Assembly: GCF_009827405.1 (NCBI RefSeq)
Contig: NZ_WTYY01000003.1
Span: forward strand, 310,001-374,000
Origin: Alteraurantiacibacter aestuarii
Lineage (GTDB): Bacteria; Pseudomonadota; Alphaproteobacteria; Sphingomonadales; Sphingomonadaceae
Length of the DNA: 64,000 nt
Direction of reading: 5' to 3'
Below are positions 1 to 64,000 of the stretch, piece after piece. The position numbers were made by a program, and so were the translations under genes. Numbering within the stretch: the stretch's first letter is position 1; every line of letters starts with the position of its first letter. The notes beneath the pieces are model-generated. The model was not told the origin of the DNA. It worked only from the letters and a program-made list of their open reading frames with translations, and ran no database searches.

Positions 1-824
<824 letters not shown>

Positions 825-1175
825 TCTTGGTCCTGTACTCAAAGCCTGCAAGACGCAGCACGGATAAAGCGCCTCTATAAACAGCCAGCCGCCTGCGGCA
901 AGGCGAAGCGAAATCTCACCCACGATTGCAGTGGCGTATAACGGACTTCGACAGTGAACCCCTGCTTAATGTGAACGCGGGTCCGGCGCGAGTCTGTGGA
1001 CCGGCTGCAACACTCTGAAAAAACAGCATGGCTTTCGTGCGATGCGCTGGTCAAAGCCCGGCGGCAGGATTACATATCCGAATCGGAGAAGAGACTCGGC
1101 GGGCATGCGCTAAGGAACCATTCAGTTTCCTGCGTGTCTATGGACAGGGTCTATTGGGGAAAAGAGGCTGATCGC
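825..1175. promoter_or_regulatory. Divergent intergenic region, no gene recognised
   Basis: About 350 bp between the leftward DUF3576-leuS pair and the rightward secreted-protein gene. It must carry both promoters. In-frame codons continue upstream of the secreted protein to 996, but they code for a sequence with no signal peptide or family features, so I treat them as non-coding. No strong hairpin or palindrome was noticed. Confidence 0.4.
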
Positions 1176-1934
1176 GTGAGCAAGATTGCTTCATCTGGCT
1201 TCAGGAGCCGACTGGCTGCCGGCATTGCCGGGGCAGCCCTTGCGCTTGCCATTCCCAGTGCCGTCTTCGCCGTGAACCTGCTCAACGATGGGTCTGATGA
1301 CGTATCGATGAAGAGTTTTGCGTCCTTCACGCCCGCCATTTCCGACCCGCGCCTGATCGAAATGATCGAATCGCGCAGCGGCGGCAAGGCCCGCATGAAG
1401 CGCTTCACCCCCGCAGGCGTGACCGGCAACAGCGATCGCGCCATCACCGTGGCAGTACGCGTCGATGAAGAATCGGCGAAGGCGATTTCCGTCCGCTCGG
1501 CAATCGCTTCCGTGCGTGAACAGGCGGTGGCAGAAGCCACCCCGCGTGTTGCCCAGACGCGTTACAATCTGGGCCTTGCCCGCGGCTATCACAGCTTCGC
1601 GCAGGCTCCGGTCCTTGCGCCCGCGCTGACCGATGCCGCCATCCCGGATCTTTCGCAGTTTGAACCGTCACCCGGTGTTCGCGAAACGCCTAGCCGGTTT
1701 GCCGCACGCATCGCCCTGGCCGAAGAACAGCGCGCATCGCGCCCCGCACCGCAGACATTTGATGCGCTGACGGACCAGTCGCTCGATGTGGCAGGCAGCT
1801 ACCGCCTGACCCGCAACATCGATGTTACCGCTGGCGTGCGTTACCAGCAGGAGCGTGACCGCCTGTCATCGCTTCCCAGCATTGATCAGCAGGATAGCCA
1901 GGCAGTCTATATCGGAACGCAGTTCCGCTTCTGA
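1176..1934 (+). CDS. Secreted protein with Phe-terminal barrel-like C-terminus, unknown function
   Basis: About 252 residues. I chose the GTG at 1176 because AAAGAGG lies 8-9 bases upstream and the product then starts with a classical signal peptide (VSKIASSGFRSRLAAG, a hydrophobic core, cleavage after AVFA). The middle is rich in Ala, Pro and Ser with no motif I recognise. The last 70 residues contain amphipathic strands (YRLTRNIDVTAGVRYQQE, then QAVYIGTQFRF) and the protein ends in Phe, as outer-membrane beta-barrel proteins do; too short for a full barrel, it could be a periplasmic protein or a barrel fragment. It is followed by a strong terminator and so is probably monocistronic. Function unknown. 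Confidence 0.7.
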   Translation: MSKIASSGFRSRLAAGIAGAALALAIPSAVFAVNLLNDGSDDVSMKSFASFTPAISDPRLIEMIESRSGGKARMKRFTPAGVTGNSDRAITVAVRVDEESAKAISVRSAIASVREQAVAEATPRVAQTRYNLGLARGYHSFAQAPVLAPALTDAAIPDLSQFEPSPGVRETPSRFAARIALAEEQRASRPAPQTFDALTDQSLDVAGSYRLTRNIDVTAGVRYQQERDRLSSLPSIDQQDSQAVYIGTQFRF

Positions 1935-1974
1935 TCGCACCTGTTCCGGAACGGCGCGGCTGTTCTGGACTGGC

Positions 1975-2000
1975 AAAGCCCCGCTTCGGCGGGGTTTTTC
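1975..2000 (+). terminator. Rho-independent terminator after the secreted protein gene
   Basis: Inverted repeat AAAGCCCCGC - TTCG - GCGGGGTTTT followed by T-rich sequence: a ten-pair stem with one G-T wobble, a stable tetraloop and a T tract. It lies 40 bp past the stop codon at 1934 and before phaB, separating the two units. Confidence 0.9.
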
Positions 2001-2073
2001 TTTACCAGGCGACCATGCGCCGCCTAAGAACGATGCAATCACTCGATCATCTGACTTTGAAAGGGAAATGATA

Positions 2074-2796
2074 ATGGCACGTGTCGCAGTTGTTACCGGT
2101 GGGACAAGAGGAATTGGCCGGGCCATATCTGAAACGCTCAAGCGCGATGGTTTCACCGTGGTCGCCAATTACGCCGGTAATGAGGAAAAGGCGCGCGCCT
2201 TCACCGATGAAACGGGCATTCCGGCCTACAAGTTCAATGTCGGTGATTATGACGCAACCCAGGCCGCCTGCGCACGCATTGCCGAGGAAGTTGGCCCGAT
2301 TGACGTGCTGGTCAACAATGCCGGCATCACCCGCGACGGCACGCTGATGAAGATGAGCTATGACGACTGGACCGAAGTCCTGCGCGTCAATCTGGGTGGC
2401 TGTTTCAACATGGCCAAGGCCTGCTTCCCGCACATGCGCGACCAGAAGTGGGGCCGGATCGTCAACATCGGTTCCATCAACGGACAGGCCGGGCAATATG
2501 GCCAGGTCAACTACGCTGCTGCAAAGAGCGGCATCCACGGCTTTACCAAGGCGCTGGCACAGGAAGGCGCGCGCGCCGGGATCACCGTCAATGCCATCGC
2601 ACCCGGCTATATCGACACGGAGATGGTGGCCGCAGTTCCTGAGAACGTGCTGGAAAAGATCGTCGCCAAGATCCCGGTCGGCCGTCTTGGCCATGCCGAG
2701 GAAATCGCCCGCGGGGTGAGCTTCCTGGCCTCTGAAGACGCCGGATTCGTCACCGGATCGACGCTGTCGATCAACGGCGGCCAGCACATGTACTGA
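2074..2796 (+). CDS. phaB: Acetoacetyl-CoA reductase (NADPH)
   Basis: SDR enzyme that reduces acetoacetyl-CoA to (R)-3-hydroxybutyryl-CoA for polyhydroxybutyrate synthesis. 240 residues, the usual PhaB length. Motifs: cofactor loop TGGTRGIG near residue 10, NNAG near 88, catalytic Ser in GSINGQAGQYGQ, Tyr-x3-Lys as YAAAKSG, and the PhaB-type C-terminus SINGGQHMY. The start at 2074 is chosen over ATG 2068 because AAGGGAA is 7 bases from the former and too close to the latter. No phaA or phaC lies beside it; the only companion is the ribbon-helix-helix gene 12 bp downstream. A related 3-ketoacyl-ACP reductase is the main alternative, less likely given the PhaB-like ends. Confidence 0.93.
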   Translation: MARVAVVTGGTRGIGRAISETLKRDGFTVVANYAGNEEKARAFTDETGIPAYKFNVGDYDATQAACARIAEEVGPIDVLVNNAGITRDGTLMKMSYDDWTEVLRVNLGGCFNMAKACFPHMRDQKWGRIVNIGSINGQAGQYGQVNYAAAKSGIHGFTKALAQEGARAGITVNAIAPGYIDTEMVAAVPENVLEKIVAKIPVGRLGHAEEIARGVSFLASEDAGFVTGSTLSINGGQHMY

Positions 2797-2808
2797 TCGG
2801 CCTGACCG

Positions 2809-3048
2809 GTGGAAGACATCTATCATCCGCCGGTCAAGCACTCGGTAGAGATCGCCGGTCACAAGACCTCGATCAGCCTTGAGCCATTTTTCTGGAACCT
2901 GCTGCGCGAGGCTGCCGAGGCTGAAGGCCTGCCGGTAAACGCGCTGGTCGCGCGGATCGATGCGGAGCGGATCGTGGCGGAAAACCCGCCCGGCCTCGCC
3001 AGTGCCATCAGGCTGTGGCTGGCCAGCAGCGGGCGTAGTCCGGATTGA
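2809..3048 (+). CDS. Ribbon-helix-helix domain protein
   Basis: 79 residues beginning with GTG, 12 bp after the phaB stop, so likely translationally linked to it. The sequence VKHSVEIAGHKTSISLEPFFWNLLREAAE matches the strand-helix-helix pattern of the RHH_4 family of small alphaproteobacterial proteins (about 70-80 residues), with a conserved SISLEPFFW core. RHH proteins are usually dimeric DNA binders; whether this one regulates phaB or other genes cannot be told from sequence. No toxin partner is next to it, so an antitoxin role is unlikely. Confidence 0.75.
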   Translation: MEDIYHPPVKHSVEIAGHKTSISLEPFFWNLLREAAEAEGLPVNALVARIDAERIVAENPPGLASAIRLWLASSGRSPD

Positions 3049-3052
3049 TGAC

Positions 3053-3556
3053 CTAGCTTACGGGGGCGAGCTGTCCCGGCGCGTCGCCATTTGCCTCGAT
3101 ATCGGCGATCAGAGCTTTCATCTCGTCAATTTCCCGCACCTGCGCCTCGATGATATTGTTGGCGAGGTCGCGCACGCGCGGATCGCTGATATGCGCCCGG
3201 CGGCTGGTAAGGATGGCGATGGAATGGTGCGGAATCATCGCCTTCATATAGGAAATGTCGCCTACGGTGCTCTGGCTGCGCACTAGCCCGACCGACATGC
3301 CAAACAGCAGCAATGACCCGGCATAAATGGCCAGATTGGTCGGCTTGTGCCGATACATGCCGCGCATGAAGGTGAGCATGACCACCGCCATTGCGGCGAC
3401 CATGATCATCGTCATCCACAGCCGGGTCTGGCTGAAGAAGACGTGATCCAGCGCATAGGTGTTCAGGTACATCAGCGCGTACATCAGCACACCGGACGTG
3501 GCGATCATGGCGAAGAATTTGCCATATCGTGATGGATTTTGTGCGGAATTTTCCAC
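3053..3556 (-). CDS. DUF305-domain membrane protein
   Basis: 167 residues from a GTG at 3556, chosen because AAAGGAG lies 6 bases upstream; the longer reading frame to 3619 has no ribosome site. Three hydrophobic segments in the first 100 residues predict an inner-membrane anchor, followed by the DUF305 signature MKAMIPHHSIAILTSRRA and a helical Glu-rich tail (IIEAQVREIDEMKALIADIE). DUF305 proteins have a ferritin-like helical fold and often occur with copper or metal homeostasis genes, but no such neighbour is present here. It converges with the RHH gene (4 bp apart). Confidence 0.85.
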   Translation of the reverse strand: MENSAQNPSRYGKFFAMIATSGVLMYALMYLNTYALDHVFFSQTRLWMTMIMVAAMAVVMLTFMRGMYRHKPTNLAIYAGSLLLFGMSVGLVRSQSTVGDISYMKAMIPHHSIAILTSRRAHISDPRVRDLANNIIEAQVREIDEMKALIADIEANGDAPGQLAPVS

Positions 3557-3627
3557 GGCCAACTCCTTTTCGAATCCGATCTCACGGTGAAGCAGGCGAG
3601 TACGGCCTGCCTGCAGCAATCAGACGA

Positions 3628-3870
3628 TCAGTAATTCGCCGGCGGATCGCTGGCGGGGAAGCTTTCGTCGCCCTGCTCATCCACCTTGGTCCATTCGCGC
3701 ACCGGTGGGTCTGCCATGGCCTCCGGGCCGGCATCGCGCACCTGCGTGGTATTCTCACCACCTGCCTGACCTTCGGCAAATGCTTCATTCTGCTTGCCGG
3801 TCTGCATATGGTAATATTTGTAGCCCAGAAAGCCCAGCACGCCGAGCGTAACAGTTCTTAGTAGAGACAT
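3628..3870 (-). CDS. Small single-TM hypothetical protein
   Basis: 80 residues. An N-terminal hydrophobic helix (LLRTVTLGVLGFLGYKYY) is followed by a polar tail rich in Gln, Glu, Asp and Pro that ends ESFPASDPPANY. The tail resembles the acidic C-terminal 'FPASDPP' element found in small stress-associated proteins of alphaproteobacteria. It sits 71 bp upstream of the DUF305 gene on the same strand and may share its transcript. I do not recognise a function. Confidence 0.65.
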   Translation of the reverse strand: MSLLRTVTLGVLGFLGYKYYHMQTGKQNEAFAEGQAGGENTTQVRDAGPEAMADPPVREWTKVDEQGDESFPASDPPANY

Positions 3871-4010
3871 ATCTATCCTTCCTTTCTGGTGTCACAACGA
3901 ACGAAAGCCGGGAAGGTTCAAAGTTCCTCATTTGTTGAAGCGCCTATCTGTCTGAAACGGGTGACAATTGCGGTTGACCGCATGGTTGCCGCCTAACTAT
4001 TGGATTGTGC

Positions 4011-4886
4011 ATGAGCGAAAAGAAACCGATCCGCAAAGCCGTGTTCCCCGTTGCTGGGCTTGGCACCCGCTTCCTGCCGGCGACCAAGGCGATCCCGAAA
4101 GAGCTGCTGCCCATCGTTGACAGGCCGCTGATTCAATATGCCGTGGACGAGGCGCGCGAGGCGGGGATCGAGCAGATGATCTTCGTCACCGGGCGCGGCA
4201 AGACCGCCATCGTCGAGCATTTCGACGTCGCATATGAACTTGAAAGCACGATGAGCGAACGCGGCAAGTCGCTCGACGTGCTGGAAGCCACCCGCGCCAC
4301 ACCCGGCGACATCATCACCGTTCGCCAGCAAGTGCCGCTTGGGCTGGGCCATGCCATCTGGTGCGCGCGGGCGATCGTGGGCGATGAACCCTTCGCCATC
4401 ATGCTGCCCGATGAACTGATGGTAGGCACGCCTGGCTGCATGAAGCAGATGGTGGATGCCTATAACGAAGTTGGCGGCAATCTGATATCTGTGCTCGAAG
4501 TCCCGCGCGAGGAAGTCTCCAGCTATGGCGTGATCGATCCGGGCGCCGTGTCAGGCGCGCTGACGGAAGTGCTGGGCCTGGTGGAGAAGCCGCCCGTCGA
4601 TCAGGCACCATCGAACAAGATCATCTCAGGGCGCTACATCCTGCAACCCGATGTCATGCGGACGCTGGAAAATCAGGGCAAGGGCGCCGGCGGGGAAATC
4701 CAGCTGACAGACGCCATGGCGCGGATGATCGGCCACCAGCCGTTCCACGCGGTGACCTTCAACGGCAGGCGGTTCGATTGCGGCAGCAAGGCCGGCTTTG
4801 TGGAAGCGACGCTGGCTCTGGCGCTGGAACGCGAAGACATGGGCGAGGAAGTCCGCCGCATTGCCGAGCGTCTGCTGAAACGCTGA
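4011..4886 (+). CDS. galU: UTP--glucose-1-phosphate uridylyltransferase
   Basis: Makes UDP-glucose from UTP and glucose-1-phosphate for exopolysaccharide, LPS and osmoadaptation sugars. 291 residues, normal for bacterial GalU. The nucleotide-binding signature GLGTRFLPATKAIPKELLP is at residues 14-32, followed by IVDRPLIQYAVDEA; the uridine/sugar site element LVEKP and FDCGSKAGFVEA near the C-terminus are also family-typical. Start ATG 4011 is used rather than the TTG two codons earlier. Monocistronic: it converges on the M23 peptidase gene across a strong bidirectional terminator. Confidence 0.96.
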   Translation: MSEKKPIRKAVFPVAGLGTRFLPATKAIPKELLPIVDRPLIQYAVDEAREAGIEQMIFVTGRGKTAIVEHFDVAYELESTMSERGKSLDVLEATRATPGDIITVRQQVPLGLGHAIWCARAIVGDEPFAIMLPDELMVGTPGCMKQMVDAYNEVGGNLISVLEVPREEVSSYGVIDPGAVSGALTEVLGLVEKPPVDQAPSNKIISGRYILQPDVMRTLENQGKGAGGEIQLTDAMARMIGHQPFHAVTFNGRRFDCGSKAGFVEATLALALEREDMGEEVRRIAERLLKR

Positions 4887-4957
4887 TCCGGGGGTCATCG
4901 TCCGCACTTCGGATGTGAAAATCCGGCCAGTTGCGAACCACATACGCACCAGATACG

Positions 4958-4989
4958 AAAAAGCCGGCAGGGTGACCTGCCGGCTTTTT
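4958..4989. terminator. Bidirectional rho-independent terminator
   Basis: Perfect 14-bp inverted repeat (AAAAAGCCGGCAGG / CCTGCCGGCTTTTT) with a GTGA loop; A tract on one side and T tract on the other make it functional in both directions. It separates convergent galU and the M23 peptidase gene. Confidence 0.93.
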
Positions 4990-5011
4990 CATGCGCAAAT
5001 TGTATCTTGCG

Positions 5012-5692
5012 TTATTCGGGGCCGCCCCGTCCGCCTTCGCCCTGGTCCAGCTCTGCGTATTGAGCGACCATGTAGGGAATGGGATTCACCGCTTCACCTT
5101 CAACCCGCACTTCATAATGCAGGTGCGGGCCGGTCGAACGGCCAGTGCTGCCGATATAGCCGATCAGGTCGCCCTTGTTGACCTCGTCACCAGCGCTGAC
5201 GGTGTAGGATGACAGATGGGCATAACGGGTTTCAAGATCGCCGCCGTGCTCGATCTGCACGTAATTGCCATAGGAACCGTAATATTCGGCGCGGCCCACA
5301 AGGCCATCAGCCGTCGCAAAGACCGGCGTACCGCTGGGTGCGGCCAGGTCCACGCCATTATGCTGGCGGCGCTGGCTCAGGATCGGGTGATTGCGCATTC
5401 CGTAGCCGCTGGTCAGCCGCACACCGTCAACCGGCATGCGAGAAGGGACAGAAACGCTGCTGTGCGGAGCAGGAGTGATCAGGCCGGCGGCATTGACGCG
5501 GCCGCCATCGTCAAGAGCTTCCCAGCTGGAGAAGAGTTCACGGAATTCGTTGTCGCCATTGTCAGTAATGCCGTCGCTGGCTGTTTCGATGGAGCTGGCG
5601 ACCTGCGTGGAAATCGCTGCGTCCTTTGCCAGGGCAGGTGTTGCCCCGATGAACAGACTTGCGACGAGTCCGATTGCTGACTTGATGATCAT
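5012..5692 (-). CDS. Secreted M23-family peptidoglycan endopeptidase
   Basis: 226 residues with a signal peptide (MIIKSAIGLVASLFIGATPALA, cleavage before KDAA). The LytM/M23 domain spans about residues 95-205: HNGVDLAAPSGTPV gives the HxxxD zinc ligands and GPHLHYEVR the HLH motif, so the zinc site looks complete. Such proteins cut peptidoglycan cross-bridges or activate amidases during growth and division. No coiled coil is present, unlike EnvC/NlpD. The stop is a TAA beside the shared terminator. Confidence 0.93.
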   Translation of the reverse strand: MIIKSAIGLVASLFIGATPALAKDAAISTQVASSIETASDGITDNGDNEFRELFSSWEALDDGGRVNAAGLITPAPHSSVSVPSRMPVDGVRLTSGYGMRNHPILSQRRQHNGVDLAAPSGTPVFATADGLVGRAEYYGSYGNYVQIEHGGDLETRYAHLSSYTVSAGDEVNKGDLIGYIGSTGRSTGPHLHYEVRVEGEAVNPIPYMVAQYAELDQGEGGRGGPE

Positions 5693-5846
5693 GCGATCCC
5701 TTTTGGTTTTCGAACATCTTGCGATGCCGTTCGCCTCATTCCGGACCCCTTTTTCCTTTGCAGGAACCCCGTCCGGGCAGATTTTGAACTTCCTGCGGAA
5801 CCTTTTGGCCCGCTCTTGATTGTGTTGGTAAGCGGGTGAAGGTTAA

Positions 5847-6635
5847 TCACGCAAGCGCGGTGTAGGCTTCCCGCGACAGACCGGCTGCAAGACGCGCCGA
5901 GTCGTTGAATGGCGGTTTCAAACCGCCTTTGAAGTGACGCTTCACCAAAATTTTCCAGCATTCCTGCGGTTCTGAGCCCCTTGAGGCGCAAACCGCGTCA
6001 AAATGGGTTGATCCCGCGCGGACGTGGCGGATTTCGTCGTCAAGGATTCGTTTGAGGATTCGCGCGCCGCCCGAATCGCCCTGGCTGCGCACGCGCTCTA
6101 TCATGGCGGGCGTTACATCAAGCCCGCGCGCCTCCAGCACCATGGGCACGATGGCGAGACGGGCGGCGACATCGTGGCGCGTATCGAATGCCGCGCTCCA
6201 CAGGCCATCATGCACCGGCAGATCGCCATAGCTTGCGCCCAGCGTGCGCAGTTTTCGCTCTATCAGCACGAAGTGCATCGCTTCATCGGCGGCGACCGAG
6301 AGGAAATCCGCGATGAAGGCCTGATCCATCCCGGCGCCGAACCGGCCGACGATGTCCAGCGCCAGATCGATCGCCACGAATTCGATATGCGCCAGCGAAT
6401 GCCACAGGGCGATCCTGTTGCGGTCCGATCCGCCGCCGCCGCGCCGGGGCATCTGGCCGGGTGGCAGGAGTTCCAGCCGCTCTGGCCAGCAGGGCCGATC
6501 GGGCATGTCCGCGCGAAAACCAGTGGCCAGTTCACCCCGCCGCCATTGGCGCACCAGTCTTCGGGTCGCCTTGACCTTGGCCAGCGATTCGCCGGTCAGC
6601 AGGGCGCTGCGAATCGCATTCGAGAGGTCCGGCAT
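5847..6635 (-). CDS. DUF455 ferritin-like protein
   Basis: 262 residues from ATG 6635, which lies 5 bp after the bcp stop; upstream in-frame codons overlap bcp and are rejected. Ferritin-like diiron signature residues are visible: SLAHIEFVAIDL, ADEAMHFVLIERKL and DDEIRHVRAG (E/ExxH pairs) along four predicted helices. Members of this family are often named 'rhamnosyltransferase' in databases without support. It ends the glnE-bcp-DUF455 operon, next to a thiol peroxidase, which fits an oxidative or iron-related role, but the substrate is unknown. Confidence 0.85.
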   Translation of the reverse strand: MPDLSNAIRSALLTGESLAKVKATRRLVRQWRRGELATGFRADMPDRPCWPERLELLPPGQMPRRGGGGSDRNRIALWHSLAHIEFVAIDLALDIVGRFGAGMDQAFIADFLSVAADEAMHFVLIERKLRTLGASYGDLPVHDGLWSAAFDTRHDVAARLAIVPMVLEARGLDVTPAMIERVRSQGDSGGARILKRILDDEIRHVRAGSTHFDAVCASRGSEPQECWKILVKRHFKGGLKPPFNDSARLAAGLSREAYTALA

Positions 6636-6640
6636 GCTGC

Positions 6641-7132
6641 TCAGCCAGCCAGCGCCCTGGCGGCATCCAGCACTTCCTGCGCGTGGCCCTTGACCTTCAC
6701 CTTGTTCCACACCCTGGCGATCTTGCCGCTGGCATCCACCAGATAAGTGGTGCGCATCATGCCCATATAGGTGCGGCCATACATGCTCTTTTCGGTCCAG
6801 ATACCCAGTGCATCGGCAATACCGGCAGGGCCTTCTGCGGGCGTATCGGATGCCAGCGGAGCGGTCAGATCGTGCTTGGCGGCAAATTTCTGGTGCCTTG
6901 CCGGCGGGTCCTTGCTGATCCCCAACAGCGCCACGCCAGCGGCATCGAATTCACCCTTCAGCGCGCTGAAATCCTTGTTTTCGGTGGTGCAGCCGGGCGT
7001 GTCATCCTTGGGATAGAAGAACATTACCAGCGGGTTGCCCGCAAAATCCGATGGCTTCACGCTTGCGCCGTCGGGGGTTGCCATGGCGATATCGGGCATC
7101 ATGTCGCCCACATCAGGGTGTTCACTCATCAT
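6641..7132 (-). CDS. bcp: Thiol peroxidase of the BCP/PrxQ type
   Basis: Reduces hydrogen peroxide and organic peroxides using thioredoxin or another thiol donor. 163 residues. The peroxidatic Cys is in FYPKDDTPGCTTEN (residue about 48), with the PxxxTxxC context intact. It is the only Cys in the whole protein: the resolving Cys five residues later in E. coli Bcp (CxxxxC) is replaced by Asp (CTTENKD), so it should work by a one-Cys mechanism. The ATG overlaps the glnE stop by ATGA, showing translational coupling. Confidence 0.94.
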   Translation of the reverse strand: MMSEHPDVGDMMPDIAMATPDGASVKPSDFAGNPLVMFFYPKDDTPGCTTENKDFSALKGEFDAAGVALLGISKDPPARHQKFAAKHDLTAPLASDTPAEGPAGIADALGIWTEKSMYGRTYMGMMRTTYLVDASGKIARVWNKVKVKGHAQEVLDAARALAG

Positions 7133-9786
7133 TCGATCTCCAGTTTCTCACCGAAATGCCGTTCCCATTGCGCCGCGATGGCCTGACGGGCCACGGTCAT
7201 GCTGCGCAGCAGGTCTGCGAAGCTCTCTTCACGGCATGCGCGGGCAAGTGCAATACCGGCTGCGGGCGGTGGCTCGGTGCCATCCGGGGCCAGCAGCCGT
7301 GCCGAAACAAGCAGCCGGGTAAGAGCGGCATGGTGGGCGGCGAAATCCGCGGGCAGGTGGCCAGCGCCTGCCAGCTGGCCGATCGCCACTTCCAGCGCAG
7401 GATCAAACGCCATGCCTTCACGCAACTGCAGGAAATGGACGAGGAACTCGCAATCAACCAGTCCGCCGCGCTGCAATTTGACATCCAGCAGCCCGCGCGG
7501 CGGCTTGTGGGCGGCAATGTCGCCGCGCATCTTGAGTACGTCTGCGCGCAGCGTGTCTGCATCACGCGGAGCTTCGAGCACGTCCCTGATAATTGCCTGC
7601 AATTTCGCCCGCGCGGCGGGAGAACCGAGCAAGGGGCGGGAGCGGCACAGGGCCATGTGTTCCCATGTCCACGCGCTTTCCCGCTGATACAGGGCGAAGC
7701 TCTCCAGACTGACTGCCAGCGGGCCCTGATTGCCCTGCGGGCGCAGGCGGGTATCGATTTCGTATAATGCGCCCTCCGCCGTGGGCACGCTGAGCGCTGC
7801 GGTGACACGGGTGGCGAGGCGGTTGAAATAGAGCGACGCGGTGAGCGGGCGCGGCCCGTCGGACTCGTCGCCGATTTCGCCATCGAACAGATAGACCAGG
7901 TCGAGGTCCGAGGCATGCGTCAGCGCGCCGCCGCCCAGCCGCCCAAGCCCCAGCACCACCAGCTCACTCGATCCCACGCGTCCATGCTTGGCCTCGAATT
8001 CGCCAATCGCCGCCCCGGCCCCGGTCAGCAGCGCCGCTTCAGCCACACGGCACAGGCCTTCGGCAATGTCGAGCGGGTCATGGCGCGCTTCGATCAGCTG
8101 CACGCCCAGGGCAAAACGTTCTTCCCCAACCACCTGCCGGATCTGGTCCAGCCGCGATTCGTAATCGTCATCCTCGCAGCTGGCCATGCGCGCGGCGAGG
8201 TCCGCCACAGGGGGCGGCAGGTCAAACGCGCTGGTATCGATCAGCGCATCGAGCAGCTCGGGCCGGCGCGACAGTGCGTCTGCCAGCGGCGGAGCCAGTG
8301 TCAGCGCGGCGAGCACCTGTCCAAGCAGGCCCGGCCTTTGTTCGAACAGGCGGAACAGGTTAATTGCAGTTGGCAAATGTGCCAAAAGGGTTTCCCAGCG
8401 CACCATTGCCCGCTGCGGATCGGGCGCGTTGGAAAACGCCTCATACAGATCGGGCAGGATGGCTGTGAGCGCCAGGCGCGCTTCCTCCCCGCGCAGGGCG
8501 CGAATGGTATCCTGCCAGACATCGACCCGCGCCAGGAAGTCGGCGGGGATCTCGCCTTCAGGCTTTTCCTTGCCGTTCGCCCGCCCGGCCTCATCCTCGC
8601 CCAGCAACTGGCCATAACGATCAGCCACCTGCGCGCAGATTTCGCGCAGTTCGGCAATCAGCGCCGCACCGTCCGCCAGCCCGTCCAGCCGGGCCACATT
8701 GTCGATGGCCGCAACATCGCCGGGCAGTTCATGCGTCTGCCGGTCATCGACCATCTGCAACCGGTGTTCGACAATGCGCAGCCGGTCATAGGCAGTGCCC
8801 AGCATGGCGGCATCATCGGTGGAGATGAGCCCTTCCGCCGCCAGCGCATCCAGCGCCGCACGGGTGCCGCGCAGGCGCAGCGAAGGCTGCCGTCCGCCAT
8901 AGATCAGCTGGTGCGTCTGGGCGAAGAATTCGATCTCCCGAATCCCGCCGCGCCCGCGCTTGAGATCAAAGCCCGGCCCCGGCTGGCGCGGGCCGTCATA
9001 GGCCTGGCGGATGCGCGCGGTCAGGCGGCGGATTTCCTCAATCGCGGTGAAATCGAGGCTGCGCCGCCACACGAACGGGCGGATCTGGTCGAGAAAATGC
9101 TCACCCGCGGCAATATCTCCGCCCGCGGCGCGCGCACGAATATAGGCCGCCCGCTCCCACGCCAGCGCTGAACTTTCATAATGGCTGAGCGCTGCGGCGA
9201 AGGAGATCGCCAGCGGGCTGACTTCGGACGCCGGGCGCAGCCGCAAGTCCACCCGAAAGACGTATCCCTCCCCGGTCTGGTGGGCCAGCAGCTCCACCAC
9301 ATGGCGGGCATAACGCTGCGCCGCCTCGCCCGGATCGTCACGCTCCCGGCGCGGCAGCAGATCGGGATCGAACAGCAGAATCGGGTCTATGTCGGAGCTG
9401 TAGTTCAGTTCGCCTGCACCCTGCTTGCCAAGAGCGATGGCGCAGAAGCCCTGGGGCGAAGCATCGGGCACGCGCCGGGCGATGGCAGCGGTGATGGCGG
9501 TATCCAGCGCACGATCGGCAAAGCCGGACAATTCGCCCATCACCCTGGTCAGCGAATAATGGCCCGCAAGGTCGCCGATCCCCAGCACCAGCGCCAGACC
9601 CAGCCGTTCCCGCCGCAGGGCAACGCCCACATCGTCATGATGCTGGCCGACAATGGCAGAAAAGGCGGCATCCGCCTCCCCCCGGCCCAGCAGATCGGCC
9701 AGATCGGGCCGCCGTTGCAGCGCGAGCGAAAGGAAGGGCGAATGGCCGCGCGCACGCTCTATGGCATTTGTCCAGTCACCTTGCAT
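7129..9786 (-). CDS. glnE: Bifunctional glutamine synthetase adenylyltransferase/deadenylase
   Basis: Controls glutamine synthetase by adenylylation and de-adenylylation in response to PII. 885 residues from ATG 9786; longer in-frame codons to 10050 run into the divergent aguA-like gene and are rejected. Two nucleotidyltransferase modules are present: the N-terminal one with LGKQGAGELNYSSDIDPI and the C-terminal one with GLGRLGGGALTHASDLDL, each with the paired Asp of the active site. The usual GKLGG of the first module reads GKQGA here. The gene heads an operon with bcp (ATGA overlap) and the DUF455 gene; it is divergent from the agmatine deiminase-like gene. Confidence 0.94.
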   Translation of the reverse strand: MQGDWTNAIERARGHSPFLSLALQRRPDLADLLGRGEADAAFSAIVGQHHDDVGVALRRERLGLALVLGIGDLAGHYSLTRVMGELSGFADRALDTAITAAIARRVPDASPQGFCAIALGKQGAGELNYSSDIDPILLFDPDLLPRRERDDPGEAAQRYARHVVELLAHQTGEGYVFRVDLRLRPASEVSPLAISFAAALSHYESSALAWERAAYIRARAAGGDIAAGEHFLDQIRPFVWRRSLDFTAIEEIRRLTARIRQAYDGPRQPGPGFDLKRGRGGIREIEFFAQTHQLIYGGRQPSLRLRGTRAALDALAAEGLISTDDAAMLGTAYDRLRIVEHRLQMVDDRQTHELPGDVAAIDNVARLDGLADGAALIAELREICAQVADRYGQLLGEDEAGRANGKEKPEGEIPADFLARVDVWQDTIRALRGEEARLALTAILPDLYEAFSNAPDPQRAMVRWETLLAHLPTAINLFRLFEQRPGLLGQVLAALTLAPPLADALSRRPELLDALIDTSAFDLPPPVADLAARMASCEDDDYESRLDQIRQVVGEERFALGVQLIEARHDPLDIAEGLCRVAEAALLTGAGAAIGEFEAKHGRVGSSELVVLGLGRLGGGALTHASDLDLVYLFDGEIGDESDGPRPLTASLYFNRLATRVTAALSVPTAEGALYEIDTRLRPQGNQGPLAVSLESFALYQRESAWTWEHMALCRSRPLLGSPAARAKLQAIIRDVLEAPRDADTLRADVLKMRGDIAAHKPPRGLLDVKLQRGGLVDCEFLVHFLQLREGMAFDPALEVAIGQLAGAGHLPADFAAHHAALTRLLVSARLLAPDGTEPPPAAGIALARACREESFADLLRSMTVARQAIAAQWERHFGEKLEIE

Positions 9787-9919
9787 GACAGGCGAAGTGC
9801 ATTGCATCGGCGCCAAGGGCAAGGCCCAAGCTTGCAGCTTGCCGCGCGCTTTGCCACAGCGCGCGCACGCTTTCCGCGTGATATGCGCAAATTGTACCGT
9901 CTGGAGGATGCCGAGAATC

Positions 9920-10900
9920 ATGACCATGCTGATGCCGGCCGAATGGGCCAAGCAGGACTGGATCTGGATCGGCTTCCCGGCCGCCGCCGATTTGTGGGAG
10001 GACGACCTTGCCCCCGCACAGGAACAGGTGGCCGCTTTCGCCAATGCCATTGCCGAAACCGGGCAGCAGGTGCGACTGGTGGTGCGAGACGACGCCAGCG
10101 AGGCCGCCGCGCGAAAGCTGGCGCATGGATCGGTGATTTTCGAGCAGCACCCCTATGGCGACATCTGGGTGCGCGACACCGGCCCGGTGGCCCTGCTGGG
10201 CAATGGCCGGCGCTTTGCGCAGCGCTTCGGCTTCAATGGCTGGGGCGGAAAGTATCTGCTGGAGGGCGATCAGGAAACGGGCCTCTCGCTGGCGCAGGCA
10301 GGCGGGCTGGAGAGCGCCAAGGCTGACTGGATCCTGGAAGGCGGCGCGATTGACAGCGATGGCAGCGGGCTGGTGGTGACGACCGAGCAATGCCTGCTCA
10401 ATCCCAATCGCAACCCACAGCTGACGCGCGAGCAGATTGCCATGCGCTTGCAGCGGGACCTCGGCTTCGATCGCATCCTGTGGCTCGGCAACGGACTGCT
10501 GGGCGATCATACCGACGGCCATGTCGATAATCTTGCGCGCTTCGTGGCGCCGGGCAGGATTGCCATTCCGGTGGCCACTGGCAGCGACGATCCCAACGCC
10601 GCAACCTATGACGATGCCGCCGCACGGGCCGCCGCCTTCGGGCTGGAGGTCGCGCGCATTCCGTCTCCCGGCGCGATGGGGCAGGGCGACGATGTGGAGC
10701 CTGCCAGCTACATGAATTTCGTCATCGCCAATGATGTGGTGGTGGTGCCAACCTATGGCTCGGCGCAGGACGATCTGGCGGTGGCGGCCATTGGCGCGCT
10801 GTTCCCCGGCCGCTCCGCTGTGGGCCTGCGCGCCGATGCGGTGCTGACCGGCGGCGGCAGTTTCCACTGTTGCAGCTGCCACGTTCCGGCGGTGGTTTAA
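9920..10900 (+). CDS. Agmatine deiminase family protein (peptidyl-arginine deiminase superfamily)
   Basis: 326 residues. Agmatine deiminases convert agmatine to N-carbamoylputrescine. The protein begins MTMLMPAEWAKQDWIWIGFP, matching the PAEW...W.. family start; GDIWVRDTGP, EGGAIDSDG, LGDHTDGHVDN and the active-site loop GGGSFHCCSCHVPA are all present, so the catalytic Asp/His/Cys set is kept. The usual Gln-rich tail after the catalytic Cys (CITQQ type) is replaced by CCSCHVPA with three Cys. Start 9920 is chosen from three close ATGs; GGAGG lies 12 bases upstream. No putrescine pathway partner (aguB) is adjacent. Confidence 0.88.
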   Translation: MTMLMPAEWAKQDWIWIGFPAAADLWEDDLAPAQEQVAAFANAIAETGQQVRLVVRDDASEAAARKLAHGSVIFEQHPYGDIWVRDTGPVALLGNGRRFAQRFGFNGWGGKYLLEGDQETGLSLAQAGGLESAKADWILEGGAIDSDGSGLVVTTEQCLLNPNRNPQLTREQIAMRLQRDLGFDRILWLGNGLLGDHTDGHVDNLARFVAPGRIAIPVATGSDDPNAATYDDAAARAAAFGLEVARIPSPGAMGQGDDVEPASYMNFVIANDVVVVPTYGSAQDDLAVAAIGALFPGRSAVGLRADAVLTGGGSFHCCSCHVPAVV

Positions 10901-10934
10901 CGATTCATTAGCATCTGCAGGCCAGAAGGGCGGG

Positions 10935-11057
10935 ATGAGCAAGACCATTGCCCACACCCGCCAGATTGCAGCGCGCAGCATCGAAGCCGCGCGCCTTTCC
11001 ATTGTGGTGATTTGCGGCAGCGCGCTGGTCGCAGCGGGTCAGGCTCTGCCTTTCTAA
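10935..11057 (+). CDS. Possible 40-residue membrane peptide
   Basis: A short frame starting at ATG 10935 with AAGGGCGGG just upstream, 34 bp after the agmatine deiminase-like gene, and ending TAA at 11057. The product has a basic N-terminus (MSKTIAHTRQIAARS) and one hydrophobic helix (SIVVICGSALVAAG). Ribosome site, spacing and hydrophobic pattern support it, but it is too short to assign and could be chance. Confidence 0.4.
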   Translation: MSKTIAHTRQIAARSIEAARLSIVVICGSALVAAGQALPF

Positions 11058-11237
11058 ACCGCTCCGGTCTGCGGGCGAACGCTCAGTCAGCTTCCGCTCA
11101 AATTCCGCCCAGCTTCAACCCAGCATCAACAGTGCTGCCATAGTCGCCGCCCACAACCACCACGCGCCTGGCCCCGCCCTGCAGCAATGGCGAGGGCCGA
11201 TGCTTCTGGCGGCAGATCGTGAAAGATCGCCCGTGCC

Positions 11238-13256
11238 TTAGTCCGCCAGCTGGTCGGGCGGCGTTGCGGCGCTGGTCAGCAGGGCAATCGCCTCCTCCAG
11301 CGAAAGGAACTTCTGCTCCTTCTCACCCAGCGTCCGAAGCGCAATCGTGCCCTCTTCCGCCTCTCGCTTGCCGACCACCAGCATATAGGGGACCTTGGCC
11401 ACGGAATGCTCGCGCACCTTGTAGTTGATCTTCTCGTTACGCAGATCGGTATCGGCGCGAATGCCCGCCGCTTCCAGCCGGGCCGCCACGTCCTTCGCAT
11501 AATCGTCCGCGTCCGAAACGATGGTGGCCACCACCGCCTGAACCGGAGCGATCCACACCGGCAGCTTGCCGGCAAAATGCTCGATCAGAATGCCGATGAA
11601 CCGCTCATACGATCCGAAGATCGCCCGGTGCAGCATGACCGGGCGCTGGCGCGAGCCATCCTCTGCCACATAAGTGGCGTCGAGACGTTCGGGTAGAACG
11701 CGGTCGGACTGGATCGTGCCCACCTGCCAGGTGCGGCCGATGGCATCGGTCAGGTGCCATTCCAGCTTGGGCGCATAGAACGCGCCTTCGCCGGGCAGTT
11801 CTTCCCAGCCGAATTCTTCCGTGGCCATGCCGGCATCGACAACCGCCTGGCGCAGCTCGGCCTCGGCCTTGTCCCAGTCCTCATCGGAGCCGAATCGCTG
11901 ATCCGGGCGCAGCGCCAGCTTGATCGAATAGGTGAACCCGAAGTCGGCATAGATCCGATCGGCCAGCTCGCAGAACTTGCGCACCTCCTCCACGATCTGG
12001 TCTTCGCGGCAGAAGATATGCGCATCGTCCTGCGTGAACTGGCGCACGCGCATCAGTCCGTGCAGCGCGCCATGCGGCTCGTTCCGGTGGCAGCAGCCGT
12101 TCTCATACAGCCGCAGCGGCAGGTCGCGATAGGAGGTGATGCCCTGCTTGAAGACCTGCACATGCGCCGGGCAGTTCATCGGCTTGAGCGCCATCCATTC
12201 GGCGGCGTCGGAGACAATCGGGCCTTCATCCTCGGTGTTGGGAACCTCGTCCGGGATCACGAACATGTTTTCGCGATATTTGCCCCAATGGCCGGATTTC
12301 TCCCACTGGCGGGCATCCATCACCTGCGGCGTCTTGATTTCCAGATAGCCTGCGGCATCGATAGCGCGGCGCATATAGGCCTCCAGCTCGCGCCAGATGC
12401 GATAGCCGTGCGGGTGCCAGAACACGCTGCCGTGCGCTTCTTCCTGCAGGTGGAACAGGTCCATCTCTCGGCCCAGCTTGCGATGGTCACGCTTGGCGGC
12501 TTCCTCCAGCCGCATCAGATGTTCGTTCAGCTGCTTCTTGTTGAGCCAGCCGGTGCCATAGATGCGCGTCAGCTGGGCATTCTTCTGGTCGCCGCGCCAG
12601 TAAGCGCCAGCGGTGCGCATCAGCTTGAAGGCTTGCGGGTCGAGCTTGCCGGTAGAGGGCAGATGCGGCCCGCGGCACATATCCATCCATGCCGTGGGAT
12701 CATTGGCATCGCCGGACCAGTAGACCGACAGCTCCTCGCCTTCGGGCAGTTCAGCGGCCCATTCGGCCTTGAACTGCTCGCCATCGTCGGACCACTTCCT
12801 GATCAGGTCGGCACGGCTCCACACTTCACGGCGCAGCGGCTTGTCGGCCTTGATGATCTCGCGCATCTTCTCTTCGATCGCGGGCAGGTCATCCATGCCG
12901 AACGGTTCGCGGGAGGCGGGCGCCATCACGTCATAGTAAAAGCCGTCATCGGTGGCCGGGCCAAAGGTGATCTGCGTGCCGGGCCACAGCGCCTGCACAG
13001 CCTCTGCCAGCACGTGGGCATAATCGTGCCGCGCCAGTTCCAGCGCATCCGCCTCATCGCGCGACGTGACCAGCGCCAGCTGCACATCGTCATGCAGAGG
13101 CGCGGTGAGATCGCGCAGCTCACCATTGATGCGGGCGGCAAGCGCCGCCTTGGCAAGGCCGGGACCGATATCCGCTGCCACGTCGGCCGCGCTCGATCCT
13201 GCTTCCATTTGCCGCGACGATCCGTCGGGCAGGGTAATCGTGATGTACTTCGTCAT
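11238..13256 (-). CDS. thrS: Threonine--tRNA ligase
   Basis: Class II synthetase charging tRNA-Thr, with editing of mis-charged serine. 672 residues. Domains in order: TGS domain (residues 1-65, ITITLPDGSSRQMEAG), second additional domain with the HxxxH zinc-like editing motif HDYAHVLAEA and CRGPHLPSTG, catalytic core with KPMNCPAHVQVF, RNEPHGALHGLMRVRQF and QDDAHIFC, and the C-terminal anticodon-binding domain (IAPVQAVVATIVSD onward). No T-box or other leader was recognised in the 147 bp upstream, as expected outside Firmicutes. Confidence 0.96.
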   Translation of the reverse strand: MTKYITITLPDGSSRQMEAGSSAADVAADIGPGLAKAALAARINGELRDLTAPLHDDVQLALVTSRDEADALELARHDYAHVLAEAVQALWPGTQITFGPATDDGFYYDVMAPASREPFGMDDLPAIEEKMREIIKADKPLRREVWSRADLIRKWSDDGEQFKAEWAAELPEGEELSVYWSGDANDPTAWMDMCRGPHLPSTGKLDPQAFKLMRTAGAYWRGDQKNAQLTRIYGTGWLNKKQLNEHLMRLEEAAKRDHRKLGREMDLFHLQEEAHGSVFWHPHGYRIWRELEAYMRRAIDAAGYLEIKTPQVMDARQWEKSGHWGKYRENMFVIPDEVPNTEDEGPIVSDAAEWMALKPMNCPAHVQVFKQGITSYRDLPLRLYENGCCHRNEPHGALHGLMRVRQFTQDDAHIFCREDQIVEEVRKFCELADRIYADFGFTYSIKLALRPDQRFGSDEDWDKAEAELRQAVVDAGMATEEFGWEELPGEGAFYAPKLEWHLTDAIGRTWQVGTIQSDRVLPERLDATYVAEDGSRQRPVMLHRAIFGSYERFIGILIEHFAGKLPVWIAPVQAVVATIVSDADDYAKDVAARLEAAGIRADTDLRNEKINYKVREHSVAKVPYMLVVGKREAEEGTIALRTLGEKEQKFLSLEEAIALLTSAATPPDQLAD

Positions 13257-13403
13257 TGAGATAATAGCCGTTCAAACTGGTTGCAGGCGCAATGGCACAT
13301 GGTGCGATCCGGCGAAAGGGGCAAGCCCCCGCGGGCCGCGCGCCGTGCACTCCCCGCCCGGGAGCGCAGCATGCCGGGAATGCGGCCTCTGCAATGGCGT
13401 CCA

Positions 13404-14327
13404 TCAGCTCCCCGGATTGAGCAGCTCGCGGTCGATCCTGTCCAGCAGTGGCGCGTTGCGGGCGCTCGTCAATTTGCGGGCGAAGTACTTTCCGCTGTTG
13501 CGGATCATGTCGAAATCGCTGTCCGTATTGCCGAAATCGCGGGTGCCTGTGGGGTAAATGAAGTGCAGCGGAGCCTCATACAGCGTCTCTCCCCCCCGGT
13601 CAGTGACCGGCACGCATGCCGGTGCATAGGCAGAGTTGCCCATGATCGTCTGGAAGAATTGTTCGTCGGCAGCCCAGACCGAAGTGAAGGCCTTGGCCAG
13701 CCGCGGCTCCTGATCCGATTGCTCCAGCGCGAACCGGCATGCGTCAGGCGTCATCGCCCACCAGGTGCTGCCAAAATACATCGCGCGGTCGATTTCCCGG
13801 CTGATATCCCGCCCGATCAGCTTGGCGAAGCGGTTGCGCCAGTTGCGCAGCGCGGTGTCCGCCCTGGCCAGCGCCGGACGGGATTTCAGCGCGGTCCATG
13901 AAACCATTGGCGAAAGCGCCCAGTGGCGGCCTGAAAGCCCTGCCAGATGCGAACCTGGCGCCACCTTGACCAAGGCCAGATCCTGATGGCCGGGGTTCTC
14001 TTCAAAGTGCCGGACCAGTTCATCCAGCGGGCGAACCGGATAGCAGGTGCCCGATATCAGCATCAGGCGCAGGAACTGCTCCCCGTCTGCCAGAGCCGCG
14101 CGCATCAACGCCAGAATGGCTTTCACCATCGGGAAGCTTGCCCAGAACACCGTTTCCCGCGTCTTGATGACGGTGACGTTATCCAGGGCCTCGATCCGCT
14201 CGACAGGGAAGCCGGTGGCCTTGGCATCCACATGCACAAACACCCGGTGCGGGGCCAGACGGGTGCACAGGCGTTCGGTCATGGCGGGATCATCATGCGT
14301 CAGCAGCAGAAATGCGATGCGGTTCAT
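13404..14327 (-). CDS. Core-2/I-branching (GT14-like) glycosyltransferase
   Basis: 307 residues from ATG 14327 with GGGGGA upstream. The N-terminus MNRIAFLLLTHDDP and the run FVHVDAKATGF, LISGTCYPVRPLDEL and SSTWW-like FGSTWWAMTPDACRF match bacterial members of the branch (core-2/I-branching) beta-1,6-N-acetylglucosaminyltransferase family. In bacteria these act on surface polysaccharides or remain uncharacterised. The gene stands alone, separated by about 150 bp from both neighbours, and is divergent from the alpha/beta hydrolase. Confidence 0.82.
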   Translation of the reverse strand: MNRIAFLLLTHDDPAMTERLCTRLAPHRVFVHVDAKATGFPVERIEALDNVTVIKTRETVFWASFPMVKAILALMRAALADGEQFLRLMLISGTCYPVRPLDELVRHFEENPGHQDLALVKVAPGSHLAGLSGRHWALSPMVSWTALKSRPALARADTALRNWRNRFAKLIGRDISREIDRAMYFGSTWWAMTPDACRFALEQSDQEPRLAKAFTSVWAADEQFFQTIMGNSAYAPACVPVTDRGGETLYEAPLHFIYPTGTRDFGNTDSDFDMIRNSGKYFARKLTSARNAPLLDRIDRELLNPGS

Positions 14328-14477
14328 GGATGTCCCCCGATAATCCAGATTTTTCAATTGCCCGTGCCTCATGGCAGCAGCCTATTCGCGCTGCAATCGC
14401 TAGCTGGCCATGTCCGTGCCCGGCGCGCGGGCGCATTTCACTTGAATTGATGCGCCCAAGCTTTCACTCATTTGGTC

Positions 14478-15215
14478 ATGGCCGATATGGATTTTGCCCA
14501 CACGAATATCGCCGGCCGGACAATTGCCTTGCGCCATGTGCGGGGCAGTGGCCCGGCCATGGTCTTCCTGCCCGGATACATGTCCGACATGGCCGGCAGC
14601 AAGGCGACGGCGCTGTTCGACTGGTGCACCGCAGCCGGGCGCGAATGCCTGTTGCTGGATTATTCGGGTTGCGGGGAAAGCCCCGGCGATTTTGCCGACG
14701 GCACCTTGTCCCGCTGGTGCGAGGAAGTGGTCGGTCTGGCAGAACAGACCCTCGTCTGTGACCGGATGGTGCTGGTCGGTTCTTCCATGGGCGGGTGGCT
14801 GATGCTGCTGGCGGCCCGCCAGTTGCAGGACAGACTCGCCGGCCTGGTGGGCATCGCCGCAGCGCCGGATTTCACCAGCTGGGGCTATGACGATAGCGAA
14901 AAGGCGCGGCTGGCCGGGGGACACACAGTGCTGCGCGACAATCCCTATGGCCCGGACCCGACCCCGACCCACGCCGCCTTCTGGGCCGATGGGCAGGAGC
15001 AGTTGCAGCTGGTGGATGAGATCCCGCTCGATTGTCCGGTGCGGCTGCTGCACGGGCAGGAAGACGGCGACGTGCCGGTCGAAATCTCCCTGCGGCTGGC
15101 AGCAGCCCTGCGTTCACCCGATGTGCAGGTGACGCTGGTCAAGGGGGGCGACCACCGCTTGTCGCGTGAGGGGGATATCGCCCTTTTGCTGCGCACGGCG
15201 GCATCGATACGCTGA
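14478..15215 (+). CDS. Alpha/beta hydrolase
   Basis: 245 residues. Nucleophile elbow GSSMGGW (Ser about residue 100), oxyanion-side FLPGYMSDMAGSKA, acid in LLHGQEDGDVP and catalytic His in KGGDHRLSREGD complete a triad. The PGYMSDM...KA pattern and small size resemble the ABHD10-like acyl-protein thioesterase/esterase group, but the substrate cannot be inferred. It starts a rightward run: the TPR protein follows 15 bp downstream, then the luciferase-like gene with an ATGA overlap. Confidence 0.88.
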   Translation: MADMDFAHTNIAGRTIALRHVRGSGPAMVFLPGYMSDMAGSKATALFDWCTAAGRECLLLDYSGCGESPGDFADGTLSRWCEEVVGLAEQTLVCDRMVLVGSSMGGWLMLLAARQLQDRLAGLVGIAAAPDFTSWGYDDSEKARLAGGHTVLRDNPYGPDPTPTHAAFWADGQEQLQLVDEIPLDCPVRLLHGQEDGDVPVEISLRLAAALRSPDVQVTLVKGGDHRLSREGDIALLLRTAASIR

Positions 15216-15230
15216 TCCGGACATGCGCTG

Positions 15231-16031
15231 ATGATTGCCTTTGCCTTTACGCTTCTGGCCGCCGCCCAGACTTCGGCCCCGCTCATCCATCAGCCACCTG
15301 CCCTCCAGCCACTCACATTGCAGGAAGACCGGCTGCGCGCCTGCATGACACAGGCCCGCCGCGATCCGCCCACCGCCATCACCACGGCGGTGGAATGGAT
15401 GGAAGGCACCTATGGCGGTGACCTCAGCTATCCACAGCAGTGCCTGGGATTTGCCTATATGAGCCTGCTGCGCTGGGATTCCGCCCGCGTGGCATTCATC
15501 GCCGCGCGCGATTCGCGGCCGGAAACCGATCATGCCGGGCGCGCAAGGCTGGGTGGCATGGCAGGAAATGCGGCATTGGGGGCGGAGGACTTCGCCGCTG
15601 CCGCTCCGTTGCTGGCCACTGCGCAGGCAGACGCGCTGGCAGCAGGCGATAACCCGCTGGCAGGACAAATGGCGACCGATCGCGCCCGCGCGCTGGTGGG
15701 GCTTGGTTCCAATCAGGAGGCCGCCGCCGTCCTTGAACAGGCGCGCGAGCTGGCCCCGCAGGAAGGCGCCATCTGGCTGCTGTCTGCCACTCTGGCGCGG
15801 CGGATGGATGATCTTGCTGCGGCGCAGGGGTGGATACGCACCGCCGCGCTGCTCGATCCGCAAAACCCCGCTGTCGGGCTGGAGGCCGGGCTGATCGCCG
15901 CGCTGGGCGGGTTTGACGATGCCGCACGCAGCAGCTGGCAATCGGTGCTTGCACTTGCCCCCGGCACCGCCGAAGCCATGACCGCCCAGACATATCTGGC
16001 GCAACTGGATGGAGAACCTCCCGCGCGATGA
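15231..16031 (+). CDS. Exported tetratricopeptide-repeat protein
   Basis: 266 residues with a short N-terminal hydrophobic signal (MIAFAFTLLAAAQTSA). From about residue 60 on it is a series of degenerate TPR helices: LSYPQQCLGFAYMSLLRWDSA, ALVGLGSNQEAAAVLEQARELAP, AIWLLSATLARRMDDLAAAQ and a final GFDDAARSSWQSVLALAPGTA. TPR proteins are scaffolds; no partner domain is fused. Located between the hydrolase and the luciferase-like gene, overlapping the latter by ATGA, so the three are one operon. Function unknown. Confidence 0.8.
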   Translation: MIAFAFTLLAAAQTSAPLIHQPPALQPLTLQEDRLRACMTQARRDPPTAITTAVEWMEGTYGGDLSYPQQCLGFAYMSLLRWDSARVAFIAARDSRPETDHAGRARLGGMAGNAALGAEDFAAAAPLLATAQADALAAGDNPLAGQMATDRARALVGLGSNQEAAAVLEQARELAPQEGAIWLLSATLARRMDDLAAAQGWIRTAALLDPQNPAVGLEAGLIAALGGFDDAARSSWQSVLALAPGTAEAMTAQTYLAQLDGEPPAR

Positions 16032-17011
16032 TACCCCTGTCGGTCCTCGATCTCGTCCCCATTCGCGAAGGCAGCGATGTCGCGCAGGCGCTGACACAGG
16101 CGGGCCAGCTGGCCGCAGTGGCGGACAAGGCCGGATACAAGCGCTTCTGGGTGGCGGAGCATCATGCAACGCCGGGCATCGCAGGCGGCGCAACGTCGGT
16201 GGTGCTGGCGCATATCGGCCATTGCACCAGCACCATCCGCATCGGCGCGGGCGGGATCATGCTGCCCAATCACAACCCGTTCGTGATCGCAGAACAGTTC
16301 GGCACGCTGGACGGCCTGTTTCCCGGCCGGGTGGACCTGGGGCTTGGCCGCGCGCCGGGTGCCGGACAGATACTGGGTCAGGCGCTGCGCAAGGACTTGC
16401 ACCAGAACGCCGAATATTTCCCGCAGGACGTGGTCGAGCTGCGCGCCATGCTGACCGGCGACATCGATCTGCCGATCACCGCCACGCCGGGCCTTGGGGC
16501 AAAGGTGGAGCTGTGGATGCTCGGCTCCAGCCTGTTTGGCGCGCAGCTGGCCGCGCGGCTGGGCCTGCCCTATGCCTTTGCCAGCCATTTCGCGCCCGAC
16601 CACCTCGATGCCGCGCTGGAAACCTATCGCAGCCACTTCCGCCCTTCAGAGGCGCTGGAAAAGCCGCATGTGATGGCCGCCATGACGATGATCTGCGCCG
16701 AAACGGACCGTGAGGCGCAGGATCTGGCCAGTTCGCAGGACCAGTCCTTTGTGCGCCTGCGCACCGGCGATCCGGGCAAGCTGCCGCCGCCCGTGCCCGG
16801 TTACCGCGACAGCCTGCCGGTGTCCGCGCGCGCCATGCTGGACCGGCTCGACACCGCGCGCGCAGTCGGCTCGCCGCAAACCGTGCGCGAGCGGATCGGG
16901 CGCTTTGTGGCGCGCACGCAGGCGGATGAGATCATCACCTCCGGCGCGACATTCGATCCCGAGGCGCGCTGCGAATCGCTGCGGCTGGCCAGGGCCGCAC
17001 TTGCCAAATGA
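16028..17011 (+). CDS. LLM-class (luciferase-like) flavin oxidoreductase
   Basis: 327 residues. Starts IPLSVLDLVPIREGSD, then RFWVAEHHATPGIAGGAT, IRIGAGGIMLPNHNP and GRVDLGLGRAPG: the canonical TIM-barrel signatures of the MsnO8/YhbW-like subgroup of bacterial luciferase family enzymes, which use reduced FMN or F420. In this subgroup the physiological substrate is generally unknown. Start ATG overlaps the TPR gene stop by four bases. Immediately after its stop lies an exact 12-bp tandem duplication. Confidence 0.93.
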   Translation: MIPLSVLDLVPIREGSDVAQALTQAGQLAAVADKAGYKRFWVAEHHATPGIAGGATSVVLAHIGHCTSTIRIGAGGIMLPNHNPFVIAEQFGTLDGLFPGRVDLGLGRAPGAGQILGQALRKDLHQNAEYFPQDVVELRAMLTGDIDLPITATPGLGAKVELWMLGSSLFGAQLAARLGLPYAFASHFAPDHLDAALETYRSHFRPSEALEKPHVMAAMTMICAETDREAQDLASSQDQSFVRLRTGDPGKLPPPVPGYRDSLPVSARAMLDRLDTARAVGSPQTVRERIGRFVARTQADEIITSGATFDPEARCESLRLARAALAK

Positions 17012-17013
17012 GC

Positions 17014-17037
17014 CGGGGAATCTAACGGGGAATCTAA
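17014..17037. repeat. Exact 12-bp tandem duplication after a stop codon
   Basis: CGGGGAATCTAA occurs twice in direct succession starting three bases after the stop of the luciferase-like gene. One of several short tandem duplications at gene ends in this window. Confidence 0.9.
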
Positions 17038-17170
17038 GTGGTTTCACAAATTACCAGTTTAAGGGTGCCAAGCCCCTGAGCGCATAGTAGAGGCATGGCA
17101 AGCTGCCGGACCTGCCGGCAATCAGACCAATAAGACGGCCCGGGAGAGGGCCAGACAGAAGGGCCAGGAC

Positions 17171-20100
17171 ATGGCAAAAGCCAAGGCACCAGTTTCCACG
17201 GCAAAGAGCGGCACGGGTGAGCAGGCCGGGCAGGATGTCCTGTTGCAGACCCTGCGCGATCGCATCGCCAGATCCATCCTTCCCGGCGAACTGCCGCTGG
17301 ATGGGCCGGCGCTCGACGATGCCGCCCGGTTCCTGCTGGAAGCCGCACAACATCGCGGCGATGGCAAGCCTTCCATCCTGATCCGCTCCGCCAGTGGCGA
17401 GAAGCGCTTCACCCGCATCGCCATCGTCAATCGCGACGTGCCCTTCCTGGTCGATTCGATTGCCCATGCCATTGCCGCGCGCGGATTGACGATTGACCGG
17501 CTGGTCCATCCGATCCTGCCCGTGCGGCGGGACGCGAACCGCAATCTGGCCGAATTGCCGCAGGGCAATGGCACCGGCGAAAAGCACGAATCCTTCGTCT
17601 ATATCGAATGTGACCGCATCGATGCGAAGGAACGCCGCGCGGTACAGGCCGATCTGGACAGCGCCATTGCCGATGTCCGCGCGACCGTGGCCGACTGGCC
17701 CAGAATGCGCGAGATCATTGCCAGCGATGCCGACCGGCTGAGCGATGCCGAAGGCGCGGCGCTGCTGCGCTGGCTGGGCGGGGGCATGATGACCCAGCTT
17801 GGCCATCTGGTCCGCCGCCGCGACGGAGCAACATCGGGCCATCTGGGCATTTGCCGCAAGAGCGCGCACGAATTGCTGGCCGATTCCACTTATGAGCGCG
17901 CCTTTGCCTGGTTCGACGGGGTCAAGGGCACACCGGGCCGTTCGCCGCTGATCATCAAGGCCAACCGGCTCAGCCTGGTGCATCGCCGCGTGCCGCTGGA
18001 CCTGTTCATCGTTCCGCTGTTCGAGGACGGACGCGTGGCTGCCCTGTCGGTCCATGCCGGCATCTGGACCAGCGCCGCGCTGACCTCCCCGCCGGAAACC
18101 GTGCCGGTGATGCGCCAGCAACTCAAATCGATCATGGACCGGCTGAACTTCACGCCCGGCGGCCACGATCACAAGGCGCTGATCCATGCGTTGAGCGTGC
18201 TGCCGCATGACCTGATCATCAGCTTTGCCGAGGATGACACGCTGCGGATCGCCACCACGCTGATGGCGCTGATCGATCGCCCGCGCCCGCGCGTGGCCAT
18301 CGTCGCCGCACCGCTGGAAAGGCATGTGTTCGCGTTTGTCTGGTTGCCGCGCGACATGCTCTCCACCACCGTGCGCCTGCAGATCCAGGGTCTGCTGGAA
18401 GAGACCACCCACACCCACACGCTCGACTGGAGCCTGATGGTGGAAGGCGGCAATCTGGCGCTGCTGCGCTTCGTGCTCGATGCCCGCGGCGCGAATTTCG
18501 AGCCGGATGAAGCAGCTATCGATGCCCGCCTGCAGGATATGCTGCGCGGCTGGGGTGACGCGGTGGAATCCGCGCTGGGCGAGACGGAGGAGCCAAGCCG
18601 CGCCGCCGCGCTGGCGCTGCGCTATGCCGCCAGTTTCCCGATCCCGTACCGTGCCGCCTATGGCGCGATCGAGGCCGCCCGCGATATCGAACGGCTGCGC
18701 CATATGGCCGGCGAGGATGCGCAAAAGCCACTGGGCCGCGATGCCCGCCTCTACCGGCTGGAAAGCGATGCGGCGGACCAGCTGCGCCTGAAGATTTACC
18801 AGACCAGCGGATCGCTGCCGCTGTCGGATGCGGTGCCCGCGCTGGAGAACTTCGGTTTCCGTGTGCTGTCCGAAATTCCCACAAAGCTGGGCGGTAACGA
18901 TCACGGCACGATCCACGATTTCCTGCTCGGCATGCCGACCGGCGAACAGAGCGCCCCGCTGCTTGAACGCGCGGAAGCGATCGAGCAGGCCATTACCAGC
19001 GTGCTGAACGAGAGGGCGGAGGACGATGTCTTCAACCGCCTGGTCATTTCCACCACGCTTTCCGCGCAGGAAGCCGAATGGCTGCGCGCGTTCTATCGCT
19101 ACCTGCGCCAGGCCAATACCGCCTTCACCATCTACACCGTGGTCAACGCGCTGACCCGTGCGCCCGATGTGACCCGGGCGCTGATCCAGCTGTTCCGCAC
19201 CAGTCACGATCCGTCCTTCAAGGGCGACCGCGTACAGGCCTGCGAGGCCGCAGAGGACGCCATTCGCACCGGGCTGGTGGATGTGGGCGCCATCAACGAT
19301 GACCGCATCCTGCGCCTTTACTGGCAGATTGTGCGTGCGGTCCTGCGCACCAATGTGTTCGCCCCGGCAGCGATCGAAGCGCTCGCCTTCAAGATCGATT
19401 CCTCGCAGGTTCCCGGCCTGCCAAAGCCCGTGCCATGGCGCGAAATCTTCGTCTATTCGCGGCGCGTGGAAGGCATTCACCTGCGGGCCGGACCGGTTGC
19501 CCGCGGCGGCATTCGCTGGTCCGACCGGCGCGACGATTTCCGCACCGAGATTCTGGGCCTGATGAAGGCGCAGCGGGTGAAGAACGCGGTGATCGTGCCA
19601 ACCGGCGCCAAGGGCGGCTTTTACCCCAAGCGCCTGCCCAACCCCGCGCTCGACCGCGATGCGTGGTTTGAGGAAGGGCGCGAGAGCTACAAGCTGTTCA
19701 TCCGCACGCTGCTGTCCGTCACCGACAACATCGTGGATGACAAGGTGATCCACCCGCAGGACGTGGTGATCCATGACGGCGAGGACCCCTATTTCGTGGT
19801 CGCCGCCGACAAGGGCACCGCCAGCTTCTCCGACACCGCCAACGCCATCGCGCTGGAGCGGGGCTTCTGGCTGGGCGACGCCTTCGCCAGCGGCGGGTCG
19901 AACGGATATGACCACAAGGTCATGGGCATTACCGCGCGCGGCGCGTGGATTTCGGTCCAGCGCCACTTCCTGGAAATGGGCGTGGACGTACAGACAGAGG
20001 CGACCCGCGTGGTCGGCTGCGGCGATATGTCGGGCGATGTGTTCGGCAATGGCATGCTGCTGTCCAGGGCGATCAAGCTGGTGGCAGCCTTCGATCACCG

Positions 20101-21901
20101 CCATATCTTCATCGATCCCGATCCCGATCCGGCGGTCAGCTGGAAGGAACGCCAGCGGCTGTTCGACATGCCGCGATCCAGCTGGGCGGAATATGATGCC
20201 AAGCTGCTGTCCAAGGGCGGCGGCGTCTTTGCGCGCAGCATGAAGCGCATTCCGTTGTCAAAACAGGCGCGCGCGCTGCTGGACGTCACCGAAGAGGCGC
20301 TCGATCCCGAAAGCCTGATCTCGGCCATATTGAAGAGCCATGCCGACCTGATCTGGTTCGGCGGCATCGGCACCTACATCAAGGCCGAGAACGAGACGAA
20401 TGCCGAAGTGGGCGATCCGGCCAATGACGGGCTGCGCGTCAGCGCCCGCGACGTGCGCGCCAAGGCAATTGGCGAAGGCGCGAATCTGGGTGTGACGCAG
20501 GCGGGCCGCATCGAATTCGCACTGCGCGGCGGGCGCATCAACACCGATTTCATCGACAATTCGGCAGGCGTCGATTGTTCGGACAATGAGGTGAACATCA
20601 AGATCGCCCTCACTGCCGCTCGCAAGGCCGGTCGCCTGTCCGAAGAACGCCGCAACGCCCTGTTGCAGGAAATGACCACGCAGGTGGGCGAGCTGGTGCT
20701 GGAGGATAACCGCCTGCAGGCTCTGGCCCTGTCGATTGCCCAGCAGGGCGGGGCCCAGGCGATGGGCGCGCATCTGCGGCTGATCGAGACGCTGGAGGAA
20801 ATTGGCGATCTTGACCGGCGCACCGAGGGCCTGGCCGAAAGTGACGTGCTTGCCCGCCGGGCCAGCGATGGCTTTGGCCTGACCCGTCCCGAACTCGCCA
20901 TCCTGCTGTCCAACGCCAAGCTGGTGTTGCAGGATGCGGTGGAAGGCTGCGCGCTGGCAGACGATGCGGCGGCACAGCCGCTGCTGATGGGCGATTTCCC
21001 CGAGCAATTGCAGCAGGCCTTCCCCAAGGCGATCCTGAGCCACCGCCTGCGCAAGGAAATTGTCGGCACGGTCGTGGCCAACCAGATCGTCAACCGCATG
21101 GGCATGATCTATCCCTTCGAACTGGCCGAGGAAGAAGGCGTGGGCCTGAGCCAGGTCGCCTGTGCCTTTGTCGCCGCCTGCGACCTGATCGGCATGGATG
21201 CAATCTGGCGCGCGCTGGACGAGGCTGCCATGCCCGAAGCCGCGCGTCTGGCTCTGTTTGACCAGGCTGCACTTGGCCTGCGCGGCCATATGGCGGACCT
21301 GCTCAGGGCCGGCGGCTGCCAGATTCCTCCCTCGCAGCTCAAGGCTGAAATCGGCACCATGGTGGCGGATCTTTCGGCCCATGCGGATGATGCACTGGGG
21401 GTTGAGGCGCGCAGCCATGTGACGGCAATTTCCGCGCAGCTCATCGAAGCCGGATCGCCCGTGAAGCTGGCGCATATGGTGGCCGAGCTGTTCGCGCAGG
21501 ATGGCGTTATCGGGCTGGCCCGGCTGGCCAGCGACTGCCGGATGGACCCGGTGGAACTGGCCAATGCCTTTGTCGATCTGGGCAGCCGCCTGGGGCTCGA
21601 CTGGGCGCAGACCCGCGCTTCGGTGATGAACCCGTCCGATCCGTGGGAACGCCTGCTGGTTGCGGGGCTGGCGCGCGATTTCCAGCAGATGCGCTTCGAT
21701 TTCCTGCGCAGTCAGGCCCAGTCTCGCAAGGGCCGGGACGATATTGGCAGCAGCATTGATAAATGGGCAGGTGCCAACAGCGGAGCGATCGAGCAGTTCC
21801 GCCGGATAGTCACCCGCGCGCAGGCCAGCGTACCGGTCTCCTCCGCCATACTGGCGCAGATCGGCAGCCAGGCACGCAATTTGCTGCAACGGTCCTCCTG
21901 A
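17171..21901 (+). CDS. gdhB: NAD-specific glutamate dehydrogenase, large (180-kDa) class
   Basis: Oxidatively deaminates glutamate to 2-oxoglutarate with NAD. 1576 residues, typical for this class. The catalytic core lies near residues 775-850: [38 protein letters not shown], followed by [11 protein letters not shown] and the nucleotide-binding [17 protein letters not shown] region; the N-terminal third carries the ACT-like regulatory modules and the C-terminus is helical. AAGGGCCAGG precedes ATG 17171. It is apparently monocistronic. The antisense strand contains a 1017-codon open frame that is a coding shadow. Confidence 0.96.
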   Translation: [1576 protein letters not shown]

Positions 21902-21910
21902 TCCGGTGGC

Positions 21911-21944
21911 CTTGACCCGGTGCTTGACCCAGCGTCCTTGACGC
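21911..21944. repeat. Degenerate direct repeats CTTGACCC after gdhB
   Basis: CTTGACCC at 21911 and 21923 and CTTGACGC at 21937, in the 71-bp gap between gdhB and the flavoprotein gene. Spacing is 12 and 14 bases. It may be decayed tandem duplication; a regulatory role is not shown. Confidence 0.6.
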
Positions 21945-21972
21945 AGCCGCCGAATCCAGCGAACCGTTGGCC

Positions 21973-23211
21973 ATGAACAGCGCTGATGTCGTGATAGTGG
22001 GAACGGGCCATGGCGGCGCACAGGCAGCCATTGCCCTGCGCCAGAACGGGTTTGCAGGATCAATCCTGATGATCGGGCGAGACAAGTCTCCGCCCTATGA
22101 GCGCCCGCCGCTGTCCAAGGAATATCTCGCCGGAGACAAACCTTTCGAGCGTCTGCTGATCCGGCCCGAACAGTTCTGGCCTGACAAGCAGATCGATCTG
22201 ATGCTGGATACTTCGGTCACCCGCATCGATCCCCATGCGAAGGAAATCACCCTCTCCAAAGGCGGACCGGTGCGCTATGGCACGCTGATCTGGGCTGCTG
22301 GCGGCGATGCCCGGCGGCTGTCATGCCCCGGCGCGCATCTGGCCGGGACGCACGCCGTGCGCCACAAGCCCGATGTCGATGGCATGATGGCGGACCTGCA
22401 GGGCGGGGCCAAGCGCGTGGTGGTTGTGGGCGGCGGCTATATCGGCCTGGAAGCCGCAGCCGTGCTGACCAAGCTGAATTGCCTGGTCACGCTGGTTGAA
22501 GCACAGGACCGCGTGCTGGCGCGCGTGGCGGGAGAGGATCTTTCGCGCTTTTTCGAAGCCGAACATCGCCGCCACGGGGTCGACATTCGCCTGTCCGCCT
22601 CGGTCGACTGCCTGCTGGGCGATGGTGAAGGCGATCAAGAGCGCGTGAAGGCAGTGCGGCTTGAAAGTGGCGAGGAAATCGCCTGCGATATCGTGGTTGC
22701 CGGGATCGGCATCGTGCCCGCCGTCGGGCCGCTGATCGCTGCGGGAGCGGCCGGGGCGGACGGCGTGGACGTGGACGAATATTGCCACACCAGCCTGCCC
22801 GACGTCTATGCGATCGGCGATTGCGCAGCCCATGCCAATGCCTTTGCCGATGGCGCGATCATCCGGCTGGAAAGCGTGCAGAACGCCAATGACATGGCCA
22901 CCACTGCCGCCAAGGCCATTTGCGGCCAGCCCCAGCCCTATCACGCGATTCCGTGGTTCTGGTCGAACCAGTATGACCTCAAGCTGCAGACCGCCGGCCT
23001 CAGCATCGGACATGACACTACCGTCCTGCGCGGCGACCCGGCAGAGCGCAGCTTCAGCGTGGTCTATCTCAAGGACAGGCGCGTCATCGCCATCGACTGC
23101 GTGAACCGGGTGAAGGATTATGTGCAGGGCCGCAAACTGGTGGAGGCGCGGGCGGAAGTAGATGCCGCGGCGCTGATGGACGCCGATATACCGCTCAAGG
23201 ATTACCTGTAA
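21973..23211 (+). CDS. Ferredoxin-NAD(P) reductase of the putidaredoxin/rhodocoxin reductase type
   Basis: 412 residues. Two Rossmann motifs: FAD site [14 protein letters not shown] near residue 8 and NAD site [14 protein letters not shown] near residue 148; [14 protein letters not shown] and [13 protein letters not shown] are the class signatures, and the C-terminal domain begins near [14 protein letters not shown]. Enzymes of this kind pass electrons from NADH to a [2Fe-2S] ferredoxin that serves a P450 or dioxygenase. No ferredoxin is adjacent; the only P450 in the window is at 36742. Its 3' end overlaps the queG 3' end by 17 bp. Confidence 0.92.
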
Positions 23212-24268
23212 GCTGTTCAAGCGCCCATCGGGCACTTTCAGCCACCGTTTCATCCCCGTCACCCAGCAACGCCCGGACCGGACCGGCCAGCGCCCGATTG
23301 CCGCTGTTTCCCGCCGCAATCAGGCAGTTGCGCACAAACCGGTCACGCCCGATGCGCTTGATCGGAGAGCCTGAGAACTTCGCCCGAAAGCCTGCGTCGT
23401 CCAGCGTCAGAAGATCGCGCAACAGCGGCCCGGCCAGATCGTCGCGCGCGGTAAAGGCAAGGTTGCGCCCGGCCGCCTCGGCAAATTTGTTCCACGGGCA
23501 GACTGCCAGGCAATCATCGCAGCCATAGATGCGATTGCCGATGGCGGCGCGAAATTCCAGCGGGATCGGTCCCTTGTGCTCGATCGTCAGATAGGAAATG
23601 CAGCGCCTTGCATCCAGTTGATAAGGCGCGGGAAAAGCATCTGTCGGGCAGGCCTGCTGGCAAGCGTTGCACGATCCGCAGTGGTCTTTCTCCGGCATAT
23701 CCGGGGCAAACGGCAATGTGGTGTAGATCGCGCCCAGGAACAGCCAGCTGCCATGCTCGCGGCTCACCAGATTGGTATGCTTGCCCTGCCAGCCGATGCC
23801 CGCCGCCTGCCCCAGCGGCTTTTCCATCACCGGCGCGGTATCGACGAATACCTTCAGCTGCATCTCCAGCCCGGCATCCTGCGCCGCGGCAGCCAGCCAC
23901 CGGGCCAGTGCCTTCAGCGCCTTCTTGACCACATCGTGATAGTCCCGGCCCTGCGCATAGACCGATATGCGCGCCTTCTCGTCATCGCCCTCCAGCGCCA
24001 GCGGATCGCCATCCGGCGCATAGGACATGCCCAGCGCGATCACGCTTTGCGCCTCGCTCCACATGCTTTGCGGGCCCTGGCGCACATCGGCCCTGTCTTC
24101 CATCCACGCCATGTCGCCGTGAAAGCCTGCATCGAGCCATTCGCGCAGGCGCTGCGCCTGCTGCGGATTATCCGCCGCCGGTGCAAAACCGATGGCCGCA
24201 AAGCCCAGCTGCGCCGCCTGCTGCCGCAATTCGTGCTGAAGTGAATTGATGACGGCCGCGTTAACCAT
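23195..24268 (-). CDS. queG: Epoxyqueuosine reductase
   Basis: Last step of queuosine synthesis: cobalamin-dependent reduction of epoxyqueuosine in tRNA. 357 residues. Two ferredoxin-like 4Fe-4S motifs, [16 protein letters not shown] near residue 195 and [13 protein letters not shown] near 252, plus N-terminal [11 protein letters not shown] and [18 protein letters not shown], are diagnostic. The C-terminus has a HEAT-like ending ([21 protein letters not shown]). Divergent from the ABC exporter ATPase; the gap is only about 44 bp, so their promoters overlap. Confidence 0.95.
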
Positions 24269-24312
24269 AAACCTGCTTGCTCGTGTTCATGCTTGGGCTG
24301 TACCGCGAGCAG

Positions 24313-25272
24313 ATGGACAATGCGACATCAGACACAACGGGGCTGGCAATCGAAGTTCGCGGCCTCGTCAAACGCTTTGACGATACGCTGGCGGTGGACG
24401 GGGTTGATCTGAGCGTAAAGCGCGGATCGATCTACGGCATTCTTGGCCCCAACGGCGCGGGCAAGACCACCACCTTGCGGATGATTCTGGGTATTATCGA
24501 TCCCGATGCGGGAATGCGCCGCGTGCTGGGCCACAAGGACCCGCAGGATGTCGCCCGGCTGATCGGCTATTTGCCCGAAGAGCGCGGCCTCTATCCGGCG
24601 ATGAAAGCCTATGAGGCGATCGCCTTCATGGGCGCGCTGCGCGGCCTGCCACTGGCCGAAGGGCGCAGGCGCGGGCGCGAGCTGCTGGAAAATCACGACC
24701 TTGGCCATGCCGCAGACCGGCAGATCCGGCAATTGTCCAAGGGCATGGCGCAGATCGTGCAATTGCTGGGCACGCTGGTGCATGACCCTGAGCTGGTGAT
24801 TCTGGATGAGCCATTCTCCGGCCTCGACGCCATTAATCAGGGCAAGCTGGAAGTGCTGATCAGGTCGCTGGCGGACAAGGGCACCACAGTCATCTTCTCC
24901 ACCCATGTGATCGCCCATGCCGAGCGCCTGTGCGAAGGCATTGCCATTATCGCCGGCGGCAAGGTGCCCTTTGCCGGGCGGGTGGACGACGCGCGCGATC
25001 GCATTCCCGCGCAGGTCCGCCTGGAAACCAGCGCAAGCGAAGGTCCGTGGAAGGCCGCCCTGCCGCAGGAAACGCGCCGGGTGGGACAGTTCTGGTATTT
25101 CCCGCTTCCCGAGACAGGGATTGAGCCACTGCTGCGCGCGCTGATCGATGGCAACGCCGGCATCCAGTCGCTTTCCATAGAACGGGCTGGCCTGCATGAT
25201 GCCTTTGTCGCCATTGCCGGTGAAGCCGCCGCCGCCGATCTGGTAACCCGGCCCCTAAGCGAGGTAGCGTGA
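24313..25272 (+). CDS. ABC exporter ATP-binding subunit (NatA-like)
   Basis: About 319 residues. Walker A GPNGAGKTTT, signature LSKGMAQIVQL, Walker B LVILDEPFSGLD and the switch His in FSTHVIAHAERL are all present, with the DUF4162-type C-terminal extension seen in NatA-like ATPases. The start is uncertain: ATG 24313 is taken since earlier starts (24277, 24289) crowd the queG promoter. The stop overlaps the permease start (TGATG), so the two form one transporter operon. Confidence 0.9.
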   Translation: MDNATSDTTGLAIEVRGLVKRFDDTLAVDGVDLSVKRGSIYGILGPNGAGKTTTLRMILGIIDPDAGMRRVLGHKDPQDVARLIGYLPEERGLYPAMKAYEAIAFMGALRGLPLAEGRRRGRELLENHDLGHAADRQIRQLSKGMAQIVQLLGTLVHDPELVILDEPFSGLDAINQGKLEVLIRSLADKGTTVIFSTHVIAHAERLCEGIAIIAGGKVPFAGRVDDARDRIPAQVRLETSASEGPWKAALPQETRRVGQFWYFPLPETGIEPLLRALIDGNAGIQSLSIERAGLHDAFVAIAGEAAAADLVTRPLSEVA

Positions 25273-26537
25273 TGAACCAGTCCAGCCAATCGGGCCGCCT
25301 GTCGCTGTGGCGCGCCGCCTTCGTGGTGGCCCGCCGCGATTTTACCGCGATCCTGTTCAGCCGCGCATTCATCTTCTTCCTGCTCGGCCCGCTGTTCCCG
25401 ATTGTGGTGCTGGTGCTGGCGAGCACGGTCGGCGCGCAAGTGCAGACGTCTGCCATCACGGCCGATGTGGGCGTTGCCATGCAGGGCGATGATGTGGATG
25501 CCATGCTGGCCGCACGCAACGATCTGGCATCGCATATAGGCCCGGCCATTCCGCCCATGGTGGAACTGAAGAGGCTGGAGCCGGGTGAGAGCTTTGATGC
25601 CCGTGCCGTGCTGGAAGGCCGGGAAGGCAGCCTGGCCGCCATCGTCACCGGTACACCCGAAAACCCCGAACTGACCGCCCCCGCCGGCAATCTGGCGCGC
25701 TGGGAAGGCACCATTGCGATGATCGCGGCGGGCGCATCCAGGGCGGAGCCGGCAGCCTATCCGCATGTCACCACCAGTGCCGTTGCCACCAGCGGGGCGA
25801 GCGAGAACCGCGGCCGGCTGGGAACGGCGCAGAGCGGGCAGTTGATGTTGTTCCTGCTGATCATGTTGCTGGCCAGTATGGTGCTGTCCAATCTGGTTGA
25901 GGAAAAGGGCAACAAGATCATCGAGATCCTTGCCGCCGCCATCCCGATGGATGCCGTGTTCATGGGCAAATTGTTCGCGATGCTGGCGATTTCCGTATTC
26001 GGTATCGCCGTGTGGGGAACGGCGGGCGCCACCTTGCTGGCGCTGGGCGGCAGGTCTCTGTCCGAATTCGCCAATCCGGGGGTCGGCTGGCCGTTGTTCT
26101 TCACGCTGGGGGCGCTCTATTTCGGCATGGGTTATCTGCTGCTCGGCTCCATCTTCCTGACCATCGGATCGATGGCGCCTACCGTGCGCGATGTGCAGAC
26201 CATGGCCATGCCCGCCACCATGACGCAGGTGCTGGTGTTCTTTTTTGCCAGCCTGGCGGTAACCAGAACGGGGGAGTGGATCGAATATGCAGCTATCGTG
26301 TTCCCGCTCAGCTCACCCTTTGCCATGCTTGCCCGTGCCGCGCTGGATGAAGCCATCTGGCCGCATGTGCTGGCGCTTGGCTGGCAACTTGTCTGCGTGG
26401 CCGTGTTCATCAAGGTCGGGGCTGGATTGTTCCGCAAGAAGGTGATGAAATCGGGACCGCAGGCCGTCAGGCAGCGTCCGCGCGGCCTGGCCCTGATTGT
26501 GAGCATGTTCAGGAACGGTTCCGACAAACCAGCGTAG
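25272..26537 (+). CDS. ABC-2 type permease (NatB-like)
   Basis: 421 residues. One N-terminal TM helix (IFFLLGPLFPIVVLVLAS), a large extracytoplasmic domain of about 140 residues, then five or six TM helices from MLFLLIMLLASMVLSNLVEEKGNK onward. The VEEKGNKIIEILAAAI element is typical of NatB/ABC-2 membrane proteins of Na+ or drug export systems. One-base overlap with the ATPase. Substrate not deducible. Confidence 0.9.
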   Translation: MNQSSQSGRLSLWRAAFVVARRDFTAILFSRAFIFFLLGPLFPIVVLVLASTVGAQVQTSAITADVGVAMQGDDVDAMLAARNDLASHIGPAIPPMVELKRLEPGESFDARAVLEGREGSLAAIVTGTPENPELTAPAGNLARWEGTIAMIAAGASRAEPAAYPHVTTSAVATSGASENRGRLGTAQSGQLMLFLLIMLLASMVLSNLVEEKGNKIIEILAAAIPMDAVFMGKLFAMLAISVFGIAVWGTAGATLLALGGRSLSEFANPGVGWPLFFTLGALYFGMGYLLLGSIFLTIGSMAPTVRDVQTMAMPATMTQVLVFFFASLAVTRTGEWIEYAAIVFPLSSPFAMLARAALDEAIWPHVLALGWQLVCVAVFIKVGAGLFRKKVMKSGPQAVRQRPRGLALIVSMFRNGSDKPA

Positions 26538-26547
26538 GAATATCATC

Positions 26548-27039
26548 ATGACCCGGCAGCAAATTGATCGACGCAAGCTTTTGGCCTGGTTGGGCATGGG
26601 CGCAGCAATGCCTGCCATTGCCGCCTGTGGTTTCAGCGCCAAGGCGCAGAGTTTTCGCGTTTCTTATACCGAAGCCGAATGGCGCCGCCGCCTGACGCCT
26701 GAAGAATTCCGCGTGTTGCGAGAGGAAGGGACGGAGCGCGCCTTCACGTCCCCGCTCAATAACGAGCACCGCACCGGCACATTCCTGTGCGCGGGCTGCG
26801 CGAATGAAATCTATTCCTCCGCCACCAAGTATGACAGCCGCACCGGCTGGCCCAGCTTCTATCGCGAGATCGCAGGAGCGGTCGGATTTTCTACCGATTA
26901 CAAGCTCGGCTATCCGCGCCGCGAAGTGCATTGCGGTGATTGCGGCGGGCATCTGGGCCATGTATTCGATGATGGTCCGCAGCCTACCGGCAAGCGGCAT
27001 TGCATCAATGGTGTGGCGATGGACTTCCGCCCCGCCTGA
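26548..27039 (+). CDS. msrB: Exported peptide-methionine (R)-S-oxide reductase
   Basis: Repairs methionine-R-sulfoxide in proteins. 163 residues. Two zinc CxxC pairs (CAGCANE and CGDCGG) and the catalytic RHCINGVAM are present. Unusually, the N-terminus is an export signal: DRRKLLAWLGMGAAMPAIAAC has a twin-Arg followed by a hydrophobic segment and a lipobox-like AIAAC, so the enzyme is probably a Tat-exported or lipid-anchored periplasmic form. It follows the ABC permease by 10 bp. MsrA at 62.2 kb also has a signal peptide. Confidence 0.95.
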   Translation: MTRQQIDRRKLLAWLGMGAAMPAIAACGFSAKAQSFRVSYTEAEWRRRLTPEEFRVLREEGTERAFTSPLNNEHRTGTFLCAGCANEIYSSATKYDSRTGWPSFYREIAGAVGFSTDYKLGYPRREVHCGDCGGHLGHVFDDGPQPTGKRHCINGVAMDFRPA

Positions 27040-27040
27040 G

Positions 27041-27062
27041 CCTGATCGGCCCCTGATCGGCC
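27041..27062. repeat. Exact 11-bp tandem duplication after msrB stop
   Basis: CCTGATCGGCC occurs twice head-to-tail starting one base after the msrB stop codon (27037-27039). The second copy merges into the small hairpin downstream. Confidence 0.9.
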
Positions 27063-27074
27063 CTGTGCGGGCCG
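27058..27074. terminator. Weak hairpin between convergent msrB and PilZ genes
   Basis: CGGCCC - TGTGC - GGGCCG, a six-pair GC-only stem in the 47-bp gap between convergent genes, with no real T tract. A possible but weak terminator. Confidence 0.4.
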
Positions 27075-27086
27075 GACTTTCCGGAT

Positions 27087-27719
27087 TCAGGCAGGTTTCC
27101 GGGATTGCATGGCGGCAATGATCCGCGCCAGATCGCCGAATTGGAACGTATCTTCAAACACCAGGCCAAAGGCATTGTCGCGCCGCCAGCGAATCTTGGC
27201 ATTAACTTCGGGCAGGTCTTGCGCAGAAAGCCTGACACGCTGGTCGATTGAGAAGCGGTGATCGCTGGTGATCTTGGCACCTTGCTGGGAGATATCATGG
27301 ATATGGGCCGCAGCACGCTCATCTCCGCTGGCGACAATAGCCGGAACCTCCAGATTGATCCGAATGGGGCGTTTGGCAAAGCGACTGGGGCTTTCGACGA
27401 TTCGAGCGATATTTGCCGGGCCAAGAAACTTGAGGCCTGCCCGGTCGCTATCCTGCCAGATCAGCTCCAGCTCATGCTGGTCACCATTCTGCATTTCCAG
27501 CATCATCGCGCCGCAGTCGGGCAGGGCATGGAAGACCCTGACATTGACGCCGGTCTCCGATGCATCTCGCACAACGCACAGAAATTCCCCCTCGGGCGTG
27601 ATGAGCTTGGCCGCCCGAATCAGCAAAGCGAATCGGGGTGCTCCGCGCTGATCGCTGCCCGATTGTGCAGCCCCGGCGGAATGCGCAGTGGCAGTGTCGC
27701 GGCGTAATCCGTCGCGCAT
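27087..27719 (-). CDS. Tandem PilZ-domain protein
   Basis: 210 residues with two PilZ-like modules. The first, about residues 26-105, has RFALLIRAAKLI and RDASETGVNV; the second, about 110-205, has SRFAKRPIRINLEVPA and IHDISQQGAKI. Each keeps an Arg-rich entry and a D-x-S-x-x-G element, the two parts of the c-di-GMP-binding signature. PilZ proteins couple c-di-GMP to motility, polysaccharide or surface behaviour. No effector domain is fused and no partner gene is adjacent. Confidence 0.85.
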   Translation of the reverse strand: MRDGLRRDTATAHSAGAAQSGSDQRGAPRFALLIRAAKLITPEGEFLCVVRDASETGVNVRVFHALPDCGAMMLEMQNGDQHELELIWQDSDRAGLKFLGPANIARIVESPSRFAKRPIRINLEVPAIVASGDERAAAHIHDISQQGAKITSDHRFSIDQRVRLSAQDLPEVNAKIRWRRDNAFGLVFEDTFQFGDLARIIAAMQSRKPA

Positions 27720-27877
27720 GGCGTCTCCAAAAGTCTACGCGGCGGCTGCCCCAATCAACCGGCCCGCTGGCTGCGAACAGAATTAATCTAACCCCATGTG
27801 GTTGATGAATGGATAACGCAGCGAGACATTCGTTTCAGACGCGGATGCGTCGGTGGCCAAGCATTGGCGCGGAAAGC

Positions 27878-27963
27878 TGGTGCGGGCGGCGGGACTCGAA
27901 CCCGCACGAGCAAAGCTCAGGGGATTTTAAGTCCCCGGCGTCTACCAATTCCGCCACGCCCAC
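27878..27963 (-). tRNA. tRNA-Leu (TAA anticodon)
   Basis: Reading the minus strand, GTGGGCG pairs with CGCCCGC (one T-G wobble) as acceptor stem, followed by A and an encoded CCA. The D arm contains GGAATTGGTAGACG, the anticodon stem-loop is GGGGA-CTTAAAA-TCCCC with anticodon TAA, a long variable arm (TGAGCTTTGCTCG) is present as in class II tRNAs, and the T arm is CGGGTTCGAGTCCCG. It decodes UUA/UUG leucine codons. It borders the catabolic cluster. Confidence 0.96.
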
Positions 27964-27999
27964 ATCGTTAAAAAAGTGCCTAGCGCGGGCTTTACCCGC

Positions 28000-29121
28000 T
28001 TACCAGTATCGCTTGCTGGCGATCTCGGCACCTTGTGCCAACGTGGCCAGCTTTGCCCACACCACATCGGGATCAAGGTTGTTGCTGCCGGCATGGACGG
28101 AAAAGCCGCAATCCACGCCCGCCATCACCCGCTCACGGCCCAGCAGATCGGCATAGCGGCCAATCCTCTGCGCAATCAGCTCAGGGTGTTCGATATAGGT
28201 CGATTGCGGTTCGATCATGCCCGGGCACAGCACCTTGCCTTCGGGCAGCGGATTGTCCTCAAAGAAGGCGAATTCATGCGCGTGGCGCGGGTTTGCGCCT
28301 TCCAGCAGCACGGCATGCGGCTTGGCGCTCCACACGATGTCGGCAATTTCGTCCAGCGCCACGTCGCAGTGATGCGGGCCGGGATAATTGCCCCAACACA
28401 GGTGCATGCGGCATTGCTCTGCCGGAATATTGCGCAGCGCATGGTTAAGCGCGGCGATGTTCATGCCGATCCGCTTGCGGAATTCCTCCAGGCTGAGATT
28501 GGTGAACTGCACATGGCGGCCCATCGCCAGATCCGGGCAATCGACCTGCAGGGTGATCCCGGCAGCGGCAATCGTCTCATATTCGTGGCGCAATCCCTCG
28601 GCCAGGGCGAAGACATATTCCTCGTCACTGGGGTAATATTGGTTGGGGAAGAACAGCGCGGTGACACCCGGAGATGCGGCGGACATGAAGCTGTCATGGC
28701 CAGCGGCAATGCGCGTCAATCGCTCCGCATCGATGCGCGGAGCTTCCATGTCGATCACTTCGATGGGGCTGGTGCAGGCAGGGGCGGACCGCTTGGCGCG
28801 GCCCTTGTTGCCAAACACCTGTGCCTTGGCGCCGGGGAATTCCTCCAGGTCCTGAAACTCGTACTGGCCCGCTTCGCCGCCGAAGCCCGACAGGCGGTGC
28901 TTGATATAGGTGGCGTAGGACGGCTTGGACATTTCACCATCGCCGACGATGGAAATGCCCGCCGCCTTCTGGTGGCCGATCACCTCCGCCGTGGCCCGGT
29001 CAATCGCCTCATCCAGGGCCGGCTGATCGACCCCGTCGCCGCCTTCGCGGGCGAACATCAGGTCTAGCAGGTACTCTGGGCGTGGCAGGCTGCCGGTATG
29101 GGTGGTCTTGAACCCGCTCAC
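28000..29121 (-). CDS. MetE-like zinc methyltransferase/thiol transferase, copy A
   Basis: 373 residues, a stand-alone version of the C-terminal catalytic half of cobalamin-independent methionine synthase (UROD/MetE-like superfamily). TTHTGSLPRP opens the barrel; the zinc ligands are visible as HLCWGN (HxC, about residue 245) and the late Cys in VDCGFSVHAG. In MetE this site activates homocysteine thiolate; in relatives such as epoxyalkane:coenzyme M transferase it activates other thiols. The full-length folate-binding N-terminal half of MetE is absent. Its ATG overlaps the copy B stop by four bases. Role within the cluster is inferred to be methyl or thiol transfer, not housekeeping methionine synthesis. 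Confidence 0.85.
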   Translation of the reverse strand: MSGFKTTHTGSLPRPEYLLDLMFAREGGDGVDQPALDEAIDRATAEVIGHQKAAGISIVGDGEMSKPSYATYIKHRLSGFGGEAGQYEFQDLEEFPGAKAQVFGNKGRAKRSAPACTSPIEVIDMEAPRIDAERLTRIAAGHDSFMSAASPGVTALFFPNQYYPSDEEYVFALAEGLRHEYETIAAAGITLQVDCPDLAMGRHVQFTNLSLEEFRKRIGMNIAALNHALRNIPAEQCRMHLCWGNYPGPHHCDVALDEIADIVWSAKPHAVLLEGANPRHAHEFAFFEDNPLPEGKVLCPGMIEPQSTYIEHPELIAQRIGRYADLLGRERVMAGVDCGFSVHAGSNNLDPDVVWAKLATLAQGAEIASKRYW

Positions 29122-30149
29122 GCCAGCTCCTCGCGCACCATCCGCGCACCTTCAACCATGGCCCGCATCTTGCCGAAGGCAACCTCGCGCGGGAGGTATT
29201 TCAGCCCGCAATCAGGAGCCACGATGATGCGCCTGGCATCGACATGGGGCAGCGCCTTGCGAATGCGCGCGGCAACGGTTTCCGGCTCCTCCACCGCATG
29301 GGTCGACAGGTCCAGAACGCCCAGGATGATGGTCTTGCCCGGCAGGGTTTCCAGCACCTTGGTATCGAGCTTCGACTGCGCCGTCTCGATCGAGATCTGC
29401 TGCACCGCGCTCGCTGAAAGTTCGGGCAGGAAGCTGTAACCTTCGGGCCGCTCGTGAATCAGGTGGGCATAGCCAAAGCAGATGTGCAGCGCGGTGGTGC
29501 CCTGCACGCCTTCCAGCGCGCGTTCGAGTGCCACCAGGCCGAACTGGCGCGCCTTGTCGGGCCGTGCCTGCATGTAAGGCTCGTCCAGCTGGACCACGTC
29601 GGCGCCGGCGGCGAACAGGTCCTTGATCTCCTCGTTCACGGCGGCGGCATAGCCCAGCGCCAGCGCTTCGGGATCGCCGTAGTAATCGTCCTGCGCCTGC
29701 TGGCTCATGGTGAAGGGGCCGGGCACGGTGATCTTGATCGCCTTGTCGGTATGCTGCTTCATGAACTCAACGTCGCGCACCTGCACCGCATGGCGGCGGC
29801 TGATCGGTCCGGTCACGCGCGGCACAGGCACCGGCTCCCCGCTGCGATCCAGCGCGGTGCCGTGATTGTCCATGTCCACCCCGTCCAGCGCCGTGGCGAA
29901 ACGGTTGGAATAGCTCTCACGCCGCATCTCGCCATCGGTGATGATGTCCAGCCCGGCACGCTCCTGCGCTTCCATCGCCATGATCGTGGCATCGTCCCAT
30001 GCTTCCTCGAGCATGTCTTCCGGAATGCGCCACAATTCCTTCTGCCTTGTGCGCGGCGGGAACCGCCCGGCCAGCTTGGCACGGTCGATCAGCCATTCGG
30101 GCTGGGCGTAGGAGCCGACCAGCGAAGTCGGGAGCAGCGGAAGGGTCAT
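29118..30149 (-). CDS. MetE-like zinc methyltransferase/thiol transferase, copy B
   Basis: 343 residues, paralogous in fold to the next gene. LPTSLVGSYAQPEWL opens the barrel, ITDGEMRRESYSN and QLDEPYMQ follow, and the zinc ligands appear as HICFGY (HxC) and APDCGLKYLP. EMRRESY and the LDEP motif are typical of MetE-C proteins. It is translationally coupled to copy A, which suggests a two-subunit or two-step system. It lies downstream of the VOC gene, with an 85-bp gap, in the same leftward operon as the CoA-transferase. Confidence 0.85.
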   Translation of the reverse strand: MTLPLLPTSLVGSYAQPEWLIDRAKLAGRFPPRTRQKELWRIPEDMLEEAWDDATIMAMEAQERAGLDIITDGEMRRESYSNRFATALDGVDMDNHGTALDRSGEPVPVPRVTGPISRRHAVQVRDVEFMKQHTDKAIKITVPGPFTMSQQAQDDYYGDPEALALGYAAAVNEEIKDLFAAGADVVQLDEPYMQARPDKARQFGLVALERALEGVQGTTALHICFGYAHLIHERPEGYSFLPELSASAVQQISIETAQSKLDTKVLETLPGKTIILGVLDLSTHAVEEPETVAARIRKALPHVDARRIIVAPDCGLKYLPREVAFGKMRAMVEGARMVREELA

Positions 30150-30234
30150 TCAGTATCCTCTCAATTATAAGCACGCAGCACGCGCCGGGCGGTATCCGCC
30201 TCGCAGCGCCAGTTCAGGTGGCGGAACCTGCTGT

Positions 30235-30774
30235 TCAGGCAGCTTCCTCTTCGCTGCGGAAGTCGTTGTTGGAGGTGTAGTCTCCGGCCAGCCAGCGCTT
30301 CAGCTCGTCATGCGCCTTGGCCTTGCGCGCCGCGTCACCTGCCGCTGCCCGCGGATCGTCATGGGTGAACTCCACCGTCATGCCATTGGGATCGACGACA
30401 TAGACCGACCGGCAATAGCCGTGCTCCAGCACGTAGGTTGCATCCAGCCCGGCGTCCTTGATCCGCCGCTCCAGTTCCACCTGCGTTTCCTTGTCCACGT
30501 CCAGCGCGAGGTGGACGAAAGGCGTCTGCGGAATATCGGGGACGAACAGCTCCTCGTCCTCCTTGTTGGCGAACTGGAAGAAAGCCAGCGCGCCGCCATC
30601 GCCAATGCCGAAGAAGCAGTGGCAATAGGTGCGCATCTTGCCGAACAGCATGTCTGATTCGCACCAGGTGGCCACCAGCGGCAGGCCGAGGATATCCTCG
30701 TAGAAATGGCGCGTCGCTTCCATGTCCTTGGTGACGTAAGCGGTATGGTGCAGGCGGTTAGGCAGTCTGGACAT
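30235..30774 (-). CDS. VOC-superfamily (glyoxalase/dioxygenase fold) metalloprotein
   Basis: 179 residues with two beta-alpha-beta-beta-beta modules. Metal ligands are suggested by LHHTAYV near residue 9, FVHLALDV near 87 and TVEFTHDD near 138, the His/His/Glu pattern of glyoxalase I, fosfomycin-resistance and extradiol-type enzymes. VVDPNGMTVEF is the classical C-terminal signature. About 25 extra residues at the C-terminus (KAHDELKRWLAGDYT) are unusual. As it stands beside two MetE-like thiol-activating proteins, a role on a thiol adduct or an epimerisation is plausible but unproven. Confidence 0.83.
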   Translation of the reverse strand: MSRLPNRLHHTAYVTKDMEATRHFYEDILGLPLVATWCESDMLFGKMRTYCHCFFGIGDGGALAFFQFANKEDEELFVPDIPQTPFVHLALDVDKETQVELERRIKDAGLDATYVLEHGYCRSVYVVDPNGMTVEFTHDDPRAAAGDAARKAKAHDELKRWLAGDYTSNNDFRSEEEAA

Positions 30775-30870
30775 CTTGAATTCTCCCTTCGGCCGATTCT
30801 TCTCGGTCCCTGATGCAGTCAGTCTATCAAACTGGGGCGTTGGCGCAATTGACGAGTGCCGCGCCCTGGA

Positions 30871-32001
30871 TCACCCTTTGCGCCCGAGGATTTCCGCATT
30901 GTCCGCGCCCAGCTCTGGCGGCGGCACGACCGTGTCCTCTATCTCGCCGTCAAAGCGGATGGGGTTGCGGATGGTACGGAACGTACCGCGCGGTCCTTCG
31001 CCCGAAATTTTCACCCTGTGGTGCTTTGCCAGCGGGCCTTCGAGCACCTCCTTCGACGAATAGACCGCCGAATGCGGCACTTCGAGAGCGGTCAGCCGCT
31101 CCTCCCAATATGCGCGCGGCTGGGTGGCGAAGATCGGCGCGAGGAAGGCGATCACATTCTCGTAATTGGCAATTCTCGCCGGGCGGCTTTCGAACTCCGG
31201 ACGCTGGAGCATGTCGGGCTGGCCCACCGCTTCTGCCAGGTTTTCCCAGAACTTGGGCGGGGAGGACATGTGCAGCGCGATCCAGCCGCCGTCGGCACAT
31301 TCGAACACATAGCTCTGGCTGACATGCGGGCGAGACCACGGCCCCATGACCTCGTCCACGCTGAGGTAATGGGTGAAATCATCGAGGTTGAAGTGGCACA
31401 TCGCCTCGAACATCGACGTTTCGACCCGGCGGCCCTTGCCCGTCTTCTCCCGCTCATACAGCGCGGCAAGAATGCCAAAGGCGGTGTAGAAGCCGGTCAC
31501 AGCGTCACCTATCGCGGGGCCAACCACGCGCGGATTGCCCGGATTGACCAGCAGCCGCAGAAACCCGCTGCACGCCTGCGCCACCGTGTCGAAAGCGGGG
31601 CGATCCTTCCACGGGCCATCGTTACCGAAGCCGGAGATATCGGCATAGATCAGCCGCGGATTGATGCCCTGCAGCCGCTCTGCCCCCACGCCCAGCCGCT
31701 CGGCCACGCCGGGACGGAAGTTCTGGATGAATACGTCCGCGGTCTTCACCAGCTCGTCCAGCGCCGCCAGATCTTCCGGGTTCTTCTTGGTGTTGAGCGT
31801 GATGGATTTCTTGTTGCGGTTATACGTCTGGTAATGCGGCGAATAGAGATCGCCCTTGAAGGCGCGGAAGGGATCGCCCGTTTCGGGCATTTCCACCTTG
31901 ATCACTTCGGCGCCCAAGTCGGCCAGCAACATGCCGGCAGCCGGCCCGGTGATGAAAGTGCCCATATCGAGCACGCGTATGCCTTCAAGCGGCCTGGCCA
32001 T
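30871..32001 (-). CDS. CaiB/BaiF family (class III) CoA-transferase
   Basis: 376 residues. Transfers CoA between carboxylic acids. LEGIRVLDMGTFITGPAAG at residues 5-23 is the family N-terminus; DVFIQNFRPGVAERLG and VGPAIGDAVTGFYTAFG follow, the latter containing the conserved catalytic Asp region. ATG 32001 has AGGAGAG six bases upstream; in-frame codons beyond it overlap the divergent gene and are rejected. First gene of the leftward VOC/MetE-like operon, divergent from the citryl-CoA-lyase-like gene. It likely activates a carboxylic acid intermediate of the cluster's pathway. Confidence 0.92.
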   Translation of the reverse strand: MARPLEGIRVLDMGTFITGPAAGMLLADLGAEVIKVEMPETGDPFRAFKGDLYSPHYQTYNRNKKSITLNTKKNPEDLAALDELVKTADVFIQNFRPGVAERLGVGAERLQGINPRLIYADISGFGNDGPWKDRPAFDTVAQACSGFLRLLVNPGNPRVVGPAIGDAVTGFYTAFGILAALYEREKTGKGRRVETSMFEAMCHFNLDDFTHYLSVDEVMGPWSRPHVSQSYVFECADGGWIALHMSSPPKFWENLAEAVGQPDMLQRPEFESRPARIANYENVIAFLAPIFATQPRAYWEERLTALEVPHSAVYSSKEVLEGPLAKHHRVKISGEGPRGTFRTIRNPIRFDGEIEDTVVPPPELGADNAEILGRKG

Positions 32002-32068
32002 TCGTCTCTCCTGTTCCTCTTTGCGTGGATCGCTATAGGTTGAAAGCTTGATCGGCAAGGAGAGACAA
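32002..32068. promoter_or_regulatory. Divergent promoter between CoA-transferase and citryl-CoA lyase-like genes
   Basis: Only 67 bp separate the two start codons, each with its own AGGAGA-type ribosome site (about 32008-32014 on the minus strand, 32057-32063 on the plus strand). Both operons must be driven from this region or its edges, implying joint control. CTTG-ATCGG-CAAG (32047-32059) overlaps the plus-strand ribosome site. Confidence 0.55.
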
Positions 32069-32851
32069 ATGCGCATCGGCAAACAGGACCAACCCTTCAG
32101 CGCTATCTGTAAATCGGATGCGACCAGCATCACGGTAAGGGGCAGAGACCTGTGCGGCGACATCATCGGAAAAATGGATTTCAGCTCCTACTTCTGGCTG
32201 CTGGTGACGGGGGAGGAGCCGAACGAGGACCAGTCCTTCTTCCTCAACGCCGTTCTGTGCGCGCTGGCCGAACACGGACTGGTGCCCAGCGTCGTGGCCG
32301 CCCGCATGACCCTGGCCGCCGCGCCAGAGGCAGTGCAGGGCGCCGTGGCGGCAGGGCTGCTGGGCTGCGGATCGGTGGTACTGGGCAGCGCCGAAGTGGC
32401 GGGCAAATTCTACGCGCAGTGCGTGGCCGACCAGCGCGAGACGGGCGACGATGTGGCGGACGTGGCCAAGCGTAATATCGTGGAACTGCGCAAGACCACC
32501 AAGGCCGTGCCCGGCTTTGGCCACCCGCAACACTCAGAAGGCGACCCGCGTGCCAACCTGCTGCTCAAGCTGGCAGACGAGCGCGGCGTATCGGGCGAAC
32601 ACGTGGCCATGATGCGCGCATTGCAGGCCGCCCTGCCCGAAACCATCGGCCGCGAACTGCCCGTCAACGTCAACGGCCCGATCCCGGCGATCATGCTCGA
32701 CCTGGGCTGGCCCGTCGCGGCGCTGAAAGGCATCGGCCTGCTGTGCCGCACCGGCGGCCTGATCGGCCACCTGACCGAGGAGGCCGAGCGACCGATCGGC
32801 TTTGTGCTGAGCGGTGCTGCGGCGCAGGCGATTGAGTATGATGGGGAGTGA
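32069..32851 (+). CDS. Citryl-CoA lyase-like short citrate synthase family protein
   Basis: 260 residues, about 60% of a full citrate synthase and equal to the short citryl-CoA lyase-type members. GYHP-like PGFGHPQHSEGDPRA carries the conserved His-Pro of the citrate synthase active site; VNVNGPIPAIMLDLGWP and GLLCRTGGLIGHLTEE match the C-terminal core with Arg and His/Glu residues kept. Enzymes of this type cleave or form a carbon-carbon bond next to a CoA thioester. Start ATG 32069 has AAGGAGA upstream. With the divergent CoA-transferase it forms a plausible activate-then-cleave pair. Confidence 0.85.
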   Translation: MRIGKQDQPFSAICKSDATSITVRGRDLCGDIIGKMDFSSYFWLLVTGEEPNEDQSFFLNAVLCALAEHGLVPSVVAARMTLAAAPEAVQGAVAAGLLGCGSVVLGSAEVAGKFYAQCVADQRETGDDVADVAKRNIVELRKTTKAVPGFGHPQHSEGDPRANLLLKLADERGVSGEHVAMMRALQAALPETIGRELPVNVNGPIPAIMLDLGWPVAALKGIGLLCRTGGLIGHLTEEAERPIGFVLSGAAAQAIEYDGE

Positions 32852-32872
32852 GAGAATACGCAGGCGGTTACC

Positions 32873-33607
32873 ATGGCGTTCGTGATTGAGCACGATCGCA
32901 CCGCAACTGAATTTGACGATGACACTCTCTTAGTCTTTGTTGACGAGACGGGAGATGAGAGGCTTTCGTCTTTCGAGGTGCCCTATTTTGGCTTTGGGGG
33001 CTGCCTCTGTCGAGCCTCGGATTATGAAACCGCGATTGAACGATCTTGGACAATCTTGGAATCGAAATTCTCCTATAAAGGTAGTCGGCTGCACGCATCA
33101 GAGTTGAATCCGAAAGAACTTAGCGATGCGCAAAAATCTGCATTAGGCACATATTTCGCGAAGGGAGCTTTTGGCCGCTTCGCAGCAATTGCAAAATCGA
33201 GCATGATAAACGAAACGGAGCATAGCGCCTTCCATCTCACAGCTTACATGGCGATCCAGCAAATGCTGGAAGTCATAAAGAGGATGGGAGGAGACTTTAG
33301 CGGGATCGTCATGCTATTTGAACATTCACAACGATTGGACTCGCTCTACAACGACTATTTTAGGCGTTATGACTTCCGTCGTAAGGATGGCGCGAAAGTC
33401 CCTTGTTTTTTTGCCACCCAAGCGAAAAATACGGGAAAGGAGCTTCTCGCCGGCCTCGTGGTTGCAGACTTTGTTGCGCATACGGCAGGAAGCATGTCGC
33501 GAACAACGCAAGGCGGAACAGTCAAAGCAAAGCGTAGGGATTTTGCTGCTATTTTTTCACATGAGTTCGCAAGTCATATGTTTATTGATGCAATCAGGAG
33601 CCAATGA
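32873..33607 (+). CDS. DUF3800 protein, AT-rich insertion in the cluster
   Basis: 244 residues. VFVDETGD near residue 20, SRLHASEL near 75 and LLAGLVVADFVAHTAG near 200 are the three conserved acidic blocks of DUF3800, predicted to form an RNase H-like fold. Family members are scattered in genomes, often near mobile or defence genes; no activity is established that I can name with confidence. Base composition differs sharply from the neighbours: two 60-base lines I counted have 45-48% GC against well over 60% nearby. It sits between two catabolic genes and overlaps the next possible upstream start by four bases, so it looks like a foreign gene spliced into the operon. Confidence 0.85.
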   Translation: MAFVIEHDRTATEFDDDTLLVFVDETGDERLSSFEVPYFGFGGCLCRASDYETAIERSWTILESKFSYKGSRLHASELNPKELSDAQKSALGTYFAKGAFGRFAAIAKSSMINETEHSAFHLTAYMAIQQMLEVIKRMGGDFSGIVMLFEHSQRLDSLYNDYFRRYDFRRKDGAKVPCFFATQAKNTGKELLAGLVVADFVAHTAGSMSRTTQGGTVKAKRRDFAAIFSHEFASHMFIDAIRSQ

Positions 33608-33615
33608 CGCAAGAG

Positions 33616-33660
33616 CCTTGCCAAGCCTCCTGCCCCTCCGCACAGTGCCCTCAGGAGAGA
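33616..33660 (+). repeat. Leader repeat copy 1, upstream of cytochrome c gene
   Basis: CCTTGCCAAGCCT, ten unrelated bases, CGCACAGT, then CTCAGGAGAGA leading into the cytochrome c start. The same blocks with the same first spacing occur upstream of the GMC gene at 34109. It includes the ribosome site. Confidence 0.75.
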
Positions 33661-33666
33661 CACCAC

Positions 33667-34074
33667 TTGACCGCTGCCACGCCCGACCACATCGCCGCCC
33701 GCACAGGCTCGCCTCGCGCGGTCCTCGCCAAGCTTGGCCTGCCGTGCCTGCTGCTGGCTCTGGCGGCTTGCGCAACCACCACCGATGGCGCGCCTTATGC
33801 GCCCGACGCCTCTATGGGTATGCTGATCGCGCGCGATTCCTGTGCGGAGTGTCATGCAACGGGCAGGACCGGGGATTCCCCGAATGAGGACGCAACCGCC
33901 TTCCGCGAAATCGCAGGCCGTCCCGCCATGACCCAGCAGGCGCTGGCTGCATGGCTTACCGATGGTCACAATTATCCGGCCGAAATGGGCTTCACTCTGG
34001 AGCAGCACCAGATCGAATCGCTGGCCGCCTTCATGATCCGCCTGCGGGCAGGTGGGGCGGATTCCGCATCCTAG
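33667..34074 (+). CDS. Cytochrome c-type lipoprotein
   Basis: 135 residues from TTG 33667, chosen because AGGAGAGA (33653-33660) lies six bases upstream; the frame opens at ATG 33604 but that stretch overlaps DUF3800 and codes for Pro/Cys-rich junk. A lipobox LLALAAC follows a hydrophobic signal, so it is anchored in a membrane. One haem-binding CAECH lies near residue 60, and Met residues in PAMTQQ or AEMGF could be the sixth ligand. Placed just before the GMC oxidoreductase, it is the likely electron acceptor for periplasmic or membrane alcohol oxidation. Confidence 0.85.
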   Translation: MTAATPDHIAARTGSPRAVLAKLGLPCLLLALAACATTTDGAPYAPDASMGMLIARDSCAECHATGRTGDSPNEDATAFREIAGRPAMTQQALAAWLTDGHNYPAEMGFTLEQHQIESLAAFMIRLRAGGADSAS

Positions 34075-34108
34075 AATGAGGTCCGGGGCAGCTGCTGCTC
34101 ACGTTCCG

Positions 34109-34153
34109 CCTTGCCAAGCCTGCGTCCGCCTCGCACAGTAATTCTCGGGAGAG
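34109..34153 (+). repeat. Leader repeat copy 2, upstream of GMC oxidoreductase
   Basis: CCTTGCCAAGCCT, ten bases, CGCACAGT, then CTCGGGAGAGA and the GMC start. Three blocks match copy 1 at 33616 closely. The two copies bracket the cytochrome c gene. Confidence 0.75.
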
Positions 34154-34159
34154 AGATAC

Positions 34160-35830
34160 ATGATCGCTGGCGAATTCGATTACCTTGTTATCGGCGCAGG
34201 TTCTGCCGGTGCGGCGCTGGCCGCGCGGCTTTCAGAGGATGAGACCAAGACCGTCTGCGTGCTGGAAGCGGGCGGGCATGACAGCCATCCGTTCATCCAC
34301 GTGCCCAGCTTCGTTGCCGCCGCGATTGGCCGCAAGGAGACGAACTGGAGCTTTGAAACCGTGCCGCAGCCGGGCATGGCGGGCCGCAAGATCGGCGTGC
34401 CGCGCGGGCGGGTGCTGGGCGGATCGGGCGCGATCAACGGCATGGTCTATTTTCGCGGCCATCCCACCGATTATGATGACTGGTCGGACGCGGGCTGCAC
34501 CGGCTGGTCCTATGCCGAAGTGCTGCCCTATTTCACCCGCACCGAGCATAATGAGAATTATCCCGCCAGCGTGTTCCACGGCACCGATGGCCCGATCAAC
34601 GTCAAGCACGTGGAGAACCCCAACCAGCTCAATTACTCCTTCATGGATGCGCTGGCGTCGCTGCAATTTCCCGCCTGCCCGGATTTCAACGGGCCTGACC
34701 CGGAAGGCTATGGCCGCCGTCAGGGCCTGATCGGCAAGGGCCTGCGCCAGAGCACCGCGCGGCAGATGCTGCTGCCCGCGATGGAGCGCGGCAATATCCA
34801 TTTGCAGACCGATGCCCGCGTGGCGCGCATATTGGTGGAAGACGGACGGGCCATTGGCGTGGAGCTGGTGGACGGCAAGGTGATCCGCGCGCGGCACGAA
34901 GTGGTGCTGTCTGCCGGAACGGTGCAGACGCCGCAGATATTGATGTTGTCCGGCATTGGCCCCGCCGCCCATCTGAAGGAAATGGGCGTGGACGTGGTGC
35001 ATGATCTGCCCGCCGTGGGCGAAAACTATCACGATCATGTGGCCAGCCCACTGCACATGGAAACCAGCGATTCCACCAGTTACGGCATCAGCTGGAAGGC
35101 TGCCCCGCGCGATATCGCCTGGTTCTTCTATTACCTCGCCACCCGCAAGGGACCGCTGGCGGGCAATGTGTTTGAAAGCGTGGCCTTCCTGCGCACCGAT
35201 CCCAGCCTGACAAAGCCGGACGTGCAATTCGTGTTCCAGCCGGCCAAACGCCTGACGGTGAAGGGCGTGCCGTTCCCGGTGGGCCACGGCTATGCCATCA
35301 GCCCGGTGGCGCTGTATCCCAAGAGCCGCGGCACCATTCGCCTGGGCAGCAATGATCCCGCCGCCGCGCCGCTGATCGATCCCAGGCTGTTGCAGGAGCC
35401 GGAGGATATCCAGCCGCTGATCCGCGCGCTGAAGATCGCCCGCGCCGCCTTCGCCAGCGATGCCTTCAAGCGCTACAACGGCACCGAAGTGGCACCGGGC
35501 GCAGAGGTCACCAGTGATGCCGCGCTCGACGCCTATATCCGCGAGACCGGCTATACCGTTCACCACCCCGTGGGCACGTGCAAGATGGGCGCAGCGGGCG
35601 ATGCCAGCGCTGTGGTCGATCCACAGCTGCGGGTTCGGGGCATTACAGGCCTGCGCGTGGCCGACGCCAGCGTCATGCCATCGGTCATCGGCGGCAACAC
35701 CAATGCGCCCTGCGTGATGATTGGTGAGCGCTGTGCCGATTTCATCCTCGGCAAACCCGCATTGCCCGCCGCACAATTGCCGCCGACAAGCGTCGCACGT
35801 TACAAACCCGGAGCGGCAGAAGCCGCCTGA
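34160..35830 (+). CDS. GMC-family FAD-dependent alcohol dehydrogenase/oxidase
   Basis: 556 residues. FAD-binding FDYLVIGAGSAGAALAARL near the start, GMC signature 1 as GRVLGGSGAINGMVYFRG (about residue 90), signature 2 as SAGTVQTPQILMLSGIGP (about 250), and the active-site His/Asn pair in HHPVGTCKMG and GGNTNAPCVMIGE. GMC enzymes oxidise alcohols; sphingomonad relatives include polyethylene glycol dehydrogenase and choline dehydrogenase-like enzymes that donate electrons to a quinone or cytochrome. The cytochrome c lipoprotein directly upstream supports a dehydrogenase rather than an oxygen-using oxidase. Substrate unknown. Confidence 0.94.
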   Translation: MIAGEFDYLVIGAGSAGAALAARLSEDETKTVCVLEAGGHDSHPFIHVPSFVAAAIGRKETNWSFETVPQPGMAGRKIGVPRGRVLGGSGAINGMVYFRGHPTDYDDWSDAGCTGWSYAEVLPYFTRTEHNENYPASVFHGTDGPINVKHVENPNQLNYSFMDALASLQFPACPDFNGPDPEGYGRRQGLIGKGLRQSTARQMLLPAMERGNIHLQTDARVARILVEDGRAIGVELVDGKVIRARHEVVLSAGTVQTPQILMLSGIGPAAHLKEMGVDVVHDLPAVGENYHDHVASPLHMETSDSTSYGISWKAAPRDIAWFFYYLATRKGPLAGNVFESVAFLRTDPSLTKPDVQFVFQPAKRLTVKGVPFPVGHGYAISPVALYPKSRGTIRLGSNDPAAAPLIDPRLLQEPEDIQPLIRALKIARAAFASDAFKRYNGTEVAPGAEVTSDAALDAYIRETGYTVHHPVGTCKMGAAGDASAVVDPQLRVRGITGLRVADASVMPSVIGGNTNAPCVMIGERCADFILGKPALPAAQLPPTSVARYKPGAAEAA

Positions 35831-35844
35831 CTGGAGAGAGAGCC

Positions 35845-36738
35845 TTGGCAAAGGAAACCATGATGAGCTGGCAGGTGGGTGATGTGAAAATCACCCGCAT
35901 TGTCGAGATCTATAATTTCACCGACAACATCAACATGACCATCTCCGACGCGACGCCCGAAGAGGTGATCGCGCTGAAATGGCTGCACCCGCATTATGCC
36001 ACGCCCGATGGCCAGCAGCGGATGAACTTTCAGGGCTTCGTGGTGCAGACGCCGGACCGCAACATCGTGGTCGACAGCTGCATCGGCGCCGGGCGCGAGC
36101 GTGAGTTCGATGTGTTCTGCAACCTGCCCGAAGGCTTCCTGCAGGACCTGGAGAGCCTGGGCATTTCGCGCGAGGATGTGGACACGGTGATGTGCACGCA
36201 CCTGCACTTCGACCATGTCGGCTGGAACACCTACAAGGACCCGGCAACGGGCGAGTACAGGCCCACGTTCCCCAATGCCAAATACCTGTTCGGCAAGACC
36301 GAATTCGACGCCTGGCAGAACACCTTGCGCAGCGACGGCATCCACAACCCCAACCACATGATCGAATGCGTCGATCCGATCGTGGCGGCGGGCATGGCAC
36401 AGTTCATCGACAATTATCACCAGATCGCGCCGGGTATTACGACCGAGCCGAGCCACGGCCACACGCCCGGCCACGTGCATGTGTGCATTGAAAGCAAGGG
36501 GGAGCGCGCGGTGATTACCGGCGACCTGATGCATCACCCGATGCAATGCGCCATGCCGCACCGCACCGCCACTTTCGACATGGACAAGGATGCCGGGCGC
36601 AACTCCCGCACCACTTTCGTCGACAAGTACAAGGACAGCGGCGTGGTGGTGATCGGCGCGCATTTCTTCGATCCCACGGCAGGCCATATCAACACGCATG
36701 GCGAAGGCGATGTGCGTTTTGACGGGCTGGGGCTGTAG
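35845..36738 (+). CDS. Metallo-beta-lactamase-fold hydrolase, copy 1
   Basis: About 297 residues. Zinc-binding THLHFDHVGW (HxHxDH) near residue 117, HTPGH near 208, ITGDLMHHP with the bridging Asp, and GAHFFD near the C-terminus as the last His. The overall layout is that of lactonases and related hydrolases such as methyl parathion hydrolase-like proteins. Start is TTG 35845 with GGAGAGAGAG upstream, but ATG 35860 preceded by AAAGGA is possible. In operon between the GMC enzyme and the P450; probably opens a lactone or cleaves an ester in the pathway. Confidence 0.9.
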   Translation: MAKETMMSWQVGDVKITRIVEIYNFTDNINMTISDATPEEVIALKWLHPHYATPDGQQRMNFQGFVVQTPDRNIVVDSCIGAGREREFDVFCNLPEGFLQDLESLGISREDVDTVMCTHLHFDHVGWNTYKDPATGEYRPTFPNAKYLFGKTEFDAWQNTLRSDGIHNPNHMIECVDPIVAAGMAQFIDNYHQIAPGITTEPSHGHTPGHVHVCIESKGERAVITGDLMHHPMQCAMPHRTATFDMDKDAGRNSRTTFVDKYKDSGVVVIGAHFFDPTAGHINTHGEGDVRFDGLGL

Positions 36739-36741
36739 GCC

Positions 36742-37923
36742 ATGAGCACACCCATCCCCGATTATCCGCTCGACATCTTCACTCCCGATGCGGTGCGCAA
36801 TGCGCGCGCGGTGGATGATGCCTTGCGTGAATTCGCCCCCGCCGTGCGCCTGCACGATGGCACGGTGATGATCGCGCGGCATGAACATGTGACCAGCGGC
36901 CTGCTCGACTGGAAGAGCTTTTCCAGCGCCAGCCGTCCGTGGCATGATCCCAATTCGCCAAGGCCGGAAATCCTCCTGACCGATGATCCGCCCAAGCATA
37001 CGCAGGTGCGCAAGGTCGTGTCCGATGCGCTCAGCCCGCGTGCGCTGGAGCGAACCAAGGCGATCTTCCAGCAGGCCGCGCAGGAATTCGTGGATGAGCT
37101 TCGCGCCCGGGAGGGTGAGGCGGTGGACGCCGTGGGCGAGATCACCCAGGCCTTCATCTTCCGCGTGCTGCCCGATGTGCTGGGCCTGCCGCAGGAAGGC
37201 CGCCACCATATGCACGGCTTCAGCCAGATGGTCTGGGCCACGATGGGCCCGCCCGGAGAGCTGTTTGACGAGGCGATGGACGCCGATTTCTCCGCGGTGA
37301 TCGAGTGGCTGGACAAGGTCTGCGCCCGCGATGCCATCGATCCCGAAGGCATCGGGGCGGAGTTCTTCCGTGCTGCCGACCGCGGGCAGGTGACGCTGGA
37401 TGAGGCAAAGCTGCTGCTGCAGACCGTGCTCAGCGCCGGGGCCGACACCACCTATCTCACCATGGCCAACGCCATTCGCGCATGGGCCCTGTTCCCCGGC
37501 GAGTATGACAAGCTGCGCGCCAATCCCAAGCTGCTCCGTAATGCCTTTGACGAGAGCCTGCGGTGGGATTCGCCCAGCCGCATGGCCGGCCGCATCACCA
37601 CCTGCGATGTGCCGATTGACGATTACATCGTGCCGGCTGGCACTCGCTGCGGGCTGATGTTCGCCGCCGCCAACCGCGATCCGCGTTACTGGGATGCGCC
37701 CGATGAATACCGGATAGAGCGAGATACCAAGCATTCGCTCGGCTGGGGATACGGAGTGCATGGCTGCGTGGGACGGATGCTGGCGCAGACAGAGGCGCAG
37801 GCGCTGCTGGGCACGATCGTGCGCGAAGTGGCGAGCTTCGAGATTGCCGGCGATTACGAACCGTGGATGACCACCGTCGGCCACGGTCCGATCAAGCAGC
37901 CCGTGCGGCTGAAGTTCGCCTGA
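36742..37923 (+). CDS. Cytochrome P450
   Basis: 393 residues, soluble bacterial type. I-helix oxygen-binding SAGADTTYL near residue 235, K-helix ExxR as ESLRWDSP, and the haem loop GWGYGVHGCVGRML near residue 340 with the thiolate Cys. The usual FGxGxHxCxG has Trp in place of the first Phe. Bacterial P450s of this size hydroxylate or O-demethylate small substrates and need a ferredoxin and reductase; neither is next to it. It follows MBL copy 1 by 3 bp. Confidence 0.94.
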   Translation: MSTPIPDYPLDIFTPDAVRNARAVDDALREFAPAVRLHDGTVMIARHEHVTSGLLDWKSFSSASRPWHDPNSPRPEILLTDDPPKHTQVRKVVSDALSPRALERTKAIFQQAAQEFVDELRAREGEAVDAVGEITQAFIFRVLPDVLGLPQEGRHHMHGFSQMVWATMGPPGELFDEAMDADFSAVIEWLDKVCARDAIDPEGIGAEFFRAADRGQVTLDEAKLLLQTVLSAGADTTYLTMANAIRAWALFPGEYDKLRANPKLLRNAFDESLRWDSPSRMAGRITTCDVPIDDYIVPAGTRCGLMFAAANRDPRYWDAPDEYRIERDTKHSLGWGYGVHGCVGRMLAQTEAQALLGTIVREVASFEIAGDYEPWMTTVGHGPIKQPVRLKFA

Positions 37924-37959
37924 CACATAGTGGGATCGCCTGAATCAGCTCCGGTCACC

Positions 37960-38760
37960 ATGATTCAGGCGATCCGCTATGCCCGGCATGAACGCACCGC
38001 CGCGGCCAATTTCACCGCGCCGGTGGACGATCATGACCTGCCCATGCCGCTGGATTATTATGTCTGGGCGATCCATCGCGAAGGCTTGCCGCCAGTGGTG
38101 GTCGATACCGGTTTCGGGGCGGCGGCGGCAGCGGCGCGGGGGCGGGAAATTACCCGCCCTATCCGCAAGTCCCTGCGCGATGCAGGCGTGGACCGGCTGG
38201 GCGTGACCGATGTGATCCTGACCCACCTGCATTACGATCATGCCGGCGGGATGGAGGATTTCCCCAACGCCCGCTTCCACGTGCAGGATGCCGAACTGGC
38301 CTTCGCCACCAGCCGTCACGTCTGCGACCACGGCGTGCGCGCACCTTTCGATGGGGAGCCGGTGGCGCAGCTGGTGCGCAAATTATACGCCGACCGCGTG
38401 GTGTTTCATGAGGGGGACGAGGAGTTCGCCCCCGGCATCCGCCTTCACCTCGCCCATGGCCATACGGCGGGGTTGCAGGTTGTCGCCTGCGACACGTCGC
38501 GCGGAACGGTGATCCTGGCCAGCGATGCCGCGCATCTCTACGCCAATATCACCCGCAGGCTGCCATTCCCCATTTTCATTGATGAGGCGGACTATGGCCG
38601 CGCGCAGCAGCGGGTGATGGAACTGGCGGGCGGATCGCTCGATCACGTCATTCCCGGCCATGATCCGCTGGTGCTGGCGTGCTTTCCTTCGCACAACGAT
38701 ATTGCCCGCGTCGACCTGCCGCCGCATAGGCCCGTTGCTGCGGCTTTGGAGGCATTATGA
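37960..38760 (+). CDS. Metallo-beta-lactamase-fold hydrolase, copy 2 (AHL lactonase-like)
   Basis: About 266 residues from ATG 37960; a GTG at 37930 is possible but adds residues the family does not have. The start MIQAIRYARHER followed by MPLDYYVWAI is typical of AttM/AiiA-like lactonases. Zinc ligands: THLHYDHAGG, HGHTAGLQ, LASDAAHLY and PGHDP near the end. The known family activity is hydrolysis of N-acyl-homoserine lactones or other gamma-lactones. Context (P450 before, dehydrogenase after with ATGA overlap) argues for a catabolic lactonase rather than quorum quenching. Confidence 0.88.
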   Translation: MIQAIRYARHERTAAANFTAPVDDHDLPMPLDYYVWAIHREGLPPVVVDTGFGAAAAAARGREITRPIRKSLRDAGVDRLGVTDVILTHLHYDHAGGMEDFPNARFHVQDAELAFATSRHVCDHGVRAPFDGEPVAQLVRKLYADRVVFHEGDEEFAPGIRLHLAHGHTAGLQVVACDTSRGTVILASDAAHLYANITRRLPFPIFIDEADYGRAQQRVMELAGGSLDHVIPGHDPLVLACFPSHNDIARVDLPPHRPVAAALEAL

Positions 38761-39647
38761 CGACTATCGGATTTCTGGGACTGGGCCGCATGGGCGCGCC
38801 CATGGCCGCCAATCTGCTCAAGACCGGCCACACGCTGCTGGTGCATGACCTTTCGGATGAGGCAATTGCCGCGCTGGTGGCAAAGGGCGCCCAGGCAGCC
38901 GGATCAACCGCCGCATTGGGTGAGCGTTGCGACATCGTTTTCACCAGCCTGCCCACCCCCGCCATCGTGCGCGATGCGGTGCTGGGGCCGGACGGCATCT
39001 TCTCACGCGGCAAGCCTTCGATCTTCTGTGACCTGTCCACTTCCGGACCGCAGCTGGCGCAGGACCTTTCCGCCGCGCTGACCCCGCAGGGCGTCGCCTG
39101 TTTCGATGCGCCGGTATCGGGCGGGATCAAGGGTGCGGTGGACGGCACGATCTCGATCATGGTCGGCGGTCCTGAGGAGGAATATCAGCTTCTGCGTCCG
39201 CTGCTGGAAGCGATCGGCAAGCCCACGCACATGGGCGAAACGCCCGGCTCCGGCCAGACGATGAAGCTGGTCAACAATCTGCTGGGCGCGGTCGCCATCG
39301 GGGTGACGGCGGAAGGCATGGCCTTTGGCATCAAGGCCGGGCTGGACCCTGCGCGGATGATCGACGTGCTCAACCAGTCCACCGGCATCAATTCCGCCAC
39401 GCGCGACAAATGGCCACGTTCCGTGCTGCCGCGCACGTTCGATTTCGGCTTTGCCGCCGCGCTCAGCCTGAAGGACACAAAGCTGCTGATGGATGAGGCC
39501 GCCGCAGCTGGCGTGCCCCTGCCACTGGGCAGGATCGTGCAGGATTACCTTGAACGCACGCTGGAACGCGAAGGGCCGGACGCCGACTTTACCGCCATCG
39601 CCAAGGTGGTGGAGGAAGCCGCCGGGCTGGACCCTGACTGCGGCTGA
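38757..39647 (+). CDS. 3-Hydroxyisobutyrate dehydrogenase-like NAD(P)-dependent oxidoreductase
   Basis: 296 residues. IGFLGLGRMGAPMAANL is the nucleotide-binding motif, FDAPVSGGIKGAVDG the substrate-binding signature, and GSGQTMKLVNNLL contains the catalytic Lys. These enzymes oxidise beta-hydroxy acids or reduce semialdehydes (GarR, MmsB, YihU types). Last gene of the rightward GMC-P450 operon; ATGA overlap with the upstream lactonase suggests it acts on the opened hydroxy acid. Confidence 0.92.
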   Translation: MTTIGFLGLGRMGAPMAANLLKTGHTLLVHDLSDEAIAALVAKGAQAAGSTAALGERCDIVFTSLPTPAIVRDAVLGPDGIFSRGKPSIFCDLSTSGPQLAQDLSAALTPQGVACFDAPVSGGIKGAVDGTISIMVGGPEEEYQLLRPLLEAIGKPTHMGETPGSGQTMKLVNNLLGAVAIGVTAEGMAFGIKAGLDPARMIDVLNQSTGINSATRDKWPRSVLPRTFDFGFAAALSLKDTKLLMDEAAAAGVPLPLGRIVQDYLERTLEREGPDADFTAIAKVVEEAAGLDPDCG

Positions 39648-39875
39648 TCACTCCGCAGGCGGAGTTGGCGCGGCAGCCTCATCCTGCCGTTTGCGGTCGA
39701 TCAGCTTCTTGGCCACATAGCCGCCTGCGCCAAGCGCCACTATCGTTCCGATGCGCATTCTGCGCAGCACGGGCACGGCGATCATGCCCAGAACCGCGCC
39801 GCCTGTTCCGCCAATGCTGCGGGTGAATTTGGATGCCTGTGCGCCTGCGACAGCGCCGAAAATCTTGCCAATCAT
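39648..39875 (-). CDS. Small Gly-rich membrane-associated protein
   Basis: 75 residues from ATG 39875 with AAGGAG seven bases upstream. Contains a Gly-rich segment (SIGGTGGAVLGMIAVP) and TIVALGAGGYVAKKLI, two hydrophobic stretches with glycine-zipper spacing, then a charged tail. Convergent with the dehydrogenase (stops adjacent). Not recognised; could be a small membrane protein of the core genome trapped in the cluster. Confidence 0.6.
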   Translation of the reverse strand: MIGKIFGAVAGAQASKFTRSIGGTGGAVLGMIAVPVLRRMRIGTIVALGAGGYVAKKLIDRKRQDEAAAPTPPAE

Positions 39876-39947
39876 GTTGGGCTCCTTTGCTTTGCCTCCT
39901 AAACTGCCGGATAATGATGTTTGTTCCGCAATTCTGGAGTCGCCCCC

Positions 39948-40334
39948 ATGCTGGCCGCCCTGCTCACCCTTATTGCCGCACAGTTCGATCCTGGCGCGCC
40001 GCTGACCGGCCAGTTCGATGGAACATGCCTTTATCCCGAAACCCTTCGCGAGCGGGCCGAAGGCGACAATCTGGTCACCTGCAACAGAGTGACCGTGGAT
40101 GACAAGGGGATCGTTTTTGCATCGCGAAGCTGGGGCGTGAGGATGCGCTTTTCCGGCACATTCGAAGGCGACCGGATGACCGTGACCAGCATCGCCGGGC
40201 GCAATGGCGAACAGGTGGAGGCGCGCGGCACGTGCCAGATCTATTACGCCAACGAGGAAGTATCGACCATCGCCTGCACCGCCATCGCCCATGGCCGCGC
40301 CCACCTGGCCAATTTCGTGGTCTCCCGGCTCTAG
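39948..40334 (+). CDS. Secreted small protein, unknown
   Basis: 128 residues from ATG 39948 with GGAG eight bases before it; earlier in-frame ATG 39921 lacks a site. Short signal (MLAALLTLIAAQ) then a beta-rich domain with Cys at CLYP, VTCNRV, GTCQIYY and IACTA, enough for two disulfides. Likely periplasmic. Divergent from the Gly-rich protein gene. I do not recognise the family. Confidence 0.6.
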   Translation: MLAALLTLIAAQFDPGAPLTGQFDGTCLYPETLRERAEGDNLVTCNRVTVDDKGIVFASRSWGVRMRFSGTFEGDRMTVTSIAGRNGEQVEARGTCQIYYANEEVSTIACTAIAHGRAHLANFVVSRL

Positions 40335-40380
40335 GAAGGCGCCTGCCCAAGCTGACGCGCCGCCCTGTGCAGAAAATTGC

Positions 40381-41169
40381 TCAAATATCGTTGCGGATCG
40401 TCGCCAGCGCGCCGCCGTCGATTTCCCACTTGGCGCCGTTGACGTAGCTGGCTTCGTCACTGAGCAGGAAGCTGACCACATTGCCGACTTCAGGTGGCTG
40501 GCCAACACGGTTGAGCGTGGCCACTTCGCCCAGCTTCTTCATGCCCGCTTCCACGCTGTCGAACATCTGTTCCAGCATGCCCACGAGCAGCGGGGTCTCG
40601 ATCACGCCGGGCATCACGCAGTTCACCCGCACGCCCTTTTGCGCCACTTCGGATGCCGCCGTGCGGGTCAGGCCGACCGCGCCGTGCTTGGTGGCATTAT
40701 AGGCGCAGGCGCCCGCCAGTCCGCGTTCGGAACCGATGCTGGCGGTGTTGACCACCGCGCCCTTTCCAGCGGCGACCATGTGCGGAAGCACGAAGCGAAG
40801 GCCCAGGAACATGCCGCGCAAATTCACGTGCAGGACCTTGTCGAACATGGCGATGTCATATTCATGGGTGGGGGCCAGATCGCCCTCGATCCCGGCATTG
40901 TTGAAGAAGCCGTCGATCTTGCCGAACGCCTCCATCGCCGCCTTGGCATACCCTTCGACGGCGGCCTCATCGGCGCAATCGGCGACATGGGTGATGACGT
41001 GATAGCCCTTGGCCCGCAGCACATGGCCGCATTTCTCCAGCCGGTCTGCGGCGATGTCCACCATCAGCACTTCGGCCCCTTCGCGGGCGAGGATTTCGCA
41101 GGTGGCATAGCCGATTGCCCCGGCAGCACCGGTAACGATGACGGAATTTCCCACGTGGCGTTTGGTCAT
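40381..41169 (-). CDS. Short-chain dehydrogenase/reductase 1
   Basis: 262 residues. Cofactor loop TGAAGAIG, NNAG near 92, catalytic Ser in TASIGSERG and Tyr-x3-Lys as YNATKHG. An Asp at the end of strand 2 (MVDIAADR) predicts NAD preference. Last gene of the leftward operon; start overlaps the preceding 72-residue gene stop by ATGA. Likely oxidises a secondary alcohol of the pathway. Confidence 0.92.
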   Translation of the reverse strand: MTKRHVGNSVIVTGAAGAIGYATCEILAREGAEVLMVDIAADRLEKCGHVLRAKGYHVITHVADCADEAAVEGYAKAAMEAFGKIDGFFNNAGIEGDLAPTHEYDIAMFDKVLHVNLRGMFLGLRFVLPHMVAAGKGAVVNTASIGSERGLAGACAYNATKHGAVGLTRTAASEVAQKGVRVNCVMPGVIETPLLVGMLEQMFDSVEAGMKKLGEVATLNRVGQPPEVGNVVSFLLSDEASYVNGAKWEIDGGALATIRNDI

Positions 41170-41384
41170 TTGGCAGCCTTTGACTTGCGGAAGGGCATGG
41201 TGAGCAGGAACAGGATCAGCTTTGGCGTCAGCAACTTCATCGCCTCTTTCGCCTGTTCGGGCGTGAGCGTGGCGGTCATCGGCATGGTGCCATAGACCTT
41301 GCCCTTCAGCACCAGATCATTGCCTTTGCGCTCGATCTTGCTGACCTGCATCAGCTCGGACTTGTCGGCGGCGTAGATCTTCAT
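41166..41384 (-). CDS. 72-residue protein coupled to flavoprotein and SDR genes
   Basis: A small protein overlapped by ATGA at both ends, so it is certainly translated with its neighbours. MKIYAADKSELMQVSKIERKG reads like a small beta-hairpin start, followed by KVYGTMPMTATLTPEQAKEAM and a hydrophobic segment (LLTPKLILFLLTMPF) near the C-terminus, possibly a membrane or protein-binding tail. I know no function; tight coupling suggests an accessory subunit of the CrtI-like flavoprotein or of the SDR. Confidence 0.75.
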   Translation of the reverse strand: MKIYAADKSELMQVSKIERKGNDLVLKGKVYGTMPMTATLTPEQAKEAMKLLTPKLILFLLTMPFRKSKAAK

Positions 41385-42955
41385 ATGCGGATCTCGTCAA
41401 AATCGACGCCGATATCCTCGGCCATCACCATTGCCGTGGCGCGGCCTGCGCCGAACACGCCGCCGCCGGGATGCTGGAACGGGCCGACCAGATAGAGGCG
41501 GTCCACGCCCGGCACGCGGTACTGGCCCAGTTCCGGCGTGGGGCGGTGCGATCCGGACTGGTAGGTGGTGGTGGCAATGCCGTGCAGGTCGCCGCGGAAG
41601 AAGCTGGGCGATGTGCGCTCCATATCGACCGGTGAATCGCAGTGATAATCGAGCACGATGTCAGGCACATTCTCGATGAAATCCCCCATGCGGGCGATCA
41701 TCTTCTCGGCGAATTCGCCCTTGGCCTCATCCCAGTTGCGGCCATCCTTGCGAGCATAGGGCACGTAATCCCAGGCGTGGAAGATGGCCTTGCCATCGGG
41801 CGCGCGGCTGGGGTCATGCTGGGTCAGCTGGCCCACACCCACCAGCGGCGTGGGGGAGAAATTGCCATAGCGCAGCTCGTCGAATGCGCGGCGCATGTCC
41901 TCATAACTATCGGGCATCAGCTCATACATAACCGCCGACAGCTCGCCGCCCTGCGCATCCTTCGCCTTGAACTTCATCGGCGCGTCGAGCGCGGCATGGA
42001 CGGTGAAGCAGGCGGCATCGGTGATATGCGTGCGCCGCGCGTTCTTCGCCACGTTCGCGGGCAGGCTGGGCACCATGTCGGGCAGCACATGCGGATGGAT
42101 CGCGCCGATAATGCCATCATTGGCAGACAGGCGATCGCCATTGTCGAGCACCACGCCGGTGGCACGGCTGCCATCGGAGACGATCTCGCGCACCTGCGAA
42201 TTATTGACCACCTTGCCGCCGTGATCCTCGATGCAGGCGATCAGCGCATTGGTGAGCGAACCGGAGCCGCCAACGGGCACGCCGAAGCCGAATTTCTCGA
42301 GGAAGCCGAGGAAGACATAGGCGCCGATACCGGTGGCCTTTTCATCCGGGCTGACGAGGTTTTCACCCGCCACGCGGCCGAAATGCGCCTTCACCTTCTC
42401 ATGCTCGAACAGCTCATCCATCAGGTCGAACGTGCTGACGGCCATGGTTCGCATGATCTCCCGCCCCTCGGCGGACTGGTCCATCATCGCGGTCTGCGCG
42501 CCCACCGGCATGGGCGGCGAATACAGCCCCGCCTGAATCATCGGCAGCCATTCAGCCGCCTGACGGCTCATTTCGAGGAAGGTCCTGGCGTCCTTCTCGC
42601 TGAAGTGACGAATGGCTTCGGCGGATTTGTGCGGATCGCGGTTGAGCGGCAGGGTGGCGCCATCCTCCCACACACTCATCATCGGCACTTCGGGGAAGAG
42701 ATATTTCAGGCCGTATTTCGATTTCAGCCCCAGCTCGTCATTCAACAGCAGCGGATTGCCCTGGATGAAGATGTGGCTCATCGAATGCTGATCGTGATGG
42801 AAGCCGGGCCGGGTCAGCTCACGCGTCACCACGCCGCCGCCGTGCCATTCATTGCGTTCCAGCACGAGCACGCTCTTGCCAGCAACCGCCAGATAGGCGG
42901 CGGCGACAAGCCCGTTATGGCCCGATCCGATGACAATGATATCTGCGTCTGACAT
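41381..42955 (-). CDS. CrtI/PYROXD2-like FAD-dependent oxidoreductase
   Basis: 524 residues from ATG 42955 with AAGGGA upstream. DIIVIGSGHNGLVAAAYL is the FAD dinucleotide motif at residue 5, followed by LVLERNEWHGGG, GGSGSLTNALIACIEDHGG near 250 and the C-terminal FAD signature GPFQHPGGGVFGAGRA. The phytoene desaturase-like superfamily includes dehydrogenases, isomerases and retinol saturases. It lies in an operon with two SDRs and a serine hydrolase and is coupled to the 72-residue gene. A desaturation or dehydrogenation step is the best guess. Confidence 0.9.
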   Translation of the reverse strand: MSDADIIVIGSGHNGLVAAAYLAVAGKSVLVLERNEWHGGGVVTRELTRPGFHHDQHSMSHIFIQGNPLLLNDELGLKSKYGLKYLFPEVPMMSVWEDGATLPLNRDPHKSAEAIRHFSEKDARTFLEMSRQAAEWLPMIQAGLYSPPMPVGAQTAMMDQSAEGREIMRTMAVSTFDLMDELFEHEKVKAHFGRVAGENLVSPDEKATGIGAYVFLGFLEKFGFGVPVGGSGSLTNALIACIEDHGGKVVNNSQVREIVSDGSRATGVVLDNGDRLSANDGIIGAIHPHVLPDMVPSLPANVAKNARRTHITDAACFTVHAALDAPMKFKAKDAQGGELSAVMYELMPDSYEDMRRAFDELRYGNFSPTPLVGVGQLTQHDPSRAPDGKAIFHAWDYVPYARKDGRNWDEAKGEFAEKMIARMGDFIENVPDIVLDYHCDSPVDMERTSPSFFRGDLHGIATTTYQSGSHRPTPELGQYRVPGVDRLYLVGPFQHPGGGVFGAGRATAMVMAEDIGVDFDEIRI

Positions 42956-42966
42956 GCAATAATCCC

Positions 42967-44112
42967 TTAAAGGCAGGCCGACAGCGCGATGTCGGAGAGT
43001 TTCTGGCAGCGCACGATATTGGCCGCCTGCGTCATCACGCCCGCGCTGAGGAAGGAGAAGCTGACGTCGGCTTCCGGGTCGACCCAGAACAGCGTGCTGC
43101 CCGCGCCGTAATTGCCGAATGTCTCCGGACTGGCGAGCTGGCCGAACAGGTGGTGGAACACGCCGGTGCCGCGCACCTGGAAGCCCAGTCCCTGATTGCC
43201 CGGCGGAACGTCCCACCCGGCGCGCAGGGCCACTGCGCGGTAAAGCTCGTTCGGCATGTCGCCGGTGTGCACCTTGCGCGCCAGGCGGATCATGCGCGGG
43301 GAGAGGAGGCGTGTGCCCTCCAGCTCACCCTCGCGCCGCAGCATTTCGGCAAAGCGCCACAAATCGCCGGTGGTCGACGCGCAGCCGACATGCGGCGCCT
43401 CCACGGCAGGGTCCTCGAACAGCGCATGATCGCCTTCGATATTGCGCGACAGATGCTTGATCGGAACGGTGCCGCGCATGTCTGGCTTCACGTGGCGCGG
43501 ATGAAGATCGGTACGCAGGCCCATGCTGGTGGAGTTCATCTTCAGTGGCGCGAACAGGTCTTCATGCAGCAGCGTCTGGTAATTGCGGCCCCTGGCATCG
43601 GTGCGCACCAGTGCCGTGCCCATCAGCACGTGGTTGACCAGCGGCGAATAATCGCAGCGCTCACCCGGCGGGGTGGCCCCGTGGACGTTGGCGATGCTCT
43701 CGTCGTAAAGCTCCTCCAGCCGGTCCAGATACATGCCCGGCTTGGGGCTCCACACACCCGGCATGCCCGCCGTGTGGGTCAGCAGGTGATAGAACGTGGC
43801 TTCCTGGCGCGGGATGCCGGTGAATTCCGGCAGCACGTCGCGCACCTTGGTGGTCAGCGCAAAGCGGCCTTCCTCAATCGCCTTCATGATCAGCACATTG
43901 GTGAAGGCCTTGGTGACGGAGAACAGCGAGAACACGTTGTCCTTCACCAGCGGCTTTGTGCCCGCCGCATCCTGCGCGCCGATCGCTTCATCGAACACCA
44001 CCACGCCGCCGCGCCCGATTTGCAGCACTGCGCCGTAATAATCGCCGCGCGCGATGTCCTGCTCGATCACCGTTTTGAGATGATCCAGACGTTCCTGCCA
44101 AACTGCACCCAT
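42967..44112 (-). CDS. CubicO-type serine hydrolase 1 (beta-lactamase family esterase)
   Basis: 381 residues. Nucleophile SxxK motif SVTK (about residue 67), Tyr in CDYSPLVNH, and a C-terminal GAGSTLFWVDPE in place of the KTG box. No signal peptide, so cytoplasmic. Class C beta-lactamase-fold proteins without signal are usually esterases (EstB/LovD types). It lies 11 bp upstream of the CrtI-like gene; likely an esterase or acyl transferase acting on the cluster's substrate. Confidence 0.88.
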   Translation of the reverse strand: MGAVWQERLDHLKTVIEQDIARGDYYGAVLQIGRGGVVVFDEAIGAQDAAGTKPLVKDNVFSLFSVTKAFTNVLIMKAIEEGRFALTTKVRDVLPEFTGIPRQEATFYHLLTHTAGMPGVWSPKPGMYLDRLEELYDESIANVHGATPPGERCDYSPLVNHVLMGTALVRTDARGRNYQTLLHEDLFAPLKMNSTSMGLRTDLHPRHVKPDMRGTVPIKHLSRNIEGDHALFEDPAVEAPHVGCASTTGDLWRFAEMLRREGELEGTRLLSPRMIRLARKVHTGDMPNELYRAVALRAGWDVPPGNQGLGFQVRGTGVFHHLFGQLASPETFGNYGAGSTLFWVDPEADVSFSFLSAGVMTQAANIVRCQKLSDIALSACL

Positions 44113-44124
44113 GATATTCTTTCC

Positions 44125-44889
44125 CTATCCGGCAGCGATGATGCCGCCATCTACAGCCAGCATTGCCCCGTTGATGAATGATGCCTCGTCGCTGAGCAGG
44201 AAGGCCACTGCCTGCGCTACGTCGGGCACCGTGCCGTTGCGGCGCAGCGGGATGTTCTTCGCCCTCTGCTCATATTGTTCGGCGGTGACGAAGCCTTGCG
44301 TAGCAGGCGTCGGCACGCTGCCCGGCGCGATGGCGTTGACGCGGATGTTCCGCGGGCCAAGTTCGCCCGCCAGCACCTTGGTGAGGCCGGCAATGCCCGC
44401 CTTGATCGTGGTGTAGGCGCCGGTGCCCGGCCGTCCGCGATAGGCGACGGGGCTGGAGTAATTGAGGATATTGCCCTGCGCACTCTCATCGCGGTGGGCA
44501 AGGAAGGCCTGCACGCCCCAGAACACGCTTTTCAGTCCTGCCGACAGCATGGTGTCGAGCGTTTCCTCGGTCACCTGCTCGATCGGTTCGTACACCAGCA
44601 CCGATGCATTGTTGATCACCGCGCGCAGCGGCCCTGCATCCTTCGCGAAGTCCTCTGCCAGCTGGAAGAAGGCATCGCGGCTGCCGCAATCGGCGCCATA
44701 GCTGAAGGCCCGGCCGCCCGCGTCAATGATGGCATTGGCCACTTCGAACGCGGATTCCCCGTGAATATCCGCCACGCCGACAATCGCGCCTTCGGATGCG
44801 AGGTGTTTCGCAATCCCCTCACCAAGACCGCGTCCGGCGCCGGAGATCAGGATCGGCTGACCATCGAATCGATTGGCAGTACGCGCCAT
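44125..44889 (-). CDS. Short-chain dehydrogenase/reductase 2
   Basis: 254 residues. SGAGRGLGEGIA cofactor loop, NNAS (Ser replacing Gly in NNAG), catalytic Ser in NYSSPVAYRG and Tyr-x3-Lys as YTTIKAG. VADIHGES predicts NAD preference. First gene of the SDR-hydrolase-flavoprotein-SDR operon; 12 bp before the hydrolase. Substrate unknown. Confidence 0.91.
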   Translation of the reverse strand: MARTANRFDGQPILISGAGRGLGEGIAKHLASEGAIVGVADIHGESAFEVANAIIDAGGRAFSYGADCGSRDAFFQLAEDFAKDAGPLRAVINNASVLVYEPIEQVTEETLDTMLSAGLKSVFWGVQAFLAHRDESAQGNILNYSSPVAYRGRPGTGAYTTIKAGIAGLTKVLAGELGPRNIRVNAIAPGSVPTPATQGFVTAEQYEQRAKNIPLRRNGTVPDVAQAVAFLLSDEASFINGAMLAVDGGIIAAG

Positions 44890-45045
44890 TTATTGAGCTC
44901 CAGACTTGTGTCGATCTGTGCCCCAGACCGGGCCGAAAATTGTGGGTTTCGAGAACCGGCGCGCAGCGGCCTTTTCGGGCCGTGAGCACCGGAAGCTCAG
45001 AAAGTCGCGATTTGCAGGCCGGTTTCGGGCGCAGAGCGGCATAAG

Positions 45046-45456
45046 TCAGTCCATCCCGAAGAGCTTGGCGGTGTAATGGCTGTCCATATATTCGCGCATC
45101 TTGTCGATCTTGCCGTTCGATATCTCGAACACCCAGCAATAGTCATTGTCATAGACCTTGCCGTCGGGAAGGCCGCCGGTGGAGTTGCTCTCCACGCAGA
45201 CCCAGCCGTCGCGCGAAAACATGTTGTGCACATGAACCTTGGGATCGCCAGGGTTGAACATGCCGCGCACGGGGGCCAGGAACTTGTCGATGATGTCCAT
45301 GCCGATGTGCTTTCCGGCACCGGCAATGTCCTTCACCTTTGGCTCCCACACGCTGTCATCGTGATAGAAGCCGCGCAGCTTCTCCAGATCGCCGGAGGAC
45401 AGGACTTCGAAGAAATCGAGCACCAGCTGTTCGTTTGCATTTGCGGCCTTGACCAT
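45046..45456 (-). CDS. SnoaL-like/NTF2-fold protein 1
   Basis: 136 residues from ATG 45456, overlapping the preceding stop (TGATG). NEQLVLDFFEVLSSGDLEKL, FYHDDSVWEP and DYCWVFEISNGKIDKMREYMDS are the typical cone-fold pattern of SnoaL/limonene-epoxide-hydrolase-like proteins, which act as hydrolases, cyclases, isomerases or dehydratases. Last gene of the leftward operon. Related in pattern to the SnoaL-like protein at 52221 (both end REYxDS). Confidence 0.85.
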   Translation of the reverse strand: MVKAANANEQLVLDFFEVLSSGDLEKLRGFYHDDSVWEPKVKDIAGAGKHIGMDIIDKFLAPVRGMFNPGDPKVHVHNMFSRDGWVCVESNSTGGLPDGKVYDNDYCWVFEISNGKIDKMREYMDSHYTAKLFGMD

Positions 45457-45947
45457 CACTTCAACTCCTCTTCGCCCAAACCACGGGCAGCATCCGACGG
45501 GGCCGGAATATTGGGCATGGCGCCGCCCTGATGCAGCGCCACCATTCCATACCGGCTCATGAACTTCCATGTCCCCTCGGTCTTCACATAGTGATCCTCG
45601 AACCCGCCGACATAGATCGCGCCCGATGGCTGCGGCGGCGTGGTGCCTTCGTGGCTGGAGAGCATGGTCAGGTAATTGGTCCCGCGCGCCTCGTTCTCGG
45701 AGATCACCTCCACCAGCACATTGGTGACGATGTGGCGCACCAGTATCGGCGGGCGGTCACGGAAGATCGCCTGCACGCGGTCACGCCCGTGATAGGGGTG
45801 ATCGGGCTGGAACGGCCGCGCCAGTATGCAGTCTTGCGTGAACAGTTCGGCCAGCGCGGCGTGATCGCCGTTATCGGCATATCTGGCGAACAGCAGCGGC
45901 AGTTTGCCGCATTCATGCTCGATCAGCAGGCGTTTCTTGTCCTTCAT
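45456..45947 (-). CDS. SnoaL-like/NTF2-fold protein 2
   Basis: 163 residues from ATG 45947 (TGATG with the preceding gene). Opens with LLIEHECGKLPLLFARYADNGDHAALAELF, a SnoaL_4-type start, then HPYHGRDRVQAIFRDRP and HIVTNVLVEV, with GTWKFMSRYG near the end. The family contains scytalone dehydratase and ring-hydroxylating dioxygenase small-subunit folds; no dioxygenase large subunit is present. Likely dehydratase or isomerase. Confidence 0.85.
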   Translation of the reverse strand: MKDKKRLLIEHECGKLPLLFARYADNGDHAALAELFTQDCILARPFQPDHPYHGRDRVQAIFRDRPPILVRHIVTNVLVEVISENEARGTNYLTMLSSHEGTTPPQPSGAIYVGGFEDHYVKTEGTWKFMSRYGMVALHQGGAMPNIPAPSDAARGLGEEELK

Positions 45948-46381
45948 CACTCGGCTCCCCCAGCTTGGGCTTCGGCATCGATTTCAGCAAAGGCTTCATT
46001 GACGATGCGGAAGCTGTCCACTGCCGCCGGGATGCCGGCATAGATGCCCACCTGCAGCAGAACTTCGCGGATTTCCTCCCGCGTCAGCCCATTGTTCAGT
46101 GCACCGCGTGTGTGGATTTTCAGTTCGTGGCTGCGGCCCAGCACCGCGATCATGGCCAGGTTGATGAGGCTGCGATCCCGGCGCGGAAGCTCTTCCTCGC
46201 GTCCCCAGTTCCAGCCCCAGCAATAGGTGGCGACCAGTTCCTGCAGCGGCGCGTTGAAAGGATTGGGATTGGATGTCGCCTTGTTCACATAGGCATCGCC
46301 CAGAACCTCGCGGCGGATTGTCATGCCGCGTTCGAACATTTCGGCGCCGGTCATTTCGGAAGGGTTCTTCGTGTCACTCAT
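45947..46381 (-). CDS. Carboxymuconolactone decarboxylase family protein
   Basis: 144 residues from ATG 46381. LPRRDRSLINLAMIAVLGR, ELKIHTRGALNNGLTREEI and IYAGIPAAVDSFRIVNEAF match PcaC-type 4-carboxymuconolactone decarboxylase. It has a single Cys and lacks the CxxC of the AhpD peroxidase branch, which favours the decarboxylase or isomerase side. Coupled to the SnoaL-like gene by TGATG. Confidence 0.9.
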   Translation of the reverse strand: MSDTKNPSEMTGAEMFERGMTIRREVLGDAYVNKATSNPNPFNAPLQELVATYCWGWNWGREEELPRRDRSLINLAMIAVLGRSHELKIHTRGALNNGLTREEIREVLLQVGIYAGIPAAVDSFRIVNEAFAEIDAEAQAGGAE

Positions 46382-46400
46382 TGTGTCTATCCTCAAATCC

Positions 46401-46826
46401 TCATTGCAGCCGGAGATCGGCTGCATCGTCAAATGGGTGGAAATATTCGACGTCCTGCCCGCAAACAGAATGCCCCATCGCCGAGACCCCGGCTCTCCCC
46501 TCCAGCCATTTGGAATAGGCGCGAAACAAGGCGATACGCCCCTGCAGATTGTTCACGGAATCTGCTGGGCTGATGAAGGCTGAGCCGCCGAGGAGACCCA
46601 TCGCCTGCCTGCAGGCCGCATTCTCCGGGAACCCAGCAACACAAATGGTATTGTAGCAGGCCTGGGCCTGACCAACAAAGACCCTCGTCCTTTCAATGCC
46701 CGCAGCGTTTTCGGTTTCGAGTTTCCTGGTTTGCCAGCCATCATACAGCATTTGCGCGCCGATGGTCACAGCAGAGACGACGACCGCAAATGGCGCCATT
46801 CGTGCGAACCTGGCCAAGCCCTTCAT
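46401..46826 (-). CDS. Membrane-anchored hypothetical protein in the esterase operon
   Basis: 141 residues. N-terminal helix FAVVVSAVTIGAQMLYDGW anchors the protein; a coiled-coil-like stretch KLETENAAGIERTRVF follows. The rest has five Cys (YNTICVAG, NAACRQAM and others). Start overlaps the serine hydrolase stop by ATGA, so it is co-translated. Not recognised. Confidence 0.65.
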   Translation of the reverse strand: MKGLARFARMAPFAVVVSAVTIGAQMLYDGWQTRKLETENAAGIERTRVFVGQAQACYNTICVAGFPENAACRQAMGLLGGSAFISPADSVNNLQGRIALFRAYSKWLEGRAGVSAMGHSVCGQDVEYFHPFDDAADLRLQ

Positions 46827-48055
46827 CCGATCACCCCGTAAACCGCATCAATCAGCCGCCTTGCGCGCGGGCCGTTATCGCCCACGGCATGCATCTGGTT
46901 GCAGCAGTATGAGAAGCCGAGCTTCGCGTCAGGATCGCCAAAGCCGATCGATCCGCCAAGGCCGTGATGGCCGAAGCTGCGCATGTTGGGCCCCATATAG
47001 ACTGCTTCCGGGGTGTTGAGCAGCACACCCAGCGCCTGGTGATAAGGCCGGTCCTGCAGCAGCTCCATCTGGTTGTGCTGTTCGGTAATCATCGCTTCGA
47101 GCTGGTTCTTCGACAGCAGTGAAATGCCGTCCACCTCGCCCGTGGCCGCGCCATAGATGCGCGCCACGCCCCGCGCATTGCCGTGGCCCGATCCGCTGGC
47201 GATCTCCACTTCGCGCCAGCGCGGCGAGTTCATCGTGGCGTGCCATGGTTCGGACGGGTTCTGCAGGAAGGCAAAGCTGCGCAGCACCGCGCCATCCTGC
47301 CAGCCTTCGGGCGTGGTCGGCTTGTCCGGCACCGCCTGGTCCTTGGCCGCGAACAGCCGCGCGCCGGTGTTGGGCAGGACTTCGGCGACATGGCTCTGTT
47401 CAGCCGCATCCATTCCGCCAATGTTGTATTCCGCATGCAGCGGCCCGGTAACCTTTTCGCGCAGGAACGGCCCCACGGTCTTGCCCGTGACCCGGCGCAT
47501 GATCTCTCCCAGCAGGAAGCCCTGATTATGCACGTGATAGGCCGCGCGCGTGCCCGGCTGCCACAACGGCTCCTGCACTTCCAGCGCATGGATATAGGCA
47601 TCGAAATCGAAGAAGCCGCCGGGATACATGGTGTCCGTGGTCAGCACCGGAATGCCCGCGCGGTGATCGAGGCACCAGCGCACGAGGATGTCCTCTTTTC
47701 CATTCTGCGCGAACTCCGGCCAGTAATGCGCCACCGGCTTGTCGATATCGATCAGCCCGGCATCGACACACATGTTGAAGGCAATGCCGGTCACGCCCTT
47801 GGCCACACTCATCATGCAGACGGTGGAATGCTCGTCCCATTGCTGCGTGCGGGCGGAATTGGCCCAGCCGCCCCAAAGGTCGACCACGGTCTCGCCATCG
47901 ATGACGACAGAGCAGCCCGCGCCCAGCTCCTCCTCTTCGCGGAAATTCTCGATGAAGGCGTCCACGGCCGGGCGGAAACGTTCATCATAGCGGCCCTTCA
48001 GCGGGAAGCTCCCGCCGCGTGCCTCAATCGTTTCGCTGAATTCCGCCTGCGACAA
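46823..48055 (-). CDS. CubicO-type serine hydrolase 2 (esterase)
   Basis: 410 residues from TTG 48055: GGGGAG lies seven bases upstream, while the longer frame to 48070 has no site. Nucleophile SVAK in CMMSVAKGVTG (SxxK) near residue 85, tyrosine region PGTRAAYHVHNQGFLLGEI, and HHGLGGSIGFGDPDAKLG at the C-terminus, all typical of beta-lactamase-fold esterases (EstA/LipL group). No signal peptide. Heads the leftward operon with the 141-residue protein, PcaC-like and two SnoaL-like genes; divergent from the flavin hydroxylase across a palindromic promoter region. Confidence 0.9.
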   Translation of the reverse strand: MSQAEFSETIEARGGSFPLKGRYDERFRPAVDAFIENFREEEELGAGCSVVIDGETVVDLWGGWANSARTQQWDEHSTVCMMSVAKGVTGIAFNMCVDAGLIDIDKPVAHYWPEFAQNGKEDILVRWCLDHRAGIPVLTTDTMYPGGFFDFDAYIHALEVQEPLWQPGTRAAYHVHNQGFLLGEIMRRVTGKTVGPFLREKVTGPLHAEYNIGGMDAAEQSHVAEVLPNTGARLFAAKDQAVPDKPTTPEGWQDGAVLRSFAFLQNPSEPWHATMNSPRWREVEIASGSGHGNARGVARIYGAATGEVDGISLLSKNQLEAMITEQHNQMELLQDRPYHQALGVLLNTPEAVYMGPNMRSFGHHGLGGSIGFGDPDAKLGFSYCCNQMHAVGDNGPRARRLIDAVYGVIG

Positions 48056-48090
48056 ACCGTATCTCCCCAATATCGTGGTCTTTGCGACTC

Positions 48091-48102
48091 TAACGTACGT
48101 TA
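48091..48102. promoter_or_regulatory. Perfect 12-bp palindrome, candidate operator
   Basis: TAACGTACGTTA, perfectly self-complementary, in the divergent 129-bp region between the esterase operon and the flavin hydroxylase. Length and ACGT-rich core resemble binding sites of TetR-family repressors. No regulator gene is adjacent. Confidence 0.6.
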
Positions 48103-48184
48103 CAACTAGGGAAGTGAGTCCACATGCGAAAGTGGCTTTGCAGCTTCAATTGCAATCGGCCATGATATGCGCCGGGAGAGTGTG

Positions 48185-49363
48185 ATGCATGATGTGATTA
48201 TCGCGGGCGGCGGGCCAACCGGCTTCCTCACCGCGCTGGGTCTGGCGCAGGCGGGCTGCGACGTGCTGCTGCTGGAAGCGGGCGATACCATTATCGATAG
48301 CCCGCGTGCGGCGGTCTATCACTGGTCGCTGCTGGACGGGCTGGAGCGGCTGGGCATTCGCGAGGAGGCCGAGGCCACCGGCATCGTGAAGGATGACTAT
48401 ACCTGGCTGATCAAGCGCACGGACGAGCACATCCGCTACCGGCTGGATGTGCTGGGCGATGTCACCCCGTTCAATTACAACATCAACATGGGTCAGGACG
48501 TGCTGGCCGGAATCGCCAGGGCGCGGCTGGAGAAGCTATCCAATGCCGAGATCCGCTTTGGCGCAAGGGTGGAGACGCTGGCGCAGGACGACGCCGGAGT
48601 AACGGTTACGCTGGCAGGTGGTGAGGAATTGCGCGCCAAATATGTGGTGGGCGCAGATGGCGCGGGCAGCACGGTGCGCGGGTGCCTGGGCCTGACATTC
48701 GATGGCTTCACCTGGCCGGAGCGCTTCGTTGCCACCAATGTCTATCATGACTTTGCCGGCGCTGGTTATGGCCTCTCCACCATGGTGGTGGACGAGAAAT
48801 GGGGCGCGGTGATCGTGATCATCGCCCGCGATGGCCTGTGGCGCTGCACCTATATGGAAGATGCCTCACTGCCGGAGGAGACCTATCTCGACCGCCTGCC
48901 CGCCGCTTACGAGCACCTGCTACCCGGTAAGGATGGCTACCGCCTGTCCAGCGCCGCGCCTTACAAGATGCACCAGCGCTGCGCCTCCACCTTCCGCAAG
49001 GGCCGCGTGCTGCTGGCGGGTGACAGCGCGCATGTCACCAACCCCACCGGCGGCTTTGGCCTGACCACCGGCCTGTTTGACAGCTATGCGCTGTGGCCCA
49101 CGCTGGCCGCCGTGGTGCTGGAAGGCGCGGACCCGGCGCTGCTGGACGTGTGGGCCAAGGAACGGCGCGACGTGTTCCTGGACAAGACCAGCCCGATGGC
49201 GATCCACTACAAGGACTTCCTGTTCCACGCCTTCCGCGGCGATGATGCGAAATTGCAGGATGCCGTGGCCGGAATGCGCCGGATGCAGAACGATCCCGAC
49301 TATTGCCGCGAGCGGCTGATGTTCACCAAAGGGCTGGAGACGACCAGTCCGGCGGAGCGGTGA
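48185..49363 (+). CDS. FAD-dependent aromatic-ring-hydroxylase-like monooxygenase
   Basis: 392 residues from ATG 48185 (GGGAGAG five bases upstream). Group A flavin monooxygenase motifs: IIAGGGPTGFLTALGL (GxGxxG), GADGAGSTVRG (DG motif) and LLAGDSAHVTNPTGGFGL (GD motif). Such enzymes hydroxylate phenols or related enols using NAD(P)H and oxygen. Short for the group (no thioredoxin-like C-terminal domain). Divergent from the esterase operon. Confidence 0.92.
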   Translation: MHDVIIAGGGPTGFLTALGLAQAGCDVLLLEAGDTIIDSPRAAVYHWSLLDGLERLGIREEAEATGIVKDDYTWLIKRTDEHIRYRLDVLGDVTPFNYNINMGQDVLAGIARARLEKLSNAEIRFGARVETLAQDDAGVTVTLAGGEELRAKYVVGADGAGSTVRGCLGLTFDGFTWPERFVATNVYHDFAGAGYGLSTMVVDEKWGAVIVIIARDGLWRCTYMEDASLPEETYLDRLPAAYEHLLPGKDGYRLSSAAPYKMHQRCASTFRKGRVLLAGDSAHVTNPTGGFGLTTGLFDSYALWPTLAAVVLEGADPALLDVWAKERRDVFLDKTSPMAIHYKDFLFHAFRGDDAKLQDAVAGMRRMQNDPDYCRERLMFTKGLETTSPAER

Positions 49364-49396
49364 TGGCTTTCCAAAGGTTCAGATTAGGGCTGCTGA

Positions 49397-49906
49397 ATGA
49401 TCATTTACTCTACCAAAACCCCGCCCAGAATGCTCTACCAAAGGCTCGTCATCGGTTTGATAATCATCACATTATTCATGCTGATGTATATCCTGCCTCT
49501 GTTCATGAATCGTGCAATTTCTGAAAAGTGGCTCGCCGACTTTTTGATTATTTGCGGTATTTTTTCGACATATTTGGTGATCATGCAATTCGCGCACAAA
49601 AACTACCGCGTGCGCGTTGATGAGGATTTTGTATGTTGGCGGAAAGTTGGCTTCAACCGCTCAGAAAAATCCGAGATCGCAGTTGGTCTTGGCGATTTTT
49701 CCGCACTGGTCGCTGAGGTTGGCACCCATGGCATGAACCCATTCGAAGCAGTGTTTCTGTTTCAGGACGCTGAGGAAACGCCAAGCATCACTCTGTCTCG
49801 GCAATATTTGCGCGACGCTGACATTGCCGAGCTGTTGCAACTTATCATCGCCGAATCCGACCCGGTCTGCGATCCGCTGTTGCTGGAATTTATCGCCAAT
49901 CAATGA
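49397..49906 (+). CDS. AT-rich two-TM membrane protein, unknown
   Basis: 169 residues. Two N-terminal hydrophobic helices (LVIGLIIITLFMLMYILPL and WLADFLIICGIFSTYLVIM) and a cytoplasmic-looking C-terminal domain with acidic and Phe-rich sequence. One 60-base line I counted is 40% GC, far below the flanking genes, indicating recent acquisition. It lies 33 bp after the flavin hydroxylase. Function not recognised. Confidence 0.7.
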   Translation: MIIYSTKTPPRMLYQRLVIGLIIITLFMLMYILPLFMNRAISEKWLADFLIICGIFSTYLVIMQFAHKNYRVRVDEDFVCWRKVGFNRSEKSEIAVGLGDFSALVAEVGTHGMNPFEAVFLFQDAEETPSITLSRQYLRDADIAELLQLIIAESDPVCDPLLLEFIANQ

Positions 49907-49924
49907 GTATCCGGATACTTCGGA

Positions 49925-50728
49925 TCAATCCAGATACGCAATCGTCCGCAGCTCCACGCTCTGCCTAGGGGCGGCTCCAGCCAGCGCGGTGGTATCCTGA
50001 AAGGCGGAGTGCGCGGTGAACTGCACCGCGTCGCGCTCGGAGTCGAACAGCTTGAAGGCCAGCGCCTCGCTCGGCTGCATCTGCGGCACCCAGTACCATT
50101 TGTGCTCCGGATTGTAGGCCAGGTTGAAGCCCCATAGCGAGCGCGATGCGCCGCCGAGGCCGCCGATGATCTCGCTGTCGAACAGGTCGTCACGCGTCAC
50201 CGTGCGCGCATCGCACAGGGCCAGCGGGGCGCTTTCGACCGGCAGGATCGGCCGCCAGACGTTGATCAGCATGTGCCGCTTCGCCAGCCGCCGCTCTGCC
50301 TCTTCCGCAGGCAGCAGGTCGCGCGTGTAGTCGGCCACGGTGCGTGCGCCGTAATCGACATGGGCGCCGAATGCGGGCTGGTTGTGGCCGTGGGTGCCAC
50401 TGGCACTGGTGCGGATGATCGGGCCGAAGCTGACCACCTTGTCCGCCCCGGTCAGCGCTTGCACCAGTGCCTCGGTCTGGCGGCAATAGGTGGCCAGCTG
50501 GTCTGCATCGGTATAGTCGGCAATGCCGCTGGACCGGTCCACCAGCACGAAGCCGTTGCGCTCCAGCGCCAGCTCTTCTGAGTGCGGGCGCAGGTCGTGA
50601 ATCGTGATCTGCCGCTCGTCTCCGGGCCAATAGCTGCGCTCGCGGTCGCCCGCATAGAAAGTCGCCTTCTCGCCGCGCACGACATATTTCATCGTGGTTT
50701 GCACGTCGCGGGTCTGGGTGTGGGTCAT
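49925..50728 (-). CDS. CmcJ/NvfI-family oxidoreductase
   Basis: 267 residues from ATG 50728 with AAGGA upstream. ITIHDLRPHSEELALERNGF, FGPIIRTSASGTHGHNQPA, AHVDYGARTV and LINVWRPILPVESAPLAL match the CmcJ/NvfI/AsqJ-like family, in which HxD...H residues usually hold iron and use 2-oxoglutarate or act in a methoxylation complex; His in AHVDYG (H-x-D) is visible, and the distal His is in NPEHKWYW. Members are known from cephamycin biosynthesis (CmcJ) and fungal meroterpenoids. In a bacterial catabolic cluster it may oxidise a similar natural product. The C-terminus converges on the AT-rich gene; divergent from the AAHS transporter. Confidence 0.83.
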   Translation of the reverse strand: MTHTQTRDVQTTMKYVVRGEKATFYAGDRERSYWPGDERQITIHDLRPHSEELALERNGFVLVDRSSGIADYTDADQLATYCRQTEALVQALTGADKVVSFGPIIRTSASGTHGHNQPAFGAHVDYGARTVADYTRDLLPAEEAERRLAKRHMLINVWRPILPVESAPLALCDARTVTRDDLFDSEIIGGLGGASRSLWGFNLAYNPEHKWYWVPQMQPSEALAFKLFDSERDAVQFTAHSAFQDTTALAGAAPRQSVELRTIAYLD

Positions 50729-50782
50729 GCTGGCATCCTTGGCGGTCTTATTCTTTTGACGGACCTTATTTAGCACCATAGC

Positions 50783-50794
50783 CTTGCGTGCAAG
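50783..50794. promoter_or_regulatory. Inverted repeat in the CmcJ-like/MFS divergent promoter
   Basis: CTTGC-GT-GCAAG in the 105-bp gap between the two divergent genes, close to the middle. A candidate operator. Confidence 0.4.
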
Positions 50795-50833
50795 CCGCCA
50801 TCGAGCGGCATGGGAGAGGGAGGCCAAGGGGCC

Positions 50834-52192
50834 ATGCACGTAGTCGATCCGCGTATCGTGATGCGCGAGCGTCCGATGAACCTGAAGCAATACGGCGTGG
50901 TGGCGCTGTGCGTGCTGATCAACATGATCGACGGGTATGACATTCTGGCACTGGCGCAGGCAGGCAGCGCGCTGAAGACCGAATGGGGCATGAGCGATGC
51001 TGCGCTGGGCACATTGCTGGCCATGAACCTGGTCGGCATGGCGGTGGGCGCGCTGGGCGTATCGCCGGTGGCGGACCAGTGGGGCCGCCGCCCGGCGATG
51101 CTGATCTGCCTGCTGTTCATGAGCATCGGCATGGCGATATCCGCCGGGTCTGACGGCTTCCTGGTGATGGCGACGGGCCGCCTGATCACTGGCATCGGCA
51201 TTGGCGGGATGACCAGCACCGCAGGCACTCTGGCGCTGGAATATGCCAGCCAGAAGCGGCGCGAATTTGCCACCAGCGCGGTGGCGGCGGCCTATCCCGT
51301 GGGGACCATCATCGGTGCCTATGTCGCGGTGGCGGTGCTCGACACCTATGGCTGGCGCGGTATCTTCTGGGTGGGCGGATCGCTGTCTGCCATCCTGTTC
51401 CCGATCGCCTTCATCTGGCTGCCCGAAAGCCTCGACTTCCTGCTGACGCGCCAGCCCAAGGGCGCGCTGGAAACCACCAACAAGGTTCTGCGACGCATGC
51501 GCGTGCCGGAGATTTCACAGCTTCCGCCGCGCCCGCAGGATTCGACCGAAGGCTCCACCGCGCTGAGCGAAATCCTCCAACCGGTTCACCGAAACGAGCT
51601 GATCTTCAAACTGTTCATCGCCCATGCGCTGAACATGTTCGCCTGGTATTTCATCATCAACTGGGGACCGCCGCTGGTGGCAGAGGCAGGCGCGTCTGAC
51701 GCGCTGGGCGCGCGCTATTCGGCGTGGGTTTCCTATGGCGGGATCATCGGCGGCCTGTCCGCGGGCTTCTTCTGCGGCGTGGTGGGCGTGAAACGGATGA
51801 TGTGGCTGACGATGGTCAGCCTGGCCATACTGATCACCCTGTTCGGCATGTTCGTGGGCAATCCCGGTGCGCTGCTGATCATCGCCCCGCTGATGGGCGC
51901 GGCGCTGTTCGGCTCCGCCGTCGCCAACTGGCTGACGATTGCCTATGCCTTCCCGCCCTATCTGCGCGCCACCGGGCTGGGCTTTGCCACCACGGCGGGC
52001 CGCGTGGGATCGATCTTCGGACCGATCGTGGGCGGCGCACTGCTGGGCACGCGCGAGGCCCCGCTCGACCTTGGCTTTGCCACCATCGACATCAGCATGA
52101 GCGTGGCCGCAGTCTGCGCAGTGATGGCGGTTCCGGCGATCCTGTCAGCCCTGACCTTCAACCGCGCACGGCGGGTAGAGCCGGGACGCTAG
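50834..52192 (+). CDS. MFS transporter of the aromatic acid:H+ symporter type
   Basis: About 452 residues, 12 TM helices expected. INMIDGYDILALA in TM1 is the D-G-x-D motif of the AAHS group (PcaK, BenK, MhpT), and DQWGRRPAMLI is the MFS loop 2-3 motif. These import aromatic carboxylates with protons. ATG 50834 is preferred over 50810 because AAGGGG lies just before it. Suggests that an aromatic or similar acid crosses the inner membrane for this pathway. Confidence 0.9.
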   Translation: MHVVDPRIVMRERPMNLKQYGVVALCVLINMIDGYDILALAQAGSALKTEWGMSDAALGTLLAMNLVGMAVGALGVSPVADQWGRRPAMLICLLFMSIGMAISAGSDGFLVMATGRLITGIGIGGMTSTAGTLALEYASQKRREFATSAVAAAYPVGTIIGAYVAVAVLDTYGWRGIFWVGGSLSAILFPIAFIWLPESLDFLLTRQPKGALETTNKVLRRMRVPEISQLPPRPQDSTEGSTALSEILQPVHRNELIFKLFIAHALNMFAWYFIINWGPPLVAEAGASDALGARYSAWVSYGGIIGGLSAGFFCGVVGVKRMMWLTMVSLAILITLFGMFVGNPGALLIIAPLMGAALFGSAVANWLTIAYAFPPYLRATGLGFATTAGRVGSIFGPIVGGALLGTREAPLDLGFATIDISMSVAAVCAVMAVPAILSALTFNRARRVEPGR

Positions 52193-52220
52193 CGAGGGCT
52201 GTCAGAACCGTTCCGGGCGG

Positions 52221-52601
52221 TCAGGAGTGGAAGGCGGCCACGGCGGGGCCGCTGTCGGTATATTCGCGCATGCGGGCGATCTTGCCGTCTTCATCGAAGG
52301 TGAAGACGAAGCAGAAGTCGTTCACATAAGAACCGCCCCTGATCAGCGGGCTGTCACAGGCGGTCATCACCACCACGTTGTTGCCATCGATCAGCGTGCC
52401 CTGATGGGTGAAGCGAATGCCGTCCACCAGCAGTGAGCGCGCGCCATCCAGCAGCGCCGCCAGCTGCGATGGCTCCATCCATCCCTGCCCCGGCAGCCAG
52501 ATTTTCGCACCCTCGGCGAAATAGCCCAGCATGGCCTTGGTATCGAGCGCGCGCACGCATTCCAGATAGGCAAGCGCTGTCTTTTCCGGATCGAAGCTCA
52601 T
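52221..52601 (-). CDS. SnoaL-like/NTF2-fold protein 3
   Basis: 126 residues from ATG 52601, overlapping the upstream MFS stop by ATGA. KTALAYLECVRALDTKAMLGYF, KIWLPGQGWMEPSQL, VMTACDSPLIRGG and KIARMREYTDSGP give the SnoaL pattern. Third such protein in the cluster. Likely isomerase, dehydratase or cyclase acting on a product of the oxygenases. Confidence 0.85.
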   Translation of the reverse strand: MSFDPEKTALAYLECVRALDTKAMLGYFAEGAKIWLPGQGWMEPSQLAALLDGARSLLVDGIRFTHQGTLIDGNNVVVMTACDSPLIRGGSYVNDFCFVFTFDEDGKIARMREYTDSGPAVAAFHS

Positions 52602-53881
52602 GCAGCCATTCCTTCTGTCTTGCGCGCCAGTATGCGCGGATTGGTTTCGGCCACGAACAGCGCCACCAGGCCGCCCAGCGCGGCCAGCCCCAGTTGCACA
52701 TACAGCGCCACGTCGAGCGAGTAGCTGTCTGCCAGCCGCCCGGTGATAGGTGGCAGGGCAAAGCCGCCGAAGATCTCTCCCACCGCCACAACCGCGCCCA
52801 TGGCGGTGGCGGCGCGCACACGGCCCAGCGTTTCCGCCGGGATGATGCCCATGAACAGGGGGAAGGAGCCAAGGCCCATCCAGCTGACAAACAGTAGCGC
52901 CGCGAGCATGGGCGCGGGACCCTGCACCCACAGCAATGTGGCGGGCGCGATCATCATCAGCGATACGAACAGCACCAGCGCAGGCTTGCGTCCCACGCGC
53001 TCTGAAAGCAGGCCAGCCAGCACCGCGCCCGCTGCCGGCGAGAAACCGATGGTGGCCATGATGTTGCTCCATGTTGCAGGAGCGATGCCGCGCGGGCCAT
53101 CAAGGTAGAGCGGCATGAAGATCGATCCGATCACCACCGTGCCCACCCCGAAGATGCTGACGATCGCACACAGCAGGATATTGCGGGTGGCCATGAGCGA
53201 GCGCATTTCGCGCAGTTCGCGCATTACCAGTGCGCCAATGCCCAGCGATGCAGCGGATTTGCGGGCGGCCACCGTTGCGGGATCAGGCTCCGGCTCTGAA
53301 ATCTTGCGCCAGATGATGGCGGCCAGGATCAGGCCGGGCACACCGGCCAGGAAGAAGGCCATCCGCCAGTCATAGGCCTCGGCGATGCGCACCAGCACGA
53401 TAGGGGCGAGCGCTGTGCCGATGATCGAACCGAACACGTTCTGGACGATGCCCGCGTTCAGGCCCTTGCGGCTTTCTGCCGAGGCGGCGACCATGATCGC
53501 CAGGCAGATGGGCAGGAACGGCCCCTCCGCCGCGCCCATCACGATCCGGCTGGCCAGCAGCGAACCGAAGCTCCACGCCAGGCCGGACATCATCGAGCAG
53601 AAGGAGAAGATCACCAGCGCCGCAATCAGGAACGGTTTGCGCCGGCCGATCAGATCGGACCAGCGGCCCACGAAATAGGCGCCCAGCGCCCAGGTCAGCG
53701 ACAGGCCGGAGCCGAGCCAGCCCAGTTGTTCATTGCTCAGGCCCATGTCGGCCTGCACCGCAGGGCCAAGGAAGGTCATGGACATGCGATCGAAATAGGC
53801 AAAGCCATAGGCCAGACCCAACAGCAGCAAGACTGTCAGCTCATAGCCTCTGGGAAATTTGGTCCCCTTGTTTTCGCTCAT
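52598..53881 (-). CDS. MFS transporter (ACS-type)
   Basis: 427 residues with 12 predicted TM helices. YGFAYFDRMSMTFLGPAVQ in TM1 and GRWSDLIGRRKPFL in loop 2-3 are typical of the anion:cation symporter group (ExuT, GarP types), which import organic acids. Divergent from the TonB receptor, so the two transport layers share a 352-bp regulatory gap. Coupled to SnoaL-like protein 3. Confidence 0.9.
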   Translation of the reverse strand: MSENKGTKFPRGYELTVLLLLGLAYGFAYFDRMSMTFLGPAVQADMGLSNEQLGWLGSGLSLTWALGAYFVGRWSDLIGRRKPFLIAALVIFSFCSMMSGLAWSFGSLLASRIVMGAAEGPFLPICLAIMVAASAESRKGLNAGIVQNVFGSIIGTALAPIVLVRIAEAYDWRMAFFLAGVPGLILAAIIWRKISEPEPDPATVAARKSAASLGIGALVMRELREMRSLMATRNILLCAIVSIFGVGTVVIGSIFMPLYLDGPRGIAPATWSNIMATIGFSPAAGAVLAGLLSERVGRKPALVLFVSLMMIAPATLLWVQGPAPMLAALLFVSWMGLGSFPLFMGIIPAETLGRVRAATAMGAVVAVGEIFGGFALPPITGRLADSYSLDVALYVQLGLAALGGLVALFVAETNPRILARKTEGMAA

Positions 53882-54233
53882 GAATTTCCCTCCCCAATGA
53901 ACGTTTATGGCCGAGTTTCAGCCATTTGGACCTGTTGTGCAAGCGCAACATTGGTCAATCTGGCTATGCGATTGCTGCTGAAACCGGTGCTTTTTGTGTT
54001 GCTTGATTACGACAATGGCCACGCAATGGAATGGTTTTCTGCCTAGATGCCCTTGCTCCGACCCAAACTACAGCTAGAGATGCACACAGGGAGAGGAGAC
54101 GGTCGGCTTCTTTGCGAGTCTGGCATGCTTCCTCCTTACCGGTCTTAGAGCACAGCTGTTTAAAGGCGTGCCAGGACACAATCGTAACACCAAGCGAGCG
54201 CCTCTTTCGGGTCTCGCCAGGGGAGGATGCCTG
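53882..54233. promoter_or_regulatory. Divergent promoter region of MFS and TonB receptor
   Basis: 352 bp with no credible gene. It contains an 18-bp inverted repeat at 53933-53950 (separate entry) and a GGGAGG ribosome site at 54221-54226 for the receptor. No terminator seen. Confidence 0.55.
53933..53950. promoter_or_regulatory. 18-bp inverted repeat, candidate operator
   Basis: TGTTGTGC-AA-GCGCAACA, eight-base arms with one mismatch, about 50 bp upstream of the MFS start and 280 bp from the receptor start. The TTGyGC-AA-GCrCAA shape fits a helix-turn-helix dimer such as a LacI- or GntR-type regulator. Confidence 0.5.
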
Positions 54234-56864
54234 ATGAAGTTCAAGACGCTCAGCGTTGCGTCGTCGCTTGCCATAGTGGCAAGCATGGCCGCGCCAGCAT
54301 ATGCTCAGGACGCCGAAGGTGATGAAGGTGCGCGCACCAACACCATCGTCGTGACTGCGGAATTCCGCGAAACCAACCTGCAGGACACGCCAATCGCCAT
54401 TACCGCCGTCAACGCGGAAATGCTCGAAGCGCGCGGCCAGACCGACATTGCACAGGTCGCCGCACAGGCACCGAACGTAACTCTCAAGCCGCAGCCCCAG
54501 AACGGTGGCTCGGGCCTGATCGCCTTTATTCGTGGCGTCGGCCAGGTCGACTTCAACTACGCGCTCGATCCGGGTGTGGGTGTCTATGTCGATGACGTGT
54601 TCATCCCGACGCTCTCCAGCTCGCTGCTGGAACTGATGGATCTCGATCGCATCGAAGTTCTGCGCGGTCCGCAGGGCACGCTGGCTGGCAAGAACTCCAT
54701 CGGTGGTTCGATCAAGCTGTTCAGCGCCCGTCCTGAAGGCAGCGGCGAAGGCTATCTGCGCGCAACCTACGGTTCTTTTGACCGTATGGAACTGCGCGGC
54801 ATGGCCGACTTCGAAGTGGCTGATAATCTGTTCGCCCGCGTATCCGGCTTCGGCCGCAGCGTGGACGGCTATGTCACCCAGCTCGATTACGGCCTGACCC
54901 ATCCGGGTTCCAACGTTCCCAGCAACAATGCTCGTGGACGCGGCAACCCTGACAACACCACGATGGGCGGTTCCAACACGACTGCTGGTCGTATTGCGCT
55001 GCGCTGGGTTCCGACCGATCGCCTGGAAGTGAACATCTCGGCTGACTTCTCCTCCACCAAGGGTGAAGCTGGTCCGACCGTTCTGCTGGCTGCCGGTAAG
55101 GCAACCGGTGGTGCGACAGCGTTCGATCCGTTCTCTGACAATCCTGCCGCAAGTGTCGGCAATGGCATTGCCGGAACCGAGATCTATAACGATGATGATG
55201 AGCTCGTCGGTTACGGTGCTTACGAATCGCTGCCTTGGCTCACGGGCCTTGATGGCGACGCTGTTCCGGTAAACTGCGCCTTCGTTCCGAACGGCCCATA
55301 CAGCTGCGACAACATCGGCAACGCCTTTGGTGATCCGGGCTTCATCGCATATTCCAACTTCCTGGATGCGCGCACCCCGACTTCCCAGGCGCCTTACAAG
55401 CCCTATTCTGCCTTGCAGAACCAGGACTTCACCGGCTGGGGCATTCACAGCAATGTCACCTATGATCTGATGGACGACCTGCAGGTTGTCTGGATCAGCT
55501 CCTGGCGTGAATATGAATCCAAGTGGGGCCAGGATCAGGACGCAACTCCTGTTCCCGTGGCACAGCTGGACAACCAGCTGAACCACCGCGCATGGAGCCA
55601 GGAACTGCGCCTGAACTTCGAACTCGCCGATGGCATGGTCGAAGGTACGGTTGGCGGCTTCCTGCTTGATCAGGCTGGCGAATATACCGCGCGTGTTGAC
55701 CTCAACTACGCTGGTATTGACTTCATCCACGGTCCGGACACCACGCCCAGCACGACCAAGGCAATCTTCGGTACTGCTACGCTCCATCCGACCCCGGATA
55801 TGAGCATCACCGGTGGTCTGCGTTATACGAAGGACAAGAAGGTCTACACCTACTTCCGGTCCAACCCGGATGGGTCCTATCCCTTCGATGACTACAACCC
55901 GGAAACCGATGGTCCGCCGATCTGCGAATACTTCTACGGTGCCGATCCTGACTTCGGTGGCCCGGTTTCGCTTGGCAACACGCCTAACTGTCTGCTGACC
56001 GGCCTGTTCGGCCTGTCTGACTCCTTCCGGGGTGATCGTTTCGACTGGCGTGTCTCGGCCGACTACCGCTTCTCCGACGAGTTGCTGATGTATGCGTCGG
56101 TTTCGACGGGCTTCAAGGGCGGCGGTGTTAACCCGCGTCCGTTCTTTGGTCCTTCGGCCGGTAGCTGTGACCCTGCAGAGGGTTATGTCGGCGGTCCGTG
56201 TAACCAGCTGAAGTCGTTCAATCCTGAAACGATTGTCACGTACGAAGTAGGCTTCAAGGCCGACTTGCTTGACCGTCGCCTGCGCTTGAACGGTGCTGCA
56301 TTCTACAATGATTATTCCAACATCATTCTGCAGCTCTCGGCTTGCCCGGCATCTCCCTGCCTCCAGCCCAACAACGTCGGCTCTGCCGAGGTCAAGGGCT
56401 TCGAGCTCGAGTTCGCAGCCTTCCCGGTTGACGGTCTCTCGTTCGATGGTGGCCTGTCCTACCTGGACTTCCAGTATGATACGGCTTCGGTCGCTCCTGC
56501 TGGCCTGACCGGTAACGAGGTAACGCCTTACACGCCGGAATGGACCTACAGCCTGGGTGGTCAGTACGACTATGAAATGGACGCCGGTACGGTCATGTTC
56601 CGTGTCGACGGTGCGTATCAGTCGGCTATCTACACCGACAGCTTCAACACCAGCTGGAGCAAGATCGACGGTTACTTCGTAGCCAACGGTCGCATCGGCT
56701 TCACCACTGCTGATGAAGAGTGGAACGTTGCTCTGGAAGTCCAGAACATGTTCGACAAGTACTACTTCAACAGTGTCAGCGACGTTACCGGTTCGCTCGG
56801 CCTGGTTACCGGTGTGCCCGGCCTGCCGCGCACCTGGTCACTGTCCGTCGGACGCCGCTTCTAA
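54234..56864 (+). CDS. TonB-dependent outer-membrane receptor
   Basis: 876 residues. Signal peptide MKFKTLSVASSLAIVASMAAPAYAQ, TonB-box-like TIVVTAEF near residue 36, plug domain (DTPIAITAVNAEMLEARG; EVLRGPQGTLAGKNSIGG) to about 160, then a 22-strand barrel with many aromatic turns and a final Phe (SVGRRF). Receptors of this size in sphingomonads import catabolic substrates as well as siderophores. Codons such as GGT, GCT and CGT are commoner than in neighbours, as in highly expressed genes. It closes the catabolic cluster and is presumably its outer-membrane gate. Confidence 0.96.
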   Translation: MKFKTLSVASSLAIVASMAAPAYAQDAEGDEGARTNTIVVTAEFRETNLQDTPIAITAVNAEMLEARGQTDIAQVAAQAPNVTLKPQPQNGGSGLIAFIRGVGQVDFNYALDPGVGVYVDDVFIPTLSSSLLELMDLDRIEVLRGPQGTLAGKNSIGGSIKLFSARPEGSGEGYLRATYGSFDRMELRGMADFEVADNLFARVSGFGRSVDGYVTQLDYGLTHPGSNVPSNNARGRGNPDNTTMGGSNTTAGRIALRWVPTDRLEVNISADFSSTKGEAGPTVLLAAGKATGGATAFDPFSDNPAASVGNGIAGTEIYNDDDELVGYGAYESLPWLTGLDGDAVPVNCAFVPNGPYSCDNIGNAFGDPGFIAYSNFLDARTPTSQAPYKPYSALQNQDFTGWGIHSNVTYDLMDDLQVVWISSWREYESKWGQDQDATPVPVAQLDNQLNHRAWSQELRLNFELADGMVEGTVGGFLLDQAGEYTARVDLNYAGIDFIHGPDTTPSTTKAIFGTATLHPTPDMSITGGLRYTKDKKVYTYFRSNPDGSYPFDDYNPETDGPPICEYFYGADPDFGGPVSLGNTPNCLLTGLFGLSDSFRGDRFDWRVSADYRFSDELLMYASVSTGFKGGGVNPRPFFGPSAGSCDPAEGYVGGPCNQLKSFNPETIVTYEVGFKADLLDRRLRLNGAAFYNDYSNIILQLSACPASPCLQPNNVGSAEVKGFELEFAAFPVDGLSFDGGLSYLDFQYDTASVAPAGLTGNEVTPYTPEWTYSLGGQYDYEMDAGTVMFRVDGAYQSAIYTDSFNTSWSKIDGYFVANGRIGFTTADEEWNVALEVQNMFDKYYFNSVSDVTGSLGLVTGVPGLPRTWSLSVGRRF

Positions 56865-56871
56865 TCGGATA

Positions 56872-56894
56872 TGCCCCCGCCTCGTGCGGGGGCA
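56872..56894 (+). terminator. GC hairpin after TonB receptor
   Basis: TGCCCCCGC-CTCGT-GCGGGGGCA, a nine-pair perfect stem 8 bp after the receptor stop, without T tract. It may act with the stronger hairpin downstream or protect the mRNA end. Confidence 0.55.
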
Positions 56895-56919
56895 GATTCG
56901 GTCCGGAAGGATCACAAGA

Positions 56920-56956
56920 AAAAGGGGCGCGGATCACATCGATCCGCGCCCCTTTT
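56920..56956. terminator. Strong bidirectional terminator between receptor and ihfB
   Basis: AAAAGGGGCGCGGATC-ACATC-GATCCGCGCCCCTTTT: a perfect 16-pair stem flanked by A and T tracts, between the rightward receptor and leftward ihfB. Marks the right edge of the accessory region. Confidence 0.93.
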
Positions 56957-57013
56957 CTTATGCCTGCCTTTCGCGTGGAGGCATTGCTGCCGTCACACCG
57001 CGCTTGGCCGGTG

Positions 57014-57295
57014 CTATCCTGAATTCAGCCTTTCGCGCATTTCCTTGCCCGGCTTGAAATAGGGTACGCGCTTGGCCGGCACTTCCACCGCATCCCCAGT
57101 GCGCGGATTGCGGCCGAGGCGCGCATCGCGTTCCCGGGTGGAGAACGTGCCGAAGCCGCGCAGTTCAACCCGTCCGCCTTCGGCAAGACGCGCAGAAATT
57201 TCCTCGAAGAAAACATCGACAACCTGCTCGATTTCCTCAGGACGCAGGTCCGGATTGTCTTCGGCGAGTGATTGCAGCAGTTCGGATCTTATCAT
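57014..57295 (-). CDS. ihfB: Integration host factor subunit beta
   Basis: 93 residues from ATG 57295. DNA-bending histone-like protein that pairs with Ihf[36 protein letters not shown] and [23 protein letters not shown] (split here) are the HU/IHF signatures, with the Pro at the tip of the beta arm. IhfB-type rather than HU because of MIRSELLQ and the KRVPYFKPG end. The 223 bp upstream to the GntR gene must contain its promoter. Confidence 0.95.
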
Positions 57296-57490
57296 TTCCG
57301 TCCCTTTCGGCCCGGCGAAAGCCAGACACATATTGCCAAGCTTGCGGCATACCCGACCCGATGGCATGCCGACATGATCGTGAACATGACAGAAGTGTGT
57401 GCCCTGCGCAATTGTCGAGTTTTTACAAGTCCTGCGCGGCGCATTGGGACGCGCTACCAAGCCTTGAGACAGGCCCGCTACAGGTGATGT

Positions 57491-57520
57491 CAGGCGCTGC
57501 GAGGCGCTGCGAGGCGCTTC
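57491..57520. repeat. Ten-base tandem repeat at the GntR gene stop
   Basis: CAGGCGCTGC, GAGGCGCTGC and GAGGCGCTTC in direct succession, ending inside the stop codon (57519-57521) of the GntR-family gene. Confidence 0.85.
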
Positions 57521-57857
57521 AGGCCAGGTCGGTCAGCTCTGCAAGAGAGATATCAAGCCGTTCCATCTTGCGGCGGATTTCGGGCCATTCTTCCTGCAGG
57601 AAGATATCCCTTTCCGCATTGCGCAGCTTGTCTGCCGCCCCTTCGCGAACGAACATGCCCACGCCGCGCTGCACGCGGATCAGACCGTCTGCCTGAAACT
57701 GCTGATAGGCCTTGGCCACGGTCAGCGGGTTTGCGCCCTGGTCCGCAGCGAAGGCGCGCACCGATGGCAGCATCCCGCCCTCGGCATACTCCCCCTCGAT
57801 AATCGAGGCGGCAATCCGGTCGCGCAGGCGGAGATATACGGGCTTGGTTTCGCTCAT
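57519..57857 (-). CDS. GntR-family regulator, YtrA type
   Basis: 112 residues, the short form with a winged helix-turn-helix and only a small C-terminal dimerisation helix. [41 protein letters not shown] and [12 protein letters not shown] are diagnostic. YtrA-type regulators usually control an adjacent ABC or membrane gene, but here the neighbour is the divergent POT transporter. Could in principle control the cluster, though ihfB and terminators lie between. Confidence 0.93.
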
Positions 57858-58036
57858 GTCAGGTGATGCAGTGCCATAATACAGCGTGTCGGGTCAAGCT
57901 GCATGCGGCAGGCCGCCCGGTTTCGCATGCAACAAAACAGGCTTCACAGCCGCGTTTCTGCCGTTAGGGTGCCACGCTTGGCGCGCGCAAAGCGCCTGAC
58001 AAAGGGGCTGGGGATCGCAATGAAAGACATGGGCCG

Positions 58037-59665
58037 ATGAAAGAGCTGGCACTTTGGAACGAGGGCGACTGGGTCGCCGCCATCGCCGCGGTCATTCTTG
58101 CCGCCTTCCTGGTGGCAGGCGGATTGATCGCCGCCAGCCGCCAGCCGGAACCACTGGGCCATCCCAAGGGCCTGTACATGCTGTTCTTCGCCGAGATGTG
58201 GGAGCGGTTCTCCTATTACGGCATGCGCGCCCTGCTGATCTTCTACCTGACCCAACACTGGCTGTTCAGCGATGGCGAAAGCACGGTGATCTACGGCGCC
58301 TATGGCAGCCTGGTCTATATCACTCCGGTTCTGGGCGGCTGGCTGGCAGATCGCTATCTGGGCCAGCGCAAGGCAGTGTTGTTTGGCGGCGTGTTGCTGG
58401 CGATGGGCCATCTGTTCATGGCCTTCGAAGGCACGGGCGGACAAGGCGATTCCACGATCAACATATTCTGGCTGGCACTGGCCCTGATCATCGTCGGTTC
58501 CGGTTTCCTGAAAGCCAACATCTCGGTGATGGTGGGCCAACTCTACACGCTCACCGATGGCCGGCGTGATGCAGCCTACACAATCTTCTACATGGGCATC
58601 AATGTGGGCGCGGCGGCAGGTACGATCCTGGTCGGCTATCTCGGTCAAACCATTGGCTGGGCCTTTGGCTTCGGACTTGCCGGAATCGGCATGGTCGCGG
58701 GCCTGATCGTCTTCGTGCTGGGCAAGGGCCTGCTGCGTGGAGCGGGTGAAGCGCCCCACATGCTCGCCAGGAGCAAGGAAATCACGATCTACGTTGCCGC
58801 AATTGCCTCGGTGGGCCTGATGTGGGGTCTGATCCAGTACCGCGACGTGATCCAGACGCTGCTGATCGTGTCGGGCGTGGGCCTGCTGGGATATGTGCTT
58901 TACGAGGCGTTCAAGCTGCCCAAGCAGCCACGCGAACGCATTTTCGCCATCCTGTTCCTGATCGCCCTGAACCCGCTGTTCTGGGGCCTGTTCGAACAGG
59001 CCGGCGGCAGCCTCAACCTCTACACCGATCGCTATGTGGAGATCGGCAATGTGCCGTCATCGGTGTTCCAGTCGATCAACCCCATTTACATCATCCTGTT
59101 CGCCCCGCTGTTCGCCATGCTGTGGCAGTGGCTGGGCAAGCGGGGGCTGGAACCTTCCGCCCCGGCCAAGTTCGCCCTGGCATTGTTCCAGGTGGGTGCG
59201 GGCTTCCTGGTGTTTGTCTGGGGTGCGAACACCGTCGGCCCCGAAGTGATGACCCCGGTGCTGTTTGTCTTCCTGATCTACCTTTTGCACACCACGGGTG
59301 AGCTGTGCCTCAGCCCCGTTGGCCTCTCCGCCATGAACCGCCTTGCCCCCAGTTTCATGGCATCGTTAATCATGGGCGCATGGTTCTACATGACCGCAGT
59401 GGGCAATTTCGTCGGCGGCAAAATCGGCGAAGCGACCGGCGGCGAGGGCGGCGAGATGAGCCGCGACCTGGTGCTGACAGTCTACAACCAGATAGGCTGG
59501 GTGGCGATTGGCGTGGGCGCGGTGGTGCTGGCGCTCAGCCCGATTGTGAAGCGGTGGATGCACCTCGATACGCTGGAGGACGACAATGTGGGCGATGACC
59601 TGCTGGGCCAGAGCGAAGTGGGTGAACCGTCAGCCGGCGGCATGCATCCGGAGGTGCGGGGGTAG
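58037..59665 (+). CDS. POT/PTR family peptide:H+ symporter
   Basis: 542 residues, 14 TM helices expected. FFAEMWERFSYYGMRALLIF near residue 52 contains the ExxER(F) proton-coupling signature of DtpT-like transporters, and FYMGINVGAAAGTI the PTR2 signature. Imports di- and tripeptides. The C-terminal tail after the last helix is acidic. Divergent from the GntR gene. Confidence 0.94.
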   Translation: MKELALWNEGDWVAAIAAVILAAFLVAGGLIAASRQPEPLGHPKGLYMLFFAEMWERFSYYGMRALLIFYLTQHWLFSDGESTVIYGAYGSLVYITPVLGGWLADRYLGQRKAVLFGGVLLAMGHLFMAFEGTGGQGDSTINIFWLALALIIVGSGFLKANISVMVGQLYTLTDGRRDAAYTIFYMGINVGAAAGTILVGYLGQTIGWAFGFGLAGIGMVAGLIVFVLGKGLLRGAGEAPHMLARSKEITIYVAAIASVGLMWGLIQYRDVIQTLLIVSGVGLLGYVLYEAFKLPKQPRERIFAILFLIALNPLFWGLFEQAGGSLNLYTDRYVEIGNVPSSVFQSINPIYIILFAPLFAMLWQWLGKRGLEPSAPAKFALALFQVGAGFLVFVWGANTVGPEVMTPVLFVFLIYLLHTTGELCLSPVGLSAMNRLAPSFMASLIMGAWFYMTAVGNFVGGKIGEATGGEGGEMSRDLVLTVYNQIGWVAIGVGAVVLALSPIVKRWMHLDTLEDDNVGDDLLGQSEVGEPSAGGMHPEVRG

Positions 59666-59733
59666 GGTTAGGCCCGTAGTCTGCTGCTGATAGCCTGCCT
59701 GCACATGGGTGCGGGCAAGCCAGTCAGGCACTC

Positions 59734-61665
59734 CTAGGCCCGCGCTTCTTCCACGCCGGCGCTGTTGTGGCGCAATGCATTGAGCACGGTTTCCACGATA
59801 TGCGGGGCATTGAGGCCGGCCTGCTCATATTGCTTTTCAGGCGTGTCGTGATCCTGGAAGATATCGGGCAGGCGCAATGTGCGGATCTTCAGGCCGCCAT
59901 CCAGCAGCCCCTCGTCACTGGCCAGCGTCAGCACGTGGGCGCCCAGCCCGCCGATGGAGCCTTCCTCCACCGTCACCACCACTTCATGGGTGGTGGCCAG
60001 CTTGCGGATCAGATCTGCATCCAGCGGCTTGACGAAGCGCAGGTCCGCCACCGTGGTGGAAAGGCCCTTGGCCACCAGCGTATCAGCCGCAGCCAGCGCT
60101 TCTGCCAGACGCGAGCCGAGCGAAAGGATGGCCACCTTGCCGCCCTTTTCGTCCCCGCGAACAATCCGGCCCTTGCCGATTTCCAGCTTTTGCGGAACCT
60201 CCGGCATGGCCGCGCCCACGCCATTGCCGCGTGGATAGCGGAAGGCGATGGGGCCATCGTCATATTCGGCGGCGGTATAGGTCATGTGGACCAGCTCCGC
60301 TTCATCCGAAGGGGACATCACCACCATGTTGGGCAGCGTGGCCAGATAGGTCAGGTCAAAACTGCCCGCATGGGTTGCGCCATCCGCGCCCACCAGTCCG
60401 GCGCGATCGATGGCGAAGCGTACCGGCAGGTTCTGGATCGCCACATCGTGCACGATCTGGTCAAAAGCGCGCTGCAGGAAGGTGGAATAGATTGCCGCAA
60501 ATGGCCGCATGCCCTGCGCGGCAAGGCCGGCGGCAAAGGTCACACCGTGCTGTTCGGCAATGCCGACATCAAAGGCGCGCTCAGGATGAGCGGCGGCGAA
60601 TTTGTCCACCCCGGTGCCCGAAGGCATGGCGGCGGTGATGGCGCAGATCTTCTCATCGCTTTGCGCCAGCATCGCCAGCGTTTCCCCGAATACGTTCTGA
60701 TAGGCGGGCGGTCCGGCCTTGGACTTGGCCTTTTCACCCGTCACCACATCAAACTTGGGCACGCCGTGATATTTGTCAGCCGATTCCTCGGCCGGGGCAT
60801 AGCCCTTGCCCTTTTGCGTCACGACATGGATCAGCACCGGGCCTTGTTCACTGTCGCGGACATTTTCCAGCACCGGCAGCAGATGGTCCAGATTATGGCC
60901 ATCGATAGGGCCGACGTAATAGAAGCCCAGCTCCTCGAACAGAGTGCCGCCGGTCACCATGCCGCGGGTATATTCCTCTGCCTTGCCGAGCGACTGGTGC
61001 ACCCGGCGTGACAGCTTCTTGGCCAGCTTGGAGGCGATCGAGCGCAGGCCGAGATATTCGCTGCTGGAGATCAGCCGCGCCAGATAGGCCGAAAGCCCGC
61101 CCACCGGCGGCGCAATCGACATGTCGTTGTCATTCAGGATGACCACCAGCCGGTTGCCCGCCTGTTCGGCATTGTTCATCGCTTCATAGGCCATGCCCGC
61201 GCTCATCGCGCCATCGCCGATCACCGCAATGGCCTTGCCCGGATTGCCGGTCAGCTTGTTGGCGACGGCAAAGCCAAGCCCTGCGGAAATGGAGGTGGAG
61301 CTGTGCGCCGCGCCGAACGGATCATATTCGCTTTCAGACCGCTTGGTGAAGCCGGACAGCCCGCCGCCCTGGCGCAAGGTGCGAATCCGGTCGCGCCGCC
61401 CGGTGATGATCTTGTGCGGATAGGCCTGGTGGCCAACATCCCAGATCAGCCGGTCCTGCGGCGTGTTGAACACATAGTGCAGGGCCACGGTCAGTTCGAC
61501 CACGCCCAGGCCCGATCCCAGATGCCCGCCGGTGGAACCGACAGCATCGATCATCTCGGCGCGCAGTTCATCTGCCAGTTGCCGCAATTGTGCGGGTTCC
61601 AGCTTTCGCAGATCCAGAGGAGTGTCGACCTGGTCGAGCAGCGGAGTTTCGGGCCGTAAAGTCAT
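59734..61665 (-). CDS. dxs: 1-Deoxy-D-xylulose-5-phosphate synthase
   Basis: First enzyme of the MEP isoprenoid pathway: pyruvate plus glyceraldehyde-3-phosphate to DXP, thiamine diphosphate-dependent. 643 residues. [37 protein letters not shown] (ThDP site) and [15 protein letters not shown] are diagnostic, with the transketolase C-terminal domain from about 500. No other MEP or carotenoid genes adjoin it. Confidence 0.96.
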
Positions 61666-61718
61666 TACAGGGTCTTACAACCACCAACCCAAGCTGTCGA
61701 TGAACGAGAACGTGGCAT

Positions 61719-62180
61719 TCAACCGGCGCATTCTGAGCATAGTCCGCGCAGCTCCACCACCGGGCGCACATCGGAAAAACCGGCCTTTTGCCCCGCTTCG
61801 CGCAGGGCGGTGGTCAATTTGTCATCATCGAAATGGTCTGCCTGGCCGCAATCATCGCAGATCAGGAAGATGCAATCATGCCGGCATCCGGGATGGCTGT
61901 TGGCGAGATAGGCGTTGGCGCTTTCAATCCGGTTGGCCAGATTCGTGCGCACGAACAGGTCCAGGATTCGGTAAACGCTGTTGGCCGCAACGCGCTTGCC
62001 GCGGTTCTGGCCGACCAGTTCGGCAATGTCATAGGCGCTGGCAGGGCGTTCCTGCGCGGCCAGAGCGCGAAACACATCCGCGCGCATGGCTGTCCACTGC
62101 TCACCCGCCTGCGTGAGGACCTGTTCAGCCTCCTCAATCAGCCGGAGGCCCGAATGTTCGTGATGCTTGTGACCCGTCAT
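61719..62180 (-). CDS. Fur-family metalloregulator (Zur-like)
   Basis: 153 residues from ATG 62180. N-terminal winged helix with VLTQAGEQWTAMRADVFRALAA and AANSVYRILDLFVRTNL; His-rich start (TGHKHHEHSG); structural zinc CDDCG and CSEC near the C-terminus, the two CxxC pairs of the family. HPGCRHDCIFLICDDCGQ resembles the zinc-responsive Zur rather than Fur. No zinc transporter is adjacent, so the metal is inferred. It ends 53 bp before dxs. Confidence 0.85.
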   Translation of the reverse strand: MTGHKHHEHSGLRLIEEAEQVLTQAGEQWTAMRADVFRALAAQERPASAYDIAELVGQNRGKRVAANSVYRILDLFVRTNLANRIESANAYLANSHPGCRHDCIFLICDDCGQADHFDDDKLTTALREAGQKAGFSDVRPVVELRGLCSECAG

Positions 62181-62227
62181 CGCACCGATATAGGTGCAGC
62201 TTCCCCCATGGGCAAATGCCGCGGCGT

Positions 62228-62899
62228 TTATCCGGTGCGGAAAGTGCTGCGGTACAGCTGCGGGAACTCTTCGCGCAGTGCCTCCACCTTGGGAGCATCC
62301 CAACGGCGGATATAGGGATTGGTGGGATTCCTGAGCGAGAAATCCTGATGATATTCCTCCGCCTCATAAAAAGCGCGCGGGTTCTCGATCGCCACCACGA
62401 TGGGCCTGTCCCACACCCCGCTGCGCCCCATTTGCGCCAGGTAAGCCTGCGCCACGGCGCGCTGTTCGGCGTTCATCGGGACGATGGCGGAGCGATACTG
62501 CGTGCCGTGATCGGGACCCTGGCGGTTGAGCAGGGTCGGATCGGCACCAACCGAGAAGAGGATTTGCAGCAGCTGGTCATAACGGACCACAGACGGGTCA
62601 TAAACCACCTTCACCGCCTCTGCATGACCGGTCACGCCAGACGATACCAGCGAGTAGCTCGCCTGCTGCTGTGTGCCGCCGTGATAGCCCGATACGGCGC
62701 TTTGCACGCCGCGCGTGTGGGAGAAGATCGCCTCGATCCCCCAGAAGCAGCCTCCTGCGAAAATGGCGGTCTGCAAGCCGCTCTCATCCGCCTGCCTAGT
62801 GGCGACGGGCGCGTTGAAGACCTCTTCAGCGGAAGAGGGCGTGGCGGTGATGGCTACGCCGGCAAGCGCGGCGGCAAGGAGTGCGGCTTTGAACTTCAT
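62228..62899 (-). CDS. msrA: Exported peptide-methionine (S)-S-oxide reductase
   Basis: About 223 residues. Signal peptide (MKFKAALLAAALAGVAITATPSSA). Catalytic AIFAGGCFWGIEAIF near residue 47, GYHGGTQ and QYRSAIVPMN are diagnostic. With the exported MsrB at 26.5 kb this gives periplasmic repair of both sulfoxide isomers. Start 62899 gives a six-base spacing from GGAGG; 62902 is also possible. The ribosome site lies inside the end of the 34-residue upstream frame. Confidence 0.94.
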   Translation of the reverse strand: MKFKAALLAAALAGVAITATPSSAEEVFNAPVATRQADESGLQTAIFAGGCFWGIEAIFSHTRGVQSAVSGYHGGTQQQASYSLVSSGVTGHAEAVKVVYDPSVVRYDQLLQILFSVGADPTLLNRQGPDHGTQYRSAIVPMNAEQRAVAQAYLAQMGRSGVWDRPIVVAIENPRAFYEAEEYHQDFSLRNPTNPYIRRWDAPKVEALREEFPQLYRSTFRTG

Positions 62900-63003
62900 C
62901 ATGAACCTCCAAGGTGTGGGAGGATATTCGCGGCAAGTACCACGGCAGTTACACCGAAGCCGAGAAGGAATGAACGATAAAGTTCGGCGGTAAACAGACC
63001 CAT
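62899..63003 (-). CDS. Probable 34-residue membrane peptide coupled to msrA
   Basis: ATG 63003 to TGA 62901-62899, overlapping the msrA start (ATGATG). The product MGLFTAELYRSFLLGFGVTA, followed by a hydrophobic stretch ending NILPHLGGS, forms one transmembrane helix with a short N-terminal segment. The coupling by stop/start overlap and the clear TM pattern support it, although its own ribosome site (GAAAG) is weak. Too short for family assignment. Confidence 0.5.
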   Translation of the reverse strand: MGLFTAELYRSFLLGFGVTAVVLAANILPHLGGS

Positions 63004-63215
63004 GGGAAATTGCTTTCTGCGAATTCTTTATTGCACCCTATGTAGGCACGAATGTCTTGCATGCGGCTGAACAGGCGCAAACTCGCCGCAGCGCTGCGTC
63101 GCTTCATCGTGATTCGGGCGGGGAAGCAGGCTTTGCGGCCCCGAAAGGCCGGTATCACAGGCCCGATATCAGAATTCCTGAAGCTTCAGCGCAGCAGTGG
63201 CGCATCAGTGGAGCA
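63004..63215. promoter_or_regulatory. Intergenic region upstream of the msrA unit
   Basis: 212 bp between purH and the 34-residue frame. It must hold the msrA promoter. A possible GGCC-CCGAAA-GGCC hairpin is seen near 63138-63151, without T tract. No gene recognised; the longer open frame here on the minus strand (62949-63158) lacks support. Confidence 0.4.
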
Positions 63216-63222
63216 TCAGTGG
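63202..63222. repeat. Tandem duplication spanning the purH stop
   Basis: GCATCAGTGG at 63202-63211 and 63213-63222 (period 11), with a degenerate third unit CAGCAGTGG just before. The stop codon of purH (63216-63218) lies inside the right copy. Confidence 0.85.
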
Positions 63223-64000
63223 CGGAAATGGCGCATCCCGGTGAAAACCATCGCCAGGCCCGCGTCATCGGCCGCCTTGATCACCTCGTCATCGCGCATC
63301 GCGCCACCCGGCTGGATCACGACGCTGGCACCGGCTTCCAGCGCCACTTCAATGCCGTCGGCAAAGGGCAGGAAGGCATCGGACGCCATCGCGCTGCCAA
63401 TGGTGCGCGGATTGTCCCAGCCGGCGGTCTGCGCCGCTTCGCGCGCCCGCGCGGCGGCGATGCGCCCGCTGTCACGCCTGTTCATCTGGCCAGCGCCAAT
63501 GCCAGCCGTGGCGCCATCCCTGGCAAAGACGATGGCATTGGACTTCACGTGCTTGGCCACTTTCCAGGCGAACAGGCAATCGGCCAGTTCTTGTGCACTG
63601 GGCGCGCGCTTGCTGACCACTTTCAGGTCACCCGGTCCGATATCGCCCGCATCGCGCGATTGCAGCAGCATGCCGCCGGCAATGGATTTCATCTGCAGGC
63701 CGGGACGCGCGGCATCGGGCAGATCTTCCACCAGCAGCAGGCGCAGGTTCTTCTTGGCGGCAAAGGCCGCGCGCGCAGCATCGTCCGCACCCGGCGCGAT
63801 CACCACTTCGGTGAAGATCTCGCAGATCGCCCGCGCGGTTTCTCCATCCAGCGGGACATTGGTGGCAACAATCCCGCCAAAGGCAGACACGCTGTCGCAG
63901 GCCAGCGCCTCGCGCCAGGCTTGCAGCAGGGACGGTGCCTGGGCCACGCCGCAGGGGTTGGCATGCTTGACGATCACCACCGCCGGATCGCCGCCGGCAA
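63216..64000 (-). CDS. purH: Bifunctional AICAR transformylase/IMP cyclohydrolase, C-terminal part
   Basis: Last two steps of de novo IMP synthesis. Only the C-terminal 260 codons are inside the window; the frame is open through base 64000. Visible transformylase elements: [36 protein letters not shown] and [12 protein letters not shown], ending FTGMRHFRH. These match PurH exactly and the C-terminus is normal. Confidence 0.96.

Follow-up and report, generated by a model that had tools for sequence, protein, structure and literature searches.

Between positions 28000 and 56864 of the window, a 64,000-nucleotide stretch of Alteraurantiacibacter aestuarii contig NZ_WTYY01000003.1, lie a core unit (34160-56864) and a shorter group of genes to its left. 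The core comprises some 14 enzyme genes together with oxygenase and transport genes; its enzymes include a GMC oxidoreductase, a metallo-beta-lactamase-fold (MBL) hydrolase, (a P450), a second MBL hydrolase, a HIBADH-like dehydrogenase, two SDRs and a CrtO-like flavoprotein with a 72-aa partner, and it also holds two serine hydrolases, two SnoaL proteins and a PcaC-like protein. Family calls are Pfam and NCBIfam profile matches on the open reading frames of 28000-57857, and by these all of the families named in an earlier, sequence-only reading of the locus are present and in place; absent from its list were the CrtO-like flavoprotein, the 72-aa orphan, the MetE-like pair, the VOC protein, the cytochrome c and the DUF3800-like gene.

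Features of the locus (positions in the window; loci, tabulated loci that carry the gene)
Feature	Position	Strand	Family match	Part	Loci
MetE-like pair	28000-30149 (28000-29121, 29118-30149)	-	PF01717	accessory module	
VOC/glyoxalase-fold protein	30235-30774	-	PF00903	accessory module	
Family III CoA-transferase	~30871-32001 (start trimmed)	-	PF02515, 356 bits on ORF 30871-32166	accessory module	
Citryl-CoA-lyase-like protein	32048-32851	+	NF004868	accessory module	
DUF3800-like gene	32873-33607		18.3 bits, under cut-off 21		
Cytochrome c	33604-34074				
GMC oxidoreductase	34160-35830	+	PF00732/PF05199	core	20/20
MBL hydrolase 1, lactonase-like	35845-36738	+	PF00753	core	
Cytochrome P450	36742-37923	+	PF00067		13/20
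MBL hydrolase 2, lactonase-like	37930-38760	+	PF00753	core	20/20
HIBADH-like beta-hydroxyacid dehydrogenase	38757-39647	+	PF03446/PF14833	core	20/20
SDR 1	40381-41169	-	PF13561	core	20/20
72-aa orphan, partner gene of CrtO-like flavoprotein	41166-41384	-	no Pfam family		
CrtO/phytoene-desaturase-like FAD oxidoreductase	~41381-42955 (start trimmed)	-	PF01593	core	20/20
Serine hydrolase 1, beta-lactamase fold	42967-44112	-	PF00144	core	
SDR 2	44125-44889	-	PF13561	core	20/20
SnoaL_2-type protein	45046-45456 (start trimmed)	-	PF12680 on ORF 45046-45570	core	20/20
SnoaL_4-type protein	45456-45950	-	PF13577	core	19/20
Carboxymuconolactone-decarboxylase-family (PcaC-like) protein	45947-46432	-	PF02627	core	20/20
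Serine hydrolase 2, family VIII esterase-like	46823-48070	-	PF00144	core	20/20
FAD hydroxylase (FAD_binding_3)	48167-49363	+	PF01494	accessory	3/18 at >=70%
CmcJ/NvfI/CTB9-type Fe(II)/2-oxoglutarate oxygenase	~49925-50731	-	NF041278		
AAHS-type MFS, importer family	50810-52192	+	TIGR00895	accessory	8/18 at >=60%
Third SnoaL_2-type protein	52221-52598	-	PF12680	accessory	4/18 at >=67%
Second MFS transporter	52598-53881	-	PF07690	accessory	10/18 at >=60%
TonB-dependent receptor	54168-56864	+	PF00593/PF07715	right-hand end of unit	17/18

Neither a regulator nor a ring-cleavage enzyme was recognised by the Pfam/NCBIfam scan within 34160-56864. The GntR gene at 57519 was considered as cluster regulator and rejected as a member of the unit; since it and the POT gene beyond the unit also occur in genomes that lack the core, the right-hand limit was placed at 56864.

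The core is inherited as a single unit

Genomes either retain the core or lack it as a whole. Orthologs of MBL1 (at least 69% identity) and serine hydrolase 1 (at least 76%), which mark the two main operons, occur in the identical 24 of 148 relatives (nominal Fisher p 4e-28, kinship ignored). An ortholog of the CmcJ-like oxygenase (at least 63%) is found in 23 of these 24 core carriers and in none of the remaining relatives; one carrier, G001, lacks both a CmcJ ortholog and a P450 within its core. Eleven core genes are present at all 20 tabulated loci, gene order is kept across carriers and the core genes are mostly 60-90% identical; within one genus, 23 of 40 genomes examined carry the core. 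In the genus that contains Sphingobium sp. EP60837, the 14 enzyme genes form one collinear operon (G202, G244, G1053, G1056, G1083 and G1070), the same operon being interrupted by a contig end in G1081.

Thirteen of 16 non-carriers compared retain the msrB and GntR/POT flanks with no core gene detected between them, and the TonB receptor is likewise undetected in these empty sites. On a dxs tree, the absence label needs seven changes (bootstrap range 6-8; at least three forced). The sequence-only reading had treated the two main operons as one unit and suggested a search for the same gene order in relatives; their shared distribution, their fusion in another genus and their joint absence from a conserved site bear this out, and independent operons that never occur together, which would have spoken against it, are not what we observe for the core. 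Correlations between core-gene distances reached 0.49-0.93 over 21 genomes and only 0.08-0.81 within the 19 genomes of the first type, for which reason tree-likeness was dropped as support.

Enzyme families and nearest relatives

The CmcJ/NvfI protein scores 259.9 bits against NF041278 (cut-off 80), is nearest to NvfI and CTB9 and shares their fold. H124, D126, H241 and R256, which correspond to the HxD...H iron triad and the 2-oxoglutarate-binding arginine of CmcJ/NvfI oxygenases, are invariant across 15 aligned sequences. The P450 has its best solved matches among the CYP199A enzymes (242.9 bits to 2fr7), but of the residues that hold the substrate carboxylate in CYP199A4 (R92, S95, R243, S244), only R92 is kept in an alignment with 4dnz (E, Q and T replace S95, R243 and S244, respectively), so that the CYP199 carboxylate signature is mostly changed. 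It is missing from the cluster in seven of 18 tabulated carriers, and whole-genome searches found no copy elsewhere in five of these seven, a 36% paralogue in G033 excepted; O-demethylation by this enzyme is therefore only putative. The FAD hydroxylase, an infrequent accessory gene, is closest among solved structures to HspB, a 6-hydroxy-3-succinoylpyridine 3-monooxygenase (7da9, 303 bits), and to PnpA (270 bits).

Both MBL hydrolases carry HxHxDH, the motif of acyl-homoserine lactonases, and both fall well under the equivalog cut-offs for these enzymes (AiiA, AidB, YtnP, AttM; MBL1 74.6 versus 425, MBL2 64.5 versus 375), which led us to reject quenching of acyl-homoserine lactones; the closest relatives of MBL1, themselves distant, are a reconstructed dihydrocoumarin hydrolase and methyl parathion hydrolase. 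SxxK is the motif of family VIII (beta-lactamase-fold) esterases, and its occurrence in the two serine hydrolases (SVTK, SVAK), with PF00144, assigns them to that family; the best solved matches of serine hydrolase 2 are carboxylesterases and esterases. Several proteins score below the cut-offs of named enzymes: the GMC oxidoreductase for choline dehydrogenase (NF002550, 568.4 versus 605; TIGR01810, 503.7 versus 732.1), the PcaC-like protein for 4-carboxymuconolactone decarboxylase (TIGR02425, 133.3 versus 155.7), the MetE-like pair for methionine synthase (29118-30149, 266.8 versus 392; 28000-29121, 81.8 versus 406), the AAHS-type MFS for TIGR00895 (288 versus 418.55 bits) and the second MFS for its best match, TIGR00893 (107 bits). 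The citryl-CoA-lyase-like protein exceeds its subfamily cut-off (NF004868, 317.2 versus 193). Pyridoxine degradation, which uses a GMC oxidase, an SDR, an MBL lactonase and a flavin hydroxylase, was also considered and rejected: against a cut-off of 325 in each case, the two MBL proteins score 37.1 and 39 bits with the pyridoxolactonase model and SDR2 scores 146.6 with that for pyridoxal dehydrogenase, and such a pathway leaves the additional hydrolases unaccounted for.

The CrtO-like protein lies far below the CrtO ketolase cut-off (NF045689, 229.4 versus 1000, on the longer ORF), and its predicted structure (pLDDT 37) was set aside as a basis. The 72-aa orphan adjoins it in 29 of 33 loci and has only NCBIfam matches far under cut-off. 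This pair is also found in catabolic regions of plasmids from Sphingobium, Novosphingobium, Rhizobium and Burkholderia; it may represent a general enzyme that has yet to be described. A Burkholderia anthina plasmid with a CrtO homologue is recorded as coming from the rhizosphere and root exudates of Sorghum, and sorgoleone was for this reason considered as a substrate; this is a guess, and the accessible portions of the literature, PMC12642758 included, gave no gene data.

Candidate route, substrate class and relatives on pEP1

We consider it probable, from the families encoded, that the core is a catabolic unit with which sphingomonads take up an oxygen-rich natural product, remove its ester groups, open its lactones and oxidise it. 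Entry would be via the TonB receptor, joined in many strains by an MFS carrier; the two beta-lactamase-fold hydrolases would strip ester groups, the two metallo-hydrolases would open lactones, and the GMC, SDR, HIBADH-like and CrtO-like enzymes would oxidise alcohol and ring carbons. SnoaL and PcaC-like proteins may then reshape the product, with the P450 and/or the 2-oxoglutarate oxygenase oxygenating it.

The most likely substrate, in our view, is a methoxylated aromatic that bears ester or lactone groups. The sequence-only reading had left a choice between aromatic and terpenoid compounds, and plasmid pEP1 of Sphingobium sp. EP60837 (NZ_CP015988.1), which carries divergent homologues of most core genes, would favour the methoxylated aromatic, as these homologues stand beside C1-folate and ring-cleavage genes. 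They are scattered over ~50 kb (131-182 kb of the record), mixed with genes for aminomethyltransferase, folD, purU, formate dehydrogenase, maleylacetate reductase, thiolase and a dioxygenase annotated to catechol-compound metabolism. Identities are 49% for GMC, 46% for MBL1, 45-47% for MBL2, 40-43% for HIBADH-like, 53-54% for SDR2, 49% for serine hydrolase 1, 52 and 36% for SnoaL, 57% for PcaC-like, 57-58% for CrtO, 35% for CmcJ and only 32% for P450 (orphan 70%). Since the enzymes are thus only 32-58% identical, and no homologue of serine hydrolase 2 was found on pEP1, the plasmid's pathway may have another substrate. The literature on EP60837, so far as it was accessible, concerns carotenogenesis and yielded no experiment on the pEP1 region.

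Two published systems, likened here by description and not by sequence comparison, offer parallels in the accessible parts of their reports. The N-acyl homoserine lactonase family enzyme bxdA degrades a benzoxazinoid, a methoxylated plant metabolite, in Microbacterium, and its homologues act in Sphingobium (PMC11297187); as in our reading of the core, a lactonase would act on a methoxylated compound within a multi-gene catabolic cluster. Sphingomonads also degrade methoxylated aromatics (lignin dimers) by multi-step side-chain oxidation, although the consulted parts of the gene table in that review show no set like the core's (PMC12997858).

The left-hand module and alternative readings

The genes at 28000-32851 (MetE-like pair, VOC protein, CoA-transferase and citryl-CoA-lyase-like protein, CitL) form a separate module that lies beside the core in this lineage and may finish ring-cleavage products. 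In six core carriers it is located away from the core, with a TonB receptor match beside it in four (G029, G009, G013, G003); CoA-transferase and CitL occur together in ten core-less relatives and CitL alone in an eleventh, and no CitL was found in three carriers, G018, G033 and G005 (the last incomplete). The proposal that the ~29 kb form a single pathway, CoA activation and cleavage included, therefore lacks support in that form, and we regard it as unlikely that the whole of 28000-56864 makes up a single obligate pathway with the CoA-transferase and CitL as last steps, even though CitL is enriched in core carriers (21/24 versus 11/124 non-carriers; nominal p 1e-14), tracks the P450 where it lies beside the core (11/12 with P450 versus 0/7 without, window genome included), and a search with the window's receptor detected no TonB receptor between module and core where these are adjacent. 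The families of the proposed set of three oxygenases, two MFS carriers and three SnoaL proteins are all present, but the FAD hydroxylase, the two MFS carriers, the third SnoaL protein and the P450 are each missing from some core carriers and so cannot all be obligate steps of one pathway.

Detoxification or modification of a toxic natural product (an antibiotic or allelochemical) in place of carbon use would suit a core with no recognised ring-cleavage or beta-oxidation enzyme, in which beta-lactamase-fold hydrolases, P450 and 2-oxoglutarate oxygenase could inactivate a compound and a chloramphenicol-inactivating oxidoreductase (8b7s) ranks among the top three solved matches of the GMC protein. 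Against this, the TonB receptor and importer-type MFS proteins suggest uptake, detoxification would hardly call for as many as fourteen enzymes and the pEP1 relatives adjoin ring-cleavage and thiolase genes, and we hold it to be quite improbable. P450, SnoaL, SDR and CmcJ/NvfI proteins typically serve in tailoring, so their presence could indicate biosynthesis of a small metabolite; the frames scanned in 28000-57857 include no polyketide, terpene or peptide synthase, and this role is very improbable.

Returning to the catabolic reading, a more detailed version can be put forward tentatively, as rather doubtful in its entirety: a 14-gene sphingomonad pathway whose substrate would be a methoxylated aromatic natural product in esterified or lactonised form, in which the bacterial NvfI/CTB9-type oxygenase and/or the CYP199-related P450 would O-demethylate oxidatively, and the CrtO-like FAD protein with its ~70-aa partner would be a new two-component flavoenzyme that the partner's hydrophobic C-terminus may anchor to the membrane or quinone pool. 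A conserved and sharply bounded gene set of this kind points to a natural compound with a degradation route that, in agreement with the sequence-only reading, we did not find described in the open-licence full-text literature (bioRxiv excluded), such absence being weak evidence. As the unit is confined to ~14 enzyme genes and exists in another genus as a compact single operon, it is directly amenable to cloning, deletion and screening.

Gene content of the region

The genome is incomplete (2.24 Mb, at 69.7% completeness), and the window falls within its contig C3. We compared 30 reading frames between 27087 and 57857 with NCBIfam, and 29 of these plus one competing frame with Pfam, and recovered every gene family that the sequence-only reading had named. 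The starts in the ORF list were overlong for several genes; those of CrtO, CmcJ, the CoA-transferase and one SnoaL gene were trimmed. The region also encodes a pair of MetE-like proteins, a VOC protein, a cytochrome c and a DUF3800-like protein; the gene for the last was seen at none of the other 33 tabulated loci and is perhaps a recent insertion. The small frame between the two operons matched no Pfam family and is present in 11 of the 18 first-type loci (those arranged as in the window), at 35-53% identity.

Features of the region (window positions)
Feature	Position	Remark
msrB, left flank	26548-27039	SelR domain
DUF3800-like gene	32873-33607	between left-hand module and core; weak match
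Small reading frame	39921-40334	between the two operons
72-aa orphan behind CrtO-like gene	41166-41384	added to the families first named
CrtO-like FAD protein	~41381-42955	added to the families first named
GntR, right flank	57519	
POT, right flank	58037	
msrA-type gene	62228-62902	

The CrtO-like gene and its orphan form a recurrent pair: an orphan-like frame follows within about 125 bases in 29 of 33 loci, some of them in catabolic regions of alpha- and betaproteobacteria. Plasmids of Burkholderia anthina, Rhizobium rhizogenes K84 and Novosphingobium aromaticivorans are among these 29. No such frame follows the gene in G005, G009, G277 or G288a; G288a has a copy elsewhere in its stretch. Three orphan proteins matched no Pfam family and four had NCBIfam matches all far below cut-off; hydropathy peaks in the C-terminal stretch in 4 of 5 sequences measured. 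In thinly drawn samples, CrtO matched at E 1e-90 or better in 3 genomes among 385 from the class and 5 among 398 from the phylum (own genome and other known carriers included); at E 1e-40, 54 of 246 genomes sampled from the order matched, most at 29-35% identity. The conjugative plasmid pEP1 (NZ_CP015988.1, L106/L110/L111) bears a very large catabolic region at ~92-200 kb, with two CmcJ/NvfI genes, several MBL, SDR and TonB genes, C1-folate genes and formate dehydrogenase.

Order and co-occurrence of the core genes

With the window's own genome counted, 23 of the 148 relatives have close CmcJ/NvfI orthologs (at least 63% identity), and the stretches around them keep the same gene order. We tabulated 18 first-type loci with adequate contigs and two fused-type loci (one collinear operon). 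GMC, MBL1, MBL2, HIBADH-like, SDR1, CrtO, SerH1, SerH2, SDR2, SnoaL_2 and CMD are each present in all 20, SnoaL_4 in 19, the orphan in 18 and the P450 in 13 (11 first-type, both fused-type). CmcJ is found in all 18 first-type loci and neither fused-type locus; among the first-type loci, the TonB receptor is found in 17, AAHS in 8 and the second MFS in 10 (both at 60% identity or more), and FMO in 3 (at least 70%). Five carriers of the core (G001, G004, G020, G032, G034), whose contigs break in the region, stand outside this table; G004, G020 and G034, judged from partial contigs and matching named loci, agree with the tabulated order, as in part does G001, exceptional in having a core without P450 and a genome without a CmcJ ortholog. 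In G015 (L103, L104, L043, L044) an inversion splits the cluster, the CmcJ-TonB-dxs half being reversed relative to the GMC-SerH2 half.

At high identity, the 24 of 148 genomes with MBL1 of the first operon are precisely those with SerH1 of the second (nominal Fisher p 4e-28, uncorrected for kinship): 23 belong to the genus (40 genomes), and the other is G047 from a different genus. Excluded from this count are weaker matches (39-43%), seen for MBL1 in three further genomes and for SerH1 in two. In the genus of G202, which includes Sphingobium sp. EP60837, SerH1 was detected at E 1e-90 in 12 of 94 genomes searched. Six of these 12 carry a single collinear operon (GMC-MBL1-P450-MBL2-HIBADH-SerH2-CMD-SnoaL-SnoaL-SDR2-SerH1-CrtO-orphan-SDR1), cut by a contig end in a seventh; in the remaining five (G1036, G1059, G1071, G1074, G1110) the arrangement differs and is more divergent. 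A 200-base exact match between G1110 and pEP1 places Sphingobium sp. EP60837 in this genus. The upstream flanks of G202 and G244 resemble, by eye, metG, tatD and holB.

The left-hand module

The citryl-CoA-lyase-like gene CitL occurs in 32 of 148 relatives: 21 of 24 carriers and 11 of 124 others. In six carriers (G001, G003, G009, G013, G017, G029) it lies away from the core, with VOC, CoA-transferase and MetE-like matches at all six loci (partial in G013) and a TonB receptor match at four. The 11 core-less genomes show an adjoining CoA-transferase in 10, VOC at >60% identity in 8 and a MetE-like gene in 4; G024 has a 41% lyase alone. Across the 15 module loci compared (G013 and G024 left out), CoAT3 and CitL are invariably present, and a TonB receptor, an IclR-like regulator (by eye) and a flavodoxin-fold reductase (FMN_red) are each matched in 8-9 other loci. 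Of 15 genomes searched for a flavodoxin-fold copy, G000 and G031 gave none; the other 13 have one, at 53-57% identity (76% in G009). Loci L112-L127 show the independent sphingomonad module of VOC, CoA-transferase III and citryl-CoA-lyase-like genes, often with a TonB receptor, IclR-like, flavodoxin-fold reductase or MetE-like gene.

The left-hand module is separate from the core. The proposal that 28000-56864 encodes one ~29-kb pathway holds for the core (34160-56864) and fails for the full 29 kb. The core contains the P450 in 11 of 12 genomes with the module beside it versus 0 of 7 otherwise (own genome included). This association may reflect few evolutionary events, because the lyase-beside-core arrangement (11 genomes; P450 seen in the nine examined for it, all but G020 and G034) requires 2 changes on the dxs tree.

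Occupied and empty sites in the genus

Each of the 40 genomes of the genus yielded dxs, identified by eye, and 16 of the 17 non-carriers were fetched. In 13 of these 16, msrB and the GntR/POT flanks are both present, and no core gene or TonB receptor was detected between them; the other three are uninformative (G002 gave a stretch without msrB, G036 dxs and one further gene only, and G027 ends). Methionine sulfoxide reductase genes, msrB-type and msrA-type, bracket the site. On the dxs tree (33 of 40 genomes), absence of the core requires 7 changes (bootstrap range 6-8), at least 3 forced by well-supported branches. The block has thus undergone several losses or gains at a single site. A literature search found no description of the core, a weak negative given that most subscription papers lay outside its reach. 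The core is a real, heritable unit, and most likely a catabolic one.
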